The notes below the pieces were generated by a model, which was not told the origin of the DNA, ran no database searches, and was given only the letters and a program-made list of their open reading frames with translations. A stretch of DNA of 64,000 bases from Arthrobacter sp. zg-Y1110. Lineage in GTDB: Bacteria; Actinomycetota; Actinomycetes; Actinomycetales; Micrococcaceae. The stretch covers positions 248,001 through 312,000 of the forward strand of contig NZ_CP104273.1 of assembly GCF_025244865.1 (NCBI RefSeq), read 5' to 3'. Made by a program: the position numbers and the translations under genes. This document shows positions 1-64,000 of the stretch, one piece after another; position 1 is the first letter of the stretch, and every line of letters begins with the position of its first letter.

Positions 1-12
1 TCTCCCTGCCTG

Positions 13-44
13 GAATTGTTACGCGGCAGGTCCGAATTGTTACG
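13..44. repeat. Two direct repeats, 21-bp spacing
   Basis: GAATTGTTACG occurs at 13-23 and again at 34-44, exactly 21 bp (two helical turns) apart. It lies between the stop of the minus-strand nuclease gene and the window edge. It could be an operator or part of an iteron array continuing outside the window; two copies are too few to decide. Confidence 0.45.
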
Positions 45-78
45 ACGAAGACCGTCCGGAGGGCCTGCTTCCCAGCAT

Positions 79-630
79 TTATGCGGCCAGGGAAGTGTCT
101 GCCACCCAGCTCAGCCGGTAGGCAGCAGCCCATGCCTCAAGCGGAGCGACCAGCGCCGGGTACCCCGGACCGCCAAGGCGACCGATGCGTTCCAGCCGCG
201 GCCACACCCGGTATCCATGCGGGCCGGCATCGTCCCGGACCCACGCCAGCGCCTTTGAAACGATGGCAAAGTCGGCCACCGGATCGACACCGCCAGGCCA
301 GGCGTCAACAGCCGTACATGCCAGCCACCGCACCTGATGCGCCCTCGTACCAAGGATCGGGACCATGCCCAGCGCGAAGGGCATCTCGCCGTTTGCTGCC
401 TGCTTTACGGAGTCCTCGGCCGAGGAGCGGATCGCCTGCCCCATGTCCTTCTTTGCACGGACCTGGATGGCCACATCGGAGAAGACGGAGAGGTCTCCGA
501 CGTCATCCTTGCGGCCGGCTCCGAGCATGCGCATCGGGTTGTTCACCGTGTATTCCGGCAACAGCTCCACGAGGGCCGTCACAGCCTCCCGCTCGAAGCG
601 GTCTCCCTTGTCCTTTGCAGAATTTCCCAT
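79..630 (-). CDS. Holliday-junction-resolvase-like PD-(D/E)XK nuclease
   Basis: 183-residue protein with the layout of the archaeal Hjc/PD-(D/E)XK resolvase fold: an early GDRFER stretch supplying a glutamate, then GRKDDVGDL and IQVRAKK, which match the catalytic E, D and (E/Q)xK positions (here QVRAK, so the E of ExK is Q). The likely role is cleavage of branched DNA during replication or recombination. The start ATG at 630 was chosen because a family A promoter (GGCATAGAG with CCGTCGG upstream) places a start 11 bases downstream, as in six other genes here. The frame is open for 18 more codons upstream. It is divergent from the gene at 734. The assignment rests on motifs only. Confidence 0.65.
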   Translation of the reverse strand: MGNSAKDKGDRFEREAVTALVELLPEYTVNNPMRMLGAGRKDDVGDLSVFSDVAIQVRAKKDMGQAIRSSAEDSVKQAANGEMPFALGMVPILGTRAHQVRWLACTAVDAWPGGVDPVADFAIVSKALAWVRDDAGPHGYRVWPRLERIGRLGGPGYPALVAPLEAWAAAYRLSWVADTSLAA

Positions 631-634
631 ACTG

Positions 635-668
635 CTCTCTATGCCGCTCGAAGGCCGACGGCACTTGT
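635..668 (-). promoter_or_regulatory. Family A promoter for the resolvase-like gene
   Basis: On the minus strand CCGTCGG is followed by ten bases and then GGCATAGAG. The geometry is the same as at 4862-4895. ATG at 630 lies 11 bases after the T of CAT, so the mRNA would have almost no leader. Confidence 0.6.
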
Positions 669-675
669 GGTTATG

Positions 676-685
676 TCTACGCATG
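676..685 (+). promoter_or_regulatory. Family C motif TCTACGCATG
   Basis: This is one of six copies of TCTRCGCATG placed at gene starts on both strands and always pointing into the gene. It is about 50 bases ahead of the ATG at 734 and overlaps the divergent family A site. Confidence 0.5.
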
Positions 686-733
686 TTGGTTGGCAGAGGC
701 CATCACGACTACACATCAGGGGTAAATCCACCA

Positions 734-1630
734 ATGGACATCAAACGCCGGCAGCTGCTCACCGAACCCGGTGAAGGACTGCTTCTCGCAAAGTCAGCCC
801 TCGACACGGTTGAGCGCTTCTCCGACTGGCAGACCGCCACGGGCCTGCACCCCACCCGCTTCGTCTTCGGCGAACTCTGCTCCGTTCCGCTTCCCATCTA
901 CACAGCCGTAGCTCCGGGCAAGCGCCAGTTCGCAGAAGTAAACCCCGAGGTCATGTGGCACCCGCTTTTCTGGCTGCCGCCGACGATCGCCGGCCGCTAC
1001 AACCTGCCCACCGGCCCCAACGGTGAACTGGAACCTGAGTCCAACGCCGTCTGGTCCCTGCGCGTCGCCCTGGAGCTGACGGCATCGGGCCTCTACAGCC
1101 AGGAAGAGGGATGGGTCGACATCCTGGACACCGTGAATATCGACGTCGACAACGAAGCCGACCTGGCCCGGATCAGCGAATGGCAGGCCGGCGGCATCGA
1201 CGACCTGCTCGATTCCATCGACCTTGGCCCGTACCTGCTCCTGGACGAGAACCCGAACTGGGCCCTGCAGTCGGCAATGGCCCTCGAAGAGCCGGCGACC
1301 CAGGCGCAGTGGGCCATCCTGGCCGACTCCCTCATGGAAATGATCTGGGACGCCCGCGGCGACGACACCAGCATCCTCCCCGAGTACCGTGCAGCCGTGC
1401 AGCTCGTTGCCGAACTGGCAGAGGTGCAGCTGGTGGACATCCCCACCGAGGGCAACACCGCCGAAGAATTCTGGGCAACCATCAACGCCGAAATCCGCAA
1501 CGAAGAGTACGTCACCAAGCAGGCCCTCACCGACGGCCCCGTGGTCATGGCTGAGGAATGGCTGCGCATGACCCGGGATACGTTCTGGGAATCCGTTACC
1601 GACCTGCAGACCCTCCCGGTCGCCGGATGA
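734..1630 (+). CDS. Conserved-looking hypothetical protein, 298 aa
   Basis: Acidic soluble protein with no signal peptide or membrane segment and no motif I recognise. The ATG at 734 begins MDIKRRQLL; the reading frame is open further upstream, but that part is antisense to the nuclease gene and was left out. Its stop overlaps the next ATG (ATGA at 1627-1630), so the two are probably translationally coupled and may act together. A family C motif lies about 50 bases upstream. Confidence 0.7.
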   Translation: MDIKRRQLLTEPGEGLLLAKSALDTVERFSDWQTATGLHPTRFVFGELCSVPLPIYTAVAPGKRQFAEVNPEVMWHPLFWLPPTIAGRYNLPTGPNGELEPESNAVWSLRVALELTASGLYSQEEGWVDILDTVNIDVDNEADLARISEWQAGGIDDLLDSIDLGPYLLLDENPNWALQSAMALEEPATQAQWAILADSLMEMIWDARGDDTSILPEYRAAVQLVAELAEVQLVDIPTEGNTAEEFWATINAEIRNEEYVTKQALTDGPVVMAEEWLRMTRDTFWESVTDLQTLPVAG

Positions 1631-2253
1631 CAGCCCCCGCCGTGGGGTACATCCCCTTCGACGCGCGCCTGAATATGGACGGGACGGTGAACATCTTCGC
1701 CGACGGCAATCCCCTCCCCGGCGGACAGGGGCTGAGCACCGGTGCGGTCCTGCGCATCCTCTCGCGCTACGCGAAGGAGAACGGCACCGTCCTGATGACG
1801 ACCGTCCAGCTCAACGGCCGCGTCACCCGCGACCTGATCGACGGCTCCGGCGGCTCGGTACCCTACTACGTGCCTGCCGAAGCAGAAGCCGAGGCGGCAA
1901 CCGAAGAGGACACAGCCGTCGACAACGAAGATGTGCTGCTTGCAGCCCTGAAGACCCGCGGTGCGGTTCCCGGCGCGGCACCGGCCGGAGAGTACGTTCC
2001 GCAGACACCCAAAGCCCGGCGCGTCCGCCCCCTCGATGCCTCCGAAGCCATCCCGGACTACGACGTCGAAGGGGACATCCGCAAAGCAATGGCCACGAAC
2101 CGGGTACCGGTCAACATGAGGCTGATTACCATCGTCCTCATCGGTATCCTGGCCGCCGCCGTTGCGGCTTACATCTTCAACAGCATCTCCGGATCGCTGT
2201 CAGCCGCCGATTTCCCGCTGCCCTCCTGGTACGTCACGGATCCGCCGGCCTGA
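1627..2253 (+). CDS. C-terminally membrane-anchored hypothetical protein
   Basis: 208-residue protein. The N-terminal two thirds are soluble with an acidic Ala/Glu-rich linker near residues 80-100, and one hydrophobic helix spans about residues 165-185, leaving a short C-terminal tail. The topology fits a tail-anchored or bitopic inner-membrane protein. The start was chosen from the ATGA overlap with the upstream stop. A strong terminator follows, so it ends the operon. Function unknown; it could be an accessory of the transfer apparatus, but that is only inferred from location. Confidence 0.7.
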   Translation: MTAPAVGYIPFDARLNMDGTVNIFADGNPLPGGQGLSTGAVLRILSRYAKENGTVLMTTVQLNGRVTRDLIDGSGGSVPYYVPAEAEAEAATEEDTAVDNEDVLLAALKTRGAVPGAAPAGEYVPQTPKARRVRPLDASEAIPDYDVEGDIRKAMATNRVPVNMRLITIVLIGILAAAVAAYIFNSISGSLSAADFPLPSWYVTDPPA

Positions 2254-2277
2254 GAAGGCATTCACTGATTCACCGGA

Positions 2278-2315
2278 CCCGTCCGGCCGCTCACCCGGCC
2301 GGGCGGGTTCTTTCT
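2278..2315 (+). terminator. Rho-independent terminator
   Basis: Twelve-base stem (one mismatch; 2278-2289 with 2296-2307) followed by TTCTTTCTT. It ends the 734-2253 operon. Confidence 0.75.
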
Positions 2316-2336
2316 TGCCCCCGTCCGCACACATAG
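2305..2336 (+). promoter_or_regulatory. Family B promoter for pseudo-dnaE
   Basis: TCCGCACACATAG at 2324-2336, with GGGTTCTT in the usual upstream-box place, the same eight bases as at 4749. No start codon lies 8 bases after the T, so a leader of about 93 nt is predicted, with an inverted repeat near 2360-2385 and an AAAGGA ribosome site before the ATG at 2435. Confidence 0.6.
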
Positions 2337-2434
2337 CCGTTGCCGGGTTACCGGCACCAGGGACCGGCCCATCTCAGCCGGTCCGCCTTTCGGGCACATG
2401 GGCAACAGGCCCGCCCCACAGCAAAAGGAACGCT

Positions 2435-4699
2435 ATGAGCACATTCATCAACCTGCGCGGCTACGGCGAACACACCAACGGCAGCCTCACGGACGTCGGC
2501 GAAGCCATCGGGCAGGCCCTCGAATACGGGCAGAAAGCCCTGGCCATCACCGATGCCCGGACGCTGGCAGGGGTCCCCGGCTTCGTCCGCCGCGCAAAGG
2601 CCTCCGGCATCAAGCCGATCATCGGCATGGAAGTCTCCCTGGCCACATCCGGTGACCGCCTCCACGTCCACCGCCCGACCGCAGACTCACCCCTCTTCCA
2701 TAACCTCACTCTCCTTGCCCGCAACACCAAGGGCTGGGAGAACCTGGTGGCCATCAACAACGCCTCCCAGGATCCTGCCCATATCCGCCCGGTCATCGAC
2801 GTGGCCCTGCTGGCCCGGCACAGCGAAGGACTGATCCTGCTCACCGGCGGGATGGACGGCCCGCTTGCCGAACCGCTGACCCGCGGCCTGTACCGGATGG
2901 CGGCACACACCTTCTCGGACCTCGTCAGCGCCGTCGGCGCCGGCAGCATCTTCGTCGAGATGACCAACCAGGGTGTGAAGGACGAAGGGCTGGTCGCAGA
3001 CGGACTGCGGCGCATTGCGGCCCTCTTCGAGGTGCCCGTTGTCGCAACCAGCCCCTTCTCCTACGTGGATGAATCCCTCGCCGGCCCCCACGCTGCCATC
3101 ACCGCCGGATCGGAAGGCCCCTGGCAGGAACCGGAAAAGCTCCCGGCCCTGCACCTCCGCTCGGAAGCGCAGATGCGCGAAGCCAACCCGCTGGATCCCT
3201 TCTGGCAGGATGCAGTCGGGATGACCGCCGTCGTGGCCGACAGCATTGACGCCGATGTCCTGCCCTCCCCCGCCCTGCCGCAGATGCCCCGTCACCGCCT
3301 GCCCAACGGGCACCGGGATGCCATCGCATGCCTCAGGGACCTCGCCGTGGCCGGACTCAATGAGCGCGACGGCTGCACCACCCCGATGGGCATGTGGCGC
3401 CTGGAGGATGAACTCAAGCTGATCTCCGATGCCGGGGCAGCGAAGTATTTCCTCCTGCTGCGTGACCTGACCGCCCACCTGCGCAGCCGGGGCATCACTC
3501 TCGGCGCCGGCCGCGGTACCGCCGGATCCAGCTATGTCCTGTACGGCCTGGGCGTCACCGACATCGACCCCCTCGAAACCGGCCTGCACTTTGAGGCATT
3601 CCTGAAACCCGGGCAGGGCCTTCCCGCATTCGATCTGGACCTCGAGCCCCGCGGCCGCGAAGTGGCCTTCAAATACCTCACCGGCCGGTACGGGAAGGGC
3701 AACATCGCCCGGGTCTCCGCCTACATCCACTACCGGAGCAAGAGGGCACTGAGTACCTCTGAACGCATCCTGGGCCGGAGGACGGGTGAGGCGGTGCCGT
3801 CCGAAGCCGAAACCGCCGCCCTGGCCGATGCCCTTGAAGGGCGCATGGTTTCCGTGACATCCCACCCTTCCGCGCTGGTGATCTCTGCAGACCCGATTGC
3901 CGCACGCCTGCCGCTGCGCACGGAACGCTCCTACGAATCCTCCGACGTACCGGCCCTGCAGTGGGCCCGCGAAGACATCGAAGGCACAGGCCTGCTGGTC
4001 ATCAACCTGATGGGGCTGCACTCCCTGACGCCCATGGGGGCAGCATTGAAGGCAGCAGCCGGCGCCCCCAGGGCAGGCGGACAGACCGGCCCCGTACCCC
4101 ACCCCTCGCGCCGCGACCTGGCATCGGTCCGTAAGGCATGGCGCCTGCTGTACGAGCAGGATCTTCCCGGACTGAAACTGGGCAGCCGCGACCTGAAGAA
4201 GATGCTCGATTCGGGCAAGGTCACTGACCTGAGCGAGCTCGCCAACCTGTACGCCGTCGCCCGTTTCGGGACGGGGGTCCGCAACGTATACCTGGCCTCG
4301 TCGGCCGGGACCTACCGCGGGACGGCAACGGCGCTGAACATCCTTGCCCGTGTCACCTCCACCAGCCGCGGTGTCCTGCTCTACCAGGAGCAGATCGCCG
4401 ACCTTGCCGTCATGGCCGCCGGATACACGGTCGCTGAAGGTTTGAGGCTCTGGCAGGTACTGGCCAAGGATGATCCCGAGCTGACCGCAATCGAGCGGGA
4501 TCGCTTCACTGCCGCCGTCACAGCCCACCTTCCGCGCGAGGCACGCCGTCCCGGTGAAGCCGAGGCACTCTTCGCCGTCATTGCCGCGGCGGCACCGGGG
4601 GCACGGTCCAGGGCCCACTCCCGCGGCATGGCTCTGCAGGCGTTCAACCGCGCGTGGCTGATGCACTCCTTCCCGGAGGAGTACGCCGCAGCCTCCTGA
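2435..4699 (+). CDS. Degenerate DNA polymerase III alpha paralogue (pseudo-DnaE)
   Basis: 754-residue DnaE-family protein that aligns along PHP, palm, thumb and finger regions and stops just where HhH/OB domains would begin. The PHP metal motif is lost: the HLHNHT of the neighbouring DnaE is reduced to YGEHT, and AITDHG has become AITDAR. In the palm, PDIDVDF is PAFDLDL (residues 397-403), so two of three aspartates remain. The catalytic aspartate of DILGL is Asn524 (INLMGL), and the RKAMGKKK finger motif has become LWQVLAKDD. I infer loss of both exonuclease-type PHP and polymerase chemistry, with a possible structural or regulatory role beside the full DnaE downstream. ATG 2435 has AAAGGA upstream. 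Known active DnaE2/ImuC enzymes keep these residues. Confidence 0.8.
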   Translation: MSTFINLRGYGEHTNGSLTDVGEAIGQALEYGQKALAITDARTLAGVPGFVRRAKASGIKPIIGMEVSLATSGDRLHVHRPTADSPLFHNLTLLARNTKGWENLVAINNASQDPAHIRPVIDVALLARHSEGLILLTGGMDGPLAEPLTRGLYRMAAHTFSDLVSAVGAGSIFVEMTNQGVKDEGLVADGLRRIAALFEVPVVATSPFSYVDESLAGPHAAITAGSEGPWQEPEKLPALHLRSEAQMREANPLDPFWQDAVGMTAVVADSIDADVLPSPALPQMPRHRLPNGHRDAIACLRDLAVAGLNERDGCTTPMGMWRLEDELKLISDAGAAKYFLLLRDLTAHLRSRGITLGAGRGTAGSSYVLYGLGVTDIDPLETGLHFEAFLKPGQGLPAFDLDLEPRGREVAFKYLTGRYGKGNIARVSAYIHYRSKRALSTSERILGRRTGEAVPSEAETAALADALEGRMVSVTSHPSALVISADPIAARLPLRTERSYESSDVPALQWAREDIEGTGLLVINLMGLHSLTPMGAALKAAAGAPRAGGQTGPVPHPSRRDLASVRKAWRLLYEQDLPGLKLGSRDLKKMLDSGKVTDLSELANLYAVARFGTGVRNVYLASSAGTYRGTATALNILARVTSTSRGVLLYQEQIADLAVMAAGYTVAEGLRLWQVLAKDDPELTAIERDRFTAAVTAHLPREARRPGEAEALFAVIAAAAPGARSRAHSRGMALQAFNRAWLMHSFPEEYAAAS

Positions 4700-4721
4700 C
4701 CCTCGGCACCACGAAAACAGG

Positions 4722-4760
4722 CCCGCCCGGCAGCGGTTTCAGCCGGGCGGGTTCTTTTCT
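4722..4760 (+). terminator. Rho-independent terminator
   Basis: Perfect ten-base stem (4722-4731 with 4742-4751) and a TTCTTTTCT tract. It closes the pseudo-dnaE transcript. Confidence 0.85.
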
Positions 4761-4780
4761 GCCCTCTGCCGCACACATAG
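4749..4780 (+). promoter_or_regulatory. Family B promoter ahead of two micro-ORFs
   Basis: GCCGCACACATAG at 4768-4780. ATG 4786 lies exactly 8 bases after the T of CACAT, so the transcript should begin at or beside the ATG. Confidence 0.7.
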
Positions 4781-4785
4781 AAACC

Positions 4786-4839
4786 ATGAAGGTTCCAGCA
4801 TCACCGGCCGCCGGCCCAAAAGCCCCGGATACCAGGTAA
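4786..4839 (+). CDS. Leaderless 17-codon micro-ORF
   Basis: Begins MKVPASPAAG and ends at the TAA at 4837-4839. It has no Shine-Dalgarno; the start is set by the 8-base rule of family B. Its stop overlaps the ATG of the next micro-ORF (TAATG), the same arrangement as at 30.3, 52.4 and 61.2 kb. It is probably a leader peptide whose translation matters more than its product. Confidence 0.45.
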   Translation: MKVPASPAAGPKAPDTR

Positions 4840-4901
4840 TGCACGCGTTGGAACCGGCCAAGGCACAGCCGTCGGCCGTCCGGACGCATAGGAACAACTA
4901 G
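4839..4901 (+). CDS. Second micro-ORF, 20 codons
   Basis: Overlaps the previous stop by one base (TAATG). The family A promoter of dnaE lies inside its 3' half, so it ends about where the dnaE transcript should begin. No recognisable domain. Supported only by the overlap pattern. Confidence 0.3.
   Translation: MHALEPAKAQPSAVRTHRNN
4862..4895 (+). promoter_or_regulatory. Family A promoter for dnaE
   Basis: GGCACAG, CCGTCGG, ten bases, then CGCATAGGAAC. It is nearly identical in spacing to the ssb promoter at 10041. The predicted leader to GTG 4975 is about 78 nt. Confidence 0.65.
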
Positions 4902-4974
4902 GGCATTCGCCCTCCCCCACTCTTTGAACCGGGGTCAACCGACCCCATTTTCAGGCTAGAAAAGCAGGAGACAC

Positions 4975-7900
4975 GTGACTGATGAACCTCAGCCGGACGG
5001 CAGCGGCTTTGTACACCTTCACAACCACACCGAGAACAGCCAGCTCGACGGCCTGACCCGCGTAAAGTCCGTTGCCCGTACCGCTGCCGCACTCGGACAG
5101 AAAGCCCTGGCCATCACCGACCACGGCTCCCTCGCTGCTGCCTGGAAGTTCCAGAAGTACTGCCTTGAGGCCGGCATCAAGCCGATCATCGGCAACGAAA
5201 TGTACATGGCCATCGGCAACCGCTTCGAGCGCAACTTCGAGACCGTCGCCAACGATGACGCCAATGCCTCCGACGCCGATGAAGGCAAGGAAAAGTCCAA
5301 GCGGTACATGCACCTGACCGTCCTGGCCCGCAACGAGGCCGGGTGGAAGTCCCTGCTCGCCCTGCACAACAAGGCCGAGGACTCCCACTGGTACAAGCCC
5401 CGGATCGACTTCGACCTGCTCGACGAGCACGGCGAAGGGCTCATCATCCTCACCGGCTGCCTCGGCGGACCGGTTGCAGGACCGCTGGCCCGTGCCGGCG
5501 CGATCGACAAAGCCTTCGAAGCTGCCTGCCCCGAAATCGCAGCACTGCTGGGCGAAGAGGACTCTGAAGAGCTGGCCGACCGCATCACCGCGGCTGTGGC
5601 CGACTACGCCTCCATGAAACAGCGGCTCTCCAACGCCGAAAAGGACACCACCACCCCGGCGGCCCTTATCGTCCAGCTCCGCGAAGCCGTCAAGAACTTC
5701 ACCCCCGCACTGGCTGAAGATGCCGGTGACGAGCACAAGCAGGACCTGGCCCGGATCATCACGAAGCTTCCCGGCGTCCCCGTCGATGCTGCACGCCTTC
5801 GCTCCGATGCCCGCGACAACCTGGACCGCCTCATCGGCGCCGTCGGCCGCGAGCACGTCTTCATCGAGGTCATGCACCACGGCATCAAGGCTGAAACCCA
5901 TGCCTTCCGCGAGCTGCGCATCCTCTCGGAGGAAACCGGCATCCCGCTGGTGGCCACCAACGACTGCCACTACGAGCACGCCGGCGACGCCAAGGCACAC
6001 GACGGCTTCCTTGCCGTGGGCGTGAAGCGTTCCCTGGATGATCCCAAGCGCTTCAAGTTCAACGGCACCCCGGACTACTACCTGAAGTCCGAGCAGGAAA
6101 TGCTCGATGTGCTGGGCAACCTCAAGAACAAGAAGGCCGCCGCCGCATGGCGCCAGGCCGTAGCCAACTCCGTGATGGTCGCTGACCTGTGCGACGACAA
6201 GGTCATCCCCGACCCGAAGATGCGCCTGCCCAAGTTCCCCGTGCCCGCCGGGTTCGACTCCGAGCGCGCCTACCTGCACCACCTTGTGAAGGAAGGTGCC
6301 GTAGAGCGTTACGGAACCGACCCGGAGACCGGTAAGCGCCGCCCGCTGCCCGCGGAGGTGAAGGAACGCCTGCGGATGGAAGAGGACATCATCTGCGACA
6401 TGGGCTTCCCCGCCTACTTCCTCATCGTCTGGGACATGATCGCCTGGGCCCGTTCGGATTACACCCCGCAGGACTGGGTCGACCTGCACGCAGGCAAGCC
6501 CGTGGACGATGCCACCCGCACCCGGAAGAAGCCCATCGTCGTCGGTGTCGGCCGCGGTTCGGCTGCAGGTGCCGCCACCTCGTACTGCATGAAGATCGTC
6601 GGTGTGGATCCGCTGGAGAACCACCTGCTCTTCGAGCGTTTCCTCGAGCCCGGCCGCGCCGGCATGCCCGACATCGACGTCGACTTCGAAGCGGCCCGCC
6701 GCAATGAGGTATTCGTCTTCGTCGGTGTGCGCTGGGGCAAGGACCGCGTGGCCCACATCGGCACGTTCGGCATGGCCCTGTCCAAGGCTGCCGTGAAGGA
6801 CGCTGCCCGTATCCTGAAGCCTTCCGAACCGGCCCCCGAGGTATTCGCCGCAGCCAAGGCTGCCCGTGCCGCCGGGGACTCCAAGAGGGCTGCCTCCATC
6901 ACTGCTGAGGCGTACGCGAAGATCAACCGCCGCGCTGCGGACATCCAGCGCCTGGGCAACAAGCTCTCGGACCTGATCCCCTCCGCCGGCGGCAAGGCCT
7001 ACTCCTTCGCCCAGCTCGACGACGCCTCGGACAACTCCTCGGAAGCGTTCCGGAACCTTGTCGCAGAGTCCGGTCAGGACGCTCAGGACATCCTGGATCT
7101 GGCGCGCGCCTTCGAAGGCGTCACCAAGACCGAATCCATCCACGCGTGCGGGTTCATCATTTCCCCCGAACCGCTCGATGACATCGTGCCGATGCGCTGG
7201 AAGTCCCACGCTGCCACCGCGGACCCCGAAGCTCCGCGCGTGATCTGCTGGGACGGCCCGGACTGTGAAGAGATCGGTCTGCTCAAGATGGACATCCTGG
7301 GCCTGACCAACCTCGACATTGCCTCCACCGCGCTGGACTTCACCGCCCGGACGACCGGCAACCGGTTCACCATGGAGGAAATCCCGCACCCGAACACCAA
7401 GGGCAATGCGATTGTCCAGGGTGCCTACAACCTGCTGGCGCAGGGCCGCACCGGCGGTGTCTTCCAGATGGAGTCCGGCGGCATGATCCGTACCGCACAG
7501 GAAGTGGAGCCGGAAACCCTCGACGACATTTCCGCCATCGTCGCCCTGTTCCGCCCGGGCCCCCTGAAGGCGGGCATGCACACCTCTTACGCCCGCCGTA
7601 AGGCAGGACTGGAGCCTGTGTCCTACACCGACTTCACCCACGATCCGGTGGAAACCGAATGGATCGACGGCGTGCTGGGCGGAACGTACGGCATGGCCAT
7701 CTATCAGGAAACGATCATGCGCCTGTCCACGGTCGTTTCCGGCTTCAACGCTGCCCAGCGTTCCCGCCTGCGCAAGGCCATGGGCAAGAAGAAGCAGTCC
7801 GAGATGGATGCCTGCCTCACCATGTGGACCGAAGGCGCCACCCAGGAATTCCGGGACGAGGACGGCAACGTCATTTCCCCGGTGTTCTCCGCCGTGACAG

Positions 7901-9468
7901 CCCAGAAGCTCTGGGACTTCATCTCCGGTGCCGCCTCCTATCTGTTCAACGCCTCCCACTCGGCTGCCTACGGCATGCTCGCCTACTACACCGCATATCT
8001 GAAGGCCGGCTGGCCCGTGGAATACGCTGCGGCGATCCTGGCCGTGGCCGACAAGGACGACAAGCGCCAGACCGCCCTCACGTCACTGCGTGAGGACGGC
8101 ATCCAGGTCATGGCTCCGGACGTGAACCTTGCCATGGCACGCACCGCCCCCGTCGGCGGCGCCGTGGCCATCGGGCTCAGCGAGGTCAAGGGTGTCGGCG
8201 ACGCCGGCCAGTACATCGTGGCCGAGCGTGAAGCGAACGGTCCGTTCAAGGACATGGCCGACCTGCTCAAGCGCGTCCGGGTCCCTGCCGACAACGGCAC
8301 AGGATTCAGCCGCATCCCGGTCAGCGCAGTGCAGGCGCTCATCGAGGCCGGTGCACTGGACGGCTTCGGGCCGCGGCTTGGGCAGATCATGGTGCTGCGT
8401 GCGGCCCGCACGGGCGGCCAGGAACCTCTGGATGCTGAATGGTCGGACGTGGAGTGCTCGGCACGCCAGCGTGCACGGATCGGCACCAGCCTGGGTATCC
8501 ACCCGCTGAACTCCCTCAAGGATGAGCTCAAGGCTTGGAAGGCACCGGGCGGCGGCCGCGTCACCCCGCTGCACCGGATCGCGGACGGCAACGGCGAACC
8601 CGTGCTGACCGTCGGCGTCATCTCCTCCTGGGAGGAAAAGGGTTACTCCGGCGGACGCCGGGCCAACTTCTCCCTCGAATCATCCAAGACCACCCTCAAC
8701 GGGGTCATCTGGGACTTCTCCCTCTCCCGGCTTCGTCGCCAGGGAATCGTCCCGAAGGTCGGCGACGTCGTAGCTGTCTCCGGCAAGGTCAACGTCCGGG
8801 TCACCGTCATCGGCGACGAGGAAGCCGAAACCCAGGAAACCATTACCACCAAGGAGCTTTCCATCAACGAAGTATGGCCCATCGACTCGGGCACGGAACC
8901 TGAAATCACGCTGCCCGCCCCGGTGATCGACTTCGCTGCCAAGTACCGCCAGCTGCGCTCCGGCCCCGCACCGGAACCGGAACGCCGCCGCAAAGCAGAC
9001 ACGAAGGACGCAGCCCCGGCTGCAGCTCCCTCCCCCTCTGCCGAACGTGCAGCTGAGGCTCCTGTCCTGGCGCCGGTGGTCTCCATCCGTGAGCACCGTG
9101 AACGCAAGGGCGGGGACGTCGTGGCGATCCTCTGCGAGGAGTACGAATCCTCAATGGTCGGGGAGGTCCTCTTCGGCAACACTGCAGTGCTCAAGAGCCA
9201 CGCCACCGAGGGGCTGCCCGGTGACACTTCCACCGAGGCCGGCCAGATCTACCGCTGCCAGCCGGCATCCGGGGAAACGATCTTCATGGTCACCGAGGGC
9301 GGGACCGTGGATCCGGCCGAAGCTGCAGAGTATGCCCGCGACGCCGACGAATCCGAGTGGGAGACGATCCGCAGCGAGAAGTCCAAGCTCAAGTACGTCT
9401 GGTCCCGCCTGAAGACGGACATCGCGTCCGCCGCGGCGGCCACGGACGAGCAGCGCCTGGCCGGCTGA
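4975..9468 (+). CDS. dnaE: DNA polymerase III alpha subunit
   Basis: 1497-residue replicative C-family polymerase. The PHP domain is intact (HLHNHT at residues 14-19, AITDHG, TNDCHY). The palm has GVGRGSAAG, PDIDVDF (residues 565-571; three Asp kept) and the third catalytic Asp773 in KMDILGL. The finger motif RKAMGKKK and FNASHSAAYG are present, followed by an HhH-like region and an OB-like segment around residues 1210-1270, then a low-complexity Ala/Pro linker and an extra C-terminal domain. It is about 300 residues longer than typical DnaE, partly from a charged insertion around residues 180-255. GTG 4975 follows AGGAG. It would extend the element's own DNA, presumably with the host clamp, since no clamp gene is visible. 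Confidence 0.95.
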   Translation: MTDEPQPDGSGFVHLHNHTENSQLDGLTRVKSVARTAAALGQKALAITDHGSLAAAWKFQKYCLEAGIKPIIGNEMYMAIGNRFERNFETVANDDANASDADEGKEKSKRYMHLTVLARNEAGWKSLLALHNKAEDSHWYKPRIDFDLLDEHGEGLIILTGCLGGPVAGPLARAGAIDKAFEAACPEIAALLGEEDSEELADRITAAVADYASMKQRLSNAEKDTTTPAALIVQLREAVKNFTPALAEDAGDEHKQDLARIITKLPGVPVDAARLRSDARDNLDRLIGAVGREHVFIEVMHHGIKAETHAFRELRILSEETGIPLVATNDCHYEHAGDAKAHDGFLAVGVKRSLDDPKRFKFNGTPDYYLKSEQEMLDVLGNLKNKKAAAAWRQAVANSVMVADLCDDKVIPDPKMRLPKFPVPAGFDSERAYLHHLVKEGAVERYGTDPETGKRRPLPAEVKERLRMEEDIICDMGFPAYFLIVWDMIAWARSDYTPQDWVDLHAGKPVDDATRTRKKPIVVGVGRGSAAGAATSYCMKIVGVDPLENHLLFERFLEPGRAGMPDIDVDFEAARRNEVFVFVGVRWGKDRVAHIGTFGMALSKAAVKDAARILKPSEPAPEVFAAAKAARAAGDSKRAASITAEAYAKINRRAADIQRLGNKLSDLIPSAGGKAYSFAQLDDASDNSSEAFRNLVAESGQDAQDILDLARAFEGVTKTESIHACGFIISPEPLDDIVPMRWKSHAATADPEAPRVICWDGPDCEEIGLLKMDILGLTNLDIASTALDFTARTTGNRFTMEEIPHPNTKGNAIVQGAYNLLAQGRTGGVFQMESGGMIRTAQEVEPETLDDISAIVALFRPGPLKAGMHTSYARRKAGLEPVSYTDFTHDPVETEWIDGVLGGTYGMAIYQETIMRLSTVVSGFNAAQRSRLRKAMGKKKQSEMDACLTMWTEGATQEFRDEDGNVISPVFSAVTAQKLWDFISGAASYLFNASHSAAYGMLAYYTAYLKAGWPVEYAAAILAVADKDDKRQTALTSLREDGIQVMAPDVNLAMARTAPVGGAVAIGLSEVKGVGDAGQYIVAEREANGPFKDMADLLKRVRVPADNGTGFSRIPVSAVQALIEAGALDGFGPRLGQIMVLRAARTGGQEPLDAEWSDVECSARQRARIGTSLGIHPLNSLKDELKAWKAPGGGRVTPLHRIADGNGEPVLTVGVISSWEEKGYSGGRRANFSLESSKTTLNGVIWDFSLSRLRRQGIVPKVGDVVAVSGKVNVRVTVIGDEEAETQETITTKELSINEVWPIDSGTEPEITLPAPVIDFAAKYRQLRSGPAPEPERRRKADTKDAAPAAAPSPSAERAAEAPVLAPVVSIREHRERKGGDVVAILCEEYESSMVGEVLFGNTAVLKSHATEGLPGDTSTEAGQIYRCQPASGETIFMVTEGGTVDPAEAAEYARDADESEWETIRSEKSKLKYVWSRLKTDIASAAAATDEQRLAG

Positions 9469-9496
9469 CAGGCCCCTGCGCACAGACCTTCACGTT

Positions 9497-9509
9497 GCCG
9501 CACACATAG
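9497..9509 (+). promoter_or_regulatory. Family B promoter upstream of 9614 gene
   Basis: GCCGCACACATAG followed by ATG seven bases after the T. That ATG opens an 82-codon frame overlapping the better-supported gene at 9614 in another frame; it may be a leader ORF, or the site may simply give a leader of about 100 nt. Confidence 0.6.
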
Positions 9510-9613
9510 GTGAATGAGAGGTCCGGGACAACCCGGACCGCACAGACACAGATGCGAAGGACCCGGACCGGGAACACCGGCCGGGTCCGGCGCCGACACG
9601 AAGGAAGACCCCG

Positions 9614-9919
9614 ATGACCTCCGCCGATGGATCCAAGCAGGCACACGCAGACACGCAGCCGCAGGCAGACACCCTCCTTGCTGCACTTGCTGCGATGGAG
9701 TGCTTCCAGCAGCGCGACTTCACCGCGATGGACGCAATCGTCGACTGCACCGATCCCCGTGAGCTGGTCATGGGCCTTCTGGACGTCTCCCTCATCCTCA
9801 CCGACTTCCTGGCCACTGCAACGCAGACATCCAAGGAAGACATCGTGGCCAAGGTCCGTGAGGACATCCTCACCCTCGTGAACAACGGCCGTCTCGGCGC
9901 AGGCGTCAGCCGCATCTGA
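9614..9919 (+). CDS. Small helical protein between dnaE and ssb
   Basis: 101 residues, predicted mostly alpha-helical and acidic, with no membrane segment or known motif. The start ATG has GAAGGAAG about nine bases upstream. Its place between dnaE and ssb suggests a replication accessory role, which is inference only. Confidence 0.7.
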   Translation: MTSADGSKQAHADTQPQADTLLAALAAMECFQQRDFTAMDAIVDCTDPRELVMGLLDVSLILTDFLATATQTSKEDIVAKVREDILTLVNNGRLGAGVSRI

Positions 9920-9941
9920 TCCCAAAGATTTTCCTGGTGGC

Positions 9942-9973
9942 GGTGAGAGTTCTCCCTCATGCCGCACACATAG
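9942..9973 (+). promoter_or_regulatory. Family B promoter P1 of ssb
   Basis: Textbook copy: GGTGAGAG at 9942-9949, 11 bases, GCCGCACACATAG at 9961-9973. No start codon at the leaderless position, so it gives a long leader that passes through the second promoter. Confidence 0.75.
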
Positions 9974-10040
9974 GAAGTAAGGAAGGGAAGCCTCCGTTTT
10001 AGGCCCCCGACCAGCAGTACCAGGCGTCGCCTGCGGAACC

Positions 10041-10073
10041 TGACAGCCGTCAGCTCCCGGCACGCATAGAAAC
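10041..10073 (+). promoter_or_regulatory. Family A promoter P2 of ssb
   Basis: TGACAG, CCGTCAG, ten bases, CGCATAGAAAC. Together with P1 it gives ssb two promoters of different families, which implies dual control. Confidence 0.7.
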
Positions 10074-10136
10074 AAACAGACCCGGAACCACCTCCGGTTC
10101 TGACACAGCCCCTATGGGCCGACGAAAGGCACCACC

Positions 10137-10637
10137 TTGTACAACCTCCCCTTCACCGGCAACCTGGTCACCGATCTCAAGCTGATCACCGAAACCAAGT
10201 CCGGCACCCCGCGCCTGAACTTCAAGGTCGCCATCAACGAGAACCCGGGCGGCGACCGCGACAAGGAAGTTACCCACTTCATCCCGTTCACCGCTTTCGG
10301 CTCCACCGCCGAGAACATGGCCGCTTCCCTGAAGAAGGGCCAGCGCGTGACCGTGATTGCCCGCCTGAAGACCTACGACAAGGAAGTCCAGATCGACGGC
10401 GAGGACAAGTCCATCACCATGATCGGCTTCACCGCCCAGGAAGTCGGCCCGGCACTGCGCTGGCAGACTGCCGAGGTCTCCAAGGCCGGTGGCGGCGCAC
10501 GCAAGACGGTCGATTCCTTCGCTGACGAGGAAGAGTCCGAAACTCCGGCCGCAAAGCCTGCCGCCAAGAAGGCTCCGGCCAAGCCGAAGGCCAAGCCCGT
10601 CGCCGAAGACAACGACGATGATGACGACGACTTCTAG
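10137..10637 (+). CDS. ssb: Single-stranded DNA-binding protein
   Basis: 166-residue SSB: one OB fold (residues 1-110, with FNFKVAI- and FTAFG-like strands) and a disordered Ala/Lys/Pro linker ending in an acidic tip DDDDDF, the usual docking site for replication partners. The TTG start at 10137 has GAAAGG nine bases upstream and gives the normal SSB N-terminus. Two tandem element promoters precede it and a strong terminator follows. Confidence 0.93.
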   Translation: MYNLPFTGNLVTDLKLITETKSGTPRLNFKVAINENPGGDRDKEVTHFIPFTAFGSTAENMAASLKKGQRVTVIARLKTYDKEVQIDGEDKSITMIGFTAQEVGPALRWQTAEVSKAGGGARKTVDSFADEEESETPAAKPAAKKAPAKPKAKPVAEDNDDDDDDF

Positions 10638-10650
10638 TCCGTCATAAAGG

Positions 10651-10694
10651 AAAGCCCCGCCGGTCCCCCGTGGACTGTGCGGGGCTTTTCTTTG
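10651..10694 (+). terminator. Rho-independent terminator of ssb
   Basis: AAAGCCCCGC (10651-10660) pairs with GCGGGGCTTT (10679-10688), then a T-rich tract. Its T-tract runs straight into the next family C motif. Confidence 0.85.
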
Positions 10695-10704
10695 TCTACG
10701 CATG
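10695..10704 (+). promoter_or_regulatory. Family C motif TCTACGCATG
   Basis: Directional copy immediately after the ssb terminator and before the membrane-HNH gene. The predicted RNA start, 8-11 bases on, leaves an AAAAG-type ribosome site before ATG 10744. Confidence 0.55.
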
Positions 10705-10743
10705 TCCCCCGGTGACCCTTCCCCCCTGCCGGAAAAGAACTCG

Positions 10744-11226
10744 ATGCTCCACGTCCCAGCCGTAGCCATGCCCGACCCGGGCAGCTTCACGTTCGACATT
10801 CAGGGCGTGCTCCACGGGGTCCTGGACGCCGTCCCCGCCCCTGTCCTTTTCATTGCAGCGATCCTGGTTGCCTTCGGCATCCTCAGCGCGCTCTCGCGCA
10901 GGCGTCCCGGCCCGAAGGATCCCACACGGCTCTTCTCCGCCAGCCAGCGCCGCGAAGGTTTTGACCGCGCCGGCGGACAATGCGAGCTGGGCACCATGTT
11001 CAGGCGATGCCGGCGGCCGGCCCATCATGGAGATCACTGGTACCCGTGGTCCAAGGGCGGATCCACCTCCATGGCGAACTTCGTTGCGGCCTGCGTGAAG
11101 TGCAACCTTTCCAAGGGGGCGAAGGTCCCCGGTGCGTGGGAGACGATGCGCCTGGAATCCCGGCGCCGCAAATACTTCGCCGCAGGCCTGAACACCAAAG
11201 CCGGAGAGCGGTTCAGCCAGCGATGA
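10744..11226 (+). CDS. Membrane-anchored HNH endonuclease
   Basis: 160 residues. A hydrophobic helix at about 31-50 followed by Arg-rich residues (inside-positive), then an HNH domain: a cysteine in GGQCE, HHGDHWYPWSKGG, a conserved Asn, then CVKCNLSK, giving the H-D-H...N...CxxCN signature with two zinc cysteine pairs. The catalytic domain is predicted to be cytoplasmic. ATG 10744 was chosen because an in-frame ATG at 10702 lies inside the promoter motif. The stop overlaps the next gene (ATGA). Placed beside the transfer genes it could process DNA at the membrane or defend against incoming DNA; neither is shown. Confidence 0.75.
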   Translation: MLHVPAVAMPDPGSFTFDIQGVLHGVLDAVPAPVLFIAAILVAFGILSALSRRRPGPKDPTRLFSASQRREGFDRAGGQCELGTMFRRCRRPAHHGDHWYPWSKGGSTSMANFVAACVKCNLSKGAKVPGAWETMRLESRRRKYFAAGLNTKAGERFSQR

Positions 11227-11549
11227 CCCGCCTGCCCGCCCACGGCCAGCTGTGGCAGGTGACCGGCCCGTCCGGTTACGGCATCTACCTCGGTGACGGC
11301 TACTGGAACGTCCTCGTCCGCTCCGGCGGGGAATACACGCTCACGGACACCCTCTCCCCCTGCCCTGTCCGCCTCGAAGAACTCCAGCCTGCAGGCATGA
11401 CGTGGGCCGATCAGTTCGACACGCTGGCAGCGGCCGGCGGGCTGGGAATCACCTGGGCTGATGAAGTGCGCCGCTACCGCGCCCAGGGACTGGCCGTAAC
11501 TGTGCCCCCGCCATGCCCCCGGGCGCCTCTGGAGCCCCGGGACCGGTAA
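11223..11549 (+). CDS. Hypothetical protein, 108 aa
   Basis: Starts in an ATGA overlap with the HNH gene stop, so it is probably coupled to it. Soluble, Trp/Gly-rich N-terminal half (QLWQVTGPSGYG), no motif recognised. It might be an immunity or accessory partner of the membrane HNH protein; this rests on gene order only. Confidence 0.65.
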   Translation: MTRLPAHGQLWQVTGPSGYGIYLGDGYWNVLVRSGGEYTLTDTLSPCPVRLEELQPAGMTWADQFDTLAAAGGLGITWADEVRRYRAQGLAVTVPPPCPRAPLEPRDR

Positions 11550-11550
11550 A

Positions 11551-11560
11551 TCTGCGCATG
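11551..11560 (+). promoter_or_regulatory. Family C motif TCTGCGCATG
   Basis: ATG 11570 lies 11 bases after the T of CGCAT, the same spacing as family A genes. This decides the start of the hydrolase gene over upstream in-frame codons. Confidence 0.55.
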
Positions 11561-11569
11561 TCCCCTGGC

Positions 11570-13867
11570 ATGAGCACACCTGACCCCCAGCATCCGAATC
11601 CTTCCGGAGCACCCACCAACGCCGATCAGGCCAAAGCCGACGGAATGCAGGCTGCCCTCCTTGTCGCCAAGGGCGCAGCTACCGGCGGTGCTGCTGGTGC
11701 TGCGAAGGGTGTGGCCGAAGCCGCCCTGAAGACCAAGACGGGCCGCAAGGGCATCATGTTTGCCGCCCTCATCCCTGTCGTGGCCATCCTGATTGTCACC
11801 GTGATGATCATTTCGATGCTCAACACCGGGTCCAACGACAACAGTGCGGTGAACGCCGGCCACGCGTCTTCGGCAATCCAGGCAGGCATGAGCGATGTAG
11901 CCGACGAAGACAAGTTTGCGACCATCAGTGACTCCGCCGAGAAGTACGCCGTCAGGTGGGAGGTCATGGCAGCCATTGCCACCATGGCCGAGAACCGCAC
12001 CGCGGGCAAGGGTGTCGGCCCCTACGGCATCGACATGGACAAGGTCGACGGAGGTATCTCCGAAGAGGACGCAGGGGACCTCACCAAGGCAGGCAACTAC
12101 CTCGCCTCCAAGCTCTCCGATGCCAGCGAGCTGACGGTCGACACCCTGGACAACCCCGCCCTGGACGCAGGTGTGATGGACGTCCGCGGCACCGACACGG
12201 ACGGGCCCGGACGCAAGCTCTCCGAAGAGGACGAAATGCTGGCGGCCCACGACGCCGTCAAGGAGCAGTACCTCATCGCCCTGAGGACGCTTCCCATCAA
12301 GGGCAACCCTGACATCTCGGAGAAGATCTTCGACCTCGCCTACACCTGGGCCACCGGGCAGACCCAGCAGTGCACGACGGAGCCGGTGAAGCTCGGCGGA
12401 CAGACGAGCGTTGAGCTGAACGAGAAGCAGAAGCTGATCGCCCAGCAGATCATCAACCAGGTCGCAAAGAAGGGCATGTCCGAGCAGGCAGCCGTCATCG
12501 CCCTGGCTACCGCCATGCAGGAGAGCACCCTGCGCAACTGGTGGAACATCAGGGTTCCGGGATCCGAAGCCCTGACCGATGACAAGACCGCCAAGGGCCA
12601 GGACGGCTACTCGGTAGGCCCGTTCCAGCAGCAGGTGAACGGCAACCAGTACTCCTGGGGCACCGTCGAAGACGCCATGAACATCGGCAAGTCCGCCGAC
12701 ATGTTCCTGGAACGCCTCAAGACCATCCCCGACTGGGAGACCATGCCGGTCAGCAACGCCGCCCAGGCCGTGCAGGTTTCCGCCTTCCCTGATGCCTACG
12801 CCAAATGGGAGGACATGGCCCGCCAGCTGGTGAAGGACCTGAAGCCCACCGGCGGTTCCTTCAAGGATCCTCACGAAGACAGCGACGAGGGAGCCGGCAC
12901 CCCGAACAAGCTGGTGGTCAACCCCGATGCCCACCCCAACACCCGGGCTGTCGAGGCCGCCATCAAGGACAAGTACGCCGACGGGGTCGAAACCTTCTAT
13001 GACCTCGGCGGAACCCTGGACCACCTCACCGGCCGGGCCGTGGACGTGATGATCAGGGACTACCAGTCCCCTGCCGGCGACAAGGCCGGGGACACCATTG
13101 CCGACTTCCTCATCAAGAACGACGAAGCGTTCGGCATCGACTACATCATCTGGCAGGACCGCATCTGGCTCGGCCCGATCGAGGGCTGGAAGCCGTATTC
13201 CACCGGCGGCTACGGCGGCATGTACGCGGGCAACTGGAACGACACGACGCTGCATAACGACCACGTGCACGTTTCCGTCACCCAGATGCCCGGCACCGGC
13301 GGCGACTACGTCTACGAGCCCGTTGAAGGTGCCGGCCCGGCCTGTGCCACCGGCGGCGCGCACGGCATCGCAGTCGGCGACGGCGGCGAGGGCGATGACT
13401 ATCCGTACAAGAACCCGGTGGGCGACTGCGCCTGGTGCGAAGGGTCCGCGGATCCCGGCGCCGACCCGTGGAGCCTGTACAAGCGTGAATGCGTATCCTT
13501 CGTGGCCTGGCGCATGAACCAGCAGATGGGCTGGGAGAAGGGTCAGGACTACCCGTTCACGCCGTCCAAGATGGGCGTGGCTCTGTTCGGGAACGCAGCG
13601 GAGTGGAGCTCGAACCTCGCCGGCGCCGGATACGTCACTGACGACATCCCCAAGGCCGGTGCCATCGCCTGGTGGGGCCCGGGATGGCAGGACACCATCT
13701 TCACCGGCTACGCAGGGCATGTGGCAGTTGTGAAGGAAGTGCACGATGACGGTACGGTCACCATCGAGCAGTACAACGCGGCACCCAAGGAGCACGCGTA
13801 CTCGGTGCAGCGGATCAATGCCACAGCAGTCCAGGGCTACATCCACGTAGCCGACACCGACAAGTAG
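11570..13867 (+). CDS. Conjugative cell-wall hydrolase (SLT-like + CHAP)
   Basis: 765 residues, type II membrane topology: basic cytoplasmic N-terminus, transmembrane helix about 60-85, large exterior. Two lysozyme/SLT-like regions: one near residues 125-160 with GPYGID, one near 295-400 containing AMQEST and SVGPFQQ. A third region about 455-580 (LTGRAVDVM, HNDHVHVS) resembles M15/extensin-type peptidase-like domains. The C-terminal CHAP domain (ECVSFVAWRM about 639-648, GHVAVVKEV near 717) has the Cys/His pair. It should open peptidoglycan for the T4SS channel, as VirB1/TcpG-type proteins do. A VirB8-like gene follows. Confidence 0.85.
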   Translation: MSTPDPQHPNPSGAPTNADQAKADGMQAALLVAKGAATGGAAGAAKGVAEAALKTKTGRKGIMFAALIPVVAILIVTVMIISMLNTGSNDNSAVNAGHASSAIQAGMSDVADEDKFATISDSAEKYAVRWEVMAAIATMAENRTAGKGVGPYGIDMDKVDGGISEEDAGDLTKAGNYLASKLSDASELTVDTLDNPALDAGVMDVRGTDTDGPGRKLSEEDEMLAAHDAVKEQYLIALRTLPIKGNPDISEKIFDLAYTWATGQTQQCTTEPVKLGGQTSVELNEKQKLIAQQIINQVAKKGMSEQAAVIALATAMQESTLRNWWNIRVPGSEALTDDKTAKGQDGYSVGPFQQQVNGNQYSWGTVEDAMNIGKSADMFLERLKTIPDWETMPVSNAAQAVQVSAFPDAYAKWEDMARQLVKDLKPTGGSFKDPHEDSDEGAGTPNKLVVNPDAHPNTRAVEAAIKDKYADGVETFYDLGGTLDHLTGRAVDVMIRDYQSPAGDKAGDTIADFLIKNDEAFGIDYIIWQDRIWLGPIEGWKPYSTGGYGGMYAGNWNDTTLHNDHVHVSVTQMPGTGGDYVYEPVEGAGPACATGGAHGIAVGDGGEGDDYPYKNPVGDCAWCEGSADPGADPWSLYKRECVSFVAWRMNQQMGWEKGQDYPFTPSKMGVALFGNAAEWSSNLAGAGYVTDDIPKAGAIAWWGPGWQDTIFTGYAGHVAVVKEVHDDGTVTIEQYNAAPKEHAYSVQRINATAVQGYIHVADTDK

Positions 13868-13872
13868 AACCC

Positions 13873-13913
13873 GCGGGCTGCAGGCTCGGAGCACCCCTCC
13901 CCCTGCAGCCCGC
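13873..13913 (+). terminator. Perfect 12-bp hairpin without T-tract
   Basis: GCGGGCTGCAGG (13873-13884) pairs with 13902-13913. No T-run follows, so it is more likely an attenuator or processing hairpin between the hydrolase and VirB8-like genes than a full terminator. Confidence 0.5.
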
Positions 13914-13945
13914 CCTCGAACCATCTGAACTAAGGAAGAAGATCC

Positions 13946-14590
13946 ATGGCTGAAAGCCCGCAGAGCCCCGTTCTCACATTCATCAAGGAGAAGGCCCTGA
14001 TCATTGCCGTGGTAATCCTGATCGCCGCCGCGGCCGTCTATATCGGCGTCACCCGTACCGGGGACAGTGATGAAACAGCCACGGTCCAGCCGACTGCTGC
14101 TCCGACTGCAGTCCTTGGCGGCGGGCCTGAGGGCCCCACAGCCTCACCGACGGGTTCCGGGAGCCCGGAGGCCACGGAAGGCGCTCAGGACGGCACAGGA
14201 GGCCCGGATGTCAGCACTCCGCAGCCTTCAGAGACCCCGGAACTGGAGATCCACGTAGGAAACAACCAGCAGGCCATCGAAGAGACGGACTGGCGGGTCA
14301 ACGCCGATGCCTTCTCCGAGGCCTGGGCCAACCCCGAGGGCGGCAAGGAAGCGTGGCTCAAGCGGCTGCGCCCCTACGTCACCGATGAGCTGTACAAGAG
14401 TTTCGGGTACACCGACATCCGCAACATCCCCTCTGACACACTGCGGTCCAACTCCCCCATGGAAGAAGGCGGCGGCACCCTCAGCTTCCAGGCCATCTAC
14501 GCCGACGGCGGCAACCGCTTCAACGGCCTGATGCAGATCCAGCCCGACGGAACCTGGCTCATGTCCACGATCGGTCCCGGAGAAGGATAA
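13946..14590 (+). CDS. VirB8/TcpC-like transfer protein
   Basis: 214 residues: short cytoplasmic N-terminus, transmembrane helix 17-35, Pro/Thr/Gly-rich linker about 45-95, then a soluble domain (about 100-214) with the helix-strand character of the NTF2-like fold of VirB8/TcpC proteins (FSEAW, LKRLRPYVTDELY, then strands). AAGGAAGAAG precedes ATG 13946. It probably builds the inner-membrane scaffold of the T4SS. A second, larger protein of the same type lies at 38797-39867. Confidence 0.6.
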   Translation: MAESPQSPVLTFIKEKALIIAVVILIAAAAVYIGVTRTGDSDETATVQPTAAPTAVLGGGPEGPTASPTGSGSPEATEGAQDGTGGPDVSTPQPSETPELEIHVGNNQQAIEETDWRVNADAFSEAWANPEGGKEAWLKRLRPYVTDELYKSFGYTDIRNIPSDTLRSNSPMEEGGGTLSFQAIYADGGNRFNGLMQIQPDGTWLMSTIGPGEG

Positions 14591-14619
14591 GCAGAGCCGC
14601 ACCTGCTCAGGCAGCAAAG

Positions 14620-14649
14620 AAGGGCCCCGCCACATCGGCGGGGCCCTTC
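14620..14649 (+). terminator. Bidirectional terminator hairpin
   Basis: AAGGGCCCCGCC pairs with GGCGGGGCCCTT across a five-base loop. It lies between convergent genes and can serve both. Confidence 0.75.
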
Positions 14650-14672
14650 CTGTTATCCGGGGAGATGAACGG

Positions 14673-15386
14673 CTAGTAGGTCATCTCGACACGCTGGTGA
14701 ACCAGGTTCTCGTTGATCCGCTCGAGGTATTCCAGGGCCTCCTGGACCTCCGGGTTCGGCTTCGGCGGGAAAATGGAATCCATTGCATGGCCTACCTTGG
14801 ACAGGCGGTACTTATCCTCGATCTGATCGACAGTAAGAGTCTCATCGAAGAGCTCAACCTGGTGCCGGAGAACCTTCTCCATCTCCTCAGGGAACTTGGA
14901 GACGTGAGGGCGATGCCGGCGCATCTGTGCTGCCCGTACGAGCTGCCTGACGTCATAAGCTCCGAGCTGGTTCGGGTGTTCTGCGTAGATCTGCGGCTTG
15001 ATGGCTGTCTGGCGGGCGTCGAACTCTTCCTGGTACCGCGCCTGCAGCCTCTCCAGATCCTTGCCGGGCCGCTTGGGCGGCGCATTTCGCTCGTCAGCCT
15101 TCCAAGCCTTCGACCAGGCAGTCATCTCCTCGTCGATACGCTCAACGATTTCGTTGTTCCGGAAGACCGCGTACTCAGAGACCACCTGGTCGATGACGAC
15201 ATCCGGGACGTCAATCCTGGACCAGAAGTCGATGCAATGGTCCGCTGTCGCTGATGGGGAGGGTTTGAGGAAGGTTCCGTCACCCCGGTCAAAGAGCCGG
15301 ACCGGAGACTCCGAGTGGGTTGTTGAGGCAAACTGCCCGCCGGCGGGGATCCCGGCCGGCTGCCGCGAGGCGAATTCGGTGGTCAT
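14673..15386 (-). CDS. GGQFA-motif protein of unknown function
   Basis: 237 residues. The first 27 carry the block PAGIPAGGQFASTTHSE, which recurs in the two proteins at 19608 and 20042 although the rest of the sequences are unrelated. The remainder is charged and helical (likely coiled regions near residues 80-130 and 200-237) with no membrane segment. AAGGAG lies 11 bases ahead of ATG 15386. The shared N-terminal block may be a targeting or secretion tag; this is a hypothesis. Confidence 0.65.
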   Translation of the reverse strand: MTTEFASRQPAGIPAGGQFASTTHSESPVRLFDRGDGTFLKPSPSATADHCIDFWSRIDVPDVVIDQVVSEYAVFRNNEIVERIDEEMTAWSKAWKADERNAPPKRPGKDLERLQARYQEEFDARQTAIKPQIYAEHPNQLGAYDVRQLVRAAQMRRHRPHVSKFPEEMEKVLRHQVELFDETLTVDQIEDKYRLSKVGHAMDSIFPPKPNPEVQEALEYLERINENLVHQRVEMTY

Positions 15387-15449
15387 GAGGTGTGCGGCTC
15401 CTTAGCTGCGTGGTGCTGATGTTGCTGATGGGGTGCTTGGTGTGAGTTT

Positions 15450-15488
15450 AAGGGGCAGGCGACGCGATTGACGCATCGCCTGCCCCTT
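15450..15488 (-). terminator. 17-bp hairpin after the VirB6-like gene
   Basis: AAGGGGCAGGCGACGCG pairs with 15472-15488 (one mismatch). A strong stem with little U-tract; it probably ends or attenuates the 19.5-15.5 kb minus-strand transfer operon. Confidence 0.65.
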
Positions 15489-15500
15489 ACCTGTGTGCGG

Positions 15501-18500
15501 CTAATCCATCCGCTGGCCGCCGGTGCTGGCCGGCACCGGCTCGACCTCGGCTGCCGGGGGCGGATTTACCGGCTGAGCCACGGGGCCCTGCTGGGTTTCC
15601 GCAGGGCGGACCCTGGACTGCCGGCTCTTCTGGTGCCACATGGCCTGGCGGTACTCGGCGGTCATCTGGTCGTTGACCGTCTTGCGGCCGAGCGTCCGGC
15701 GGTGGGCTTCCTGGGCTCCCTTCTTCGCCGCCCAGGCACCTGCGGCGACGGCCGGGATGGCCAGGGCCGGCGTGGAGGCAGCGAGCAGGAGTCCGGCTCC
15801 GGCGACCTTGGCGGTCGTCTTGAACGGCTTCTGCTTGAACTGGTCCACGGCGTTGGAGTAGCGGACTGCGGTGACAGCCTTGCTGCGCGCCACCTTGGTT
15901 ACCGCTTCGCCTGTCGCTGATCCTGCCCGACGTGCCAGACCCACGGAGGTCCGGACCGGGTGGGACTGCAGGTTGCCGAGGGTGACTGTTGCGCTGGCTC
16001 CGGCCTTCTGGACTGCGGACTTGGCTGCGATAGCAGCTGCGCCTGCAGTAAGACCTGCGGACCGGACACCGTTGCGGCTGGACTGGATCGGGTGCGAAAC
16101 GATCTTCTTGCCGGCGGTGCCTGCCTTGCCCAGTGCAGACCCGGCAACCATTGCACCGGAGACCGTCTTGGACAGGGCGCCCACAACCTGGCCGCCGGGG
16201 GTGACCTCGGGGCTGAGCCCAAGTTCTGCACGCTGGTCTGCGCGGAACTGCTTCGCGGCTGCCCGTTCTTCCTTGGCTGCCTCGGCCATCATCTGGCGGT
16301 CGCTGGCGGACATCTTGCCCTTGGCAACCTGCGAGTTGGGCACATTGCTGTTGAGCAGGCGGTTCTGAATCTCATCAGAACCGGCAACCATGTGGTTCTG
16401 CTCGCCGCCCTTGCCGCGGCGCTTGTTGCCGGACAGTGCAGCGGGCACTCCGCCGTTGATGGATTCGGAAGATCCTGCTGCCTTCGTACCGTTGGTCCCG
16501 GCAGGTGCAGCGGTGCCGCGGCGTGTCGATCCGGCTCCGCCCAGGCGGCCTCCGGATGCCTTGCCGAGCACAGTGCTCATGCCGCGCTTGCCTGCGCCCT
16601 TGGCTGCGCCCATGGCCCGGCGTCCTGCGTTGCCGGCCTTGCGGTCGAGCAGTGCGCCTACACCGCCGACGGCGGCGCCGCCGGCAGCTGCCATCGTCCC
16701 GCCCCACGCCATGGCGGCGGAGAGCTTGAACGGTGAGGGAACCTTGAGCACCTTGGTGAACATCATGTGCAGCAGGTACACGGCGATCAGCGGCGACAGG
16801 CCCGACCAGAAGATAGCCACCAGCGACGTTGCACCGCCCAGGAACGAGTTACCCAGGTTCTGCAGCATCAGAGTGATGATCGAGATCAGCGCGAACAGCA
16901 GCTGGATCGCGAAGGTGAAGATGTTGATGCCCACCAGAGTCTTGAGGTAGTTGCCGAACTTGTCGAAACCGGCGTTGGGCATCAGGGCCATGATGACCAT
17001 GAAGACGCCGGTAATGATCATGACGACCATGGCGACCTTGGCGATGATGATCGAGATGGCCAGGAGGCCGAAAACGGCCAGCATTGCCAGTGCCGAGATG
17101 TTGTAGGCGAAGACCGCGGTCATGCCCTGTGCGTTGGAGTTGCCGTGGAGGGTGAGGATGAAGTCACGCACGTCCAGTGCAGCGCCGTCGTTGCCGTATC
17201 CGGTACCCGTGGTGCGTTCCTGGACCTTGTCCTGGCTGGAGTCCCAGTTGAAGGCGCCGGCCCCGTCGGAGTCGCTGGTGAACCACGATGCGCAGTTGCC
17301 TGCATCGGCCTTCTTGTCCTTGTCACCCTTGGCGAAAGGATCCGCAATCTTCCACGAACTCGCTTCCTCAAGGCTGCCGCCGCCGTCGCTGTTCGCAAAC
17401 CGGCAGGTGGCCCAGGCAACAAGGGACTTATCCGTATCGGCCTTGGATCCGGGGACGAAGGCGATCTGGCTGTAGTTGAAGTTCTTGATGGCCCGGTCGG
17501 CCGGCATGATGCGGTTCATTGTGGCGCGCACCGTGGAGGCCGAGTTGTCGGCACCCCGGTCCATATCTTCGGTGGTGCTCATGACCCGGGATCCTGCGTT
17601 CCACTCAAGCAGACGGCACCATGAGTTCTCATCGAGCCGGTTGGCTCCCTGTCCGGCGTTACCGAACTGGGCGGTGCGCCAGGTCTGCAGGCCGGTGGTT
17701 TCCCACAGGGAGGACAGGATCAGTGGTACGCCGGAGGCAAGGGACTCGGCAGTGTCGGCGTAGGCGTTCTTGTAGCCCATCTTCAGCGACAGGAGGTAGT
17801 TGTCGCAGGAGAGCAGGTTCGCCTGGTTCATCTGCCCTGCATTGGTGGTGGAGAGCACCAGTGCGCCGGCCGGGGCCGAAGCGAGAGAGGAGATTGTCCG
17901 GTTCATGGTGGTCACGATCCAGCCCGGCGACATGACGCCCGGGACGTACGGCTGGTTCTGGGCTGCTTCGGAGTAGGGCTGTTCGCTGGATCCGCTCTTG
18001 CCGCCGCCGGTCGAAGCCATGGCTCCGGCCGTCATTGCTGCAAGCAGGCCGATGACGACGCCCTTCTGGGCAATGGCTTTCCATGGCATCTGACCGCTCT
18101 TGCGGCCCTTGAAGAGCAGAATGACGATCGACAGGACGACCATGCCGGTGAGCAGGGCTGAATCCATGACGGCGTTGCCGATGGTGGCGACTACGGAGTC
18201 CGCTGCGCCGCCCATCTTGTCGAGCATGCAGAAGTTGATGGCGAATGCGGACATGCCGGTGCCCAGGGACCACATGAAGTTACCGGAAGACATGCCGGTG
18301 GAAATGATCGAGTGGCGCTGCATGAGCTCTGCGGTGTCCGACAGGAAGGTGTTGTCCAGCCGGGAGTGCATGGACGAGGTTGCGTCGGCCCAGCGGTTCA
18401 CCGGAAGCAGGTCGTTGCTGGCTGCGCTCGAGGTTCCGCCGGCAGTAGTTCCACAGACGGACTTGGCTGAATTTGGTGCGCCCGCTCCGTCGATGACGGC

Positions 18501-18632
18501 AGGCAGCTGAATGGAGGCAGGAGTTGAGGCCGCGGGGATCGCCGCTGCGTTTGCCGCCGGCGCAAACCCGAAGGTCAGGACGCCGAGCAGCAGGAGCGCG
18601 GAGAACACCCTGGCAAGGATGCTTTTGTTCAT
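15501..18632 (-). CDS. VirB6/TrbL-like polytopic T4SS protein
   Basis: 1043 residues. Cleavable signal peptide (about 1-29, ending ANAAA), an exposed region, then hydrophobic helices near 160-180, 193-210, 505-555 (two), 565-590 and 605-627, followed by a long Ala/Gly/Lys-rich cytoplasmic tail (about 640-1043). The size, signal, helix cluster and long tail match VirB6/TrbL-type channel proteins of Gram-positive conjugation systems. ATG overlaps the upstream stop (ATGA). Operon order from 19505 is pilin-like protein, two-helix protein, then this protein. Confidence 0.7.
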   Translation of the reverse strand: MNKSILARVFSALLLLGVLTFGFAPAANAAAIPAASTPASIQLPAVIDGAGAPNSAKSVCGTTAGGTSSAASNDLLPVNRWADATSSMHSRLDNTFLSDTAELMQRHSIISTGMSSGNFMWSLGTGMSAFAINFCMLDKMGGAADSVVATIGNAVMDSALLTGMVVLSIVILLFKGRKSGQMPWKAIAQKGVVIGLLAAMTAGAMASTGGGKSGSSEQPYSEAAQNQPYVPGVMSPGWIVTTMNRTISSLASAPAGALVLSTTNAGQMNQANLLSCDNYLLSLKMGYKNAYADTAESLASGVPLILSSLWETTGLQTWRTAQFGNAGQGANRLDENSWCRLLEWNAGSRVMSTTEDMDRGADNSASTVRATMNRIMPADRAIKNFNYSQIAFVPGSKADTDKSLVAWATCRFANSDGGGSLEEASSWKIADPFAKGDKDKKADAGNCASWFTSDSDGAGAFNWDSSQDKVQERTTGTGYGNDGAALDVRDFILTLHGNSNAQGMTAVFAYNISALAMLAVFGLLAISIIIAKVAMVVMIITGVFMVIMALMPNAGFDKFGNYLKTLVGINIFTFAIQLLFALISIITLMLQNLGNSFLGGATSLVAIFWSGLSPLIAVYLLHMMFTKVLKVPSPFKLSAAMAWGGTMAAAGGAAVGGVGALLDRKAGNAGRRAMGAAKGAGKRGMSTVLGKASGGRLGGAGSTRRGTAAPAGTNGTKAAGSSESINGGVPAALSGNKRRGKGGEQNHMVAGSDEIQNRLLNSNVPNSQVAKGKMSASDRQMMAEAAKEERAAAKQFRADQRAELGLSPEVTPGGQVVGALSKTVSGAMVAGSALGKAGTAGKKIVSHPIQSSRNGVRSAGLTAGAAAIAAKSAVQKAGASATVTLGNLQSHPVRTSVGLARRAGSATGEAVTKVARSKAVTAVRYSNAVDQFKQKPFKTTAKVAGAGLLLAASTPALAIPAVAAGAWAAKKGAQEAHRRTLGRKTVNDQMTAEYRQAMWHQKSRQSRVRPAETQQGPVAQPVNPPPAAEVEPVPASTGGQRMD

Positions 18633-19078
18633 CGGAGGGATTCCTCGAAATCTTCGAATGTCGTGAATTCGGTCTTGCGGGAGGCTTTCCCCCGGTCGAC
18701 CGGGGCGGTGATCTGACGGACGGTGCCGAACTCTTCTCCGGCGACGTCAATGCGCTGACCGCACAGGTAGAACTCGTTGACGTTCGATCTCTTTTTGTCG
18801 AAGAAGGCCTGGTAGGTCCGCAGCCTCAGACCCTCTTTGGAGCGCCGTTCAATGAGGTAGAAGGCCAGCCCCTCGGTGATTGCGATCCACAGGAAGGAAT
18901 ACCCGTCGATCATCGGGTAGAAGACTGCGGTGAGGATGCCGCCGGGAACCATGGCGAATATGGCGATCCAGAAGGTCCGCCACTTCATTTCCACCGTTCC
19001 GATGACCGTGGTTCGGTCGGCGCCGGACGTGCGGCCGGTCATAGGCGTCAGGGAGTACAGGGAATTGACGGCTGACAT
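18629..19078 (-). CDS. Two-helix T4SS membrane protein (VirB3/PrgI/TcpE-like)
   Basis: 149 residues: a 32-residue N-terminal part with Arg/Lys, two adjacent hydrophobic helices (about 33-53 and 57-76), then a basic soluble tail. The size and twin helices match the small inner-membrane partner that sits beside VirB4/VirB6 in Gram-positive T4SS. The stop overlaps the VirB6-like ATG by four bases. Identity is by topology and context, not by a diagnostic motif. Confidence 0.6.
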   Translation of the reverse strand: MSAVNSLYSLTPMTGRTSGADRTTVIGTVEMKWRTFWIAIFAMVPGGILTAVFYPMIDGYSFLWIAITEGLAFYLIERRSKEGLRLRTYQAFFDKKRSNVNEFYLCGQRIDVAGEEFGTVRQITAPVDRGKASRKTEFTTFEDFEESLR

Positions 19079-19100
19079 GGTGCTGGATCCCTTTCATGCC

Positions 19101-19128
19101 TGAGCCGGGGCGCGATGGCCCCGGCTCA
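19101..19128 (-). terminator. Intra-operon hairpin
   Basis: TGAGCCGGGGC pairs with GCCCCGGCTCA around a short loop and has no U-tract. It lies just after the pilin-like gene, where an attenuator would let the pilin be made in excess. Confidence 0.5.
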
Positions 19129-19172
19129 AGGGTTTATTCAGCCTGGGTGACCAGGCCTACGCCGGTCGGCTG

Positions 19173-19505
19173 CTAGGGAGTCGCTGCGTTGATCAGCGAG
19201 ATGACCACGTTGATCACGAGGTCCAGGATTCCGAGCAGGATGGGGAAGAGCATGTCCGGGGCTGCCAGGATGGCGCCGGGGATCAGTGCACCCCAGAGCG
19301 GCTGCGCGCCCTGGCCCATGCCGCCGCCGCGGCGACGGTCCCACGCCCACTTCAGGAGCGCGAAGACAACGAGGATGACGCCGATGATCGTCATCATGTT
19401 GGTGATGGTGGGGAAGCCGGCCGTGATGGCGTCCCAGAAGGTCTCCCAGCCGCCCTTTAGGTTGACCGTGGACGCCATCGGGGCGGCCGTGGTGATGGGG
19501 ATCAT
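19173..19505 (-). CDS. Small two-helix protein, VirB2-pilin-like candidate
   Basis: 110 residues with two hydrophobic helices (about 35-54 and 76-105) joined by a short Arg/Gly-rich loop (RRRGGG). This is the topology of VirB2/TrbC-type pilin or channel subunits. ATG 19505 follows AAAGGCAGG. First gene of the VirB6 operon, about 80 bases after a family C motif. No cleavable signal is evident, so the pilin identity is tentative. Confidence 0.5.
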   Translation of the reverse strand: MIPITTAAPMASTVNLKGGWETFWDAITAGFPTITNMMTIIGVILVVFALLKWAWDRRRGGGMGQGAQPLWGALIPGAILAAPDMLFPILLGILDLVINVVISLINAATP

Positions 19506-19578
19506 TTCCTGCCTTTCTTAGAGGAAGCTCCTCTTGTTCTCCGGCCGCGGGCCCGTGGTCGGTAGTTCTGCTAATTCA

Positions 19579-19588
19579 CATGCGTAGA
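19579..19588 (-). promoter_or_regulatory. Family C motif, T4SS operon
   Basis: TCTACGCATG on the minus strand, about 75-80 bases before ATG 19505. It probably drives the 19505-15501 operon. Confidence 0.5.
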
Positions 19589-19607
19589 CGGCGGGCGGTC
19601 AGCCGGT

Positions 19608-20030
19608 TTACGCAGCGATCAGGTTCATGAACCGCTGGACTTCGCTGTCTCCGGCCAGACGGCGCCGCCCGGTTTCGGACAGGTCCCAGCTGGAGAAGGC
19701 GGAAGCGCGGACGATGGGGTTCGGGTCCTCGGCGGCACGGTCGGCAGTTCCCGCGTAGCCGGTGTTGACCACTGCCAGGCGTACTGCTGCCGGCTGGTCG
19801 CGGGCGGACAGTTCTTCCAGGACGTCGTCGGGGACGACGGGACTTGAGGTGACCTCTGCCCGGACAAGCGGGTCGGAGCTGCGTGCAAGCACGCGGACCT
19901 CGGCCAGGCCGGCCTCCCGCAGATCGGGGAAGCCGGCGGCCGGGGCGATACGGACAAGGGGTTCACCGTGGGTTGATGCGGCGAACTGGCCGCCAGTCGG
20001 GACCCCCACGGGGACGCGATTCGGGTTCAC
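19608..20030 (-). CDS. GGQFA-motif protein with HEAT-like repeats
   Basis: 140 residues. GTG 20030 sits after TAAGGG and gives an N-terminus with VGVPTGGQFAASTHGE, the shared block. The rest looks like short helical repeats (LAEVRVLARSSDPLVRAEV, AVRLAVVNTG, PIVRASAFSS) typical of HEAT or leucine-rich variant repeats, which bind proteins. Eleven bases separate it from the sigma-like gene upstream, so it may be a partner or anti-sigma-type regulator; this is inferred from position. Confidence 0.6.
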   Translation of the reverse strand: MNPNRVPVGVPTGGQFAASTHGEPLVRIAPAAGFPDLREAGLAEVRVLARSSDPLVRAEVTSSPVVPDDVLEELSARDQPAAVRLAVVNTGYAGTADRAAEDPNPIVRASAFSSWDLSETGRRRLAGDSEVQRFMNLIAA

Positions 20031-20041
20031 CGCAGGGGCCC

Positions 20042-21064
20042 TTACTTCTCGGCGTGCTTGTTGTTCGCGTACGAGATGGCCGATTCCCACATGGGCTGTG
20101 CCTTCTCGGCGCCGAGGCGTTCGAGCATGTCGACGACCTTTTCCTGCTGCTCGACGTCGAGGTCTTCGCCGAACGGTGCGAACAGGGCTTCGGTGGCAGC
20201 GTTGTCGTTGCCCTGTGCCCAGTCGTTGCAGGCAGCCATGATGCCGCCCTCGTGCTTGCTCATCACCGAGCGGTGGCGGGTGACGTGGCGCTGGGACAGG
20301 GATGCCTCACGCGACAGCGGTACTCCGGTGCCTTCGGCCAGGGCGTTCCATGCCAGACGGCGGGCCTTTGCCTTGCTGGCCACGCCCTTTTCGTCCAGTG
20401 CATCGAAGGCGCGGTCCATGTAGGAGTCCACGGGGACATTGGCCATCTGTTCGACGGCGACGAGGCTGGCGCCCATGGAGCCGGACATTTCGTCCTCGGA
20501 AGTGTTGGCGTCAAGGGAGCGCTCGACGGTGGTTGCGATTCGGAAGGCCTTGGACGGCTTGTGGCGGGGGTCGTGCCAGGTGTCGAAGATTTCCTGCTCG
20601 ATGGCTTTTTCCTCAGCAACGGTGGGCATGCGCTGCTCGCGGTTGATGATTTCCTGGCACTTCTCTTCGAACAGCCGGTAGGCAACGCGGTCTTCAGCGC
20701 GGAAGACGGTCTGGGTGCTCTGGGAGGTGAAGTTCCGGGCAGTGCGGTTCACCCAGCCCCGGAGGTTTTCGATGTTCTTGCGTTCCTGGATGGCCTTGAG
20801 GGTGATCAGGACCGTCTCCTGGGTGATGTCGTCCGCGTCCACGGTGTTGGACTTGGCCTTCTGGCCCATGCGGGCCTGCCAGTAGCGGGCGGAGTCCGAA
20901 GCCTGCTTCAGGATGGCTTCGGCCGACAACCCGTAAGACTCGAGGGAGAGGGTGAGCGAAGGCTCTGCGTGTGTGGTGGCGGCGAACTGGCCGCCTGCGG
21001 GTACGCCCTCGGGGACCCGTGCGAAGTTGGTCTTACCGGCTGCCGTTGCTGTATCAATGCTCAT
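20042..21064 (-). CDS. ECF-sigma-like protein with GGQFA N-terminus
   Basis: 340 residues. N-terminal block (about 19-32) PEGVPAGGQFAATTHAE. Residues about 76-115 resemble sigma region 2 (DADDITQETVL, then NLRGWVNRTARNF), the core-binding and -10-reading helices of ECF factors. A possible region 4 helix-turn-helix lies near 240-270 (ALAEGTGVPLSREASLS). A longer-than-usual middle separates them. ATG 21064 is 8 bases after the family B variant, fixing the start. It may read one of the element's promoter families; HHpred-type comparison would settle the fold. Confidence 0.6.
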   Translation of the reverse strand: MSIDTATAAGKTNFARVPEGVPAGGQFAATTHAEPSLTLSLESYGLSAEAILKQASDSARYWQARMGQKAKSNTVDADDITQETVLITLKAIQERKNIENLRGWVNRTARNFTSQSTQTVFRAEDRVAYRLFEEKCQEIINREQRMPTVAEEKAIEQEIFDTWHDPRHKPSKAFRIATTVERSLDANTSEDEMSGSMGASLVAVEQMANVPVDSYMDRAFDALDEKGVASKAKARRLAWNALAEGTGVPLSREASLSQRHVTRHRSVMSKHEGGIMAACNDWAQGNDNAATEALFAPFGEDLDVEQQEKVVDMLERLGAEKAQPMWESAISYANNKHAEK

Positions 21065-21069
21065 GCCCG

Positions 21070-21082
21070 TTCTGTGTGCGGC
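21070..21082 (-). promoter_or_regulatory. Family B variant for the ECF-like gene
   Basis: GCCGCACACAGAA (T of CACAT replaced by G), with ATG exactly 8 bases further on. The deviation could give weaker or differently controlled expression of a regulator. Confidence 0.5.
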
Positions 21083-21164
21083 TGTTTTCAAAAACGCGCA
21101 GCAAAAAGGCTATTTGTGATGCAGATCACATAATCGGTGATTTTTGGGTACTGCCCCGGGCATG

Positions 21165-21200
21165 GAAAAGCCCCCGCCGCAGATCTCGTGACGGGGGCCC
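21165..21200 (-). terminator. Terminator of the flotillin operon
   Basis: GCCCCCG pairs with CGGGGGC and is followed on the minus strand by TTTTCC. Confidence 0.7.
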
Positions 21201-21213
21201 GGCCTCAATGAAG

Positions 21214-22689
21214 CTAGGCGGCCTTGGCCTGCTCCGGGGTATCCGCTGCGGACACTGCCGCGTTTCCTGCAATGGCCCCACCGGCAAGGTTGCCAAGGAG
21301 TGCAGAGAGGTCAATTCCGGTCATGGCCTTGATGGAAGCCAGACCTTCGGTGCCCATGCGGGTGACCTGCTTGGTGGCATCCGAGGCGCCGTCCGTGGAG
21401 ATCACCGTGTAGTTGTCGATACCGGCAACGGCGCGGGCGTTGGCAGCCATAATCGAAGGCATGTGGTCAGCCAGGATGTAGGCGATGGCCTCTTCCGTGT
21501 AGCCGGCGAGGGCGTCTGCCTTGGCCTTTTCAGCCTCAGCGTTTGCAGTACCGATCGCCTTGATGGACTTGCCTTCGGCTTCACCCTTCAGCTCAACGGC
21601 CTTGGCTTCGGCAGTTGCCTCGAGCTCCAGGGATTCGGCACGGGCGGAAGCTTCCAGTACGGTCGCAGCCTTTTCGGCCTCGGCCATGGTCCTCTTCTCG
21701 AAGGCGCGGCCTTCAGTGTCAGCCTTGGCAGCATCACGCAGGCCCTCGGCATGGACGCGTGCAGCGTACGCCGCGGCGTCGGCCGGCTTCTTCTCGCTGA
21801 TGTCCAGCTTCTGCTCCTGGACAAGGGCTTCCTCGACGAGGGCAGCGCGCTGCAGACGGGCGATTTCCACGTCCTGCTGGGCCTTGGCCAGGTCCTTTGC
21901 AGCGTCGGCTATGGCCTGCTGGGTGTCCTCTTCGGCCTTGAACGCGGCCTGCTTGACGGCAAGATCCTTATCCAGGCGGGCGGTCTGCTCCTCCTGGGCT
22001 ACGCGGGCAGCCTCACGGATCTGCTTGGCTTCGGATGCTGCAACTGCGGCGACCTGGGCGGCACGCTCGGTTTCAGGCTTGGAGAGGTTGTCCCAGTAGT
22101 CCTTATCGTTGGTCTTGATGTCCTTGATGTTCAGGATGTCGACCTGGATGCCCTGCTCGGCCAGTTCGGCCTTGGCAGTGTTCAGGACGGCGTCCATGAA
22201 CTTGGCCCGGTCCGAGTTGATTTCCTGCACGGTCATCGAGCCGATGATCGAGCGCAGGGAGCCTTCCAGCGAGTTCTGGATGGAGGTCTCCAGCTGTGCG
22301 TCCGTGTGGGTCAGGAAGCGCTGGGCGGACTTGCGGATGTCCGCTTCGGAGTCGGCCAGCTTGAAGTTCAGCGAGGCCAGGACGGAGACGTTGATGAAGT
22401 TCTTGTCCGGGCCGGTGACGGTCAGTTCGACCTGGCGCTGCTTCAGGGACAGGCGGAAGTCCTGCTGGACGACGGGCAGGACGAGCACCTTGCCGGCGAA
22501 GGCAATGGTGTCGTTGGAGGAGTCGCGTACTCCGCCGGTGCCTGACTTGGTGGATCCCATCCTCACAATGACCAGGACCTCATCCGGTGCAACGGTGCGC
22601 AGGCGGGATGCCGCATAGCCAAGGATGGCGAGGAATACGACGATGATGGCAACGACCGCGAGGACGGAGCCGGTATTTTCGAAGCCCAT
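21214..22689 (-). CDS. Flotillin-like SPFH/Band 7 protein
   Basis: 491 residues: N-terminal membrane helix (about 8-28), SPFH domain (about 30-230), then a long Ala/Glu/Lys coiled coil (about 235-400) and a Gly/Ala-rich end, as in bacterial flotillins FloT/YqiK. These scaffold membrane microdomains and protein assembly. GAAAGG precedes ATG 22689. It follows an NfeD-like gene, the classical partner, in a three-gene operon starting at the 23.78 kb promoter. Presence on a mobile element is unusual; it might organise the transfer apparatus. Confidence 0.88.
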   Translation of the reverse strand: MGFENTGSVLAVVAIIVVFLAILGYAASRLRTVAPDEVLVIVRMGSTKSGTGGVRDSSNDTIAFAGKVLVLPVVQQDFRLSLKQRQVELTVTGPDKNFINVSVLASLNFKLADSEADIRKSAQRFLTHTDAQLETSIQNSLEGSLRSIIGSMTVQEINSDRAKFMDAVLNTAKAELAEQGIQVDILNIKDIKTNDKDYWDNLSKPETERAAQVAAVAASEAKQIREAARVAQEEQTARLDKDLAVKQAAFKAEEDTQQAIADAAKDLAKAQQDVEIARLQRAALVEEALVQEQKLDISEKKPADAAAYAARVHAEGLRDAAKADTEGRAFEKRTMAEAEKAATVLEASARAESLELEATAEAKAVELKGEAEGKSIKAIGTANAEAEKAKADALAGYTEEAIAYILADHMPSIMAANARAVAGIDNYTVISTDGASDATKQVTRMGTEGLASIKAMTGIDLSALLGNLAGGAIAGNAAVSAADTPEQAKAA

Positions 22690-22734
22690 GGGGGCCTTTC
22701 TGTTGGGGTGGTGTGTTCTTCTGGCCGGGATCGG

Positions 22735-23208
22735 TCAGGCGGCGGTCTTTTCGACCTTCACGCGGGAGCCGTGCACTTCGGTCACAGTGACTGAGGCGCC
22801 GGAGGGAATGATCTCTTCGCAGAAGGCCATGCGCTTGTTGATTTCGCGCGGGTGGCTCAGCTGGACTTCACCCATGGCGCCGGTGATGCGCGATACCGTG
22901 ACGCCGGTCAGTCCGACGACCTCGTAGGGCACCTGCACGGATGCGGCCTGCAGCTTCCGGGTCATGGTTCCGACGATTGCTACGGCACCTGCGCCGAGTA
23001 CGGCAGCGAGGGTGTAGGCAAGCCAGGCCGGTCCGTTGTTGCTGAGCACCAGGACGCCGGAGGCGCCGAAGAGGGTGAGGCCGGATCCGACCGCGGTGCC
23101 CGAGAGAGCGCCGTCGAGGATGTGGAGGAAGTCGAAAATGGAACCGAGCAGCATGGAAAGCAGCAGCAGTGCCAGCCCGACGCCGCCCACGATAAGGAAC
23201 GGGGTCAT
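22735..23208 (-). CDS. NfeD-like membrane protein
   Basis: 157 residues: three hydrophobic helices (about 3-25, 34-56, 60-82), then a soluble C-terminal domain with the beta-rich OB character of NfeD (VVGLTGVTVSRI, GEVQL). NfeD proteins are encoded beside flotillins across bacteria, as here. It lies 45 bases upstream of the flotillin gene in the same operon. Confidence 0.75.
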   Translation of the reverse strand: MTPFLIVGGVGLALLLLSMLLGSIFDFLHILDGALSGTAVGSGLTLFGASGVLVLSNNGPAWLAYTLAAVLGAGAVAIVGTMTRKLQAASVQVPYEVVGLTGVTVSRITGAMGEVQLSHPREINKRMAFCEEIIPSGASVTVTEVHGSRVKVEKTAA

Positions 23209-23238
23209 GGTTGTTTCTTTCTGGAGTGGAGTTGCCGG

Positions 23239-23709
23239 TTAGGCGAACGGGTCGTCGAAGTCGAAATCGTCGGCGTCATCGGCCTCAGGTTCCGCCGCGG
23301 CGGCCGCCGGTGCAGGTTTGGCTGCCTGCGCTTCCGGGGGCAGGCCCTTGCCGGCTGTCGCAGCCACGATCTTCGCGGGCTTGCCTTCACACCCGGACCC
23401 GACCATGCACTTAGAGGGCACGGAATCCGAGACGAGAATGAAGTGCCCGCACTTGGGGCATACGGCAGGTGTCGCCGCCGGATTGATCCGCAGGAGGTTC
23501 AGGGCATCCTGATGGGCGGAAATGACGTCCAGCTGGGCGTCGGAGAGGTCCAGGCCGAGGAAGGTCTTCACGACCAGCGGATCGCCGGCCTCCATGGCCT
23601 CAAGGAGTTCCTGCCAGGTGTTCTGCTTGGTCTTCTTCAGGATTGCGATGCCGAGGCTCGCTGCCTGGGACAGGCCGCTGTAGTTATCGCGGGTCTTAAG
23701 CCAGCCCAT
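23239..23709 (-). CDS. Zinc-ribbon protein, first gene of flotillin operon
   Basis: 156 residues. A zinc-ribbon-like cluster (CPKCGHF, then Cys residues in SKCMVGSGCEG) lies near residues 82-105; an acidic Ala/Pro tail (DDADDFDFDD) ends the protein. AAAAGGAA precedes ATG 23709. It is co-transcribed with NfeD and flotillin. I do not recognise the family. Confidence 0.65.
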   Translation of the reverse strand: MGWLKTRDNYSGLSQAASLGIAILKKTKQNTWQELLEAMEAGDPLVVKTFLGLDLSDAQLDVISAHQDALNLLRINPAATPAVCPKCGHFILVSDSVPSKCMVGSGCEGKPAKIVAATAGKGLPPEAQAAKPAPAAAAAEPEADDADDFDFDDPFA

Positions 23710-23783
23710 TCAGTTCCTTTTCCCGGCGGTTTCCGGTGCAGCCGTGGCGGCCTGTTCCGGAACATTCGTTATTCGTATATCCC

Positions 23784-23815
23784 CTATGTGTGCGGCAGGC
23801 TCAGCCGCTCTCACC
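23784..23815 (-). promoter_or_regulatory. Family B promoter, flotillin operon
   Basis: Full copy: GGTGAGAG, 11 bases, GCCGCACACATAG. A leader of about 70 nt precedes a gene with a normal ribosome site. Confidence 0.75.
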
Positions 23816-26090
23816 GCCGCTTCCTGACGCCGGCATCCTGTTCGCGGACGATGTCCTCCACGATCCGCTGCATGATGTCGGCCAGGGACTTGAACTGCTT
23901 CTCCAGCTCGGGGTCGTCCCCTGCCGTTTCCTCGTAGATACCCTCGTCCTCGTTGACGGCCGCGGTCATCTCGGTGACGTTGTTATCGGCGCCGGGCATG
24001 AGCACGTTCAGGTCGTTGGCCTTGTTGCGCAGGATGGCCCGCATGTGCGGATCCAGGGTGTTCACGGCCATGAGGGTGGTGATGATGCACGTTTCGGTCT
24101 GACCGATGCGGTGGATCCGGTCCTCAGCCTGGCTAATGTTCGCCGGCGTCCAGTCGGTTTCCACGAAGATCGCGTCCGAGGACCTGGTCAGGGTGATTCC
24201 GAAGCCGGCGGCACCGATGGAGCAGAACAGCACGCCGATCTCACCGTTCTGCAGCTTGTCTGCCATGGGCTGGCGTTTGTGCTCGGGGACACCGCCGTCG
24301 ATGAAGCCGACGCCGGCCAGGTCCGCGGGGATCGAGTTGACCAGGGCTTCCATGACCGGCTGGTGGTGAACCCAGACAACCAGGGGGCGGGTGTACTTCT
24401 TGGTCCCGTCCTTGGCTGTTTCGGTGGTCTGTTCCATCCAGTCGGTGACGATCTCGATGGCGGCAGGCACCTTGGCGACGCCGGCGGCTGCGCGCAGCGG
24501 CGTGATGAGGTCGATACGTTCCCGGGAGAACTTCTTGATGTCCTCGGGTCCGATGATGGAGCCGTCTTCGGTGAATTCCTTCACCCATTCGCGGATCTTC
24601 TCGTACAGGACCTCGTGGGCTTCGTGGAAGCCGCGCGTGTCGATGTCCACGATCCGGGTGGTGCGCAGCTTCTTGGGCAGCTGCTTGAGGACGTCTGCCT
24701 TGTTCCGGCGAACCCAGCAGTCACGGGTCATGCGCATCTCCAGTTCGGAGAGCATCTCCCGCCTGGGCAGGAAGGCGCCGAAGCGGTTCTGCTTGGTGTA
24801 GCGGTTCATGAACTTCGAGGCGCCGCCGAAGTACGGCTCCAGGGCACCGGCGATGGCCAGCAGATTCGTCACCTCGGCCGGGCTGGCCAGGAACGGGGTG
24901 CCGGTAATGGGGATGCGCAGGTCATTGATGGTGCAGGCAAGGTTCCGGTCCGCGGTGGCGCGGGCGGTGCTGAAGTTCCGGGCACGGTGGATTTCGTCGA
25001 ACAGTGCCGCCTCGGGGTTCCAGTCCACGAGCTCCTTCAACAGTTCCGGGCGGGAGGCCAGCAGGGAGTCGGCGACAACGATGACACCGCGGTCGGGGAA
25101 GGGCGGGACTTTCTTCCCGGCCCGGATCGGGACAATGTACGGCGGGAAATCAGGGGCCTTCGACCGGGTCTTCTTCTTGCCGGCCGTCAGGTCCAGGGTC
25201 GCCACGGATGCCTGCTTGTGGTCCGGTGCGAAGAACGGGCCGAGGGCAGTCAGGGCTTCGCGGCACCAGTTGGTGACAACCAGCGGCGGGACGACGATAA
25301 CGACGCGCTCGGCGCGGCGGATTGCGGCCGCGGCCAGTGCCTGGCGGGTTTTACCAAGGCCAGGGGCATCGCAGAGGGCACGGTGTCCGCCGACGATGGC
25401 GTAGGCTCCGGCAACCTGGAAGGGGAAGAGGTCAAGGCCGAACCATTTTGGCAGGTAGCCGGTGTGGGAGGCGACGATGTCGACCAGTTCCCGGGTGCGT
25501 TCGGAGAGGACCTTCTGCTCGTCCCCGTCGACGCCGGTGGATGCGGCCAGTTCCCGTGCTGCTTCCCGGACGTTTGCGGGGATAGGGCCGGCCTGCAGCG
25601 CGGCGACGGCGTCGTTGAAGGTGTCGTCGTCGAAGCTCAGCCCCTTCTTGGGACCGTTCTCGTCGATCAGGTCGGTGATCAGGGCGGTGAAGCGCTGGGC
25701 TTTCTTGTCCCAGACAGCGCCGGGACCCAGGAGTTCGCTGACACGCTCGTAGCCGGCCAGCCGGTGGCGGACGAAGGCCGAGTGCGGGAACCGCTTGGAA
25801 CGCTGAACCATCGGGCGCCACAGGGGCTCAAGGCTGTCCAGGTCTTCCAGATCGCCTGTCGCCTCGGAGTAATCGACCTCGATGCCGTGTTTGGCGAAGA
25901 ATTTGTCCGGGTTGATGCCGGTTCCGGTGATGTACCAGGCCTTCTCGGCCGGATCCCAGCGGCGCGAGGGGACAACGTCCTTGATCCACTTCTGGGCGTC
26001 GCCGCCTCTGGGCATTCTGGCACCCCAGGGGAACTCAAAGCGCAGTTCCGGCCGGCGGAAGGTCCCGGTGAGGACAACGGAGAGGGTCAT
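23811..26090 (-). CDS. SNF2-family helicase-like ATPase
   Basis: 759 residues of the SWI/SNF (SMARCAL1-like) superfamily 2 type. Walker A DAPGLGKT near 241-248, DEIH near 360, TGTPF near 400, and a C-terminal helicase half ending with DRIHRIGQT near 655. It probably remodels or anneals DNA forks, or strips proteins from DNA. ATG 26090 is 10 bases after the T of the family A motif and has no Shine-Dalgarno. The last codons overlap the promoter region of the next operon. Confidence 0.85.
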   Translation of the reverse strand: MTLSVVLTGTFRRPELRFEFPWGARMPRGGDAQKWIKDVVPSRRWDPAEKAWYITGTGINPDKFFAKHGIEVDYSEATGDLEDLDSLEPLWRPMVQRSKRFPHSAFVRHRLAGYERVSELLGPGAVWDKKAQRFTALITDLIDENGPKKGLSFDDDTFNDAVAALQAGPIPANVREAARELAASTGVDGDEQKVLSERTRELVDIVASHTGYLPKWFGLDLFPFQVAGAYAIVGGHRALCDAPGLGKTRQALAAAAIRRAERVVIVVPPLVVTNWCREALTALGPFFAPDHKQASVATLDLTAGKKKTRSKAPDFPPYIVPIRAGKKVPPFPDRGVIVVADSLLASRPELLKELVDWNPEAALFDEIHRARNFSTARATADRNLACTINDLRIPITGTPFLASPAEVTNLLAIAGALEPYFGGASKFMNRYTKQNRFGAFLPRREMLSELEMRMTRDCWVRRNKADVLKQLPKKLRTTRIVDIDTRGFHEAHEVLYEKIREWVKEFTEDGSIIGPEDIKKFSRERIDLITPLRAAAGVAKVPAAIEIVTDWMEQTTETAKDGTKKYTRPLVVWVHHQPVMEALVNSIPADLAGVGFIDGGVPEHKRQPMADKLQNGEIGVLFCSIGAAGFGITLTRSSDAIFVETDWTPANISQAEDRIHRIGQTETCIITTLMAVNTLDPHMRAILRNKANDLNVLMPGADNNVTEMTAAVNEDEGIYEETAGDDPELEKQFKSLADIMQRIVEDIVREQDAGVRKRR

Positions 26091-26093
26091 ATT

Positions 26094-26127
26094 GTTTCTA
26101 TGCGCCCGGAGACGTCACGGGTGCTCA
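26094..26127 (-). promoter_or_regulatory. Family A promoter for the SNF2 gene
   Basis: CCGTGAC, ten bases, CGCATAGAAAC; ATG 10 bases after the T, so a nearly leaderless mRNA is expected. It abuts the stop of the M23 gene. Confidence 0.65.
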
Positions 26128-26775
26128 AAGCCATCCGGCCGGGTTGATGTGCTTGCCGTTGAGGACGACTTCAAAGTGCAGGTGGCAGCCGGTGGATGCC
26201 CCGGTCGTGCCGGCACTGGCGATGAAGTCTCCGCGGGAAACCTTCTGCCCGACGCTGACGTGGGATGAGCTCAGGTGGTTATAGGTGGTCACGAGTCCGC
26301 CGCCGTGGTCGATTTCGACGCGGATGCCGCCGCCGTAGGGGTGCCAGCCAGCGAATGTCACAGTCCCCGATGCAGCTGCGGTCACGTCCGTGCCGCACGG
26401 GGTCCCGAAGTCCTGGCCCGAGTGGAACTCGGTGGGGTCTCCGGTGATGGGACTGATACGGCCGCCGAAGGACGAGGTGCGGACCGGATTGGCCAGCGGG
26501 TTGTCCAGCGTCCCGCCGACGGTCTTTCCGGTGCTCATGAGAGTGCGGAGGCGGACGTCGGGGTCATGGCTGCTGGTGACACCCTCCCGGCTGAAGGAGA
26601 CTTCAACGTCAGCCGGTGCGGTAACGGACTCACTTTCGGTCAGGGTGCCGAGTTCATTCCCGGCCTCCTGGGGTGCGGCAGCTCCCATGAGCGATGCCGA
26701 GACGGCAAGGCCGAGCGCAGCTCCGATCCGAAGTCGGACCTGCGCGGTTATCGTTTCTTTCCTGTGCTTACTCAC
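26125..26775 (-). CDS. Secreted M23 (LytM) peptidase
   Basis: 216 residues. Signal peptide about 1-34 (basic start, hydrophobic core, GAAAP-like cleavage). The C-terminal LytM domain has FHSGQDFG (H and D zinc ligands) and HLHFEV (HxH), so the enzyme should cut peptide cross-links in peptidoglycan. GTG 26775 is exactly 8 bases after the T of the family B site and gives a proper signal peptide, whereas upstream in-frame starts do not. It may help open the wall during transfer. Confidence 0.85.
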   Translation of the reverse strand: MSKHRKETITAQVRLRIGAALGLAVSASLMGAAAPQEAGNELGTLTESESVTAPADVEVSFSREGVTSSHDPDVRLRTLMSTGKTVGGTLDNPLANPVRTSSFGGRISPITGDPTEFHSGQDFGTPCGTDVTAAASGTVTFAGWHPYGGGIRVEIDHGGGLVTTYNHLSSSHVSVGQKVSRGDFIASAGTTGASTGCHLHFEVVLNGKHINPAGWL

Positions 26776-26780
26776 TTCCC

Positions 26781-26812
26781 CTATGTGTGCGGCACGTCCG
26801 GTGCCTCTCACC
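26781..26812 (-). promoter_or_regulatory. Family B promoter for the M23 peptidase
   Basis: GGTGAGAG, 11 bases, GCCGCACACATAG, and GTG 8 bases after the T. One of the cleanest leaderless cases. Confidence 0.8.
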
Positions 26813-26821
26813 GCCGGACAC

Positions 26822-26854
26822 AAAAGAGGCCGCCCGCTCGTGCGGACGGCCCTC
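26822..26854 (-). terminator. Terminator after the 27149 gene
   Basis: GC-rich stem (26826-26837 with 26842-26854) followed by TTTTG on the minus strand. Confidence 0.7.
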
Positions 26855-26867
26855 AGGTACGCGGCTT

Positions 26868-27149
26868 TCAGCCTTCGAGGTTCTCGACAGTCACTGTGCC
26901 GGATTCCGGGTCGAAGCTCACGCACGGCGTCCCTTCGGCGGTGCGGGCCTTGGACAGGGCCACTGCCAGCGCGTTGCGGATTGACCGTGCCTCTTCCCTG
27001 CTGCTGAACCCCGGTGCGAAGACACTGGGCGGGGCCGAGGCGGAGATACATACATCCCAGCCGTTTCCGGTTTCCCCCGGGCGGACTACGATCGCCATGG
27101 CCGATGCCCTGACAAGGTTTCCGGCCGCTGTTTCGATCCAAACATCCAC
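26868..27149 (-). CDS. Hypothetical protein, 93 aa
   Basis: Compact alpha/beta protein with no membrane segment and no family I recognise. GTG 27149 follows GGGGAG with good spacing. Single-gene unit between a family B promoter and a terminator. Confidence 0.65.
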   Translation of the reverse strand: MDVWIETAAGNLVRASAMAIVVRPGETGNGWDVCISASAPPSVFAPGFSSREEARSIRNALAVALSKARTAEGTPCVSFDPESGTVTVENLEG

Positions 27150-27188
27150 GTCTTTTTCTCCCCTGATTCTGCTCTTACCTTCTGCTTC

Positions 27189-27201
27189 CTATGTGTGCGG
27201 A
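27189..27201 (-). promoter_or_regulatory. Family B promoter for the 27149 gene
   Basis: TCCGCACACATAG with GTGCACAG in the upstream-box position. The predicted leader is about 34 nt and carries a ribosome site. Confidence 0.65.
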
Positions 27202-27257
27202 AGGGTCCGTTTCTGTGCACGTTTCAGGCCCTTTTCGGAAGGTATTTTCGGCAGGTT

Positions 27258-28061
27258 TCAGGCCGCGTTCTCCAGTTGTTTCATGAGCCCCGTTTTCCGC
27301 CTGGCGACCACCGCGGAGCCTGCTGCAAGGGCTGCCGGGAACAGCGGCAGCAAGGTGAGGGCATTGATCCTGCCGGGTTCTTCCGGGTCCTCGGGAATGA
27401 AGTGCGAGGGGTCTTCGGGGTCCACGTACAGATCCACCTTCTGGCCCTGCTGCCATTTCGTGTCGGCGGCCAGCGGCGGCACTGTGTCGGTGGTGGAATC
27501 CGTAACCGTTCCGGACTGCTTCCCGCCGGACTGGTAGGAGAATGACGTGATCTCGTCGGTGCGGAACAGGGCGTGCTTATCCGGGTCCGCTTCCGTGGTG
27601 CGCCTGACACCGGTAACTGTGCCCGAAACCAGGTTGTCCTCCGACGCCAGGGACATGTATTCACTGTTGGTGCCGACCCCGGCAAGGGCCATGGCCACGG
27701 ATCCGGCCACCGAGGCGCAGGCGATTGCTGCGGCAGTAATCCAGGTCCGGCGGTAATGGACCCGGGCGTGCGCCGGCACCCATCCTGCAGCGAAGTGCGG
27801 GACTCCCCGCCGGTCGGTACGGTAGACGTTCCGCCGGCCGATGCTCAGCGATGATCCCGGCCGCATCCGGACGTTGTGGGTGACCGGAATATCTTCGGGT
27901 TCGATGTACCTCTCACCATAGTCAGGGGTCTCCTCCCCCGGCACACCCGGGGCCTGTACGGCCTCGGTGTCGATTTCCTCTTCAAGGGCCTCGGTGGAGT
28001 AGACGGCGAATCCGCCCATCGGCCTCTGGGGCTCGGGGGCAGTGCCTTCGTTGTTCTCCAT
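27258..28061 (-). CDS. Membrane protein with DUF3592-like domain
   Basis: 267 residues. A long hydrophilic N-terminus (about 1-105), a hydrophobic helix near 110-130, an exterior domain with the short strands and DLYVDPEDPS motif typical of DUF3592-like proteins (about 140-225), and a second helix near 232-252. AAGG precedes ATG 28061. Function unknown. Confidence 0.6.
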   Translation of the reverse strand: MENNEGTAPEPQRPMGGFAVYSTEALEEEIDTEAVQAPGVPGEETPDYGERYIEPEDIPVTHNVRMRPGSSLSIGRRNVYRTDRRGVPHFAAGWVPAHARVHYRRTWITAAAIACASVAGSVAMALAGVGTNSEYMSLASEDNLVSGTVTGVRRTTEADPDKHALFRTDEITSFSYQSGGKQSGTVTDSTTDTVPPLAADTKWQQGQKVDLYVDPEDPSHFIPEDPEEPGRINALTLLPLFPAALAAGSAVVARRKTGLMKQLENAA

Positions 28062-28109
28062 GACGGTGCCTTCAGATCAGGGTGGGGGTGACGGTGGTTC
28101 TCCCCAACA

Positions 28110-28119
28110 CATGCGCAGA
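28110..28119 (-). promoter_or_regulatory. Family C motif TCTGCGCATG
   Basis: Minus-strand copy about 50 bases before ATG 28061. Confidence 0.45.
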
Positions 28120-28135
28120 TTCCCGCGATGAAGTC

Positions 28136-28861
28136 CTATCCGGTCACGATCCGGTCCGCGGAGGACGGCAGGCATACCGGGCAGCCGTTGGAGTGGTAGC
28201 GGTCCACCACACGCATCCGGTAGGGGTCGTGACCCTGCGGGCAAAGCCAGCTGTACACCCGCTTGGACTGGAGGGCGACGTCTGCGGGCGTCCGCGGCGC
28301 GTTGGCTTCGGCATCCCACTGGGCGGCGAGGTCCGGGCGGAGCTCGGCGAGTGAACGTCCGGGTGCCGGAACTGACCGGCCGTCCAACCGGGAACGCTCG
28401 GCACAGACGGGGCAGCCCCTTTTTGCGGCGCCGGTCCTGGACGAGGGCTTGGCGATGTAGCTTCCGTGCCCCTCGGGGCAGAGCCAGGAAACAATCCTGC
28501 TTGAACCGAGGTACACGCCGTTGGCCTGCAGGCCCGCGTTTGCCTCTGCATCCCATTCGGCGGCGAGGTCCGGACGGAGGTCTGCCAGCGACTGCCCGGG
28601 TACAGGTGTCTTGCAGGCGATAGTGGTCCGGCTCCGGCCGCAGGCGGGGCATCCGCTTCCGGCATTCCGGTTGGCGATGCGCGAGAAGAAGGACGGGTGC
28701 CCGTTGCTGCATACCCACCACGCCTTATTCAGGGAGGAAGGGGTGACGTCACTGGGCTTGAGGTCTCCGTTGCGGGCGTAGTCCCATTCAGCGGCAAGGG
28801 CCGGGTTCACCTGGGAAAGAGCAGGTCTGTGCGGGCGCCGGCGGACGGCAGTCTGTTCCAT
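28136..28861 (-). CDS. Zinc treble-clef repeat protein
   Basis: 241 residues made of about three repeats with the pattern LAAEWD...N, a tryptophan, C..GH, then CP.C (for example LRPDLAAEWDAEAN, CPEGHGSY, CPVC). This is the zinc-ribbon repeat family (DUF4379-like) often seen near restriction or very-short-patch-type nucleases. It probably binds DNA. ATG 28861 is exactly 8 bases after the family B T, which excludes the longer in-frame start. Divergent from fabG. Confidence 0.7.
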   Translation of the reverse strand: MEQTAVRRRPHRPALSQVNPALAAEWDYARNGDLKPSDVTPSSLNKAWWVCSNGHPSFFSRIANRNAGSGCPACGRSRTTIACKTPVPGQSLADLRPDLAAEWDAEANAGLQANGVYLGSSRIVSWLCPEGHGSYIAKPSSRTGAAKRGCPVCAERSRLDGRSVPAPGRSLAELRPDLAAQWDAEANAPRTPADVALQSKRVYSWLCPQGHDPYRMRVVDRYHSNGCPVCLPSSADRIVTG

Positions 28862-28866
28862 GCCCA

Positions 28867-28898
28867 TCATGTGTGCGGACCGGAGATTCCCGCTCCCC
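28867..28898 (-). promoter_or_regulatory. Family B promoter, zinc-repeat gene
   Basis: TCCGCACACATGA (one change from consensus) with GGGGAGCG 11 bases upstream; ATG 8 bases after the T. Confidence 0.65.
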
Positions 28899-28961
28899 GC
28901 CCTGCACCCGATACGGTTTCTGACGGGGGATGCAACTGGTCTCGAAGTAAAGGATATGAAT

Positions 28962-29675
28962 ATGGCAGCGGCACGCAGCGTACTGGTCACCGGCGGAAAC
29001 CGCGGGATCGGTCTGGCCACGGCAAAGGCCTTCCTGGAGAACGGGGATAAGGTCGCGGTCACCTACCGCAGCGAGACGGAGCTTCCCGACGGCGTTCTCG
29101 GCGTCCGGGCGGACGTTACCGATTCCGAAAGCATCGACGCCGCGTTCAAGGAAGTAGAGGCAGCCCACGGTCCGGTCGAAGTCCTGGTCGCCAACGCCGG
29201 CATCGCCAACGACAAACTGCTGCTGCGCATGAGTGAAGAGGACTTCACCTCCGTCCTGGATACCAACCTCACCGGTGCGTTCCGGGTGGTCAAGCGGGCG
29301 TCGAAGGGAATGATGAAGATGCGCCGCGGCCGGGTCGTCCTGGTTTCCTCCGTTTCGGCCATCTACGGTGCCGCCGGCCAGATCAACTACTCGGCGTCCA
29401 AGGCGGGCATGGTCGGCATGGCCCGGTCCCTGACCCGTGAGCTGGGCTCGCGCGGCATCACCGCCAACGTCATCATGCCCGGCGTCGTGAAGACCGATAT
29501 GTTCAACGAGGTCTCCGACGAAATGCAGGCCCACTACCTTGCCGGGATCCCGGCCGGCCGGTTCGCCGAACCCGAGGAGATCGCCCGGGTCATCCGCTGG
29601 CTCTCCTCCGATGAGGCTGCCTACATTTCAGGTGCAGTCATCCCCGTCGACGGCGGCGGCAGCATGGGGCACTGA
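28962..29675 (+). CDS. fabG: 3-oxoacyl-ACP reductase, SDR family
   Basis: 237 residues of the classical short-chain dehydrogenase fold: TGGNRGIG cofactor loop at about 10-17, NAG near 80, catalytic Ser around 130, YSASK near 143-147, and a PVDGGGSMGH end. It matches mycobacterial/arthrobacterial FabG1 (NADPH-dependent reduction of 3-oxoacyl-ACP). AAAGGA lies seven bases before ATG 28962; an ATG two codons earlier is possible. No family A/B/C promoter was seen, so it is probably cargo with host-type control. Confidence 0.85.
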   Translation: MAAARSVLVTGGNRGIGLATAKAFLENGDKVAVTYRSETELPDGVLGVRADVTDSESIDAAFKEVEAAHGPVEVLVANAGIANDKLLLRMSEEDFTSVLDTNLTGAFRVVKRASKGMMKMRRGRVVLVSSVSAIYGAAGQINYSASKAGMVGMARSLTRELGSRGITANVIMPGVVKTDMFNEVSDEMQAHYLAGIPAGRFAEPEEIARVIRWLSSDEAAYISGAVIPVDGGGSMGH

Positions 29676-29685
29676 CAACTGGCGA

Positions 29686-30252
29686 TTAGGCCGCCTGGGC
29701 GTCAATCCAGGCACGCAGCCCGGCTTCGGACGGCAGTTCTACAGGGTCCTCGATGGACACGATGAGGATCTGCCGCACCGGGGCCGGGGCTGCTTTCACC
29801 GCTTCGCTGTCCTGCAGGAAGGTTGTGAGTTCACCCAGGGCGCTGTCCACGACGTCCCGGTCGATCTCAGGGTTTCCGTGGACGTAGAGCGCCACCGCCA
29901 GTCCGGGGCACGCCGGGAAGTCCCAGTCTCCGTCGAGCACGTAGGCGATCGGCTCCGTCAGGGCGTTCAGGTTCAGCTGGTCGATGTCCTCGCAGGTGGC
30001 CTCCCCGTCGGCGAGGCGCTGCAGGGCCCCGCTGGTGTCAATTCCGGGGCGCCTGAGGCTCAGGTGCTCAACCGTCAGGCGAAGCAGTTCCTGCAGGTGC
30101 GGCAATGACTCGTCAACGGTGTCTCCGGAGGCTGTTGCGGCCGCTTTGAAGGCCTCGAGGGCCTCAGGTGAGGCGTAGGGCGCCAGGCCTTCTGCGATGG
30201 CTACGGAGGCTACCGAGGCGTTTGAAGTGAAGGGATCGGTCGGTGTCGTCAT
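29686..30252 (-). CDS. Hypothetical protein coupled to a leader ORF
   Basis: 188 soluble acidic residues with no recognised motif. ATG 30252 overlaps the stop of the upstream 18-codon micro-ORF (ATGA) and has no convincing Shine-Dalgarno, so translation probably depends on coupling. Convergent with fabG, 10 bases apart. Confidence 0.65.
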   Translation of the reverse strand: MTTPTDPFTSNASVASVAIAEGLAPYASPEALEAFKAAATASGDTVDESLPHLQELLRLTVEHLSLRRPGIDTSGALQRLADGEATCEDIDQLNLNALTEPIAYVLDGDWDFPACPGLAVALYVHGNPEIDRDVVDSALGELTTFLQDSEAVKAAPAPVRQILIVSIEDPVELPSEAGLRAWIDAQAA

Positions 30253-30305
30253 TGGGCTGCCATTTCGGTGGTCTGGTCGGTGAAGCCGGCGGTCGGGTTG
30301 TCCAC
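30249..30305 (-). CDS. Leaderless 18-codon micro-ORF
   Basis: GTG at 30305 lies 11 bases after the family A T. It reads VDNPTAGFTDQTTEMAAQ and its TGA overlaps the next ATG. It is likely a ribosome-loading leader peptide for the 30252 gene; the alternative is that it is simply leader sequence. Confidence 0.5.
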   Translation of the reverse strand: MDNPTAGFTDQTTEMAAQ

Positions 30306-30309
30306 GTTT

Positions 30310-30342
30310 GTTTCTATGCGTTCCGGATGCCGACGGGCCCGG
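30310..30342 (-). promoter_or_regulatory. Family A promoter of the 30.3 kb operon
   Basis: CCGTCGG, ten bases, CGCATAGAAAC; it lies over the end of the upstream repeat-protein gene. Confidence 0.65.
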
Positions 30343-30781
30343 CAGTCTTTTTGGTCAGGGTCCTTGGAGGGGTGCGGGACCACCCGGGGCAGTGCTCTTC
30401 CAGCCAGCGGCGGCGGTCCCCGCGCAGGCGTCCTGCACGCAGGAGCGACTGCTGGCCCGTCAGCCAGAGCGCGATCATCCGCTCGTTGTACCGGGAGGAC
30501 TGGACGGAGGGGATCAGGCGGTGGGTGAGCAGGAAGTCGGAGGCTTCCCGGGCCCGGTCCAGCCAGATGCTGTCGGGGTCTGCTTCCCACCCGGGTATGG
30601 CCTGGTCCAGTGCGGCACGGCGGAAGTCGTCCATCGTTTTCGAGGCAAGGGCAACACGCTGGCGGTTCAGCCACTGGCCGAGGGAGCGTTCGTAGTCGGA
30701 GTCCGTGACAACGGAGGGCCAGCGGCCGTTCGTCTCGTAGAAGGCGGCGACGGCGGGCGGGATCCGGCGTTCATCGAGCAT
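30314..30781 (-). CDS. Helicase-associated (PF03457-like) repeat protein, short
   Basis: 155 residues with two repeats of the pattern Gly-x-hydrophobic-Pro, LGxWLxxQR, R...L...PGW typical of the helicase-associated domain found in tandem at the C-terminus of actinobacterial helicases. No helicase motor is attached. The start overlaps the stop of the next repeat protein (TGATG). It presumably binds nucleic acid. Confidence 0.65.
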   Translation of the reverse strand: MLDERRIPPAVAAFYETNGRWPSVVTDSDYERSLGQWLNRQRVALASKTMDDFRRAALDQAIPGWEADPDSIWLDRAREASDFLLTHRLIPSVQSSRYNERMIALWLTGQQSLLRAGRLRGDRRRWLEEHCPGWSRTPPRTLTKKTAGPVGIRNA

Positions 30782-31626
30782 CAGATCGCACCGCCCTTGG
30801 CGACGACTGCGTCCGGCCAGCCGGGTATTGCAGCCAGCCGGGCGGTCCGGTCTTCGTTGAGCCGTCCGGCACGGTGGGAGGTCCGCTGGCTGCGGGCCCA
30901 TTTGGCCAGTTCCGCTTCGGCCGGGACGGACGGCAGGGGCCAGCGGCTGTTGGCGGCAACGAATCCCGCCAGCGTCCGGGCCTGTGCCCGCCACGGGAAG
31001 TCGCGGCCTTCGGCCAGGGGGAGCCAGCCTGCAGCGTCCTTGTCCAGCCGGGACATGCGCGTGCTGCTGAGCCGTCCGGCACGGGCCTGCGCGCGCTGGT
31101 GGGCAAGCCACCGGGAGAGTGAGGCTTCGTCGTCCAGCCCTGAAGGCATGGGCAGGCGTGAGTGCAGGTCAACGAAGTCCGTGACGTCGTCGGCGCGTTC
31201 ATCCCAGGTCGCCGGCCGGCGGACGGGTGCTTCGAGCCAGTCCCCTAGTGCTGCTCCCAGTGCCCGGCGGCGTTCTGGAGTCAGGGTCCCGGCGGCTGCG
31301 GCGCGGCGCTGGGCGCCCAGCCAGGATTTCTGGGCAGCCGTAGTGGTTCCGGTGATGCGCGAAGCCGCCGCGGCGCTGAGGTTTTCGTTCCAGCGGTCTT
31401 CGCGGCTCAGCCGCCACCCGGGCACGTTTTCATTCAGCCAAGCGCCCAGGGAGGCATTGAGGCGGCCTTTGCGTGCGGCGCGCCGTTTGCGTTCCAGCCA
31501 GGAATGGAGTTCGGGTTCGCCGGGTCCGGGAAGACGTGCGTGCAGGCCGGTAAATTCAGCAACTGCCCCGGCCATGGGGGCGTCGGCGGTCCGGCCCTTC
31601 ACGGTCGGCAGATCTAAGTTGGTCAC
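30781..31626 (-). CDS. Helicase-associated repeat protein, long
   Basis: 281 residues, about four repeats of the same type (for example LHARLPGPGEPELHSWLERK, LPMPSGLDDEASLSRWLAHQ). GTG 31626 lies 11 bases after the family A T and replaces an upstream in-frame ATG that would overlap the promoter. It is coupled to the shorter repeat protein, so the pair may form a DNA- or RNA-binding complex. No motor domain in the window belongs obviously to them. Confidence 0.65.
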   Translation of the reverse strand: MTNLDLPTVKGRTADAPMAGAVAEFTGLHARLPGPGEPELHSWLERKRRAARKGRLNASLGAWLNENVPGWRLSREDRWNENLSAAAASRITGTTTAAQKSWLGAQRRAAAAGTLTPERRRALGAALGDWLEAPVRRPATWDERADDVTDFVDLHSRLPMPSGLDDEASLSRWLAHQRAQARAGRLSSTRMSRLDKDAAGWLPLAEGRDFPWRAQARTLAGFVAANSRWPLPSVPAEAELAKWARSQRTSHRAGRLNEDRTARLAAIPGWPDAVVAKGGAI

Positions 31627-31631
31627 ACTAT

Positions 31632-31664
31632 CTTCTATGCGTTGAAATGCCCCACGGGCGGCAG
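31632..31664 (-). promoter_or_regulatory. Family A promoter, repeat-protein operon
   Basis: CCGTGGG, ten bases, CGCATAGAAG; GTG 11 bases after the T. Confidence 0.6.
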
Positions 31665-31682
31665 AAAAATGCTCAGGGCAGC

Positions 31683-31718
31683 AAAAGGGCCCGGTTTCCA
31701 CTATCGGAATCCGGGCCC
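31683..31718 (-). terminator. Terminator of the redoxin gene
   Basis: Thirteen-base stem with one bulge (31687-31699 with 31706-31718), then TTTTGC on the minus strand. Confidence 0.8.
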
Positions 31719-31730
31719 GGTTGGTGACCG

Positions 31731-32030
31731 TTATGCGGAAAGGACTTCGGTGTCCTTGGCCACACGGCGGACTTCGGGATCTGCATTCAGTTCGTCGATC
31801 TTGTCCGGGCGGAAGCCCCCGAAGGAATCCAGGAGGTTCCCGTCTGCATCGTGCACCAGGGTCACCGGGGCAGACATGAAGCCAAGCTCCTTGATCAGCG
31901 CACTGTTTTCCTCGATGGTGGCGTCAACGACGGTGTACTCGATGTCCGTCTTGTTCAGTGAGCGCTTCATGGCAATGCACTGCTGGCATCCGGTGGGCTT
32001 GGAGTAGAGGGTTACGGTTTTCAGGGGCAT
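31731..32030 (-). CDS. Glutaredoxin/NrdH-like redoxin
   Basis: 99 residues with the thioredoxin fold of NrdH-type redoxins: an N-terminal strand, CQQC active site near 15-18, APV cis-proline near 54-56, and a C-terminal helix. NrdH supplies electrons to ribonucleotide reductase, which would help dNTP supply during element replication; no reductase gene is in the window. AAAGG precedes ATG 32030. Confidence 0.8.
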   Translation of the reverse strand: MPLKTVTLYSKPTGCQQCIAMKRSLNKTDIEYTVVDATIEENSALIKELGFMSAPVTLVHDADGNLLDSFGGFRPDKIDELNADPEVRRVAKDTEVLSA

Positions 32031-32085
32031 GACATGCCTTTCGTTGGTGCGGCCGGTCAGCCGCGGAAGGTTTTTCAGGTAGTTG

Positions 32086-32098
32086 ATCTGTGTGCGGC
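32086..32098 (-). promoter_or_regulatory. Family B variant before the redoxin gene
   Basis: GCCGCACACAGAT with a TGAGCATT box upstream, about 55 bases before ATG 32030. Matches the variant used by the ECF-like gene. Confidence 0.4.
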
Positions 32099-32113
32099 CG
32101 GGGCCGGAAATGC

Positions 32114-34369
32114 TCAGGCGGCCAGGCCCATGTCCGATTCGGAGATCGTTTCGAGGAACTCCACGGCGGCCTTGTGGCTGGTGGTCACGCGCAGGAAGCG
32201 TTCGACGGCCTTCTTGTAGACGCGGCGGGTCATCTCCGGGTAGCTGACCGGTCCGGTCTTCAGGAAGCGCGGGTCCAGCACGGCGAACATTCCCACGTCA
32301 CCCATGGAGCGGATGAGGCGTCCGGCAGCCTGTTCCAGCAGCAGTGCAGCTTCGGCCACGTACACGAGGCGGTCCGCGGACCATTTGTCGGTCTGCAGTG
32401 CCTCCATGAGGGCTTCCACACGGGCATCGCCGACCGGGTTGCCGGCCTGGCGCGGGATGCGGTCCACGGTGACCAGCGAGCAGGTGCGCCCGGGAGCGTC
32501 CACGCCGGTCATCAGGGATTTGGTGCCCACCAGGACGGCGTGCTCGTCATCGCGCCATGCGCTCATCAGGTACCGGGTGGACTGGCCGTCCCACTGGGAG
32601 TAGACCTTCCAGCGTCCCTTTGCGGCTGCGCGCAGTTCCCTGGCGTACCGCTCCCCCGAGGAGGATTTGGCCGACAGGATCAGCGCGCGGCCGTGGGCTG
32701 CCTCGACCAGTTCCACGTTCTTGCGTGCAGCCCATCCTTCGTGCAGGCGGGCGTCGAAGCGTGCCCGGCGCCCGGGGGCCCATCCGGGGTAGAGCTCCTG
32801 GAGTTCGGCCCCTGCCAGCTTGGGGATGTAGAGCAGGGAGGACCCGTAGGCCTTGTCGAACGGGCTGGGGTAGTTCACGTTCTCGGCGCTCATGCCGGCC
32901 TGGTATCCGAAGCGGCCGGGCAGGGTGGCGGAGACGGCGATGACGGTCATCGGGTAGGTGCCTGCCTCTTCTTCGACCGGCTCCCCCGCTTCCTTCATGG
33001 CCTGGGCGACCGGGTCTTCCTCGTCGGGAAGTTCCGGGGCGGTCCACAGGTTGGCCAGGAGCATGCCGCCGACGTTGACCGGCGAGGAGCTGGCGACCCA
33101 GTACGGGGTCTGGTTCCGGGCATCCTTGGGCGGGTTCTTCATCTCGATCCAGCGGGCGACGCCGGTCTTGTGCAGCTTCACGGCCGAAATGTTGGCAATG
33201 AAGGTATCCATCCGGCCGGTCAGGCGCTTGGCAGCGAGGCGGATCTTGGTGTTGGAGGAACTGGAGGGAACCTCGAGGGCACCCTTCACGGATTTCGCCC
33301 AGGCGATCATCATGTCGCCGGTGTTTTCGACCGGATCCTCGTTCTCGGTGACCTTGCGGACTTCACCGGGCTTGGTGCCGCGGCCCAGGGCTGCCAGTTC
33401 GTCGTTCAGTTCCAGTGCCAGAGCCTTGCCTTCCTTCACGAGGCGCTCCACGCGGGGCTCGAACTCGTCAAGCACGCGGGTGATCGAACGGGCAAGGGAG
33501 GTTACGGAGGAGACCGAGACTTCGCTGGCGCCGGCGTTGCGGACGTTCTCGGGCAGCGCGTGGGCTTCATCGACCATGATGATGTGGAACTCGCCCAGGT
33601 TCTTGTTGCCCACGAGCACGGGCACACCCTTGGCGGCCTGGACGGCCAGCATGGAGTGGTTGGTGACCACGATGTCCGCCTCGGCAGCCTTGGCGCGGGC
33701 CTTCTTGGGCTTGCAGTAGTCAAAGAGCGGGCAGGTGTCGCCGATGCATTCACTCGGGCCGACGGAGACCGCTCCCCACAGCTCGTTGGTCAGGTCCCCT
33801 TCGTAGGACTGCTTGTCTCCGGGGTCGTCATCGCGCAGCGACAGGGCCCAGGTCAGCAGGGGCACGCCCTTGGCCAGGTCGAAGGAGCGCCCGTCCAGCT
33901 GGGCGTATCCGGTCTTCTTCAGTCCGGCCAGCTTGGTGCGCAGCTCGGGCTTGGTGAGGCGCGCGCCGGCGGTTCCGGTCAGGGCTTCGGCAGTGTCGCG
34001 GACTGCGGCCAGGCACAGGTAGTTGGAGAACCCCTTGAGCAGGGCGACGTCGGGGCGTGTGCCGGTGACCTTTTCGCAGGCGGCCGCGGCATTGGGGGCA
34101 TCCTTGTCCATGATCTGCGCCTGCAGGGACAGGGATTCGGTGCTGATGATGGTGCGCTGGCCCAGTTCGGCTGCAGCCACCATGGCCGGAGCCAGCAGGG
34201 ACAGGGATTTACCCAGTCCGGTGGGCGCGACGCCGACGACGTGACCGGTCGTCTTGATGGCTTCTTCGATGTGTTCGGTCAGGGTGGCCTGGCCGGGGCG
34301 CGGCATGGCATCGGGGATGCCGGTGGCGATCCTCACGGCTTCGGTGAGGGTCTTCATCATGGTGGTCAT
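32114..34369 (-). CDS. DinG/XPD-family DNA helicase
   Basis: 751 residues, SF2 iron-sulphur helicase. Walker A PTGLGKS near 48-54; a set of cysteines between it and the DEAH motif (NYLC near 115, then CIGDTC and YC near 205-220) as in DinG; VDEAH near 265; C-terminal motif VI EQAAGRLIR near 690. It should unwind forked or R-loop structures. ATG 34369 follows AGAGG; GTG- or ATG-rich alternatives exist one to five codons on. Downstream of a hairpin in the 36.1-32.1 kb operon. Confidence 0.85.
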   Translation of the reverse strand: MTTMMKTLTEAVRIATGIPDAMPRPGQATLTEHIEEAIKTTGHVVGVAPTGLGKSLSLLAPAMVAAAELGQRTIISTESLSLQAQIMDKDAPNAAAACEKVTGTRPDVALLKGFSNYLCLAAVRDTAEALTGTAGARLTKPELRTKLAGLKKTGYAQLDGRSFDLAKGVPLLTWALSLRDDDPGDKQSYEGDLTNELWGAVSVGPSECIGDTCPLFDYCKPKKARAKAAEADIVVTNHSMLAVQAAKGVPVLVGNKNLGEFHIIMVDEAHALPENVRNAGASEVSVSSVTSLARSITRVLDEFEPRVERLVKEGKALALELNDELAALGRGTKPGEVRKVTENEDPVENTGDMMIAWAKSVKGALEVPSSSSNTKIRLAAKRLTGRMDTFIANISAVKLHKTGVARWIEMKNPPKDARNQTPYWVASSSPVNVGGMLLANLWTAPELPDEEDPVAQAMKEAGEPVEEEAGTYPMTVIAVSATLPGRFGYQAGMSAENVNYPSPFDKAYGSSLLYIPKLAGAELQELYPGWAPGRRARFDARLHEGWAARKNVELVEAAHGRALILSAKSSSGERYARELRAAAKGRWKVYSQWDGQSTRYLMSAWRDDEHAVLVGTKSLMTGVDAPGRTCSLVTVDRIPRQAGNPVGDARVEALMEALQTDKWSADRLVYVAEAALLLEQAAGRLIRSMGDVGMFAVLDPRFLKTGPVSYPEMTRRVYKKAVERFLRVTTSHKAAVEFLETISESDMGLAA

Positions 34370-34433
34370 AGCTGTACCTCTGTACTTGGTGGGCCTGGCC
34401 GCAGGGGCCGTGCAGTGGGTGAGGTGTATCTGC

Positions 34434-34457
34434 GGTGCCGGGGCGATGCCCGGCACC
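34434..34457 (-). terminator. Intra-operon hairpin before the DinG-like gene
   Basis: GGTGCCGGG pairs with CCCGGCACC over a six-base loop, no U-tract. Probably an attenuator or processing site. Confidence 0.45.
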
Positions 34458-34460
34458 TGG

Positions 34461-34910
34461 TCAGGCGTCCGCTGAGGCGGTTTTGCCGGCCTTGGAAGTC
34501 CCGGCGCTCCGGGAGCCCGTCTTTTTCGTTTCAGGGGCTTCAGCGCTCTTCGGGCGGCGGTTGAAAGTGAAGATGTCCTTCAGGCTCAGGGTCCTTTCGG
34601 TAACCCAGGCACGGTGCAGCGCGTAGGTTCCGCCGATGACCAGGACCAGCGGCAGGGCGTCGGCGTACACGCTGAAGGACAGGCCGATGACGGCACCCCA
34701 GCGGTACCAGTGCCGGGCCTCGCCGGGAAGCAGGATGATGCTCACGATGGCCGGGATGGCCAGCAGCAGCGGGTACATCCACATGAAGTGCGCCTCGGGC
34801 AGGTGGGCCGAGAAGACGAGGCGGATGTGGGCGATGGAGATGGCGGCCGTCACGAACCAGCCGAATGTCTTCAGCCAGAAGGGAGGGAGGTTGCTGATTG
34901 AAATGCTCAT
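34461..34910 (-). CDS. Polytopic membrane protein, 149 aa
   Basis: Four hydrophobic stretches (about 12-34, 42-62, 68-85, 85-105) and a basic Lys/Ser-rich tail. The start overlaps the upstream stop (ATGA). No family recognised; it may be an envelope accessory of the transfer system. Confidence 0.65.
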   Translation of the reverse strand: MSISISNLPPFWLKTFGWFVTAAISIAHIRLVFSAHLPEAHFMWMYPLLLAIPAIVSIILLPGEARHWYRWGAVIGLSFSVYADALPLVLVIGGTYALHRAWVTERTLSLKDIFTFNRRPKSAEAPETKKTGSRSAGTSKAGKTASADA

Positions 34911-36067
34911 GCGGCGGGGGCCTTTACGTCGAATTCGGTCATGGTGGTGATCAGCCGGTCGAGCTGTTCGTAAATGTCGTTCTCGGTCATGCCCAGCCGC
35001 TGTCCGGGGTGGGCAAGGACGCGGGCGAAGACTTCGGGGGATTTCAGGACGGTGATCCGCCGGCCGGCAAGCCGTTCGTCCCGGTACTCGGAGCCGGTGG
35101 TGTCGAAGGAGGAGTACGCCTCGAATTCCAGGGCGATGAACGTTTCGCAGGTTTCTGCGGCCAGACGGGCCCAGCCTTTGCCGGTACCCAGTGCCCGGAC
35201 GCTTGCACCGAACAGGCGCAGGACGTTGCGGGAGGGGCGTGCCCGGTCGGAGACGGCGGCATCGACCAGGACCTGGGCAACCTTGGGAGGTGCGCTGGCG
35301 ATGGCGTCCATCTGGTCGAAGGAATAGTTGTCCCAGAGGGCCAGCAGGCCTTCGTCGACGGTGAACGGGTACGGTTCGGATTCGATCAGTGCCCGCATTG
35401 CGGAAACGGAACGGTGGGCCAGCTCGGGATTTGAGTCGAGCATTGCCTTGAGCCTTTTGCGCTCGGGCAGCGGCGGCCGGGTGACGGCCGGGACGCGGTA
35501 TCCGTGCATGATGGAGGCAGCCGACGCCGAAAGCTTGGAGCTGTCGCGAAGGTGGCGCTGCTTGGACCGCAGCCAGTCTGCTGCGTCCGTGAAGGTCTCG
35601 CCGGCTTCGGCGGGGTCCCCCGCACCTCCGACGGAGGCGGAATGGAACGCGGTGTGCGAGATCGGAGGCGGGGTTTCAGCGAACCTGTCCTTGTCCGGGA
35701 CCGGGTCGATGAGATCCAGCCTGGCTCCGGTACGGACATGGATGTTGCGCAGCAGGGAAGACCTTGCCGTCCGCAGGAGCTGGCGCGCCCAGGCAGTTGA
35801 CGAGGTGTTCAGGGCCAGGGTGAGATCGAATCCGCCTGCCTCGCTCTGCATGATCTTGCGGTAGAGCAGCTCCTCCATGTCGGCCTGGAGATCATCACGC
35901 AGCTGCGGATTCTGAACGGTCTTCTCACGGGCTACAGTCCGGGCGATGCCGGAGGCGTGCAGGGAAGCAGCAATGAGCTGCCTGGCAGCCATTTCTTCGA
36001 TGGCGCCGGAGGCGTACTGCTGAAGTACGTCTCGGCAAGTGGTGTCTGTGGTTATAGTCGGCTGCAC
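34907..36067 (-). CDS. Hypothetical protein, possible sigma-like N-terminal region
   Basis: 386 residues. GTG 36067 is exactly 8 bases after the family B T, so it was chosen over in-frame starts up to 48 bases upstream. Residues about 45-105 (DDLQADMEELLYRKI, then TAWARQLLRTARSSLLRN) recall the helices of sigma region 2, but I see no clear region 4. The rest is helical. It could be a third promoter-recognition protein or a coincidental helical match. First gene of an operon with the membrane protein and DinG-like helicase. Confidence 0.6.
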   Translation of the reverse strand: MQPTITTDTTCRDVLQQYASGAIEEMAARQLIAASLHASGIARTVAREKTVQNPQLRDDLQADMEELLYRKIMQSEAGGFDLTLALNTSSTAWARQLLRTARSSLLRNIHVRTGARLDLIDPVPDKDRFAETPPPISHTAFHSASVGGAGDPAEAGETFTDAADWLRSKQRHLRDSSKLSASAASIMHGYRVPAVTRPPLPERKRLKAMLDSNPELAHRSVSAMRALIESEPYPFTVDEGLLALWDNYSFDQMDAIASAPPKVAQVLVDAAVSDRARPSRNVLRLFGASVRALGTGKGWARLAAETCETFIALEFEAYSSFDTTGSEYRDERLAGRRITVLKSPEVFARVLAHPGQRLGMTENDIYEQLDRLITTMTEFDVKAPAA

Positions 36068-36072
36068 ATGAG

Positions 36073-36104
36073 CTATGTGTGCGGCTGACCCTGGAAGTGT
36101 GCCC
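36073..36104 (-). promoter_or_regulatory. Family B promoter, proximal copy
   Basis: GCCGCACACATAG with a weak upstream box; GTG 36067 begins 8 bases after the T. Confidence 0.7.
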
Positions 36105-36129
36105 ACTTGGGGCATGTGAATTGCGTCAC

Positions 36130-36186
36130 CTACCTCCGGGATCTCCCCTGCGGCGGCGACGGACTGAACCGGTGTCTGCGGTCCAC
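36130..36186 (-). CDS. Leaderless 18-codon micro-ORF
   Basis: GTG 36186 lies 8 bases after the T of the distal family B site and runs to TAG 36130-36132. The product would be very basic (VDRRHRFSPSPPQGRSRR). Unlike other micro-ORFs it is not overlapped by the next gene, which has its own promoter 50 bases on. Confidence 0.4.
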   Translation of the reverse strand: MDRRHRFSPSPPQGRSRR

Positions 36187-36191
36187 GCCCC

Positions 36192-36223
36192 CTATGTGTG
36201 CGGCGCGATGGAGTTTTCTCACC
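36192..36223 (-). promoter_or_regulatory. Family B promoter, distal copy
   Basis: GGTGAGAA, 11 bases, GCCGCACACATAG. Tandem with the copy at 36073. Confidence 0.7.
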
Positions 36224-36234
36224 GCGGAAACGGC

Positions 36235-36266
36235 GAAGGGCCCGGAGACATCTGCCCCGGACCCCT
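36235..36266 (-). terminator. Probable terminator after virB4
   Basis: GGGTCCGG pairs with CCGGGCCC, with a weak T-tract after. It lies between the VirB4 stop and the next operon's promoters. Confidence 0.5.
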
Positions 36267-36279
36267 CGCTGCCGCAGTC

Positions 36280-38793
36280 CTAGATGACTGCCAGTGCTGC
36301 TTCCTGCCTGCGTTCAAGTTCCCGGGCCAGTGCTGCTTCGTCACGGCGCCGGATGTCGTCCGGGCTGGTGGAGGACAGTGCCAGGAAGCTCTTGGGCAGG
36401 ACGATCTCCACCGGGACGGCCCGGCCGGCAAGGTCGGCGTAGATGCCGATCGCACCGCGCAGAACACGCCGCTCCGGATCGTTGGGATCACGCAGTGCCT
36501 TCATGGAGTTCCAGTTCAGGGCCACCGATTCGCCGTCGCCGATCTCTGCCTTGGCGGTGATGCGTGCCATGCGCTCCGGTGTCGGATCGAGCTTGAAGAG
36601 CTGGCAGGCGGCGCGCGCTTCGGTGGCATCCTCCACGGGCAGGATGAGTCCGCGGGAGATGTAGCCGGTCAGTTCGGCCTTCAGCGCATCCGATACACGC
36701 TGGGTGTACAGCTCCGGAAGCACGTTCTGGGAACGGGCCAGACGTCCCAGACGCTCAACCTCGGACTTGCCTGCACCCAGGAACACCCATGCCTCATCGA
36801 GGTGGATTGCTCCGCCGCGGCCGGTGAGGGCCATGGCGGAACCGAACACCATCATGCGCACCAGTGCCAGGCAGACGCGCTGCATCAGGGTGGCCTGGCC
36901 GATTGCGCCGGGCTCGGGCAGATCCAGGTGGGAGTCGCCGACCTTGATCAGGGTGATGCCGTCGTGGATGCGCAGCCCCTTGGTCTTGGGGTTCATGCCT
37001 ACGCAGGCACGGAACATCGGGGAGGAGTCGGCCAGTTCGAAGACCGGACGGACCAGTTCCTCGGTCGCCTTGCCGGCGTCCTGGGCAATGTGCAGGGCCT
37101 GGCCCACACACTGGGCACCGTTGGCGACACCGTAGGACAGTGCGTTGTACACAGCGACTTCGAACCGGGCTGCGTTGCCGCCCCACGGGTCGATGGCCGA
37201 GAGCATCGACGCGGCCATTTCCACGCCGACCTCCGGACGGAGGGAGAAGCGGATCGGGTCGAACACACCGTCGGAGTTCGCCAGGTCATCAAGGGAGCTG
37301 ACCTGTCCGCCGGCGGCCAGGACCGTAGGGCTGTGGTCCGAGCCCGTCTTGGGGTCGATGATCACCTGGGGTCCGCCCATTTCGGAGTACTGGACTGCCT
37401 TCCACAGCAGGACCTGGGATTTACCGGAGCCGGTGCCGCCCACGTTCAGGAAGATGGGAAGGCCGTCGGCGGTGGAGGCGGCGGTCGGGGACACGTAGGC
37501 CGGCTGCTTGTCGCGCTCGGTGAAGCCCAGCAGGGCGCCGGTCTTGTCACCGACCGTGGACAGGGACTGGATGCCCGAGCATGCCACCGTCTGGGAGGGA
37601 AGGTCGTGCAGGTTCGGGTTCGCCCTGATGTAGGAGCACAGCATCATTTCCGCGAGGGCCTGGCGCTGGCGGAAGTTCATGATGCGCAGGTTCGCCTGCG
37701 AGTTGCCGCCGGCCTGGGTGATGTCCTCGACTTCGCCGTCGAAGGCGATCAGAACGGAGGCATCCACCAGTGTCGGGGAGCCGCCGTTGGAGCCGTAGAC
37801 ACCTTCGACGTCCTCGAGGGTCTGGAGCATTTCGTCCTGCTCCGCGCGCTCCATCTTGTGCTGCTCGACGCGTTCACGGATGTCGTCCATGTAGCGCTTG
37901 CGCTGGCGGCGCAGCTCCGCGCGGGTGATCTTCGCCGGTTCGATGCCGGCACGGATGGAAATCGCAACAGCATCGTCGTCCAGCAGACCCGTGGCCCAGT
38001 GGGCCTTGGTGTCCGTGGGGGCGATGAAATCGAACTCGAAGTCCTCCAGCGTGGCGAAGGTCAGGGTCCGGTGGTTGGGGATCTCGGGCCATTCGTGGCA
38101 CTGGGTGCGGCCGGCGTCATCAGCCATGCGCACGGCCTTGGCGTCGGAGAAGACGTGCAGGTGGTCCGAGTGGGGAAGATCCACCGTGTCCGGGAAGTGC
38201 CCCTGGTTCCACCACGAGTTGGCGATGGAAAGCTCTTCGGAGCTGGGCGTTGTCAGGCCGCAGCGGGCCAGGGCGGCATCCACCTTCTTCAGGTCGACGT
38301 CGTAGTCCGAAAGCGGCGCGCCGCCGACGGTGAGGGTTTCGGTGACCGACTCGATGGCAGCCTTCAGGCCGCCGGATCCGCCGACCTTGGAGGCCAGCTT
38401 CACGGCAAGGAACAGCATGCGCTTCTCGGTGATCTGTGCCGGGAAGGAACGCTTGAGGAATTCAGCCATCGGGTGGCCGGTCGGGTTGAACAGGCGGTTC
38501 AGGTTCACCATCAGCAGCTGCGTCTGGCGGTAATCCTTACGGGCCATGGCCCGGCGGGTCACGGTCACCGGCGTCATTGCGGAGAGCTCGTCGTACGCTG
38601 CAAGCAGCGGGGTGAAGACGTTCATGCGCTCATCGACGCTCTTGGCATCCACGACCGGTTCCAGCGGAACACGGCGGATCAGCCAGACCGAACCGTCCAC
38701 GCCCAGCAGCCGGCCGTCGGGAAGGCGGGTGCGGAGCATGGTGGGTACGGAAACATCAATGAGCGGGGCCTGTGCGGGGGGCTTCTTGGCCAT
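36280..38793 (-). CDS. VirB4/TraC-type conjugation ATPase
   Basis: 837 residues. Walker A GTGSGKS near 455-461, followed by IIDPKTGSD; Walker B IHLDEAW near 661-667; later QRVSDAL and GLILPVED segments typical of VirB4 C-termini. The N-terminal half (about 1-400) corresponds to the VirB4 membrane-associated domain. It energises T4SS assembly and substrate transfer on the inner face of the membrane. It is three bases downstream of the VirB8-like gene in the 40.5-36.3 kb operon. AGGTAAG precedes the ATG. Confidence 0.88.
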   Translation of the reverse strand: MAKKPPAQAPLIDVSVPTMLRTRLPDGRLLGVDGSVWLIRRVPLEPVVDAKSVDERMNVFTPLLAAYDELSAMTPVTVTRRAMARKDYRQTQLLMVNLNRLFNPTGHPMAEFLKRSFPAQITEKRMLFLAVKLASKVGGSGGLKAAIESVTETLTVGGAPLSDYDVDLKKVDAALARCGLTTPSSEELSIANSWWNQGHFPDTVDLPHSDHLHVFSDAKAVRMADDAGRTQCHEWPEIPNHRTLTFATLEDFEFDFIAPTDTKAHWATGLLDDDAVAISIRAGIEPAKITRAELRRQRKRYMDDIRERVEQHKMERAEQDEMLQTLEDVEGVYGSNGGSPTLVDASVLIAFDGEVEDITQAGGNSQANLRIMNFRQRQALAEMMLCSYIRANPNLHDLPSQTVACSGIQSLSTVGDKTGALLGFTERDKQPAYVSPTAASTADGLPIFLNVGGTGSGKSQVLLWKAVQYSEMGGPQVIIDPKTGSDHSPTVLAAGGQVSSLDDLANSDGVFDPIRFSLRPEVGVEMAASMLSAIDPWGGNAARFEVAVYNALSYGVANGAQCVGQALHIAQDAGKATEELVRPVFELADSSPMFRACVGMNPKTKGLRIHDGITLIKVGDSHLDLPEPGAIGQATLMQRVCLALVRMMVFGSAMALTGRGGAIHLDEAWVFLGAGKSEVERLGRLARSQNVLPELYTQRVSDALKAELTGYISRGLILPVEDATEARAACQLFKLDPTPERMARITAKAEIGDGESVALNWNSMKALRDPNDPERRVLRGAIGIYADLAGRAVPVEIVLPKSFLALSSTSPDDIRRRDEAALARELERRQEAALAVI

Positions 38794-38796
38794 GGA

Positions 38797-39867
38797 CTAC
38801 TTACCTGACTCTTTCTTCGTTTCTTCAGCCGGTTCGGCAGCCTCTTCGCCCGTTTCGATTGCTGCGGAGGTGATCTTGCGGCCCTCGACGGCGTTCATGT
38901 AGGGCTTCAGGTCTTCGCCGGTGCCGACTCCGCCCCAGGCCACAACCTGAGGAGCGGCCGTATCGGCGTTGTGGATCAGCACGTCGTAGGTGACGGTGGA
39001 GAGCTGCTGGCCGCGCGAGACGGCCTGGGAGTCCCACTTGATGCTGAATTCGATCTGGGCGACGACGGTCTTCGGGCGTTCGCCGTCGTCCGCGTTGGCG
39101 TCCATCGGTTCCGAGGCGACCATGTTGATCTGCACGTCGCTGGCCTTTGCGTGAACCAGCGGGACGTAGGAGCGGTTGGCTGCGGTGTCGCCCACTGCCA
39201 GGCGAAGGACGTTGGGGTCCCCGGAGGTGAAGGCTTCAACCCACGCCTCCACGGCCTGGGTGAGTTCATCGGATTTGGTGGCCGGCTCCAGGTTCGGCCA
39301 GGAGTTCAGGTTCGGCCAGGCGGAGGTCTCATCCGGTGCGCGCGGGATCAGCGTCGGCTGGCCCATGACCTGGGCACCGCGGACCTCGTTGTAGGCGACC
39401 TGGACCTGCGTGGTGTAGAGGGCGCCGGCGGTGGTGACGATGGTCATCGTGTGCAGCTGCAGGCCCTGGACTTCGGTGGACTGACCGGTGTCCGGGTTGG
39501 TGGTGATGGAGGGCTCGGCCTGCACTTCGGCGCCGTCCCATGACAGGAGCCGGCCGCCGGGCAGCGGTGAAGGATCGGCGGCGAGCCATTCCTCCACCGC
39601 TGTCATGGCAACAGCCTTCGTCGGAGAACTGACCGTCTGAGCCACGGCGGGCGGCGGCGGTTCCTCCTCCATGATTTTGGGCAGCATGGCAATGTTGGCA
39701 AGCAGCGATACGGGCATCAGGCCGATGGTCGTGTAGATGAACAGCCGGTTGAACTTCATCCGCTTGCTGGACTTGTCGATGAACTCGATGTCGGCGCGGG
39801 GAAGTTCCTCGACGCCCTGCATCCAGAAATTGTCCTGGGGCGCGTTTTTATTCGTCTTGCGGGCCAT
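38797..39867 (-). CDS. VirB8/TcpC-like transfer protein, large
   Basis: 356 residues: cytoplasmic N-terminus (1-40), transmembrane helix about 42-62, Pro-rich spacer, then an exterior region with two successive NTF2-like stretches (about 85-190 and 195-330), as in TcpC. AGAAGG precedes ATG 39867. With VirB4 it forms the core T4SS operon. The shorter relative at 13946 has only one such domain. Confidence 0.7.
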   Translation of the reverse strand: MARKTNKNAPQDNFWMQGVEELPRADIEFIDKSSKRMKFNRLFIYTTIGLMPVSLLANIAMLPKIMEEEPPPPAVAQTVSSPTKAVAMTAVEEWLAADPSPLPGGRLLSWDGAEVQAEPSITTNPDTGQSTEVQGLQLHTMTIVTTAGALYTTQVQVAYNEVRGAQVMGQPTLIPRAPDETSAWPNLNSWPNLEPATKSDELTQAVEAWVEAFTSGDPNVLRLAVGDTAANRSYVPLVHAKASDVQINMVASEPMDANADDGERPKTVVAQIEFSIKWDSQAVSRGQQLSTVTYDVLIHNADTAAPQVVAWGGVGTGEDLKPYMNAVEGRKITSAAIETGEEAAEPAEETKKESGK

Positions 39868-39890
39868 GGTCTGCCTTCTGGTCGGGGGTA

Positions 39891-40496
39891 CTAGGAGCGC
39901 TTGAGCAGTTCGGCTGCCGTGATGAGCTCTGCCTTCTGCTCTTCGCCCAGATCGTTTGCTGCCCGTACGACGCCCAGGCCGGCCTTGTCTGCGCGTGCCG
40001 GAGGTGTTGCGGTATCCACGGCTTCGAGTGCGTGCAGCAGGCCCCATACGGCCTTCAGGCGGCTGCGGTCCATGGAGGCGGCAATGACGCCGGCTTCCCA
40101 CGGGCGGGTGGCCAGTGCGTCCACGACTTCGTCCAGGTCCGCGAGGGCGGCAGCGGCACTGCGCGGGGCGGTCATGATGGCTGCGGTCAGGTCCGCGACG
40201 TCGTCGGTGGATCCGGCCAGCACCGCGGCGATGGCGCGGGTGGTTTCGGATGCCTCGTTGACTTCCAGGGCCTTGGCGGCCACACGGCGGAAGGACGCCT
40301 TTGAGGAGGCGGGCTTCGCGGCGCGGGCGCGGCCGGCACCGCTTTCGGCAGTGTCACCGGGCTCGTTGTCCAGGTCGTCGATGTCGGTTTCGGCTTCTTC
40401 GGCAGCGGTGCCGTCGTAGCTCTCGTCCAGCTCGGGAAGTTCGTCCAGCGGCGCCGGGGTGAAGCCGTATCCGCCGTTGTAGGTGTTTTCGCTCAT
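39891..40496 (-). CDS. Hypothetical acidic/helical protein, T4SS operon
   Basis: 201 residues: disordered acidic N-terminus (about 1-60), then an Ala-rich helical domain. AAGGAG lies eight bases before ATG 40496. First gene of the operon with the VirB8-like and VirB4 genes. Unknown function. Confidence 0.7.
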   Translation of the reverse strand: MSENTYNGGYGFTPAPLDELPELDESYDGTAAEEAETDIDDLDNEPGDTAESGAGRARAAKPASSKASFRRVAAKALEVNEASETTRAIAAVLAGSTDDVADLTAAIMTAPRSAAAALADLDEVVDALATRPWEAGVIAASMDRSRLKAVWGLLHALEAVDTATPPARADKAGLGVVRAANDLGEEQKAELITAAELLKRS

Positions 40497-40532
40497 GAGT
40501 GCATCTCCTTGTAGATCAGATCTGCCCAAGGA

Positions 40533-40542
40533 CATGCGTAGA
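40533..40542 (-). promoter_or_regulatory. Family C motif, VirB4 operon
   Basis: TCTACGCATG about 40 bases before ATG 40496. Two T4SS operons (this one and 19.5 kb) carry family C, which suggests shared control of transfer genes. Confidence 0.5.
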
Positions 40543-40570
40543 CACTTCGGTGACGGCTGCAGAACGCAGA

Positions 40571-40606
40571 AAACCCCCTCCGGCCGAACGGGGCCGAAGG
40601 GGGTTT
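40571..40606 (-). terminator. Terminator of the 41131 gene
   Basis: Fifteen-base stem (40571-40585 with 40592-40606, one mismatch) and a TTTT tract on the minus strand. Confidence 0.85.
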
Positions 40607-40618
40607 CGAGGGGTAATG

Positions 40619-41131
40619 CTACTTGCGCATCTTGGCCTTGGTCAGGGCCTTGCCTTCCGCAGCGTCGTAGTCCGGGTCAATGCCCAGGTCTTCGATGTGC
40701 TGCAGGATGCGGAATTTGCGGGTGGCATCCTCATTGGTCTGCATTTCCACCCACACGAGTACGCGGTGGCCTTCCAGGCTGCGGATCTGGCGGCAGAACT
40801 CCAGTGCCTCCGGGTTGTTCTCGGTGATTTCGGTGCGGACCGATTCCACGCCGTCCTCGTTGAACTTCGAGGGGGTGGTTTTCAGGCCGACGAAGCCGCG
40901 CTTGGAGGAGGCTTCCTTGGCAACGTGCAGGACGGTGCCGGAGAAGACCTTGCAGCCCTGGACCATTTCGATCGTCTTGGCCAGGTTGGAGTTCTCACCC
41001 AGCAGGATGGTGAGCTTCTTGGTGTTGGCGCGCAGACGGGTGTTCCAGTCCACGAGGTCTTCCCCGACGGGGCCGGTCATGTTGACCGCGGCGAGGATGA
41101 TTTCGTTGCGGTCTTTGGTTTCAAGAGCCAT
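40619..41131 (-). CDS. Hypothetical protein next to Cas4-like nuclease
   Basis: 170 residues, mixed alpha/beta, with a central strand-rich part (LTILLGE, KVFSGTVLHV, GHRVLVWVEM) that could be an OB-like barrel and a basic C-terminus. GAAAGAAG precedes the ATG. Last gene of the nuclease operon; possibly a DNA-processing partner. Family not recognised. Confidence 0.65.
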   Translation of the reverse strand: MALETKDRNEIILAAVNMTGPVGEDLVDWNTRLRANTKKLTILLGENSNLAKTIEMVQGCKVFSGTVLHVAKEASSKRGFVGLKTTPSKFNEDGVESVRTEITENNPEALEFCRQIRSLEGHRVLVWVEMQTNEDATRKFRILQHIEDLGIDPDYDAAEGKALTKAKMRK

Positions 41132-41180
41132 GATTCTTCTTTCGTTGGGGTGACGCTGGGGGTGGGTGGAAAGCGGTTGG

Positions 41181-41888
41181 CTACGCGCCGTAGGCGAATT
41201 CGTCCTCGTCGTCGTCGGCCGGGAACTCCAGGTCGTCGACGGTGATCGTTACGGGCTTCGGCTTAGCCTTGGGTTCGGGCTTCGGGTCCTCTTCGAACTC
41301 GTCCGCCTCGGTTTCGTCCTCGGCAGGTGCCGGGACCGGCTTCACGACGCGGCGGGCGGGCCGGGCCTTGCGTGCCACGGGAGCAGGCTCTTCCTCGGCG
41401 GCCTTTTCGGCTTCGGGCTCAGCTGCTTCAGCGGCCGGCTCGGGGACGACGCTCAGCGTCGGGCCGGTGGACAGGTTGCCCCACGGCTCGGCATCCTCAA
41501 CGCCTTCGAAGACGTAGTGCGCGACGGCAACGATGGAAGAGCAGCGCTTGACGGCCTTGGACACCCATTCATCCCAGGCTTCCTTCGGCTGGCCGAAAGG
41601 CATGGGCATCGTGGCGAGCACCGAGCGCAGGGCACCGCGCAGGCGGGTGTTTGCGGCGTCGGCCATGGACGTCGAACCGGTCCATTCGTCCTGTGCGGTG
41701 ACAATGACGTGGCGGAACGTTGCAGCCAGCGCCTTGACGTTCTTGCCGGTGACGGGCTGGCCTGCCTTGTGCAGTTCTTCCAGAGCCATTTCGGCGATGC
41801 CGAAGACACCGATCGCGGTGTAGGAGATCGGGTTCAGCTCACCGTTCTTGGTGTAGGTGTCCCAGGGCTTGCCTTCAATAATTGCCAT
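41181..41888 (-). CDS. Nested in-frame gene: nuclease C-terminal domain alone
   Basis: 235 residues from internal ATG 41888, starting MAIIEGKPWDTYT. GAGGAA lies five bases upstream, and the internal family B promoter predicts an RNA start 39 bases upstream. The product would lack all nuclease motifs and carry only the helical domain and acidic tail, and could act as a free subunit or competitor of the long form. The evidence is positional; the domain is not recognised. Confidence 0.5.
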   Translation of the reverse strand: MAIIEGKPWDTYTKNGELNPISYTAIGVFGIAEMALEELHKAGQPVTGKNVKALAATFRHVIVTAQDEWTGSTSMADAANTRLRGALRSVLATMPMPFGQPKEAWDEWVSKAVKRCSSIVAVAHYVFEGVEDAEPWGNLSTGPTLSVVPEPAAEAAEPEAEKAAEEEPAPVARKARPARRVVKPVPAPAEDETEADEFEEDPKPEPKAKPKPVTITVDDLEFPADDDEDEFAYGA

Positions 41889-43037
41889 GTGTTCCTCTTC
41901 CGAGAGTTCGTCCGGGTTCTGCCCGCTAATCCCTATGTGTGCGGCAGACTCAGCCGCTCTCCCCAGTGCCGCTGCCTCTTCCGGGTGGTCGTCTTCATCC
42001 GGAGGGAAGAACGTGACCGTGTCGCTGGAGTCGTCGTCAAGGCGGTCCGCCACCGCTGCCGGCGCCGGAACAACGAGCCCCGGGCGCAGGGTGGGGATGC
42101 CCAGGTCGGTGGCCGAGGGAATCTGGTCCGCGACCTTCTCCGACACCTTCTTGCCTTCGGCCTTGGCCACCGGGCAGGAGTTCACCAGAGGGCACCAGCC
42201 GCACAGCGCGGAGACCTTCGTGGGGAAGGCCTGGGACTTCATGTAGTTGTTGTGGCGCTTCCAGGAGAGCTGGAAGACCTTCAGCGTCTTATCCATCGCC
42301 CGCTTGGACAGGTCGATGTCGCGGGACTTGCCGAACTTGGTGTAGAGCACCTTGCCGGCCACCGGCATTTCACCGAACTCGATCCGGACGGACTCGCCGT
42401 AGATCCGTACCTGGTCCCCGTGGTCGTCGCCGAAGTAGGTGTTCAGCACCTTGCCGGTCTTGTAGTCCTCGGGGATCAGTCCGGTGACGCCGTCGACCGT
42501 GCCTTCGGAAATGCGGTCGATGAAGCCGACGGTCGGGACGTCGCGGATGACGACGCCGTCGATCTTGTGCTCGCGGCCCTTGACGATGATCGACTTGGGA
42601 TCCTCGATGACGAAGATGCCCTCGTAGGCGGTCATGACCTCGCCGATCCAGCGGGAGCGGGCGATCTTCACTGCGGCGCGGAGAGCATCCGAAGCTCCGG
42701 GGTCGTCCGCCCACATCTTGTCGGCGTACCGGACGGTGATCTTCTCGGCCTCCCGCATGGTCCGCTGGTGTCCGGGAAGGGCGTAAAGGTCCTCCAGGAC
42801 GGCGTGGGCGCTGGTGCCCAGGGGTGCGGGCGCGAAGGGGTCCTCATCGTCGCTGCGCAGCAGGCGTTCGCCCACCCAGCGTGCAGCGCAGGACTGCATC
42901 GACTTGGACGTGGAGGCAGACAGGGCCTTACGGCGCAGCTGGCTGTCGATGAGGCTGTCATCGGTGACGACAAGTTTCTTGCCGTCCCAGGCGACCTTGT
43001 CGCGGAGCAAAGGCGGCTTCAGCGTAATAGTGGTCAT
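41181..43037 (-). CDS. Cas4/RecB-like PD-(D/E)XK nuclease with extra C-terminal domain
   Basis: 618 residues. RecB-type nuclease motifs: an early Cys in MQSCAARW, GTSAHAVLEDL (His), IDRISE (Asp), EDYKTGK (ExK-type), QVRIYGE, and a CGWCPLVNSC cluster that with the first Cys forms the 4Fe-4S site of Cas4/AddB-like enzymes (about residues 70-300). An acidic linker follows, then a separate helical domain and an acidic Pro-rich tail. ATG 43037 is 10 bases after the family A T. A complete family B promoter lies inside the gene (41933-41964), just before an internal ATG with GAGGA. Confidence 0.8.
   Translation of the reverse strand: MTTITLKPPLLRDKVAWDGKKLVVTDDSLIDSQLRRKALSASTSKSMQSCAARWVGERLLRSDDEDPFAPAPLGTSAHAVLEDLYALPGHQRTMREAEKITVRYADKMWADDPGASDALRAAVKIARSRWIGEVMTAYEGIFVIEDPKSIIVKGREHKIDGVVIRDVPTVGFIDRISEGTVDGVTGLIPEDYKTGKVLNTYFGDDHGDQVRIYGESVRIEFGEMPVAGKVLYTKFGKSRDIDLSKRAMDKTLKVFQLSWKRHNNYMKSQAFPTKVSALCGWCPLVNSCPVAKAEGKKVSEKVADQIPSATDLGIPTLRPGLVVPAPAAVADRLDDDSSDTVTFFPPDEDDHPEEAAALGRAAESAAHIGISGQNPDELSEEEHMAIIEGKPWDTYTKNGELNPISYTAIGVFGIAEMALEELHKAGQPVTGKNVKALAATFRHVIVTAQDEWTGSTSMADAANTRLRGALRSVLATMPMPFGQPKEAWDEWVSKAVKRCSSIVAVAHYVFEGVEDAEPWGNLSTGPTLSVVPEPAAEAAEPEAEKAAEEEPAPVARKARPARRVVKPVPAPAEDETEADEFEEDPKPEPKAKPKPVTITVDDLEFPADDDEDEFAYGA
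41933..41964 (-). promoter_or_regulatory. Internal family B promoter
   Basis: GGGGAGAG, 11 bases, GCCGCACACATAG, inside the nuclease coding sequence and in the same orientation. Its eleven-base spacer is nearly identical to that of the flotillin operon promoter. Confidence 0.7.
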
Positions 43038-43040
43038 ATA

Positions 43041-43076
43041 GTTTCTATGCGCCAAGATCGCTGATGGGTGACAACT
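43041..43076 (-). promoter_or_regulatory. Family A promoter for the Cas4-like gene
   Basis: TTGTCAC, CCATCAG, ten bases, CGCATAGAAAC; ATG 10 bases after the T. Shares AGTTGTCACCC with the promoter at 46735. Confidence 0.7.
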
Positions 43077-43520
43077 TTTTGTGCCGACCGGTCCGCCAAC
43101 CGGAACCAACCGGGTGCCGACCAAAGAGTCGGTGAAAAAATCCGCGGAATCTAGGGGCAAAAGAGGGGGCCCCTATATAGAACCAACTTAACCAACCTAT
43201 TAAGAGAGATATATATATAAGGGGGCCCTATGTATGTTCCTTCGCAGCAGATTCCTATATAACCCTTTCTCTCTTATGGAGGCCTCCCCCTCCTGTCGGC
43301 AAGGTTGGTTTAGTCGGCAGAATTTCCAAAAACCCCGGAATCACGCGGCAAAACGGGGTACCGGCACCTCGTTATGGGTCGGTTTATCGGTTGTTTTCGG
43401 TCGCCGGACGGTTGGCAGGACCCCTTCAGGGGGCTGTTTCGGGCCGTTTTCACCCCAAAACGCGCCACCGCGGCACTGAGGGCGCAACGAAACGGTGCTC
43501 TCCTACCCCCCCCTGCGGAT
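43077..43520. other. AT-rich repeat region, candidate replication origin
   Basis: About 440 bases without a convincing gene. Left flank: CCAACCGG at 43096-43103 and 43106-43113, and GTGCCGACC at 43081 and 43115. Centre (43170-43285): AT-rich, with TATATA runs and GGGGGCCC twice. Right flank (43300-43430): GGTTGGTTTAGTCGG and several CGGTT copies, the inverse of the left repeats. It lies between the primase-helicase and a nuclease gene, the usual place for an origin with initiator binding sites. Confidence 0.5.
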
Positions 43521-43523
43521 ACG

Positions 43524-43557
43524 GGAAAGGCCCCGTCCGCATGGACAGGGCCTTTCC
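43524..43557 (-). terminator. Terminator of the primase-helicase gene
   Basis: Fifteen-base inverted repeat with one mismatch (GGAAAGGCCC...), loop GCAT, no strong T-run. Confidence 0.6.
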
Positions 43558-43580
43558 GGGGTTGTGCCGGCAGGCAGCGG

Positions 43581-46500
43581 TTATTCGATTTCCGAGATCT
43601 CCTGGGACTCGTCAATGCGCTTTCCGCCCTGCAGGATCACGTCCACCTCGATGGGCACACCGGAGATACGGCGGTCTCCCACGGGCCTGCGGACCGTTGA
43701 CAGCAGGGTGCCGGAGGAGTTCCTGGACCGGGGAATGTAGCTGGGAGCCAGCTCTTCATCCCACACGGATGCCCACGCCGAGCCGGTTCCCTGGCCGTAG
43801 GGAATCAGTACCGGGTAAGCAGCCTGGGCCTTGGAGAAGGCGGTGTGGACATCGAAGAGGATTACCTTGCGCGGAACTCCGTCGCTGTCATTCGCCGTGA
43901 TGACCGTACCGATCGACATGCCTCCCGGGCGGGGCGTTCCGTCGCTGGATCCGCCCATCCATCCGAGACCGTGGTTGGCCAGGGATTCTCCCCTGTCAGT
44001 TCCTTCGATCGGCGGCCGGTTGGGGTCGTCACCGGAGATGACGTGGGCTGCGCCGGATGCCAGGAGGGCAGACAGTGCGCGCACCAGGGAGATGCCCGGC
44101 GCAGCCTGCTGGTTCTCCGTGTGGGCCTTGTTCACGAGCTGGATGATCTCCCCGCCGAGGCGGTTGACGGAGAACAGGCGGATGAAGTCGGTGCCCATGT
44201 CCAGTTCCTGTGCCAGCTGCTTCAGGATCTCGAAGGTCAGCAGGACGTCGGCGGCCAGGGACGTGGTGCGCTCCAGAGAACCGGAGGCGGCGCCGAGCTT
44301 CTCCATGATGGTGCTTGCCGTGGACTGGACCTGAAGACGCTTCTCTTCAAGGCTCGTCATGTAGTTTTCCCAGCCGCCGAGCGTACCGATGGCAGAGCGG
44401 CGGATGTAGCGCAGCACGTGGGAGGTGAAGCGCGCCTGCACACCGTCGTTGCGGGCCATCTTGTTGATATGGCTGGTCGGGGCCTTGGACGGGTTCAGCT
44501 TGCCCGGGCCGATGAACACCGGGATGAGGCGCTCCTTGGCCGAAGGAGTCGTCAGCTCATTCTCGGCCGTCATGATCAGCTGGGTCATGGGCTTGTTGGT
44601 GCGCTTGGCCGTCATATCCGCGTTCATGCGGCCCTTGCCGGCGTTGTTGAAGATCGCGCGGGTCATATCGGAGAGCTTGGCGTCCTCCTGCTCGGCCTGG
44701 CGCTTCACCGAGGACGGTGCCATGTCGTCGATAACCCAGATCGGGGTGTACGCAAGGGCGTTCTCGATGGCGGCCGCGGTGTCCTTGGCCTGGCCGGGCA
44801 GCTTGTCCTGCCAGTCCGACTTCGTCCGGGCCCAGAAGTACATCATGCACTGGGCGGTCCAGGACTTGCCCTTGCCCTTCGGACCCCACAGGTAGATGGA
44901 GGTGCGCGGGCGCAGGGGAATCGTCGGGCGAAGGGCCACGGCCAGCACGAGCGCAGCGGTGGAGTCCTCGGTCCATGCCTTGTTGGTCACGTAGGCATCC
45001 ACGACGGCCTGGAAGTCCCTGCGGACCATTTCCCGGTACGCTTCGTCGTCGTAGTCCCCGTCCACGAGGTCGCCGACGCCGTAGTGCTGGGCCACCGGAA
45101 CCTTGCGGTCGTCGACGCCGCAGACAGCGGTGCCGTTCAGGTCGGCGTCGCCGATGACCTGGTCGCCGATGAGGTACACGGGGTCTCCGCCTTCAACGGG
45201 AACCCAGCCCATCTGCATCCACTTGGTCTTCAGGACGGTTTCCTCGGAGCGGTGCGCCTTCACTGCCGTGATCCACGCTTCGCCCTTCTGGGCGCGCGGC
45301 GGCCAGTACGGGTGGCGCTGCAGGTCCCACGGGATGACCGCACCCTGGCGGTGCCAGTCGGCCGGCATGTAGCTGAGGATGTGCTCCGGGCCGGTGACGA
45401 TGGCCTTCTGCTCGCTTCCGCCCGGACCTGACCAGGCGACCTCGACCTCAACCTGGGAGTCCTCGACGTCGGTGAGCTGAACATTCGGGTTGAACAGCCC
45501 GGTGCGCAGTTCCTGGTCGGTGGGCTGGCGTACGGACTCCCGGCTCAGGATGCGTCCGCCCAGATCGACGACGGTGCGCCATTCGTAGCGGCCGACGGAA
45601 CCGCCGGGGCCGTCATTGACGGCTACGCACTCTTCAACGGACAGTCCGTTCTTGGATACGCGCCAGTTGCCCGGGCGCTCCTCTTCGCTGCGCGGCGGGG
45701 CAGCGGGCATGTTCGGGGTCAGCTGGGCCACGAGCTGGTCCCAGGTACCGACCTTGGCGAGGTAGTCGTCCACGCCGGCCTTGGCCATTTCACCGTCGTC
45801 GCCGGAGTTGATTTCCGGGTTCAGGAACAGGATCTCGGACATCTTGGACTTCTCGTCCAGCTGCAGGAACAGCTTCTGCGCAGCTGCGTGGACGTGGGGG
45901 TTCACCGACAGGTCGGCGTCGAAGGCGATCCAGCCGATGCGGCCCTTGAGGGCGATTTCGCGCCAGTCCATCGGGTGCTGGTGGGCGTTGTGGATGCCGG
46001 CAATGGAGATGATGAGGATCCGGTCCTCTTCGGGAATCCGGTCCATCAGGGTCCGCAGCGCGGCGACGGGGTCGGCAACACCTGCGGACTTCAGCTCATC
46101 CCAGCTCGCACCGTTGGCGTGCAGGTAGGCGGACAGGGCGGCGTCACCCTTGAGCATGCCTTCGGCAAACATGACGACCGGGGTGGTGTCGATCCAGGCC
46201 ACGGGGGTGGCCGGGTGCAGGTCCAGAGGGGTGACGGCATCCTTGACGAATTCGTACTTCATCGGCTTGCCGGACTTGTTGAAGGACGGGAATTCCGGGC
46301 GCAGCTGGTAGGTGAGCGGAATGAGCTCTTCCTGGCGCCGTTCAGCGATCTGCAGGCTGGCCACGGAGTACCACGGCATCTGCATGGCGTCCTTGCCCGG
46401 TTTGGCCAGACTGGCCTTCCAGCGCCGGCCCTGGTCGGTGGTCGCCTTCACGCCCATGGTCTTGAGTTCTTCGGCGAAGTTGGTGTGGTCGATGCGCTTG

Positions 46501-46730
46501 TAGCCGCGGGCTGCTGCGACCAGCGGGGCGACACCCGAATCGGCAAGCTTCTCGGCTCCGGAGCCGGCAATGTGGGAGTGGTAATCCTCTGCCGTCCAGG
46601 ACGGGAGGTCGGGGAGGCTGAAGCTGACGCCGTTCAGTGACGGGGCCTGCCGGGTTGCTGCGGGAGTCTGGGCGCCGGCGTCCGATGCCGATTCGGAGGT
46701 CGTCAGGCCGGGCTCTGTGTTCTGTTCCAT
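43581..46730 (-). CDS. Replicative primase-helicase (DUF3854/DUF927-like)
   Basis: 1049 residues. N-terminal half with a TOPRIM-like DUF3854 region: FAEGMLKGD near 185-193 (Glu...Lys) and AFDADLS near 268. The C-terminal half is a P-loop ATPase: GPKGKGKS near 612-620, Walker B VIDDM near 665, MTAENE sensor near 720. This architecture is common in plasmid and phage replication proteins that prime and unwind at the origin. ATG 46730 is 11 bases after the family A T; longer in-frame starts would cross the promoter. The adjacent AT-rich region is the probable target. Confidence 0.78.
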   Translation of the reverse strand: MEQNTEPGLTTSESASDAGAQTPAATRQAPSLNGVSFSLPDLPSWTAEDYHSHIAGSGAEKLADSGVAPLVAAARGYKRIDHTNFAEELKTMGVKATTDQGRRWKASLAKPGKDAMQMPWYSVASLQIAERRQEELIPLTYQLRPEFPSFNKSGKPMKYEFVKDAVTPLDLHPATPVAWIDTTPVVMFAEGMLKGDAALSAYLHANGASWDELKSAGVADPVAALRTLMDRIPEEDRILIISIAGIHNAHQHPMDWREIALKGRIGWIAFDADLSVNPHVHAAAQKLFLQLDEKSKMSEILFLNPEINSGDDGEMAKAGVDDYLAKVGTWDQLVAQLTPNMPAAPPRSEEERPGNWRVSKNGLSVEECVAVNDGPGGSVGRYEWRTVVDLGGRILSRESVRQPTDQELRTGLFNPNVQLTDVEDSQVEVEVAWSGPGGSEQKAIVTGPEHILSYMPADWHRQGAVIPWDLQRHPYWPPRAQKGEAWITAVKAHRSEETVLKTKWMQMGWVPVEGGDPVYLIGDQVIGDADLNGTAVCGVDDRKVPVAQHYGVGDLVDGDYDDEAYREMVRRDFQAVVDAYVTNKAWTEDSTAALVLAVALRPTIPLRPRTSIYLWGPKGKGKSWTAQCMMYFWARTKSDWQDKLPGQAKDTAAAIENALAYTPIWVIDDMAPSSVKRQAEQEDAKLSDMTRAIFNNAGKGRMNADMTAKRTNKPMTQLIMTAENELTTPSAKERLIPVFIGPGKLNPSKAPTSHINKMARNDGVQARFTSHVLRYIRRSAIGTLGGWENYMTSLEEKRLQVQSTASTIMEKLGAASGSLERTTSLAADVLLTFEILKQLAQELDMGTDFIRLFSVNRLGGEIIQLVNKAHTENQQAAPGISLVRALSALLASGAAHVISGDDPNRPPIEGTDRGESLANHGLGWMGGSSDGTPRPGGMSIGTVITANDSDGVPRKVILFDVHTAFSKAQAAYPVLIPYGQGTGSAWASVWDEELAPSYIPRSRNSSGTLLSTVRRPVGDRRISGVPIEVDVILQGGKRIDESQEISEIE

Positions 46731-46734
46731 ATAT

Positions 46735-46770
46735 GTTTCTATGCGCCCCGGGACCTGACGGGTGACAACT
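46735..46770 (-). promoter_or_regulatory. Family A promoter for the primase-helicase
   Basis: TTGTCAC, CCGTCAG, ten bases, CGCATAGAAAC; ATG 11 bases after the T. Confidence 0.75.
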
Positions 46771-46840
46771 ATCGGCCCGAAGTGCACTCGGCTGCCCCTG
46801 CGGGTCGGTTCAGTCGGCAGAGTCGGCGTCTGCGGCACGG

Positions 46841-46874
46841 AAAAGGGGGCCGGACCTCCGCCCTGACCCCCTTC
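46841..46874 (-). terminator. Terminator of the sigma-factor operon
   Basis: AAGGGGG pairs with CCCCCTT around a GC-rich loop, then TTTTCC on the minus strand. Confidence 0.65.
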
Positions 46875-46889
46875 CGTTACTGCCCGTGC

Positions 46890-47726
46890 CTAGACGTCGG
46901 AACCGCTGATGTCGAACTCCTCCTGGGCGACGGTGACCGCGTACTCCTTGATCTTGCGGATGTACGAACGGGCCGTGGAGCGGGAGACGCCCATGGCGTC
47001 GGCGATCTCCTCGACGCTGGAGATGCGGGGCGGGTATTCGGTGCCGTACAGGCCGCCCAGCCACAGTTCCGCGGCGGTGCCCAGGCGCTTGTTGTGCTCC
47101 ATCGTGCGCTGGACGAGCATCTTGATGAAGCGCGGCCCCTCCACCGGATGCAGGACGAACTCGGTGTCGATCGGCTCGGCACGGTCGTGGTCGTCGACGT
47201 CCGCGCAGGCACGGTAGGTCCGCAGATCCTCGACTGTGGCGATGACACCCTGCTTCACGGCATTGGACCGGGTCCGGCGCATCTTGTCGTTGTGGCTTTC
47301 CACGACTTCGCGGTCGGAGGGCTCCCTGCGCATTTCCATCCGCATCGAGTCACGGGTCTGGTTCAGCAGCCGCACCCGGCGAAGGGCCGAGGTCATCTCG
47401 GCTGCCGGCGCCATTTCCCGGTCAAGGTAGTTGCGTACGACCTGGCGGGAGCGCAGCTTGAGCATTGCCTCCCAGACTTCGACACGCTGCAGCTCGTCGT
47501 CGTCTTCAAGGTGCTCCATGAGCATCTTGTAGGCTTCCTCGGCAACCATGGAGGTGAAGTCGTCGCCGTGCACGTCAACGGAAACACCGAAATTACGGCA
47601 CAGGGACCAGGCGATCTGTTTGAAAAGGCCCCAGCGTTCGGAAATGAATGTATTTATCAGACCGGGCTGTGCCCTTTTGTCGGCAGCAGCGATGCCACGG
47701 ATAACGTCCCGTGTGTTTTCAGTCAA
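46890..47726 (-). CDS. Sigma-70-like factor
   Basis: 278 residues. Region 2-like helices (about 20-100), a region 3-like segment with PSDREVVES near 140, and region 4 with a clear helix-turn-helix near 240-266 (SSVEEIADAMGVSRSTARSY). This resembles phage- or plasmid-encoded sigma factors of the Group 3/4 type. TTG 47726 follows AGGAG with eight-base spacing and overlaps the previous stop by eight bases; ATG alternatives lie far upstream in the neighbouring gene. It is the best candidate for reading family A, B or C promoters, though which one is unknown. Confidence 0.72.
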   Translation of the reverse strand: MTENTRDVIRGIAAADKRAQPGLINTFISERWGLFKQIAWSLCRNFGVSVDVHGDDFTSMVAEEAYKMLMEHLEDDDELQRVEVWEAMLKLRSRQVVRNYLDREMAPAAEMTSALRRVRLLNQTRDSMRMEMRREPSDREVVESHNDKMRRTRSNAVKQGVIATVEDLRTYRACADVDDHDRAEPIDTEFVLHPVEGPRFIKMLVQRTMEHNKRLGTAAELWLGGLYGTEYPPRISSVEEIADAMGVSRSTARSYIRKIKEYAVTVAQEEFDISGSDV

Positions 47727-48222
47727 CGCTGCAGCTCCTAGTGTGGGGGAATCCGCTCCATGGCGGGTCTTTCTTTGGCTCGAGTGCATCAAGCCAGGCC
47801 GTATAACGGCGTCCGCCGGCGCGGGGATCCAGCAGCCAGCCGACATTTACGAGACGACGGTCAAGTTTAGCCCCTGTAACCGACAAAACGTGATCTACCA
47901 CGGCCTCTGCCTTTCCTTTTCCCCAGCCGGGCTGATAACGCAGGAGCATTCCGAGCCGGATACGAAGCAAAGGGCGGTATTCCTTGGTGCCTGCAGCCCT
48001 GAGGACATCTGCCACCGTGGCCGGTTCCGGCTGTGCGGGCATGACCGGCAGGACCTGGCCCTGCAGGACCTTGGCCATCTCCGCCTCGAAGAGCTCAGGG
48101 ACGATTTTCCCGCTCTCCGGATCAGTGATCTTCACCCTCGCCAGCCACCCCGCCCGGCAGCGTGCTGCTGCCCGGGCGGCGGCATTGAGCCCGGCCTGGG
48201 TATCCACCGCGGCCCCGGTCAC
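47719..48222 (-). CDS. mIHF-like DNA-binding protein
   Basis: 167 residues. The C-terminal part (about 85-150: LLRYQPGWGKGKAEAVVD, then RRLVNVGWLLD) resembles the helix-hairpin core of actinobacterial integration host factor (PGVGKxxA, RRxxGLG). The N-terminal helix AARAAARCRAGWLARVK also fits. mIHF bends DNA and shapes nucleoids or origins. GTG 48222 overlaps the upstream stop (GTGA). In one operon with the sigma-like factor. Confidence 0.55.
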   Translation of the reverse strand: MTGAAVDTQAGLNAAARAAARCRAGWLARVKITDPESGKIVPELFEAEMAKVLQGQVLPVMPAQPEPATVADVLRAAGTKEYRPLLRIRLGMLLRYQPGWGKGKAEAVVDHVLSVTGAKLDRRLVNVGWLLDPRAGGRRYTAWLDALEPKKDPPWSGFPHTRSCSVD

Positions 48223-49238
48223 TGGCCCCGGCCCCTGCTGAAGTCCATGGTCTCGGGCATCAAAACCGTTGCACGGGCCATGGCGTCGGGGCTGACCGTC
48301 ATGGCCGCCTCTGCCCGGTTGATGGAGAGCCGGTCCTTGGGGTAGACCTTCCGGTACTCGGACACGATCCTGGCCAGGTCCCGGTTCCCGTCGGGCAGGT
48401 TCCTTGCGATCTCCCTGATCTTCGGCCCGATGTGCGGATCGCCGATCTTGCGGCGGATCTGGGTTTCGGCGTCACGGCGCAGGTGCTTGGACATGTACTT
48501 GAGCGGATCGACCCGCAGGAAGCATTCGGGCGCCAGGCACAGCTCAATGAGCCGGAAGACCGAGCCGGGCTTCTTATCGTCCCCGAACATCATGAAGTCC
48601 TGGATTTCGTCGATGCTGATCTCATCGAGCATCGGCTGGAAGGCTCCGGAGGTTTCGGCGATCTCGTGGCTGACATAGGCGTGGGCCTTGTACAGCTCCT
48701 TGCGCAGTTTCGGCTCCAGGCTCTGGAGTACTTCCCACAGTGCTTCCTTGCCGGCAGACGCAATGGCTTCCAGGGACCTGATGACCTGGGCCCGGGGCGC
48801 TGTGCCGACGAAGACCATGGCGGAGAGCGAGGGAACGTCCTTGACCATGGCCACAGGGCTCCCACCGGCACGGCAGACGACCCTGGACTGGCCGGCCATC
48901 GTGTGTCCCATGCCGCGGGAGCGGTAGGTGACCGGAAGTCCGGACTCGGTGACCAGGACGACCATGGGCGTATCCCAGTCGTTGCGGATCGGCATCAGCA
49001 GTGATTCACCGGTGCCGAAGGCCTTGTCTTTGCGGCCGACGTTGATGAGGGGGCGCAGCCACGTCCATGCCGGAAGGGCAGCAACGCCGGCGCGGTCGGG
49101 AATGGATTCACGGTGGGCGAGCAGCTCCTCGGCTGCCCGCCCGTGCATGACTGCCTGAAGGCGGTCACACAGGATGTCGAGGTTGGGATGCCTGTCGCAG
49201 GCTTCCTCAACTTCGATGATTTCGGCACTCAGGCCCAT
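48219..49238 (-). CDS. Hypothetical protein, first gene of sigma operon
   Basis: 339 residues, soluble. The middle (about 60-190) is strand-rich, the C-terminal half helical and basic (KYMSKHLRRDAETQIRRK). No motif recognised. AGGAAA precedes ATG 49238. Coupled by GTGA to the mIHF-like gene, so it may be part of a replication or regulatory module. Confidence 0.65.
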   Translation of the reverse strand: MGLSAEIIEVEEACDRHPNLDILCDRLQAVMHGRAAEELLAHRESIPDRAGVAALPAWTWLRPLINVGRKDKAFGTGESLLMPIRNDWDTPMVVLVTESGLPVTYRSRGMGHTMAGQSRVVCRAGGSPVAMVKDVPSLSAMVFVGTAPRAQVIRSLEAIASAGKEALWEVLQSLEPKLRKELYKAHAYVSHEIAETSGAFQPMLDEISIDEIQDFMMFGDDKKPGSVFRLIELCLAPECFLRVDPLKYMSKHLRRDAETQIRRKIGDPHIGPKIREIARNLPDGNRDLARIVSEYRKVYPKDRLSINRAEAAMTVSPDAMARATVLMPETMDFSRGRGQ

Positions 49239-49327
49239 CAGTTTCCTGTCTGGTGGTTCATTGGTACGTGGGGGTGCTACTGCTTCTACTGCCGATGACG
49301 GCTAACTGATGCTGCTGCCGGTTACCG

Positions 49328-51397
49328 CTACTTCTTGCCGAACACCTTGGCGAAGAAGCCGCGCTGCACTTCTGCTTCGGGCTTGAACTCGGCGTCGGCG
49401 CGGAACGCCTCGTTGCCGGTTACCCGCAGCAGGGCCCTGCTCATGAGGGTGCGCAGATCCTGGCTGCCGATGTTGATCCGGCCTGCGTTCATGTCCTGCT
49501 GGACATCGAGGTCGGTGGCGATGGTGCCGAGGTAGTTGCCGACGCCGCTGAAGTATTTGGGCATCGTCGCGGCAACCGGTTCCTGCTCCGGGTCGACCTT
49601 GTTGACCATGATCATCAGGCGGTCCTGGGGGACACCGTTCTTGATGAAGGTGCGCAGGCGGCCGTTGAGGTTGTTCACGCCGGTGTTGGACATGTCGGTC
49701 ACGCCCATGCCCCACGCGTCGTGGACCAGCGCCGGAAGCAGGATCTGGCTGACGACTCCGGTACGGTCGTTGGTTTCGATGATCTGGGTGTCCAGGATGA
49801 CCAGGTCCGCGTTGCGGCGGGCGAAGGCAATGACGTCCAGGTACAGCTGGTTGGTCACCACGGACGGGTCGTTGATGTCGTCCGGCGGTGCGGCGATGAA
49901 GGCGAAGTTCACGTGCCCGAGGATGTCTTCACGGTTCTGGTTGATGACGTCGGGGGTAAGCACCGCTGAGCGGATGTTGCGGATCGCGGCATCGTAGATG
50001 GTCGGCAGCGAGGTGCGGTTCAGGCGCAGGTAAGTGCGCAGGTCGCCCTGGCCGGAGTTGCCGTCGATGAGGATGACGCGCAGGCCGGCCGCGGCGGCAA
50101 CGTGGGCCATCTGCAGCGACGAGGTGGATTTGCCGACACCGCCCTTGCCGGAGAAGTTGATGATGAATGAACCGAGCCCTGCAGCGGAGCGGCCTGTGCC
50201 GGCCAGCTTGGAGGCTTCGAAGTTGTCGAAGATCGCAGAGGCGTCCTCGACGTCGTACATATCGCGCAGCGGACGGCGTTCAGCCGTCCACGCATCGCTG
50301 ACTTCACTGCGGGCCGGGACTGCCAGCGCTCCGGAACGCACGGGAGGTACCGGTGCCGTTTCCAGGGGAGAGAGTTCCTGTTCCTCCCATGCGCCGTAAA
50401 GGGCCGGGGCTGCCGGAGCAGGAGCTTCGTAGCGGACCGGTGCCTCGTAGGCCACGGGGGCGGGCGCCGGTGCCTGGTAATGAACCGGCTCGGGACGGAC
50501 AGGTTCCGGCCGGGCACGGTAGACGGGCTGGACGGGTGCAGCAGGTGCCGGGGCAGGGGTGTCCCAGTCTTCGGCGGCAGGTGCAGCAGCAAGCGCGCGG
50601 GCCTCGCGGCGGGAGAGCGGCTGTGCAGCAGGTGCGGGGGCAGGGGTGTCCCAGTCGTCAACGACAGGGGCCGGGGCCGGGGCCGGGGCCGGTGACGCCG
50701 CAGGAAGGGGTGCCGGTGTGTCCCAGTCGTCCAGGATGTCGATCGGGGCGGGCAGCGGTGCCATCGCCGGTGCAGCAATGGTGTCCCACTCATCCGACAT
50801 TGGTGCGGCAGGTTCAATGTTCACCGCCGAATGTGAAGGAATTTCCTTTTCCGGCACATCCCAATCGTCATTCGGGGTTTCGGTAACAGTTTTTGGTGTA
50901 ACAATGGGTTCAGGGAATTCGTCCTCTTCTTCTTCAAAGAGGTCGTCGAATTCCGGCATGGCAAGCCCGGGCGCCTGGGATCCGAAGGATTCGGGGAAGA
51001 CGGTATTGCCTGCAGGAGAATCAATAGCCGGAAGATTCAGGGAACCAAGAAGCTGGTTCACGGTAAAGGGCTCAATGAGTTCCGTAACATTGGGCGAGAC
51101 GATTACCGGATTGTCAGCATTGCGCAATACTGAAGCGGAAATCGGGGCACCCTGCTGCTTGGCAGTCTGCTGGACACGGTCAATCCATGCCCGCAGGCCC
51201 GGAGCGGGAATGTCCGCCACGACCATCGGGAAAGCTCCGGAGGTTGTTAGTTCGGCGCGGATCGCTGTTGCAGCGCTCCGGAAGTCAGGACCTGTCACGA
51301 CCCTTACCCCGCACCGGGTGAGGGTCTCGGCAAGGGCGGGCAGCTCAATCAGGCCGATGATGGGCTGGTTTGATGCTGAAGGATCAGTTATGTTCAC
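49328..51397 (-). CDS. MinD/TadZ-like ATPase with receiver-like N-terminus and DWDTP repeats
   Basis: 689 residues. About 1-135: receiver-like fold, as in TadZ/CpaE. About 170-285: Ala/Pro linker with five copies of a DDWDTPAPAPA-type unit. About 405-689: deviant Walker A KGGVGKST at 416-423, IDGNSGQGD, and LVILDTQ, as in MinD/ParA ATPases. It may position the transfer machinery or partition the element. GTG 51397 lies 12 bases after the family A T; the ATG two bases before it is followed at once by TGA. Confidence 0.78.
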   Translation of the reverse strand: MNITDPSASNQPIIGLIELPALAETLTRCGVRVVTGPDFRSAATAIRAELTTSGAFPMVVADIPAPGLRAWIDRVQQTAKQQGAPISASVLRNADNPVIVSPNVTELIEPFTVNQLLGSLNLPAIDSPAGNTVFPESFGSQAPGLAMPEFDDLFEEEEDEFPEPIVTPKTVTETPNDDWDVPEKEIPSHSAVNIEPAAPMSDEWDTIAAPAMAPLPAPIDILDDWDTPAPLPAASPAPAPAPAPVVDDWDTPAPAPAAQPLSRREARALAAAPAAEDWDTPAPAPAAPVQPVYRARPEPVRPEPVHYQAPAPAPVAYEAPVRYEAPAPAAPALYGAWEEQELSPLETAPVPPVRSGALAVPARSEVSDAWTAERRPLRDMYDVEDASAIFDNFEASKLAGTGRSAAGLGSFIINFSGKGGVGKSTSSLQMAHVAAAAGLRVILIDGNSGQGDLRTYLRLNRTSLPTIYDAAIRNIRSAVLTPDVINQNREDILGHVNFAFIAAPPDDINDPSVVTNQLYLDVIAFARRNADLVILDTQIIETNDRTGVVSQILLPALVHDAWGMGVTDMSNTGVNNLNGRLRTFIKNGVPQDRLMIMVNKVDPEQEPVAATMPKYFSGVGNYLGTIATDLDVQQDMNAGRINIGSQDLRTLMSRALLRVTGNEAFRADAEFKPEAEVQRGFFAKVFGKK

Positions 51398-51402
51398 ATC
51401 TA

Positions 51403-51438
51403 CCTTCTATGCGTCCCGCTGCCTGACGGCCGGTTCGG
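51403..51438 (-). promoter_or_regulatory. Family A promoter for the MinD-like gene
   Basis: CCGTCAG, ten bases, CGCATAGAAG. It lies in the divergent 120-base gap with the 51518 gene, which has only host-like sequence (TAAACT) as a possible promoter. Confidence 0.65.
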
Positions 51439-51517
51439 CGATACTCCCTGCCGTAAACTTAAACAGTTCCGGCTTACAGCCACGAGCAATTTCTTTGCCA
51501 TACCGAGGAGTTTTTTG

Positions 51518-52186
51518 ATGGATCAGAAGGACATCGACTGGGTCAGCCGTTGGGTTGTCGCCCAGTGCGAGCCCTTGATCGCCACCGCCGTACGGCAGGA
51601 GATCGACGAGCATTTTGCCGGCATCGCCGCCAGCGACCCTCTGTGGCTTTCGGCATGGGCTTCCGGGCTCGTTTCCGACCTGGTCCGTTCCCTCGACCCC
51701 GAGGATCCGTGGCGCAACCTTGAAGTGGACGGCGACCGCGCCCTGCTTCCCGACGGCTCACCGTTCGGCACCTGGGTGGATGCCACCGACATCGTTCCGC
51801 CCTCCGTCCCGGACCGGCGCTCCGACCTCGGCCTGGCAGCCGTTGACATGCCCTTATCGGCACGCTCAGCCGAACTCATTGCCGTAGCCGCCGGCGGATG
51901 GCGCCGGACACTGGACTGGTTCCGTGACAACCTGGCCACCGCACCGGTGCTGGAAGGCGACCGGGCGGCCGAACTCCTGACCACCGTTGAAGAAGCCATC
52001 CGCTGGGCAATGTTCCGCCGGCGTCTCTTCGCAGGTATGGAAGACCCGTTCATCCCCGTCAGCGCAGTCGCATGGATCTCGCGCGCCGGCAAGATGGTCA
52101 ACGGCGAGGCGTGGGACGAAGCCCGCGCGGCCCGCGTGCTGGAAAGCAACAGGATCCACCCGGGAACGTACGGCCAGTTCGTCTAG
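51518..52186 (+). CDS. Hypothetical protein, 222 aa
   Basis: Soluble acidic protein, Trp-rich (WVSRWVV, WLSAWAS, GWRRTLDW). GAGGAG lies seven bases before ATG 51518. No recognised domain. Divergent from the MinD-like gene. Confidence 0.7.
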   Translation: MDQKDIDWVSRWVVAQCEPLIATAVRQEIDEHFAGIAASDPLWLSAWASGLVSDLVRSLDPEDPWRNLEVDGDRALLPDGSPFGTWVDATDIVPPSVPDRRSDLGLAAVDMPLSARSAELIAVAAGGWRRTLDWFRDNLATAPVLEGDRAAELLTTVEEAIRWAMFRRRLFAGMEDPFIPVSAVAWISRAGKMVNGEAWDEARAARVLESNRIHPGTYGQFV

Positions 52187-52212
52187 AGAGTCCGCCCCTG
52201 CCGCACACATAA
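52181..52212 (+). promoter_or_regulatory. Family B promoter for a membrane micro-protein
   Basis: GCCGCACACATAA; ATG 52218 lies 8 bases after the T. Confidence 0.7.
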
Positions 52213-52217
52213 GGGTT

Positions 52218-52316
52218 ATGAAAGCACTGTTCTTCGTATCCCTGGCCGCGCTGCTGGCAGTACCTGTCACGGCACTCTTCTTCTTCATTTACGCGTACAT
52301 CCAGTCCCCCTACTGA
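52218..52316 (+). CDS. Leaderless 32-residue membrane micro-protein
   Basis: Single hydrophobic helix over about residues 3-27 (FFVSLAALLAVPVTALFFF), then IQSPY. No Shine-Dalgarno; the start is set by the 8-base rule. The true product is probably a membrane peptide, since the hydrophobic composition is unlike the surrounding DNA in other frames. It could tune membrane enzymes or act as an exclusion or toxin-like peptide; unknown. Confidence 0.6.
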   Translation: MKALFFVSLAALLAVPVTALFFFIYAYIQSPY

Positions 52317-52322
52317 GGCGGC

Positions 52323-52354
52323 GGGCACTTTCCTGCCCTCAGCCGCACACATAG
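52323..52354 (+). promoter_or_regulatory. Family B promoter for the DnaJ leader
   Basis: GCCGCACACATAG; GTG 52360 lies 8 bases after the T. Confidence 0.7.
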
Positions 52355-52359
52355 ATCCG

Positions 52360-52464
52360 GTGAGCACCTCATCAGATCCTTTCCGGACCCTGCCTGCAGG
52401 CCGGTCCGTGCTGTCTTCGTCCCTTGACCGCGTCCGCATGCCCTTCCGGGGCGTGCAGGGGTGA
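52360..52464 (+). CDS. Leaderless 34-codon ORF coupled to the J-protein
   Basis: Starts [10 protein letters not shown] and its TGA (52462-52464) overlaps the GTG of the J-domain gene (GTGA). No Shine-Dalgarno is present before either start, so ribosomes probably reach the J-protein through this ORF. One of the clearest examples of the leader architecture. Confidence 0.55.
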
Positions 52465-53810
52465 ACAGCTACGAGGTCCTGGGCGTACGGCCCGACGCCA
52501 CCCACGACGAAATCAAAAAGGCCTACCGGGCCCTGGCCCGACGCACCCACCCCGACGTCGGCGGGGATGCCATGAAGCCTCTTTTCCTCTCGGTCACCAG
52601 TGCATGGGAGTCCCTCTCGGACCCCGACAAGCGCGCTGCCTACGACCGGGCCAACGGGCTGGGCCACCCTGCGACTCCTCCCCCGGCACCGGATCCTGCT
52701 CCGCGGGCTGACCGGCGAAGCGGGCCCGATACGCACGGCGAAGCCCCGCCTGAAAGTCCCGACTTCGAGGACTTCTGGGCAGGAGCCGGTCCCGCCGGAG
52801 CGAAAGGTCCGACCAGGGACACCCGCCCTCCGTCGGCTCCCCGAAAGCAGGCACCTGCCCCGGCAGAGCGTTCCTGGCGTGAGATCTTCGACACCACTGT
52901 GCAGCGCCGGCGGCGGCACCCCCTGCCGGTGGCCATCGGGGTCCTTTCCGCCGCGTGGGCAGCCCTTCTGATCTTCCTGGGACTGAAGGAACTGATCCTT
53001 TCCGGCCCCGAAGGTGTCCTTCCCCGCGGATCCGGAGTCCTGACCTACGCTGTGTGCTGGGTCGCCGGAACATGGCACTGCAGCCGCCAGGTCCGCGGGG
53101 GTACGGGCATCGGATGGGGGCCGCTGACGGCCGCCGGCGTAGGCGCACTCACTTTCTGGGCGCTGAACCGTGCGCATCTGGGCGCCTCGGCCGCCGCGGT
53201 GGCTGCAGGACTGGTGCTCAGCCTTGCCGTTGCCGCCTGGCTGCGCCGCCGTATCAATCTCAGGGAGGCCGGACAGGGTCCGGGTTCCCCGGGCATCACT
53301 TCCTTCAACCGGCCGGATGAGTCACCTGAGGAGGCCGAGGCGCGGCGCATGACCCGCCGGGTGCTGGGCGAGCTGCTCAAGACCCCGGGTACAAGGGTGC
53401 TGGAGAACGCCCCGGTGCGCGGCCGGGCGGTAGCCCAGATCATTATCAACGGGACAAGGGTGGCTGTCGTTGACTCCCGGATTCTGCCTGACTGGGTCCA
53501 TGAAGACCTGACGGGCGACCTGTCCGTAGACGGGGCGAAGGTCATTCCGAATATCGAAACGAGCATTGCCGGTGATGTGGCCGACGTCCGCTCCAATGTG
53601 CGCAGCGTCAGGGGCTGGCTTATTGTCCACCCCTCGGAGAAGGGCAGTGCAGATCTGAAGCCGGTGCGCGGTGTTCCGGTTACGGCGGCGTCACCGTCAG
53701 AAGCACTTGAGCAGATCGGTGCCTGGCTGGCCGAGGGCCCCAAAGCCGGGCTCATCGACCCTGACCTGGCCTACCGTGTCATCCGGGGCGCCTCCCCTGC
53801 TGTCCGCTAA
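52461..53810 (+). CDS. Membrane J-domain protein with NERD-like C-terminus
   Basis: 449 residues. J domain at 1-65 with HPD near 32-34, so it should stimulate a DnaK ATPase. Linker, then four hydrophobic helices (about 152-172, 183-200, 213-232, 238-258). The C-terminal domain (about 290-449) has strands AQIIING and VAVVDS that recall the nuclease-related NERD fold, though the usual catalytic Asp is not evident. The GTG start overlaps the leader stop. It may recruit Hsp70 to the membrane or transfer channel. Confidence 0.7.
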
Positions 53811-53815
53811 GGGCC

Positions 53816-53847
53816 GGGGAGTTGCCGGACCCCTTCCGCACACATAA
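53816..53847 (+). promoter_or_regulatory. Family B promoter for the 53853 gene
   Basis: GGGGAGTT, 11 bases, TCCGCACACATAA; ATG 53853 lies 8 bases after the T. Confidence 0.7.
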
Positions 53848-53852
53848 GGGGC

Positions 53853-54023
53853 ATGGAAACCAACCTTGCAGAGAACGAAACAGACATCCGCAGCATCGGC
53901 ACCGCCGTGCTGTGCAACGACCAGGGAAGCCCGGTGATTTCCGAGCTGTCAGCAGATGACGCCTGGACGGTTGCTCAGCTGCAGGATGCCGAAGAGGAGC
54001 CCATGCTCCGCGACGCTGCCTGA
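53853..54023 (+). CDS. Leaderless small acidic protein, 56 aa
   Basis: Begins METNLAENETD, soluble and strongly acidic, with no Cys-rich or membrane features. No Shine-Dalgarno; the start is set by the 8-base rule. Its last 49 bases overlap the 3' end of the convergent zinc-ribbon gene. Unknown; very acidic small proteins on mobile elements are sometimes inhibitors of DNA-binding proteins, but that is speculation here. Confidence 0.55.
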   Translation: METNLAENETDIRSIGTAVLCNDQGSPVISELSADDAWTVAQLQDAEEEPMLRDAA

Positions 54024-54304
54024 GACCCGGAGCACGGACGCTGCTCAGCCCGCGCCGCGTGCTCCGGGATCATCCGGGTCCTCATGTGCCGCACAGGTGC
54101 GGGCTTGAGCTCGGCGGCGGCGCTTTCTCCGGTGCCGCAGGTCGGGCACATAACGACTTCCTCGATAACCCACCCCTCCTTGCGGGCCAGGCGCAGGGAA
54201 ATCATCTGCGGGTATTCGTAAACTTTGACTGACTCATGCGGGCAGGGCATTTCGGCCGTTCCATCGCACTGGACACTGGTTATGGTCATGATCTGAATAG
54301 ACAT
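53975..54304 (-). CDS. Zinc-ribbon-like small protein
   Basis: 109 residues with two Cys pairs (one around residues 14-20, then CPTC near 53-56) that could bind zinc. No clear ribosome site, and its 3' end overlaps the 53853 gene. No family recognised; moderate support only. Confidence 0.45.
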   Translation of the reverse strand: MSIQIMTITSVQCDGTAEMPCPHESVKVYEYPQMISLRLARKEGWVIEEVVMCPTCGTGESAAAELKPAPVRHMRTRMIPEHAARAEQRPCSGSQAASRSMGSSSASCS

Positions 54305-54351
54305 CGTTGTGCTCTAATTCCCCGGGTTTGAACGAAAAAATGAATGAATGA

Positions 54352-55143
54352 TCAGCGCTGTGCGGCTGAAATGAATGCGGCGGTGCTGCCGTGGAACGCA
54401 GGACCGTGGCCCGGAAGGATTACTGACGCCTCGGCCGGAGCCAGCAGATCGACTGCGGACCTGGCTGCCTGGAGGTCATGGTGGAACATCGGGTGGAGCA
54501 TCTGGGGCCCGTCCCGGTGTGCGAGGGCGTGCCCGGTAACCAGGGCGTCTCCTGAAACGAGGACTCCTGAGCCGGGCAGGTGGTAGGCCGTGTGTCCGGG
54601 CGTGTGCCCCGGGGTAAGCACGGGGACGGGCGATCCGGGCAGCTCCAGCATCCGGTCGGCATCCCAGACTTCCGCTTCCCGGATGTCGTTGGGCGTCATG
54701 CCGCCGGACCGGGCTGCATGAAGGGCCCAGCGGAATACGGCGGGGCGCCAGAGATACGGCAGTGCCGACCCGATGGTGACCTGGAACTTCTCCCTGCCGA
54801 GCATCGAGAGGTGTTCGCCGGCGCTGGAGAGGATGGGCGTACCGAATTCCTCGGAGAAGTACTGTGCGGATCCGGTGTGATCCGTGTGGGCATGCGTAAT
54901 CAGCATGGCCAGTGCATTGCCGGGGGTCAGTCCCAGGGACTTGATGGACCCGAGTACGAGCGGCAGGTCGGAGGGGTAGCCTCCGTCAATGAGGGTGAAT
55001 CCCTTGTCGCCGCGGATGATGACCCAGTTGGATCCGGGCCCTTGGACGAGGTAGACCCCGTCGGCTGTTTCGAGGGGTGCTGAAGCTGATGCGTTTGCGA
55101 TGGCTGTGCTCCTGGTAAGCCCGCTTCCGTGCGGGCAGTGCAT
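54352..55143 (-). CDS. Metallo-beta-lactamase-fold hydrolase
   Basis: Glyoxalase-II/MBL-type enzyme: HAHTDHTG metal motif, a following GHTPGH, an Asp in SGDALV and a final GHGP, giving the two-zinc set. Likely a thioester or ester hydrolase of unknown substrate. The start is uncertain. ATG 55143 has no ribosome site. An ideal AGGAG lies seven bases before an ATC at 55101, which matches where homologues usually begin. The frame is open to 55233, where a TAATAC box sits six bases upstream. Confidence 0.75.
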   Translation of the reverse strand: MHCPHGSGLTRSTAIANASASAPLETADGVYLVQGPGSNWVIIRGDKGFTLIDGGYPSDLPLVLGSIKSLGLTPGNALAMLITHAHTDHTGSAQYFSEEFGTPILSSAGEHLSMLGREKFQVTIGSALPYLWRPAVFRWALHAARSGGMTPNDIREAEVWDADRMLELPGSPVPVLTPGHTPGHTAYHLPGSGVLVSGDALVTGHALAHRDGPQMLHPMFHHDLQAARSAVDLLAPAEASVILPGHGPAFHGSTAAFISAAQR

Positions 55144-55269
55144 ATAAGGAAAACAGCCGTTCGGGCATCCGCCAGGTGGGCCTTCTAAGAAGTATTTCAG
55201 CTGCACAGGCATCCGCCGGCGTTTTAGCTGCATAACCAGTATTACATGCAGTTACATCTAGTTTGCACG

Positions 55270-55299
55270 TTTCGGATGTGACGTCTGTCATGTCCGAAA
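55270..55299. promoter_or_regulatory. 13-bp inverted repeat, probable operator
   Basis: TTTCGGATGTGAC, four bases, then GTCATGTCCGAAA; the arms match except at two positions. It lies in the divergent gap between the MBL-fold hydrolase and the PAS-like gene, beside host-type -10 boxes (TAATAC leftward, TACACT rightward). A dimeric repressor or activator site is likely. Confidence 0.6.
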
Positions 55300-55425
55300 T
55301 AGCTGTATGTGGGTTTTGCTACACTGTGCGAAACCGGTCGTTTCTTGGGTTTTGAAACAGCCTGTCTATTTTTATCAGGATTTGCGTAACTACGCGCGCT
55401 CAAGCAATGAGGATGGAAGTAATAC

Positions 55426-56484
55426 GTGGATCAGACGATGGAAACCAAGGGCCGCTGGGTCCTCATTGACACCCTCCTGGACGACCAGTTCAGCCTCCTG
55501 AGCATCGGCGACATCGACTACGCCGAGGCAAGCGTGCGAAAAAACCTCGACGTCATCGGCCGCGAGCTGTTCATCCCGCGCATGAAGGAGGTCTGCGCCG
55601 AGGTCCCCTTCATCGAAGAGGAAGTGGAGGCGCGCGGTGCCCGGTGGACCGTCCGCGTCCAGGCCATCCTCTCCCCCATCAACAAGATTGTCCTTGCAGT
55701 CCTTGCCATCTACGTCCCCGCGGGCGAAACGATCCCCGAACCGCCCGTCGTAGGCGGCATCGAGTGGAAGGTCATGGACGGCGGCAACATCGACACCGTC
55801 TGGGACGACAATATGTTCGCCCTGTACGAGGTTCCGCGCTCCGGCGCGGGCAGCGCGACCGGAGACATGAACGGCTGGGTCAATTACCTCATCGCCCCCG
55901 AGGACCGGGCCCGCATGAAGGTGGTCATCGACAAAGGCCTGGCCGATCCCGACGGGCTGCGCCACACCGTGGCTTTCCGGATCCTGACGGGCACCCGCAC
56001 CGACAACCCCGGATCCAAGCAACTGGAGACGGTCTCGCGCGTCCTGGTGGATTCCGAGCGCGGAGTGAAATGGCTGCGCAGCATCGCCCGCGAAGTCACC
56101 AATCTGACCCCTGCCCTGCCGCAGGAAATGGACAACCAGAGTGCCGCCCTCGTCCGCGCCGCCTTTGACCTGATAAGCAACAAGGCCATGTTCGCTGTGG
56201 ACACCTCGACCTGGCAGGTCTTCATGACCTCTCCGAAGTGGCACGAGTTCGGCCTGCAGCGGCCCCGGAACAGCTACCTGCCGCACAGCATCCACCCGGA
56301 TGACTTCACAACGTTCGCCAGCCTCTGCTCCGAAGGCGGCTCCGGCGGCGCCGTCATCATCCGCGGCCTGCAGGAGGACGGCAGCTACGCCCCCTACAGT
56401 GTCACGGCCAGCAGCGGACACTTCGACACCCGGGGCAAGCGGTACGTCATCGTGGCGGTCATCCGGGCCGAAGACGCCGCCTAG
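55426..56484 (+). CDS. PAS/sensor-like regulatory protein
   Basis: 352 residues. An N-terminal helical part, then two regions with the WxxD/FALYEVP...PEDRARM and FMTSPKWHEF...HPDDFTTF patterns that look like tandem PAS-type domains (about 85-195 and 245-345). No kinase or helix-turn-helix was seen. GTG 55426 follows GGAAG. A stress or metabolite sensor is plausible; partner unknown. A terminator follows. Confidence 0.5.
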   Translation: MDQTMETKGRWVLIDTLLDDQFSLLSIGDIDYAEASVRKNLDVIGRELFIPRMKEVCAEVPFIEEEVEARGARWTVRVQAILSPINKIVLAVLAIYVPAGETIPEPPVVGGIEWKVMDGGNIDTVWDDNMFALYEVPRSGAGSATGDMNGWVNYLIAPEDRARMKVVIDKGLADPDGLRHTVAFRILTGTRTDNPGSKQLETVSRVLVDSERGVKWLRSIAREVTNLTPALPQEMDNQSAALVRAAFDLISNKAMFAVDTSTWQVFMTSPKWHEFGLQRPRNSYLPHSIHPDDFTTFASLCSEGGSGGAVIIRGLQEDGSYAPYSVTASSGHFDTRGKRYVIVAVIRAEDAA

Positions 56485-56504
56485 GCCCCGGCCGGCACGG
56501 ACCC

Positions 56505-56540
56505 AGGACCGGCACCCGAACGCGGGTGCCGGTCCTTTGC
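56505..56540 (+). terminator. Rho-independent terminator
   Basis: Perfect thirteen-base stem (56505-56517 with 56524-56536), then TTTGCGT. Confidence 0.8.
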
Positions 56541-56547
56541 GTACCCC

Positions 56548-56579
56548 GGGGAGAAACAGCAGGGGGTCCGCACACATAT
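56548..56579 (+). promoter_or_regulatory. Family B promoter for the 56631 gene
   Basis: GGGGAGAA, 11 bases, TCCGCACACATAT; the predicted leader is about 46 nt. Confidence 0.65.
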
Positions 56580-56630
56580 AGCTCAACAACGAACCCCGGC
56601 ATCAGGCCGGAACGAAAGTGAGCGCATCCC

Positions 56631-56927
56631 ATGTTTGAACTCCTTGCCGGCCCCGCATTCTTCATCGCCCTGCTGATCACAGGCGCTGCACTGATCGCGC
56701 TGGCTTTCGGCATGAGCCCCCGCACCCCGGCCCCCGTGCCGGTCCCTGCCGCTCCTGTTCCGACCCCCTCGAAGGTTCTCTCCCAGGTTGGCTTCGCAGA
56801 GGTTGACGGCCGCGTCGTAGCGTTCCGCTCCGTAGTCCGCCAGGGCGAAGACCTCACCGACCAGCAGCTGGCCGCCTTCCAGTCCCACCTGCTCGCCCCG
56901 GCACCCCGCTCGTCATACGCCGCCTAA
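56631..56927 (+). CDS. Single-pass membrane protein, 98 aa
   Basis: Hydrophobic helix about 5-28, Pro/Ala/Val-rich spacer, then a small soluble C-terminal domain (about 45-95). No motif recognised. Monocistronic between its own family B promoter and a terminator. Confidence 0.7.
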   Translation: MFELLAGPAFFIALLITGAALIALAFGMSPRTPAPVPVPAAPVPTPSKVLSQVGFAEVDGRVVAFRSVVRQGEDLTDQQLAAFQSHLLAPAPRSSYAA

Positions 56928-56941
56928 CCCCCTCCCGATCT

Positions 56942-56976
56942 GAAGCCCGGCCGGACGCCATGTCCTGCCGGGCTTC
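56942..56976 (+). terminator. Terminator-like hairpin
   Basis: GAAGCCCGGC pairs with GCCGGGCTTC; a long loop and little T-run. Confidence 0.6.
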
Positions 56977-56983
56977 ACTGCGT

Positions 56984-57015
56984 GGTGAGAGATACCGGAG
57001 GGTCCGCACACATAG
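56984..57015 (+). promoter_or_regulatory. Family B promoter for the PBP operon
   Basis: GGTGAGAG, 11 bases, TCCGCACACATAG. A leader of about 170 nt is predicted before the PBP gene. Confidence 0.7.
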
Positions 57016-57116
57016 CACCGGAAGGGTCCTCGGGCCCTCCCCGGACTGACCTCCGCAGCACAGGCAAGGACCCTGACGGCAAACCGTCAACGAGACTGCC
57101 GCCGGCCTGCCTGCGC

Positions 57117-57191
57117 ATGGGGACATCAACGGCACACCCCGTCGCAACGGCGAAGGGGACCACAAGCTTCAAGGAGCACCACCACCCGTGA
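57117..57191 (+). CDS. Possible 24-codon leader ORF of the PBP gene
   Basis: ATG 57117 to TGA 57189-57191, which overlaps the PBP GTG (GTGA). Its start lies within CTGCGCATGGGG, close to the family C motif. Supported by the overlap pattern only. Confidence 0.35.
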   Translation: MGTSTAHPVATAKGTTSFKEHHHP

Positions 57192-59518
57192 ACGATCCCC
57201 GCCATGAGCCGGCAACCCTGGACAGCCTCCTCGGCGAGCCCGATGAGGACACCGGGACGAAGAAACCCCGGGGCAGGCGGCTGGGCGCATTCGCGGGTGC
57301 CGTCGCCATCGTGGCACTGGCTGCCGGGTCCCTCATCGCCCCTGCCGCCACCTTCGCCGCCGGCGCCGCATCCTCCGCTCTCAACTACTGGGAGGACCTG
57401 CCCACCGAACTTCCCCTGGATGTGGCACTGCCCCAGCACACGGTCCTGCTCGATAAGAACGGCAAGGAGTTCGCCCGCTTCTACTCCGAGAACCGGATCG
57501 ACGTGAAGCTTGAGGACATCTCCGAGCACTTCACCCAGGCACTGGTGGCCACCGAGGACGTCTCCTTCTACGAGAACGGCGGCGCCGACGTCAAGGGCAT
57601 CACCCGGGCGGCCGTGGCCAACCTCATTTCCGACTCCACCCAGGGTGCATCCACCATCACCCAGCAGCTGGTCCAGAACATCCTGCTCAACAACGCCCGG
57701 GATGAAACCGAAGCCGCCGTCGGCACCGGCACCAGCTATAACGCCAAGCTCCGCGAGATCAAGTACGCGGTGAACCTGGAAAAGCAGCTGAGCAAGGACG
57801 AGATCCTCAACTCCTACGCCAACACCGTTTACTTCGGCCAGGGCGCCTACGGTGTAGAAGCAGCCTCGAAGATCTACTTCGGCACTTCAGCCAAGGACCT
57901 GACCAGCGGCCAGGCTGCACTGCTCGTCGGGTTGGTGAAGGGCCCGAACATCTATGACCCCTACACCGCTCCCGAGCTGGCGAAGAACCGCCGCGACACA
58001 GTGCTTCACCGCCTCGCCGCCGTCGGGGACCTGACACCCGCAGAGCTCGAGGCTGCTGTAGCAGAGCCCCTTGGCATCCTGCCCGAGCCCGGGAAGATCC
58101 GTTCCGGCTGCGATCAGTCCGACTACCCGTTCTACTGCTCGCTGGTCCGCAAGGAAATCCTGGACGACCCGGCCTTCGGCGACACCCGCGAAGCCCGTGA
58201 AGACCGCCTGACCCGCGGCGGCATGACGCTGACGACCGCACTGGATCCGAAGGTTATGAATTCCTCCCAGCAGGCAGTGGACGAAGCCCTGGGTGCCGGC
58301 AACCGCGGAGCCCTCGGTGTCGCCGTCGTCATCCCCGGCACCGGCAAGATCGTAGGCATCGCACAGAACCGTGAATGGGGCGCGGGAGATAACGCAACCG
58401 AAATGGTTTACGCCGACCAGGCGTTCCAGCCCGGATCGACCATGAAGCCGATCGCACTGGCCACCGCACTGGAGCAGGGTATCCCTGCCACCACCCGGTT
58501 CAACGCAGTCAGCCCGTACGTTCCTGCGGCACTGGACTTCCCCGACGGCGGCTACATCAACTACGGCGGAACCGACTGGGGGGTCATCGACGCCCGCGGG
58601 GCCATCAAGGTTTCCTCCAACACGTACTTCATCCAGCTTGTGGAACGCACCGGCGTCCTTTCCGTTGCCGATATGTCGGCACGGCTGGGAATCACGACCC
58701 TTCCCCGCACCGGTGAACGCGCCATCCAGGGGCGGGAGGCATCCCTCGTCCTGGGCGCCTACGAGGTCAGCCCCATCGAGCTGGCCAACGCGTACGCCAC
58801 CTTCGCCGCCGCCGGCGTCGAATGCACACCCCACGCCATCGTCTCCGGCATCCGCACCTCCTCCGGCGAATCCATCCCGACCCCCGATGCCGACTGCCAC
58901 CAGGCGATAGCCCCGGCCGTCGCGAACACCGTCGGGGATGCACTGAAGATGCCGTTCACCTCGGGCGGCACCCTCGAGTCCCTCGGCGGCCTCGCAGGAC
59001 GCGAATCCGGAGCGAAGACCGGTACGACCAACGACTATGCGGCCAACTGGATCGCCGGCATCACACCCCAGTACTCCACCGCAGTGTGGCTCGGTGACCC
59101 CCGCGGCGGCTCGCAGCACCCGCTGACCGTCCTGCAGGCTTACGGCCAGACCTTCTACAACCTGACCGGCTCGGAAGTTGCAGCACCGGTCTGGAAGAGC
59201 GTCATGAACGGCATCCACCAGGGCCTGCCGGCAAAGCCGATGCCGAAGGCCGACGACGCCGCCACCAGCTCCACCACGGCGTCCTCCATCCCCGACGTAC
59301 GCGGAATGGGAACCGATGAGGCGGTAACCCTGCTGCTGGCCAACAAGCTGACGCCCGTCATTTCCGAAACCACAGCCAAGGCCAGCCGGCTGCACCCCAA
59401 GGACACGGTGGTCAGCCAGACCCCGGCGCCGGGCAGCACATCCGGGTACCGCCAGGAAGTGGTCCTGACCCTCAGTTCCGGCTCCACCACAGCCATCACC
59501 CTTCCGGAAGGCAAGTAG
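57188..59518 (+). CDS. Class A penicillin-binding protein with PASTA domain
   Basis: 776 residues: cytoplasmic N-terminus, transmembrane helix about 33-57, GT51 glycosyltransferase (TEDVSFYENGGAD near 120-132, GASTITQQL), transpeptidase with SxxK at 417-420 (STMK), SSN at 476-478, KTG at 610-612, and a C-terminal PASTA-like domain (about 695-765). It should polymerise and cross-link peptidoglycan, like actinobacterial PonA. AAGGAG is present, though the GTG also overlaps a possible leader stop. The full catalytic set is kept, so it is probably active. An unusual gene for a mobile element. Confidence 0.93.
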   Translation: MNDPRHEPATLDSLLGEPDEDTGTKKPRGRRLGAFAGAVAIVALAAGSLIAPAATFAAGAASSALNYWEDLPTELPLDVALPQHTVLLDKNGKEFARFYSENRIDVKLEDISEHFTQALVATEDVSFYENGGADVKGITRAAVANLISDSTQGASTITQQLVQNILLNNARDETEAAVGTGTSYNAKLREIKYAVNLEKQLSKDEILNSYANTVYFGQGAYGVEAASKIYFGTSAKDLTSGQAALLVGLVKGPNIYDPYTAPELAKNRRDTVLHRLAAVGDLTPAELEAAVAEPLGILPEPGKIRSGCDQSDYPFYCSLVRKEILDDPAFGDTREAREDRLTRGGMTLTTALDPKVMNSSQQAVDEALGAGNRGALGVAVVIPGTGKIVGIAQNREWGAGDNATEMVYADQAFQPGSTMKPIALATALEQGIPATTRFNAVSPYVPAALDFPDGGYINYGGTDWGVIDARGAIKVSSNTYFIQLVERTGVLSVADMSARLGITTLPRTGERAIQGREASLVLGAYEVSPIELANAYATFAAAGVECTPHAIVSGIRTSSGESIPTPDADCHQAIAPAVANTVGDALKMPFTSGGTLESLGGLAGRESGAKTGTTNDYAANWIAGITPQYSTAVWLGDPRGGSQHPLTVLQAYGQTFYNLTGSEVAAPVWKSVMNGIHQGLPAKPMPKADDAATSSTTASSIPDVRGMGTDEAVTLLLANKLTPVISETTAKASRLHPKDTVVSQTPAPGSTSGYRQEVVLTLSSGSTTAITLPEGK

Positions 59519-59519
59519 C

Positions 59520-61193
59520 ATGCGCAGAAAACCCTCAGACCGCCAGGGGACCATGCTCCTTGGCGGTGCCGCGGCGGTGGCGGCAATATCGTTGGCGGCC
59601 ACTGCCGTTACTGCCCTGATCGGCTTCCCGGTCCTGACCGACGACGGCGGAAGTGCCGTTGAACCCGTCCAGGCCCCCGAAGCCGTCGCCGCCAGCTGGA
59701 AGCAGACGCCTGCGACGACCGTACTCACCGATGTCCTGAACAACCCTCCGTCGGGGTGGAAGGCAGAAGGGAATCTGCAGAGCGCCGTCGTGGCTCCGCT
59801 GCCGTACTCCTGCCCGGTGCAGAATTCGGCCGCCTCCACATCGCTGGCCCGCTCCTACACGATCAACGGGAGCCGGATCCGTGTGACCCTCCAGGCGTAC
59901 ACGGCCGGCCTCGGCGCCGAAGCCCTCTCCCAGATGCATTCGGGCGCGTCAGTCTGCGCCGGTGCCGAAGGCGCAGTCGCCCAGTCCCCGATCTACGGGG
60001 AAGCCCCCGGAACGGATTCCATGGTGGCATCGGTCAGCCACGGCGGGCAGCGGACCTCGGTAGCCTCCTTCCGTGTCGGAGATGTCATCGCCTACACCAC
60101 CGGGTCCAACTCACAGGCCCTCATCGACGCCGCCGTTGAGCTGGACGCCACCCTGGACAGCAAGCTCAAGGGCGTCTGCGCCAACCCGGGTTCCTCCGCA
60201 GAGGATGCCTCGCGCAGCCCCTTCAGCCTCGCCGGGTACAAGCAGTTCACCCAGCCGGTCACCGTCCGCATCCCCGCGGTGGACCTGCCGTCCACGACAC
60301 CTTCCGCACCGCCGTCGGCCAAGGCCTCGGAGAAGGCTTCCGGCAAGGCAGAGACCAAACCCGCCCCGGCGGATAACGGTCCTGCGCTGACCCCGTACCC
60401 CATTCCCGCCCCGGACCTGATCGACACAGTGGCAGAACCCATGGCCGAGCCCGTGTTCCCCGTCTGGCCGCCCATGCCCGCCGCGGTGGCCTTGCCTGAA
60501 GCCCCGAAGGCGCCGGCCGCTGAAGCGACCACCGAGAAGAGCTTCCCGGTAGCCGCCGATGACACCACCGGTCCCGGCTGCGGATGGTCCTTCACTGGGC
60601 TGAAAGCCCCGGGCTTTGACGCCGCCACCGCCAAGGCATCGGAAAAGAAGCAGTCCGAGCAGGCCCGCAAGGACCTCGAAGCCGGTGCGAAGGACTGGCA
60701 GACTGCCGTGCTGAAGTACTGGAAGTCCTACGGCACCTACAAGGACGCCGCAGCGACCTACAACACGTACGCCGACAAGGTCGCCGAAACCAACCAGGCC
60801 TGGCTGGAGATCGCCGCGGACTGGGACCGGTACAACGCGGAACTGGACGAATACAACTCCGACGTCGCCGCGCGGGAAGACTTCCTGGCCCGCCGGGACG
60901 CCGCCCGCTCCGAGTACGAAAAGCAGGTCAAGACCTGCAGCATCCCGCTGCCTGCAGAGGAGACCGAGGTGCCGCAGGTGCCCGAAACCGACGATGAAAC
61001 AGACGAGCCGGATCCGTCATCGACGGCGTCGCCCTCGGCTTCCCCTTCACCGACGGCGTCCCCTTCACCGAGCCCGACGGCTTCCGAACCGAAGACCCGG
61101 CCCGGCTGCCCGGCGGAGAAACCGGAGATCCTGAATCAGGATGCACCGGCCGTTCCCAAGGCACCTGCGATGCCGGCGGACCCGCGCCCGTAG
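59520..61193 (+). CDS. Exported coiled-coil protein with Ser/Pro/Thr tail
   Basis: 557 residues. Hydrophobic signal/anchor about 12-36, exported globular part with Cys pairs (about 60-220), Ala/Pro/Glu linker, a charged coiled-coil-like region (about 375-475, ending KTC), then SPSASPSPT repeats. It lies one base after the PBP stop, so co-translated. Possibly a PBP regulator or wall-linked structural protein; no family recognised. Confidence 0.7.
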   Translation: MRRKPSDRQGTMLLGGAAAVAAISLAATAVTALIGFPVLTDDGGSAVEPVQAPEAVAASWKQTPATTVLTDVLNNPPSGWKAEGNLQSAVVAPLPYSCPVQNSAASTSLARSYTINGSRIRVTLQAYTAGLGAEALSQMHSGASVCAGAEGAVAQSPIYGEAPGTDSMVASVSHGGQRTSVASFRVGDVIAYTTGSNSQALIDAAVELDATLDSKLKGVCANPGSSAEDASRSPFSLAGYKQFTQPVTVRIPAVDLPSTTPSAPPSAKASEKASGKAETKPAPADNGPALTPYPIPAPDLIDTVAEPMAEPVFPVWPPMPAAVALPEAPKAPAAEATTEKSFPVAADDTTGPGCGWSFTGLKAPGFDAATAKASEKKQSEQARKDLEAGAKDWQTAVLKYWKSYGTYKDAAATYNTYADKVAETNQAWLEIAADWDRYNAELDEYNSDVAAREDFLARRDAARSEYEKQVKTCSIPLPAEETEVPQVPETDDETDEPDPSSTASPSASPSPTASPSPSPTASEPKTRPGCPAEKPEILNQDAPAVPKAPAMPADPRP

Positions 61194-61208
61194 GCGTCCG
61201 GGCGTCTT

Positions 61209-61221
61209 GCCGCACACAGTC
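61209..61221 (+). promoter_or_regulatory. Family B variant
   Basis: GCCGCACACAGTC with ATG seven bases after the base replacing T. Weaker match, but the following leader ORF repeats the pattern. Confidence 0.45.
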
Positions 61222-61225
61222 GGGC

Positions 61226-61288
61226 ATGAACACTCCCGCGTGCACAGTCGCCCGAACGTCCACCACCCTGCCGGGGGCAGTCCTGTGA
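61226..61288 (+). CDS. Leaderless 20-codon micro-ORF
   Basis: Starts MNTPACTVAR and its TGA overlaps the GTG of the next gene (GTGA at 61285-61288). No Shine-Dalgarno. Same architecture as the 52.4 kb leader. Confidence 0.5.
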   Translation: MNTPACTVARTSTTLPGAVL

Positions 61289-61833
61289 GGCTGCCCCTGG
61301 CCCAGGACCCGGCCGACCACTTCGACTACGCCTCCCTGACCTGGATCCACAACACCGCCTACGACAGCCCACTGGCCATCATCCTGACCACCGGATGGTT
61401 CTTCATCCTGGCACTGGCCTGCTTCCTCGTCGCGGCCCGGCGCCTGGAACCTGCCCGGTTCGGAAACCGTCCGATCCGCCGGCTGCTCATCCTCAGTGCC
61501 GCGCTGCTCGTACTGCCGCTGGTGTCTTCGACCATCATCGAGAAGAACGGCGGTCCGGCCGACAGCATCCCCAACTTCGCCGGACACATGCAGGGCGAGA
61601 AAACAGCCGACTACGACGGCGAGTTCGCCGGCTGGGCCAAAGCCAGATACGGACTGGAACTGAACCAGGCCCAGTCACGCGAGCTGCAGGACAAAGAGAG
61701 CCGCGGCCTGTTCGTCCCCACCAATGAGACCCGCCCCGTCATCCATAACGGAACCCTGATCCACGGCATCATTGCCGCCGACCAGATCATCCTCGTCGAC
61801 AAGGCCGGCACCGAGCTGCCGCTAGCCCGATGA
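61285..61833 (+). CDS. Two-helix membrane protein
   Basis: 182 residues: hydrophobic helices about 28-50 and 62-82, then an exterior domain. GTG 61285 was chosen because of the overlap with the leader stop. The stop overlaps a possible ATG of the next gene. Unknown function, apparently part of the envelope cluster. Confidence 0.65.
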   Translation: MRLPLAQDPADHFDYASLTWIHNTAYDSPLAIILTTGWFFILALACFLVAARRLEPARFGNRPIRRLLILSAALLVLPLVSSTIIEKNGGPADSIPNFAGHMQGEKTADYDGEFAGWAKARYGLELNQAQSRELQDKESRGLFVPTNETRPVIHNGTLIHGIIAADQIILVDKAGTELPLAR

Positions 61834-61850
61834 CCCGGAAGAAGGAAAGT

Positions 61851-62657
61851 ATGAGCAATCAAACGACATCCCCGGCCATCCCTGGCGACTTGCTGGAAGC
61901 AGCCTTAGAGGCAGCAGCTGCAGGAGCCGCGGTCCTTGCGAATCGCTCCCTGGCAGGCATGAATGCAGTGAACAAGAGCGCCTCGGGTGACTGGGTCACC
62001 GACTTCGACACCGCAGCCGAAGCGGCAGTCAGGGAAGTGCTGACCCGCCGGCGTCCCAACGACGTCGTCACCGGGGAAGAGCTGGCCAACGAGGTACCGG
62101 CCAACCCCTCCGGGATCCGCTGGTCCATCGACCCTCTGGACGGCACAACGAACTTCATCCGCAACTTCCCCTACTACGCCGTCTCGGTGGCAGCGGTGGA
62201 CGAGGACGGCACCTGGCTCGCCGGAGTAGTCCACGCTCCCGCACTCGGACGTGTCTATTCGGCGGCCCGCGGCCACGGAGCGTGGTTGGACGAGGGAGGA
62301 CACCGCAGCCGCCTGACCGGACCGGACCCGGAACGCATCGGAAAAGTCCTGGGAACAGGATTCGCATATGACGACGCCGTACGTTCCGCGGAATTGACCG
62401 CACTCCCCCGGATGGCAGAGGGCTACGCAGATGTCCGCCGCTTCGGATCGGCCGCCCTGGACCTGTGCATGGTTGCAGACGGAACCCTTGATGCCTTCTT
62501 CCAGCAGGGGCTGCAGGAATACGACTACGCAGCCGGTGCACTCATAGCAGAGGAAGCCGGTGCCCCCGTCCTGCGCCCGGCCCCCGGACTGACCGGCGCC
62601 GCGAAGCGGGCAGCAGTGACAGCAGCCGGCACCGAGCTGCCCCTTGCCCTCCGGTAG
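61851..62657 (+). CDS. Inositol-monophosphatase-family phosphatase
   Basis: 268 residues. Metal motifs GEE near 73-75, IDPLDGTTNFIRN near 91-103, and EYDYAAGAL near 222-230 match IMPase/CysQ/HisN-type enzymes (Mg-dependent phosphate removal from inositol, PAP or histidinol phosphate). ATG 61851 follows AAGGAAAG; an earlier ATG at 61830 overlaps the upstream stop (ATGA) and would add seven residues. The substrate cannot be told from sequence. Confidence 0.85.
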   Translation: MSNQTTSPAIPGDLLEAALEAAAAGAAVLANRSLAGMNAVNKSASGDWVTDFDTAAEAAVREVLTRRRPNDVVTGEELANEVPANPSGIRWSIDPLDGTTNFIRNFPYYAVSVAAVDEDGTWLAGVVHAPALGRVYSAARGHGAWLDEGGHRSRLTGPDPERIGKVLGTGFAYDDAVRSAELTALPRMAEGYADVRRFGSAALDLCMVADGTLDAFFQQGLQEYDYAAGALIAEEAGAPVLRPAPGLTGAAKRAAVTAAGTELPLALR

Positions 62658-62687
62658 CCCGGGCGCGGCAGCCCCGCGCTTCCCAGA

Positions 62688-63137
62688 GTGAAGCTCCTGA
62701 AGGTGATCGGTTTGGTCACTGCCATCCTGACCGTAATCACCGGCTACGCGGTCCACGACCACGCTGCAGGCACCGGCGCCGAGACTGCCCGGATGACAGC
62801 CATTGCCGACCTGCTTCCTGCCGACCCCGGCTGGGAACGGACGAGCGATCACCTGGGCTACAACGGATACCTCTGTGCACCAGACACAGGCTGCGCGGAG
62901 ATGCAGCGGCGGTGGAACCTCGCCCAGGGCATCAGTGCCGAAGACCTGCAGTCCCGGATCGACGCCGCCGGCTGGGACATGGAGCTGGAGGGGGACTGTA
63001 TCCGGGAACCTGACGATTCCGGACAGCTGACGCTCTGCAGTGCTGAGGGAACCGTGCAGGGATACGACGTCTGGCTCAATGTCATCTCCCTGTCCTCCTA
63101 CCGGCCTGAGCCCTGGCTGGTCATGAATATCTCCTAG
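62688..63137 (+). CDS. Exported/anchored protein, paralogue 1
   Basis: 149 residues: N-terminal hydrophobic helix (about 5-22), then a small exterior domain with conserved Cys residues (LCAPDTGC, GDCIREP, LCSAEG). Close paralogue of the next gene. GTG start without a clear ribosome site. The four-Cys pattern suggests disulphides in the cell wall zone. Unknown. Confidence 0.6.
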   Translation: MKLLKVIGLVTAILTVITGYAVHDHAAGTGAETARMTAIADLLPADPGWERTSDHLGYNGYLCAPDTGCAEMQRRWNLAQGISAEDLQSRIDAAGWDMELEGDCIREPDDSGQLTLCSAEGTVQGYDVWLNVISLSSYRPEPWLVMNIS

Positions 63138-63354
63138 ACCCGGGTACTTCCTCTTACTTGCCCGCATGCCCGGGCATTCGAGACGGGACTGCGGCACAAA
63201 ACTGCTCCCGGGCACGAGGCGTGACACAGGCAACTTAGCGTGTATCGTTTGGCCAGCAAGGCGTGGGGGCGCATTCGGCCGGGGCAGAAAATACCGGTTC
63301 TCGAAGGGGCTCGGCATTACGCCGCAGAATCTCCGGGAAGGACTGAGTGGCCCA

Positions 63355-63807
63355 ATGAGGCACCCCGTACTGCTTTCTGCCCTCATAGCTACTGTCTTGG
63401 CAGGCGCTGGACTTTTCTTTGTCCAGGATTGGGTATCCGGAACCCGCGAGGAAACGGTTCGGATGGCCGAAATTGCAGACCAGCTTCCGCCCGATCCGGC
63501 CTGGAAACAGAAGCCCGACACTGTGGACTACATGGGCTTCGTCTGCCGGCCATTTACCGGTTGTGCCGGGCTGCAGCGACGCTGGCAGCCAGTTCAGGGG
63601 CTGGATGCACAGAGCCTGCAGAAGCGAATAGACGCGGCCGGATGGGGATTGAAGCTCGAAGGGGACTGTATCCGCGAGCCGGAGACCTCGGGAAAAACCA
63701 CCCTTTGCAGTGCTGAAGGCCACGTCCAAGGGTACGAGGTCTGGTTGAACGTTGTTTCCGAATCCTCGTACCGGCCGGAGAGCGAACTGATCCTGAACAT
63801 TTTCTAG
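63355..63807 (+). CDS. Exported/anchored protein, paralogue 2
   Basis: 150 residues, same layout as the 62688 product: signal/anchor helix, RMAEIADQLP, CRPFTGC, GDCIREPE, LCSAEG, VQGYEVWLNV. Clear tandem duplication with about half the residues identical by eye. The preceding 217-base gap contains a host-like TATCGT box near 63243. Unknown function. Confidence 0.65.
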   Translation: MRHPVLLSALIATVLAGAGLFFVQDWVSGTREETVRMAEIADQLPPDPAWKQKPDTVDYMGFVCRPFTGCAGLQRRWQPVQGLDAQSLQKRIDAAGWGLKLEGDCIREPETSGKTTLCSAEGHVQGYEVWLNVVSESSYRPESELILNIF

Positions 63808-63885
63808 TTTCTCGGCTGCGCATCGCGGGTGTTCAAGCCCGCCCATCCAGACCTAGCTACACCACATCAATTAACGGGGGGACCG

Positions 63886-64000
63886 TTGCATCACATATTA
63901 GAACGCGTTTCGGGGGTGGCTGCCGTACTGCTCTTGGCAGCATCTGCTGGGATGTTAGCGCTACCGGGTGCCCAGGCGGCGCCGGACAGCTACCACCCGG
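63886..64000 (+). CDS. Secreted protein, truncated by window end
   Basis: TTG 63886 follows GGGGGGA. The 38 visible residues form a signal peptide (LERVSGVAAVLLLAASAG, ending AQAA) and the first mature residues. Product unknown. Confidence 0.45.
   Translation, partial: MHHILERVSGVAAVLLLAASAGMLALPGAQAAPDSYHP

Follow-up and report, generated by a model that had tools for sequence, protein, structure and literature searches.

The window analysed here, a stretch of 64,000 nt, is part of a 400,603-bp contig (C2), a giant plasmid that carries a bipartite repeat termed class I. What the analysis establishes is the motif itself, the geometry of its boxes, its confinement to the plasmid in this genome and its conservation at orthologous genes. 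Judged from the sequence, class I is probably the core promoter of a transcription system private to the plasmid, which most likely combines the host core polymerase with a plasmid-encoded RpoD-like sigma factor.

A bipartite motif restricted to a giant plasmid

The repeat reported in a preliminary description of the window is real: the core given there, or a variant of it, was present at 19 of 19 listed positions. Its extent had been put at 9942-57015, but it spans the entire 400-kb replicon. Of the 121 exact copies of the 12-mer KCCGCACACATA in the genome, 121 are on C2 and zero on the 3.5-Mb chromosome. Likewise, a class I weight matrix (at least 10 bits) found 150 sites on C2, none on the reversed C2 sequence used as a control, and none in 27 sampled pieces of the chromosome totalling 540 kb. 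The motif is thus absent from the host chromosome, as had been anticipated, and the putative targets are confined to the plasmid in the manner of a SigN-type regulon. Within the window, where the matrix identified 16 sites (Table 1), the 32-base bipartite pattern occurred 6 times with up to three mismatches, compared to 0.01 expected. The 13-base core alone, again with up to three mismatches, occurred 37 times against 19.6 expected, so a single box at that laxity is weak evidence and the paired boxes are strong.

Class I sites are oriented toward genes. On C2, 138/150 were aimed at the start of a gene or RNA no more than 300 nt away, some of them preceding tRNA and tmRNA genes, compared to 39/150 when the same sites were flipped and ~20% of random positions. 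Only 2/150 were inside genes, where 73% of random positions fell. These values agree with the gene-start specificity and orientation that had been predicted. Each copy had earlier been said to point into a gene or operon; the site at 41933-41964 lies inside a called gene, from which it may, as an internal promoter, drive a shorter product.

The boxes, GTGAGA and CACATA, are separated by 18 bp, and the spacing is rigid. The upstream box matched at least 6/8 letters at the exact spacing in 80/150 sites on C2; at other shifts within ±6 we found 9 (+2), 4 (-2) and otherwise 0, and so none at ±1. In the window, a box at exactly 11 bases was present in 8/16 sites with at least 6/8 letters and in 10/16 with at least 5/8, making the "at least nine" claimed previously about right. 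The upstream box proposed there, GGTGAGAG, is replaced at 2305, 4749 and 52323 by GGGTTCTT or GGGCACTT. Each letter of the core CCGCACACAT was 97-100% conserved after matrix refinement, the seeds having been picked by that 10-mer. Boxes 16-19 bp apart at a fixed distance from the predicted start are the arrangement of a sigma-70-type promoter. A host-type -10 (TANNNT) in that register was present in 0/150 class I sites; among 269 first genes on the chromosome, TANNNT is most frequent at -12 (25 genes) and -13 (15 genes) relative to the start codon, which is the CACATA register.

Four named Micrococcaceae plasmids (W01-W04) share the same grammar, orthologous genes included. A class I promoter on C2 was matched by class I at the ortholog in 102/113 cases for W01 and 37/55 for W02.

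Table 1. Features of the window (positions are those of the window)
Position	Strand	Feature	Context
2305..2336	+	class I, variant upstream box GGGTTCTT	before DNA polymerase III alpha-like gene 2435-4699 (Pfam)
4749..4780	+	class I, variant upstream box GGGTTCTT	before dnaE-like gene 4975-9468 (Pfam)
9478..9509	+	class I	before gene 9614-9919
9942..9973	+	class I, perfect bipartite	before gene 10137-10637; W01 counterpart annotated single-stranded DNA-binding protein
15489..15501	-	class II core GCCGCACACAG	missing from the preliminary list
20042..21064	-	340-aa sigma-like protein	weak partial sigma-70 region 2 (ECF-like)
21070..21082	-	class II core, ATG +17	before sigma-like gene 20042-21064
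23784..23815	-	class I, perfect bipartite	before gene 23239-23709
26781..26812	-	class I, perfect bipartite	at start of called gene 26125-26811; called start probably too early
27189..27220	-	class I	before gene 26868-27149
28867..28898	-	class I, ATG +17, predicted leaderless	in frame with called gene 28136-28870
32086..32098	-	class II core	
36073..36104	-	class I, GTG +17, predicted leaderless	gene 34907-36067
36192..36223	-	class I, upstream of 36073..36104 site	same gene 34907-36067
41933..41964	-	class I, inside gene 41181-43037	in-frame ATG at +56 (window 41888) after SD-like GGAAGAGG
52181..52212	+	class I, ATG +17 (52218)	opens 32-codon frame ending 52316
52323..52354	+	class I, variant upstream box GGGCACTT, GTG +17	before gene 52461-53810
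53816..53847	+	class I, ATG +17, predicted leaderless	gene 53853-54023
56548..56579	+	class I	before gene 56631-56927
56984..57015	+	class I	before penicillin-binding-protein-like gene 57188-59518
61209..61221	+	class II core, ATG +16	

Predicted transcription starts, leaderless mRNAs and further classes

About half of the class I sites have an ATG or GTG at +17, counted in nucleotides from the first C of the core. An ATG exactly at +17, in frame with the called gene, was found at 65/143 sites on C2, 54/135 on W01, 75/160 on W02, 71/139 on W03 and 67/142 on W04. The deposited W01 annotation (300-350 kb, forward strand) places the annotated start exactly at +17 for 12/25 sites and at +16 for 1, and on an A. 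terrae contig outside the training set a start codon was at +17 in 52/76. Among 300 sites with no NTG at +16 to +18, 95% had a purine at +17 and 225/300 had a pyrimidine-purine (YR) step there; the position is conserved even where no start codon occupies it. We infer that transcription starts at this purine, which follows a pyrimidine and lies 8 nt past the T of CACAT, a position that would fall within the 7-9 bases forecast in the preliminary description. Relative to such a start, GTGAGA would occupy -36 to -31 and CACATA, within KCCGCACACATAGGGG, -12 to -7.

Since the start purine would be the first base of ATG or GTG in about half of the sites, the corresponding mRNAs are predicted to be leaderless, a feature absent from the earlier account. 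If so, leaderless start codons on these plasmids could be predicted simply by counting 17 bases from the first C of CCGCACACAT. Transcripts from the other sites would carry a leader, often with an SD-like site tens of nucleotides downstream. Of 67 sites on C2 with no NTG at +16 to +18, 56 had a called start at +22 to +300, and an SD-like site preceded 44/56 of these downstream starts versus 264/472 of all called starts, as assigned by a gene caller that itself favours SD.

The CACACAG copies, previously grouped with the main repeat as variants, belong to a separate class II with a different upstream box. At 41 class II sites on C2, the start codon was most commonly at +16 (22 sites), with 7 at +17. 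Beyond classes I and II there are two further classes, III and IV, the latter before replication and nucleotide genes. Class I-III promoters were lacking at 125/267 operons on C2, a count that leaves out class IV; we counted this against the main explanation, a private transcription system read through the RpoD-like sigma.

Candidate readers of the probable class I promoter

The RpoD-like sigma (370 aa; C2:355261-356373, outside the window) is the sole plasmid sigma-like protein with regions 1.2, 2, 3 and 4, so that a sigma gene with regions 2 and 4 is on the plasmid, as in the SigN system. This divergent protein is encoded by C2 and W01-W04 and forms a single clade apart from the host SigA. 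The host core RNA polymerase, loaded with it, would read class I promoters. On C2, W01, W02 and W03 a class I core precedes the sigma gene itself, by sequence an autoregulatory promoter through which the sigma would feed back on itself; in W04, no class I core was found in the 400 nt upstream, which we counted against this assignment. A sigma dependent on its own promoter would also have to start up in a new host, and this too was weighed against it. Polymerase beta' (PF04998) was detected on the chromosome only and not on C2, unlike the multi-subunit RNA polymerase of a giant-phage-style system, and a T7-type polymerase gene was not named in the W01 feature tables examined, which are incomplete and give annotation only. 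The computable evidence (gene and RNA starts, plasmid restriction, an RpoD-like sigma on the replicon) thus favours the original proposal of an element-specific promoter with a dedicated sigma or polymerase partner, in which the promoter role and the identity of the reader remain deductions.

C2, W01-W04 and the A. terrae contig carry both the motif and the RpoD-like sigma; because the plasmids share descent, their co-occurrence does not amount to five independent events. The upstream box accompanied 98/150 sites on C2 and 59/76 on the A. terrae contig, and where the sigma was not found it accompanied 1/18 CCGCACACAT sites on the Curtobacterium plasmid W05 and 4/26 in genome G288. The core was present with no detected RpoD-like plasmid sigma on W05 and in G288, G038 and G105. 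W05 yielded no full-length RpoD-like sigma by phmmer, its one region-2 match being FliA/WhiG-like, and has ATG or GTG at +17 in 14 of its 18 CCGCACACAT copies, so another factor is probably able to read the core. It also carries a second dense grammar, CCGCGCATAG, in 105 copies, which we counted against the main explanation. CCGYACACAT was present in 48 copies in G288, 27 in G038 and 25 in G105 (reversed controls 1, 2 and 8). Each of these three genomes gave one full-length RpoD-like match, presumably chromosomal, and two gave weak partial ones; as the assemblies comprise 90, 110 and 350 contigs, respectively, a sigma gene may be missing from them. G038 retains an intact box (10/12) with no RpoD-like plasmid sigma found, contrary to a pairing of box and sigma.

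These genomes lend some weight to the idea, which we regard as unlikely but deserving of attention, that class I is read by another plasmid sigma-like protein, with the RpoD-like sigma reading something else or only adding recognition of the upstream box. C2 does carry two such genes, which itself counts against the RpoD-like sigma: above all the ECF-like protein at 20042-21064, or else the FliA/WhiG-like sigma at C2:130245-131012. The ECF-like type is found on C2 and all five compared plasmids (51-73% identity on W01-W04, 26% on W05), including W05 with its core and ATG at +17. However, it has a partial region 2 only, and its own gene lies behind a class II-like promoter that has no class I box (a class II-like core on W01-W04, a looser one on W05). 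The FliA/WhiG-like sigma is absent from W02 and W03, which hold 158 and 139 class I sites. Neither has the full set of sigma regions, and the upstream box is common where the RpoD-like sigma is present. It is less probable still, and we think it improbable, that a plasmid DNA-binding activator or sigma-remodelling protein brings the host SigA holoenzyme to the motif. The core CCGCACACAT exceeds an ordinary -10 element in length, as if double-stranded DNA were also read, but the missing TANNNT, for which the chromosome shows a peak, and the rigid sigma-70-type spacing of box, core and start argue otherwise.

That the plasmid exploits a chromosomal alternative sigma of the host is very unlikely. 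The chromosome does hold 16 of the 19 region-2 sigma matches in the genome, yet, with no copy of the 12-mer there, this sigma would lack chromosomal targets of that form. Moreover, in only 7 of 295 family genomes were there at least 4 copies of the 12-mer, and the two with the most (G000, 121; G115, 39) also match the large window protein strongly. Six more genomes with a strong match to that protein (best hits 35-55% identity) have only 0-1 copies, an observation that counts against the main explanation. We give least credence of all to a translational start-associated sequence or protein-binding repeat in place of a promoter. Start-associated sequences exist in cluster K phages (PMC3203893), and about half of the class I copies are fixed relative to a start codon, but many others are separated from the start by tens to hundreds of bases, tRNA or tmRNA genes follow some of them, and most sites with no NTG at +16 to +18 keep the YR step.

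Wider reading and comparison with known systems

Plasmids are usually assumed to use the promoters of their host. We suggest, tentatively and as the less likely side of the question, that the giant plasmids of Micrococcales may be transcriptionally self-contained, with at least four promoter classes (I, general; II; III; IV), their own sigmas, a timed programme, and a near-complete tRNA set plus tmRNA, and may draw on the host chiefly for its core RNA polymerase and its ribosomes; this would be virus-like expression in a plasmid-like element. Plasmid genes behind a promoter that the chromosome lacks, including those for replication, tRNA and tmRNA, would be insulated from host regulation and silent in a cell lacking the plasmid sigma, and such a plasmid family would supply actinobacteria with a set of orthogonal sigma-promoter combinations.

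Bacillota phages reportedly carry sigma factors, and sigmas of mobile elements are said to redirect the host polymerase. C2 resembles them in that a mobile element carries the sigma; it differs in that the incomplete feature tables examined for W01, the closest relative, name no capsid, portal or terminase. The start-associated sequences of cluster K mycobacteriophages (GGGATAGGAGCCC) are, like class I, directional repeats directly upstream of many gene starts and conserved with the gene family, and 17-bp inverted repeats lie upstream of about half of them; unlike for class I, a single box at fixed spacing is not mentioned in the accessible part of the source (PMC3203893). Identity of class I with GGGATAGGAGCCC was rejected, since by eye the consensus differs from the published one (PMC3203893, as excerpted).

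Leaderless mRNAs make up nearly a quarter of transcripts in mycobacteria, according to the available portion of that study (PMC4633059), which concerns whole mycobacterial transcriptomes; on C2, the predicted fusion of promoter and start codon belongs to one plasmid class and to about half of its sites. SigN (ZpdN) of the 84-kb Bacillus subtilis plasmid pBS32 has a regulon mostly on the plasmid, SigN promoters on the chromosome were not found, and the protein exerts positive feedback on its own gene; its promoters were mapped by 5'-end sequencing, the sigma was tested by experiment, and its authors propose a possibly new sigma subclass (PMC6751061, in the sections available). Compared with the system as described in those sections, C2 likewise has a plasmid-encoded sigma, plasmid-centred targets and, by sequence, a promoter at the sigma gene itself. 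It is distinguished by an RpoD-like sigma, by some 150 sites across 400 kb, of which roughly half are predicted to be leaderless, and by at least four promoter classes, and is known from its sequence alone.

Sequence, distribution and placement of the class I motif

Alignment of the 138 CCGCACACAT sites of C2, the 400-kb replicon of Arthrobacter sp. zg-Y1110, with the first C of CCGC as position 0, gave CGGKGAGAG at -21 to -13, KCCGCACACATAGGGG, and Y-[AG]-T-G at +16 to +19, in a profile whose ten letters CCGCACACAT are fixed by the site selection itself. A class I weight matrix spanning -22 to +15, and thus excluding the start codon, found 150 sites on C2 at a threshold of 10 bits and still 144 at 20 bits, so that the sites form a sharply separated set. 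Reversed sequence yielded 0 at 10 bits, and chance was rejected as the source of the motif. Genes were called with a purpose-made caller scoring Shine-Dalgarno sites, not a published one. In an unbiased count within 60 nt upstream of called starts, CCGCACACA was the top 9-mer on C2 and on four plasmids: that of Arthrobacter caoxuetaonis (W01), pACHL01 (W02), pYJN5-1 (W03, analysed over 440,000 of 440,465 bases) and pPA-B-2242 (W04). Its total copies on these five replicons were 188, 178, 166, 145 and 138, compared to 2, 2, 1, 5 and 1 in reversed sequence.

The preliminary description had reported some twenty copies of a bipartite, CACAT-core motif pointing into genes and expected it to be absent or rare on the host chromosome. 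Both statements were confirmed, the former being extended to the 150 sites across C2. All 121 exact copies of KCCGCACACATA in the genome lie on C2, with none on the chromosome, which was covered whole, and a chromosome sample of 27 pieces, totalling 540 kb out of 3.5 Mb, held 0 matrix matches. Nor was the motif equally frequent inside genes or randomly oriented, either of which had been named as speaking against a promoter: a gene or RNA start lies within 300 nt downstream, on the site's own strand, for 138/150 class I sites, compared to 39 when flipped and ~20% for random positions, and only 2/150 sites lie more than 60 nt inside a called gene, compared to 73% of random positions. Two of the 12 sites with no start within 300 nt precede the tmRNA and the tRNA array of C2, at distances of 362 and 412 nt. 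A few further tRNAs occur elsewhere on C2, and W01 has 35 tRNAs within its 140-160 kb.

C2 (400,603 bases), of which the window is bases 248001-312000, is the smaller of the genome's two contigs, the chromosome contig having 3,506,099 bases. Its nearest named relative is W01, a 374,851-bp circular plasmid with 82% identity over 81% of a 25-kb query, to which pPA-B-2242 and pYJN5-1 showed lower similarity. Among the 472 called genes of C2, 142 have BLAST matches in exactly W01-W04, and 41 further genes match these four as well as W05, a Curtobacterium plasmid represented by a 300-kb portion in this comparison and other early counts and complete in later motif counts and sigma searches. A phage record search gave no near-identity match to window 1-25000, and the available W01 feature tables do not name capsid, portal or terminase. 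They do name SecY, SecE, SecG, ClpX, LigA and type IV pilus genes. By eye, the start of the C2 contig resembles the repeat array at its end. The large 1068-aa window protein is common to pACHL01 and three Curtobacterium plasmids (W05, W06 and one more). Larger pieces of six genomes carrying its relatives (G186, G161, G163, G155, G140 and G122) held 0-2 class I sites per genome, the 6-kb pieces around the relatives being too short to judge motif content.

Geometry and conservation of the putative promoter

An ATG lies precisely at +17 and in frame with a called gene at 65/143 sites on C2, 54/135 on W01, 75/160 on W02, 71/139 on W03 and 67/142 on W04. By the deposited annotation of W01 (300-350 kb), 12 of the 25 forward CCGCACACATA sites have the start at +17, 1 has it at +16 and the remaining 12 have it further downstream. 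A translation signal was rejected as an explanation of the motif because many sites are far from starts. Moreover, 300 sites of five plasmids with no NTG at +16 to +18 have a purine at +17 in 95%, and a YR step there in 225, compared to 13 to 100 elsewhere between positions 13 and 22, indicating that the +17 signal does not come from start codons alone. On W02, W03 and W04 the core often runs on as ACATG (+6 to +10), which creates a further ATG in frame at +8, nine bases upstream of the conserved start; judging from this arrangement, gene callers may place such starts three codons too far upstream.

TANNNT is most frequent at -12 and -13 relative to the start codon in the chromosome sample, with 25 and 15 of 269 first genes, a pattern to be expected of leaderless genes transcribed by the host main sigma. 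CACATA, at -12 to -7 of class I start codons, occupies the same register, in which TANNNT was found at 0/150 class I sites. GTGAGA lies at -36 to -31, separated from CACATA by an 18-bp spacer, and resembles the TTGACA consensus.

Promoter class is largely kept between C2 and W01, as judged from one-way best BLAST hits scoring over 60 bits. Among 113 class I genes of C2 with a W01 match, 102 have class I in W01, 1 has class II and 10 have none; class II is kept in 28/33 and class III in 15/18. For W02, W03 and W04, class I is kept from C2 in 37/55, 33/53 and 33/49, class III in 9/13, 11/14 and 10/11, and class II in only 3/22, 4/20 and 8/20. Swaps of class between orthologs are few.

Candidate sigma factors for class I

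A genome profile search found the beta' gene on the chromosome only, and a multi-subunit polymerase of the plasmid's own was therefore rejected. C2 encodes three sigma-like proteins, listed in the table with other features. The RpoD-like protein is present on all five Micrococcaceae replicons, inside ~990-aa proteins on W02 and W03. In a tree of ten sequences with weak inner support, the plasmid proteins group together with support 100, and a long branch separates this clade from the host SigA, with which its members share 44-49% identity. A class I core precedes the RpoD-like gene itself on C2 and W01, where the ATG is at +17, and on W02 and W03, where it is at +18; on W04 no class I core was found within 400 nt upstream. 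As an outside test, a 194,810-base A. terrae contig gave 76 class I sites compared to 0 reversed, with a start codon at +17 in 52, and it encodes a sigma of the RpoD-like type and one of the in-window type.

Positions of sigma-like genes, class III and class IV sites and other features of C2
Feature	Position	Remark
RpoD-like sigma, 370 aa	C2:355261-356373	regions 1.2, 2, 3, 4
FliA/WhiG-like sigma, 255 aa	C2	
In-window sigma-like protein, 340 aa	window 20042-21064	part of region 2
Class III sites	window 677 (+), 10696 (+), 11552 (+), 19587 (-), 40541 (-)	
Class IV sites	window 643 (-), 4887 (+), 10065 (+), 26102 (-), 30318 (-), 31639 (-), 43049 (-), 46743 (-), 51411 (-)	9 of the 23 on C2
Two adjacent DNA polymerase III alpha-like genes	window 2435-4699 and 4975-9468	
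Large 1068-aa protein	window 43581-46787	
Class Ib ribonucleotide reductase genes	C2:240634-246097	named by W01 counterpart
37 tRNA genes and tmRNA	C2:142456-155610 (L008:2456-15610)	
Array of ACTAACAGACTTCCGG-type repeats	C2:400305-400590 (L018:10305-10590)	contig end

The simplest reading is that host core polymerase together with the plasmid RpoD-like sigma would recognize class I. The earlier proposal of an element-specific promoter with a dedicated sigma is supported as far as sequence allows. Class I would then be the core promoter of the plasmid's private transcription system. W05 (NZ_CP126255.1, Curtobacterium pS16), in which phmmer detected no full-length RpoD-like match, nevertheless has 18 CCGCACACAT sites and 0 reversed, with ATG or GTG at +17 in 14. 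This speaks to some extent for recognition by another plasmid sigma-like protein, the in-window or the FliA/WhiG-like one. Because of W05, we regard reading by host core and the plasmid's RpoD-like protein as reasonably probable rather than secure, and reading by another sigma-like protein as unlikely but deserving some weight.

The upstream box is present in 1/18 of the W05 sites and absent from 17/18. Three further genomes, G288, G038 and G105, contain 48, 27 and 25 copies of CCGYACACAT (1, 2 and 8 in reversed controls), with a single full-length RpoD-like match per genome, presumably chromosomal; no plasmid RpoD-like sigma was found on the motif contigs of G288, G038 and G035, in fragmented assemblies. 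A possible reconciliation is that in such cases the core is shared with class II and read by the in-window sigma type, also found on W05, and that the upstream box marks the RpoD-like sigma. The box occurs at 98/150 sites on C2, 4/26 in G288 and 10/12 in G038, the last of which would be an exception unless the sigma gene is missing from its assembly. W05 also has a dense promoter-like grammar of its own, CCGCGCATAG, with a start codon at +17 in 41 of its 105 copies, and thus such a grammar does not need an RpoD-like protein. W06 gave two sigma region-2 matches. The RpoD-like sigmas of two other plasmid records, Rhodococcus pRLCBG43 and Streptosporangium NBC_01495, were not accompanied by a repeat of this kind in 41 kb each, and a Tsukamurella record with an RpoD-like sigma looks like a chromosome fragment.

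Further putative promoter classes and known systems

Class II, GCCGCACACAG, has an upstream box different from that of class I, and its start codon is most commonly at +16 in C2, W01 and W04. It was counted by a strict pattern because a freely trained matrix collapsed into class I. Pairing with the FliA/WhiG-like sigma would agree with the counts of CCGCACACAG, which are 41, 39 and 32 on C2, W01 and W04, where this sigma is present, compared to 11 and 8 on W02 and W03, where it is absent. However, W05 encodes such a sigma with just 2 copies of the motif, and class II-like promoters precede the in-window sigma-like gene on C2 and W01-W04, with a looser variant on W05, so this pairing is at best tentative.

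Class III, TCTACGCATGTT, has 23, 20, 40, 33 and 29 matches on C2 and W01-W04 (reversed 1, 0, 0, 1 and 2); W05 and the chromosome sample gave 1 and 0 matches, with 1 in each reversed control. Class IV, CCGTCR-N11-GCATAGA, has 23, 23, 17, 14 and 24 (reversed 0, 0, 1, 0 and 0); W05 gave 3 matches compared to 1 reversed, and the chromosome sample gave none. Since both also occur on W02 and W03, which have no FliA/WhiG-like sigma, neither can depend on that sigma alone. By family matches and W01 annotation carried over through BLAST pairs, class IV sites in the window lie before or near dnaE, an ssb-like gene, the large protein, a nuclease and an SNF2 gene, among others, and some of those outside it lie before counterparts of nrdI, nrdF and a thymidylate synthase. 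The sites at 4887 and 10065 come after class I promoters of the same genes. That at 46743 falls just inside the called start of the large protein, which is therefore probably too early; this protein appears primase-helicase-like from a reading of its sequence, not from a family match.

Among the matches listed in the open-licence literature, we found no title on this promoter or on transcription of these plasmids, which is not proof of being unpublished, and no precedent for the scale of the system, its RpoD-like sigma, the predicted leaderless half or the several classes. None of the listed papers mentions Arthrobacter caoxuetaonis, and pACHL01 occurs in two papers, with a single mention in each. 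A plasmid sigma with a plasmid-only regulon does have a precedent in SigN of pBS32 (PMC6751061).
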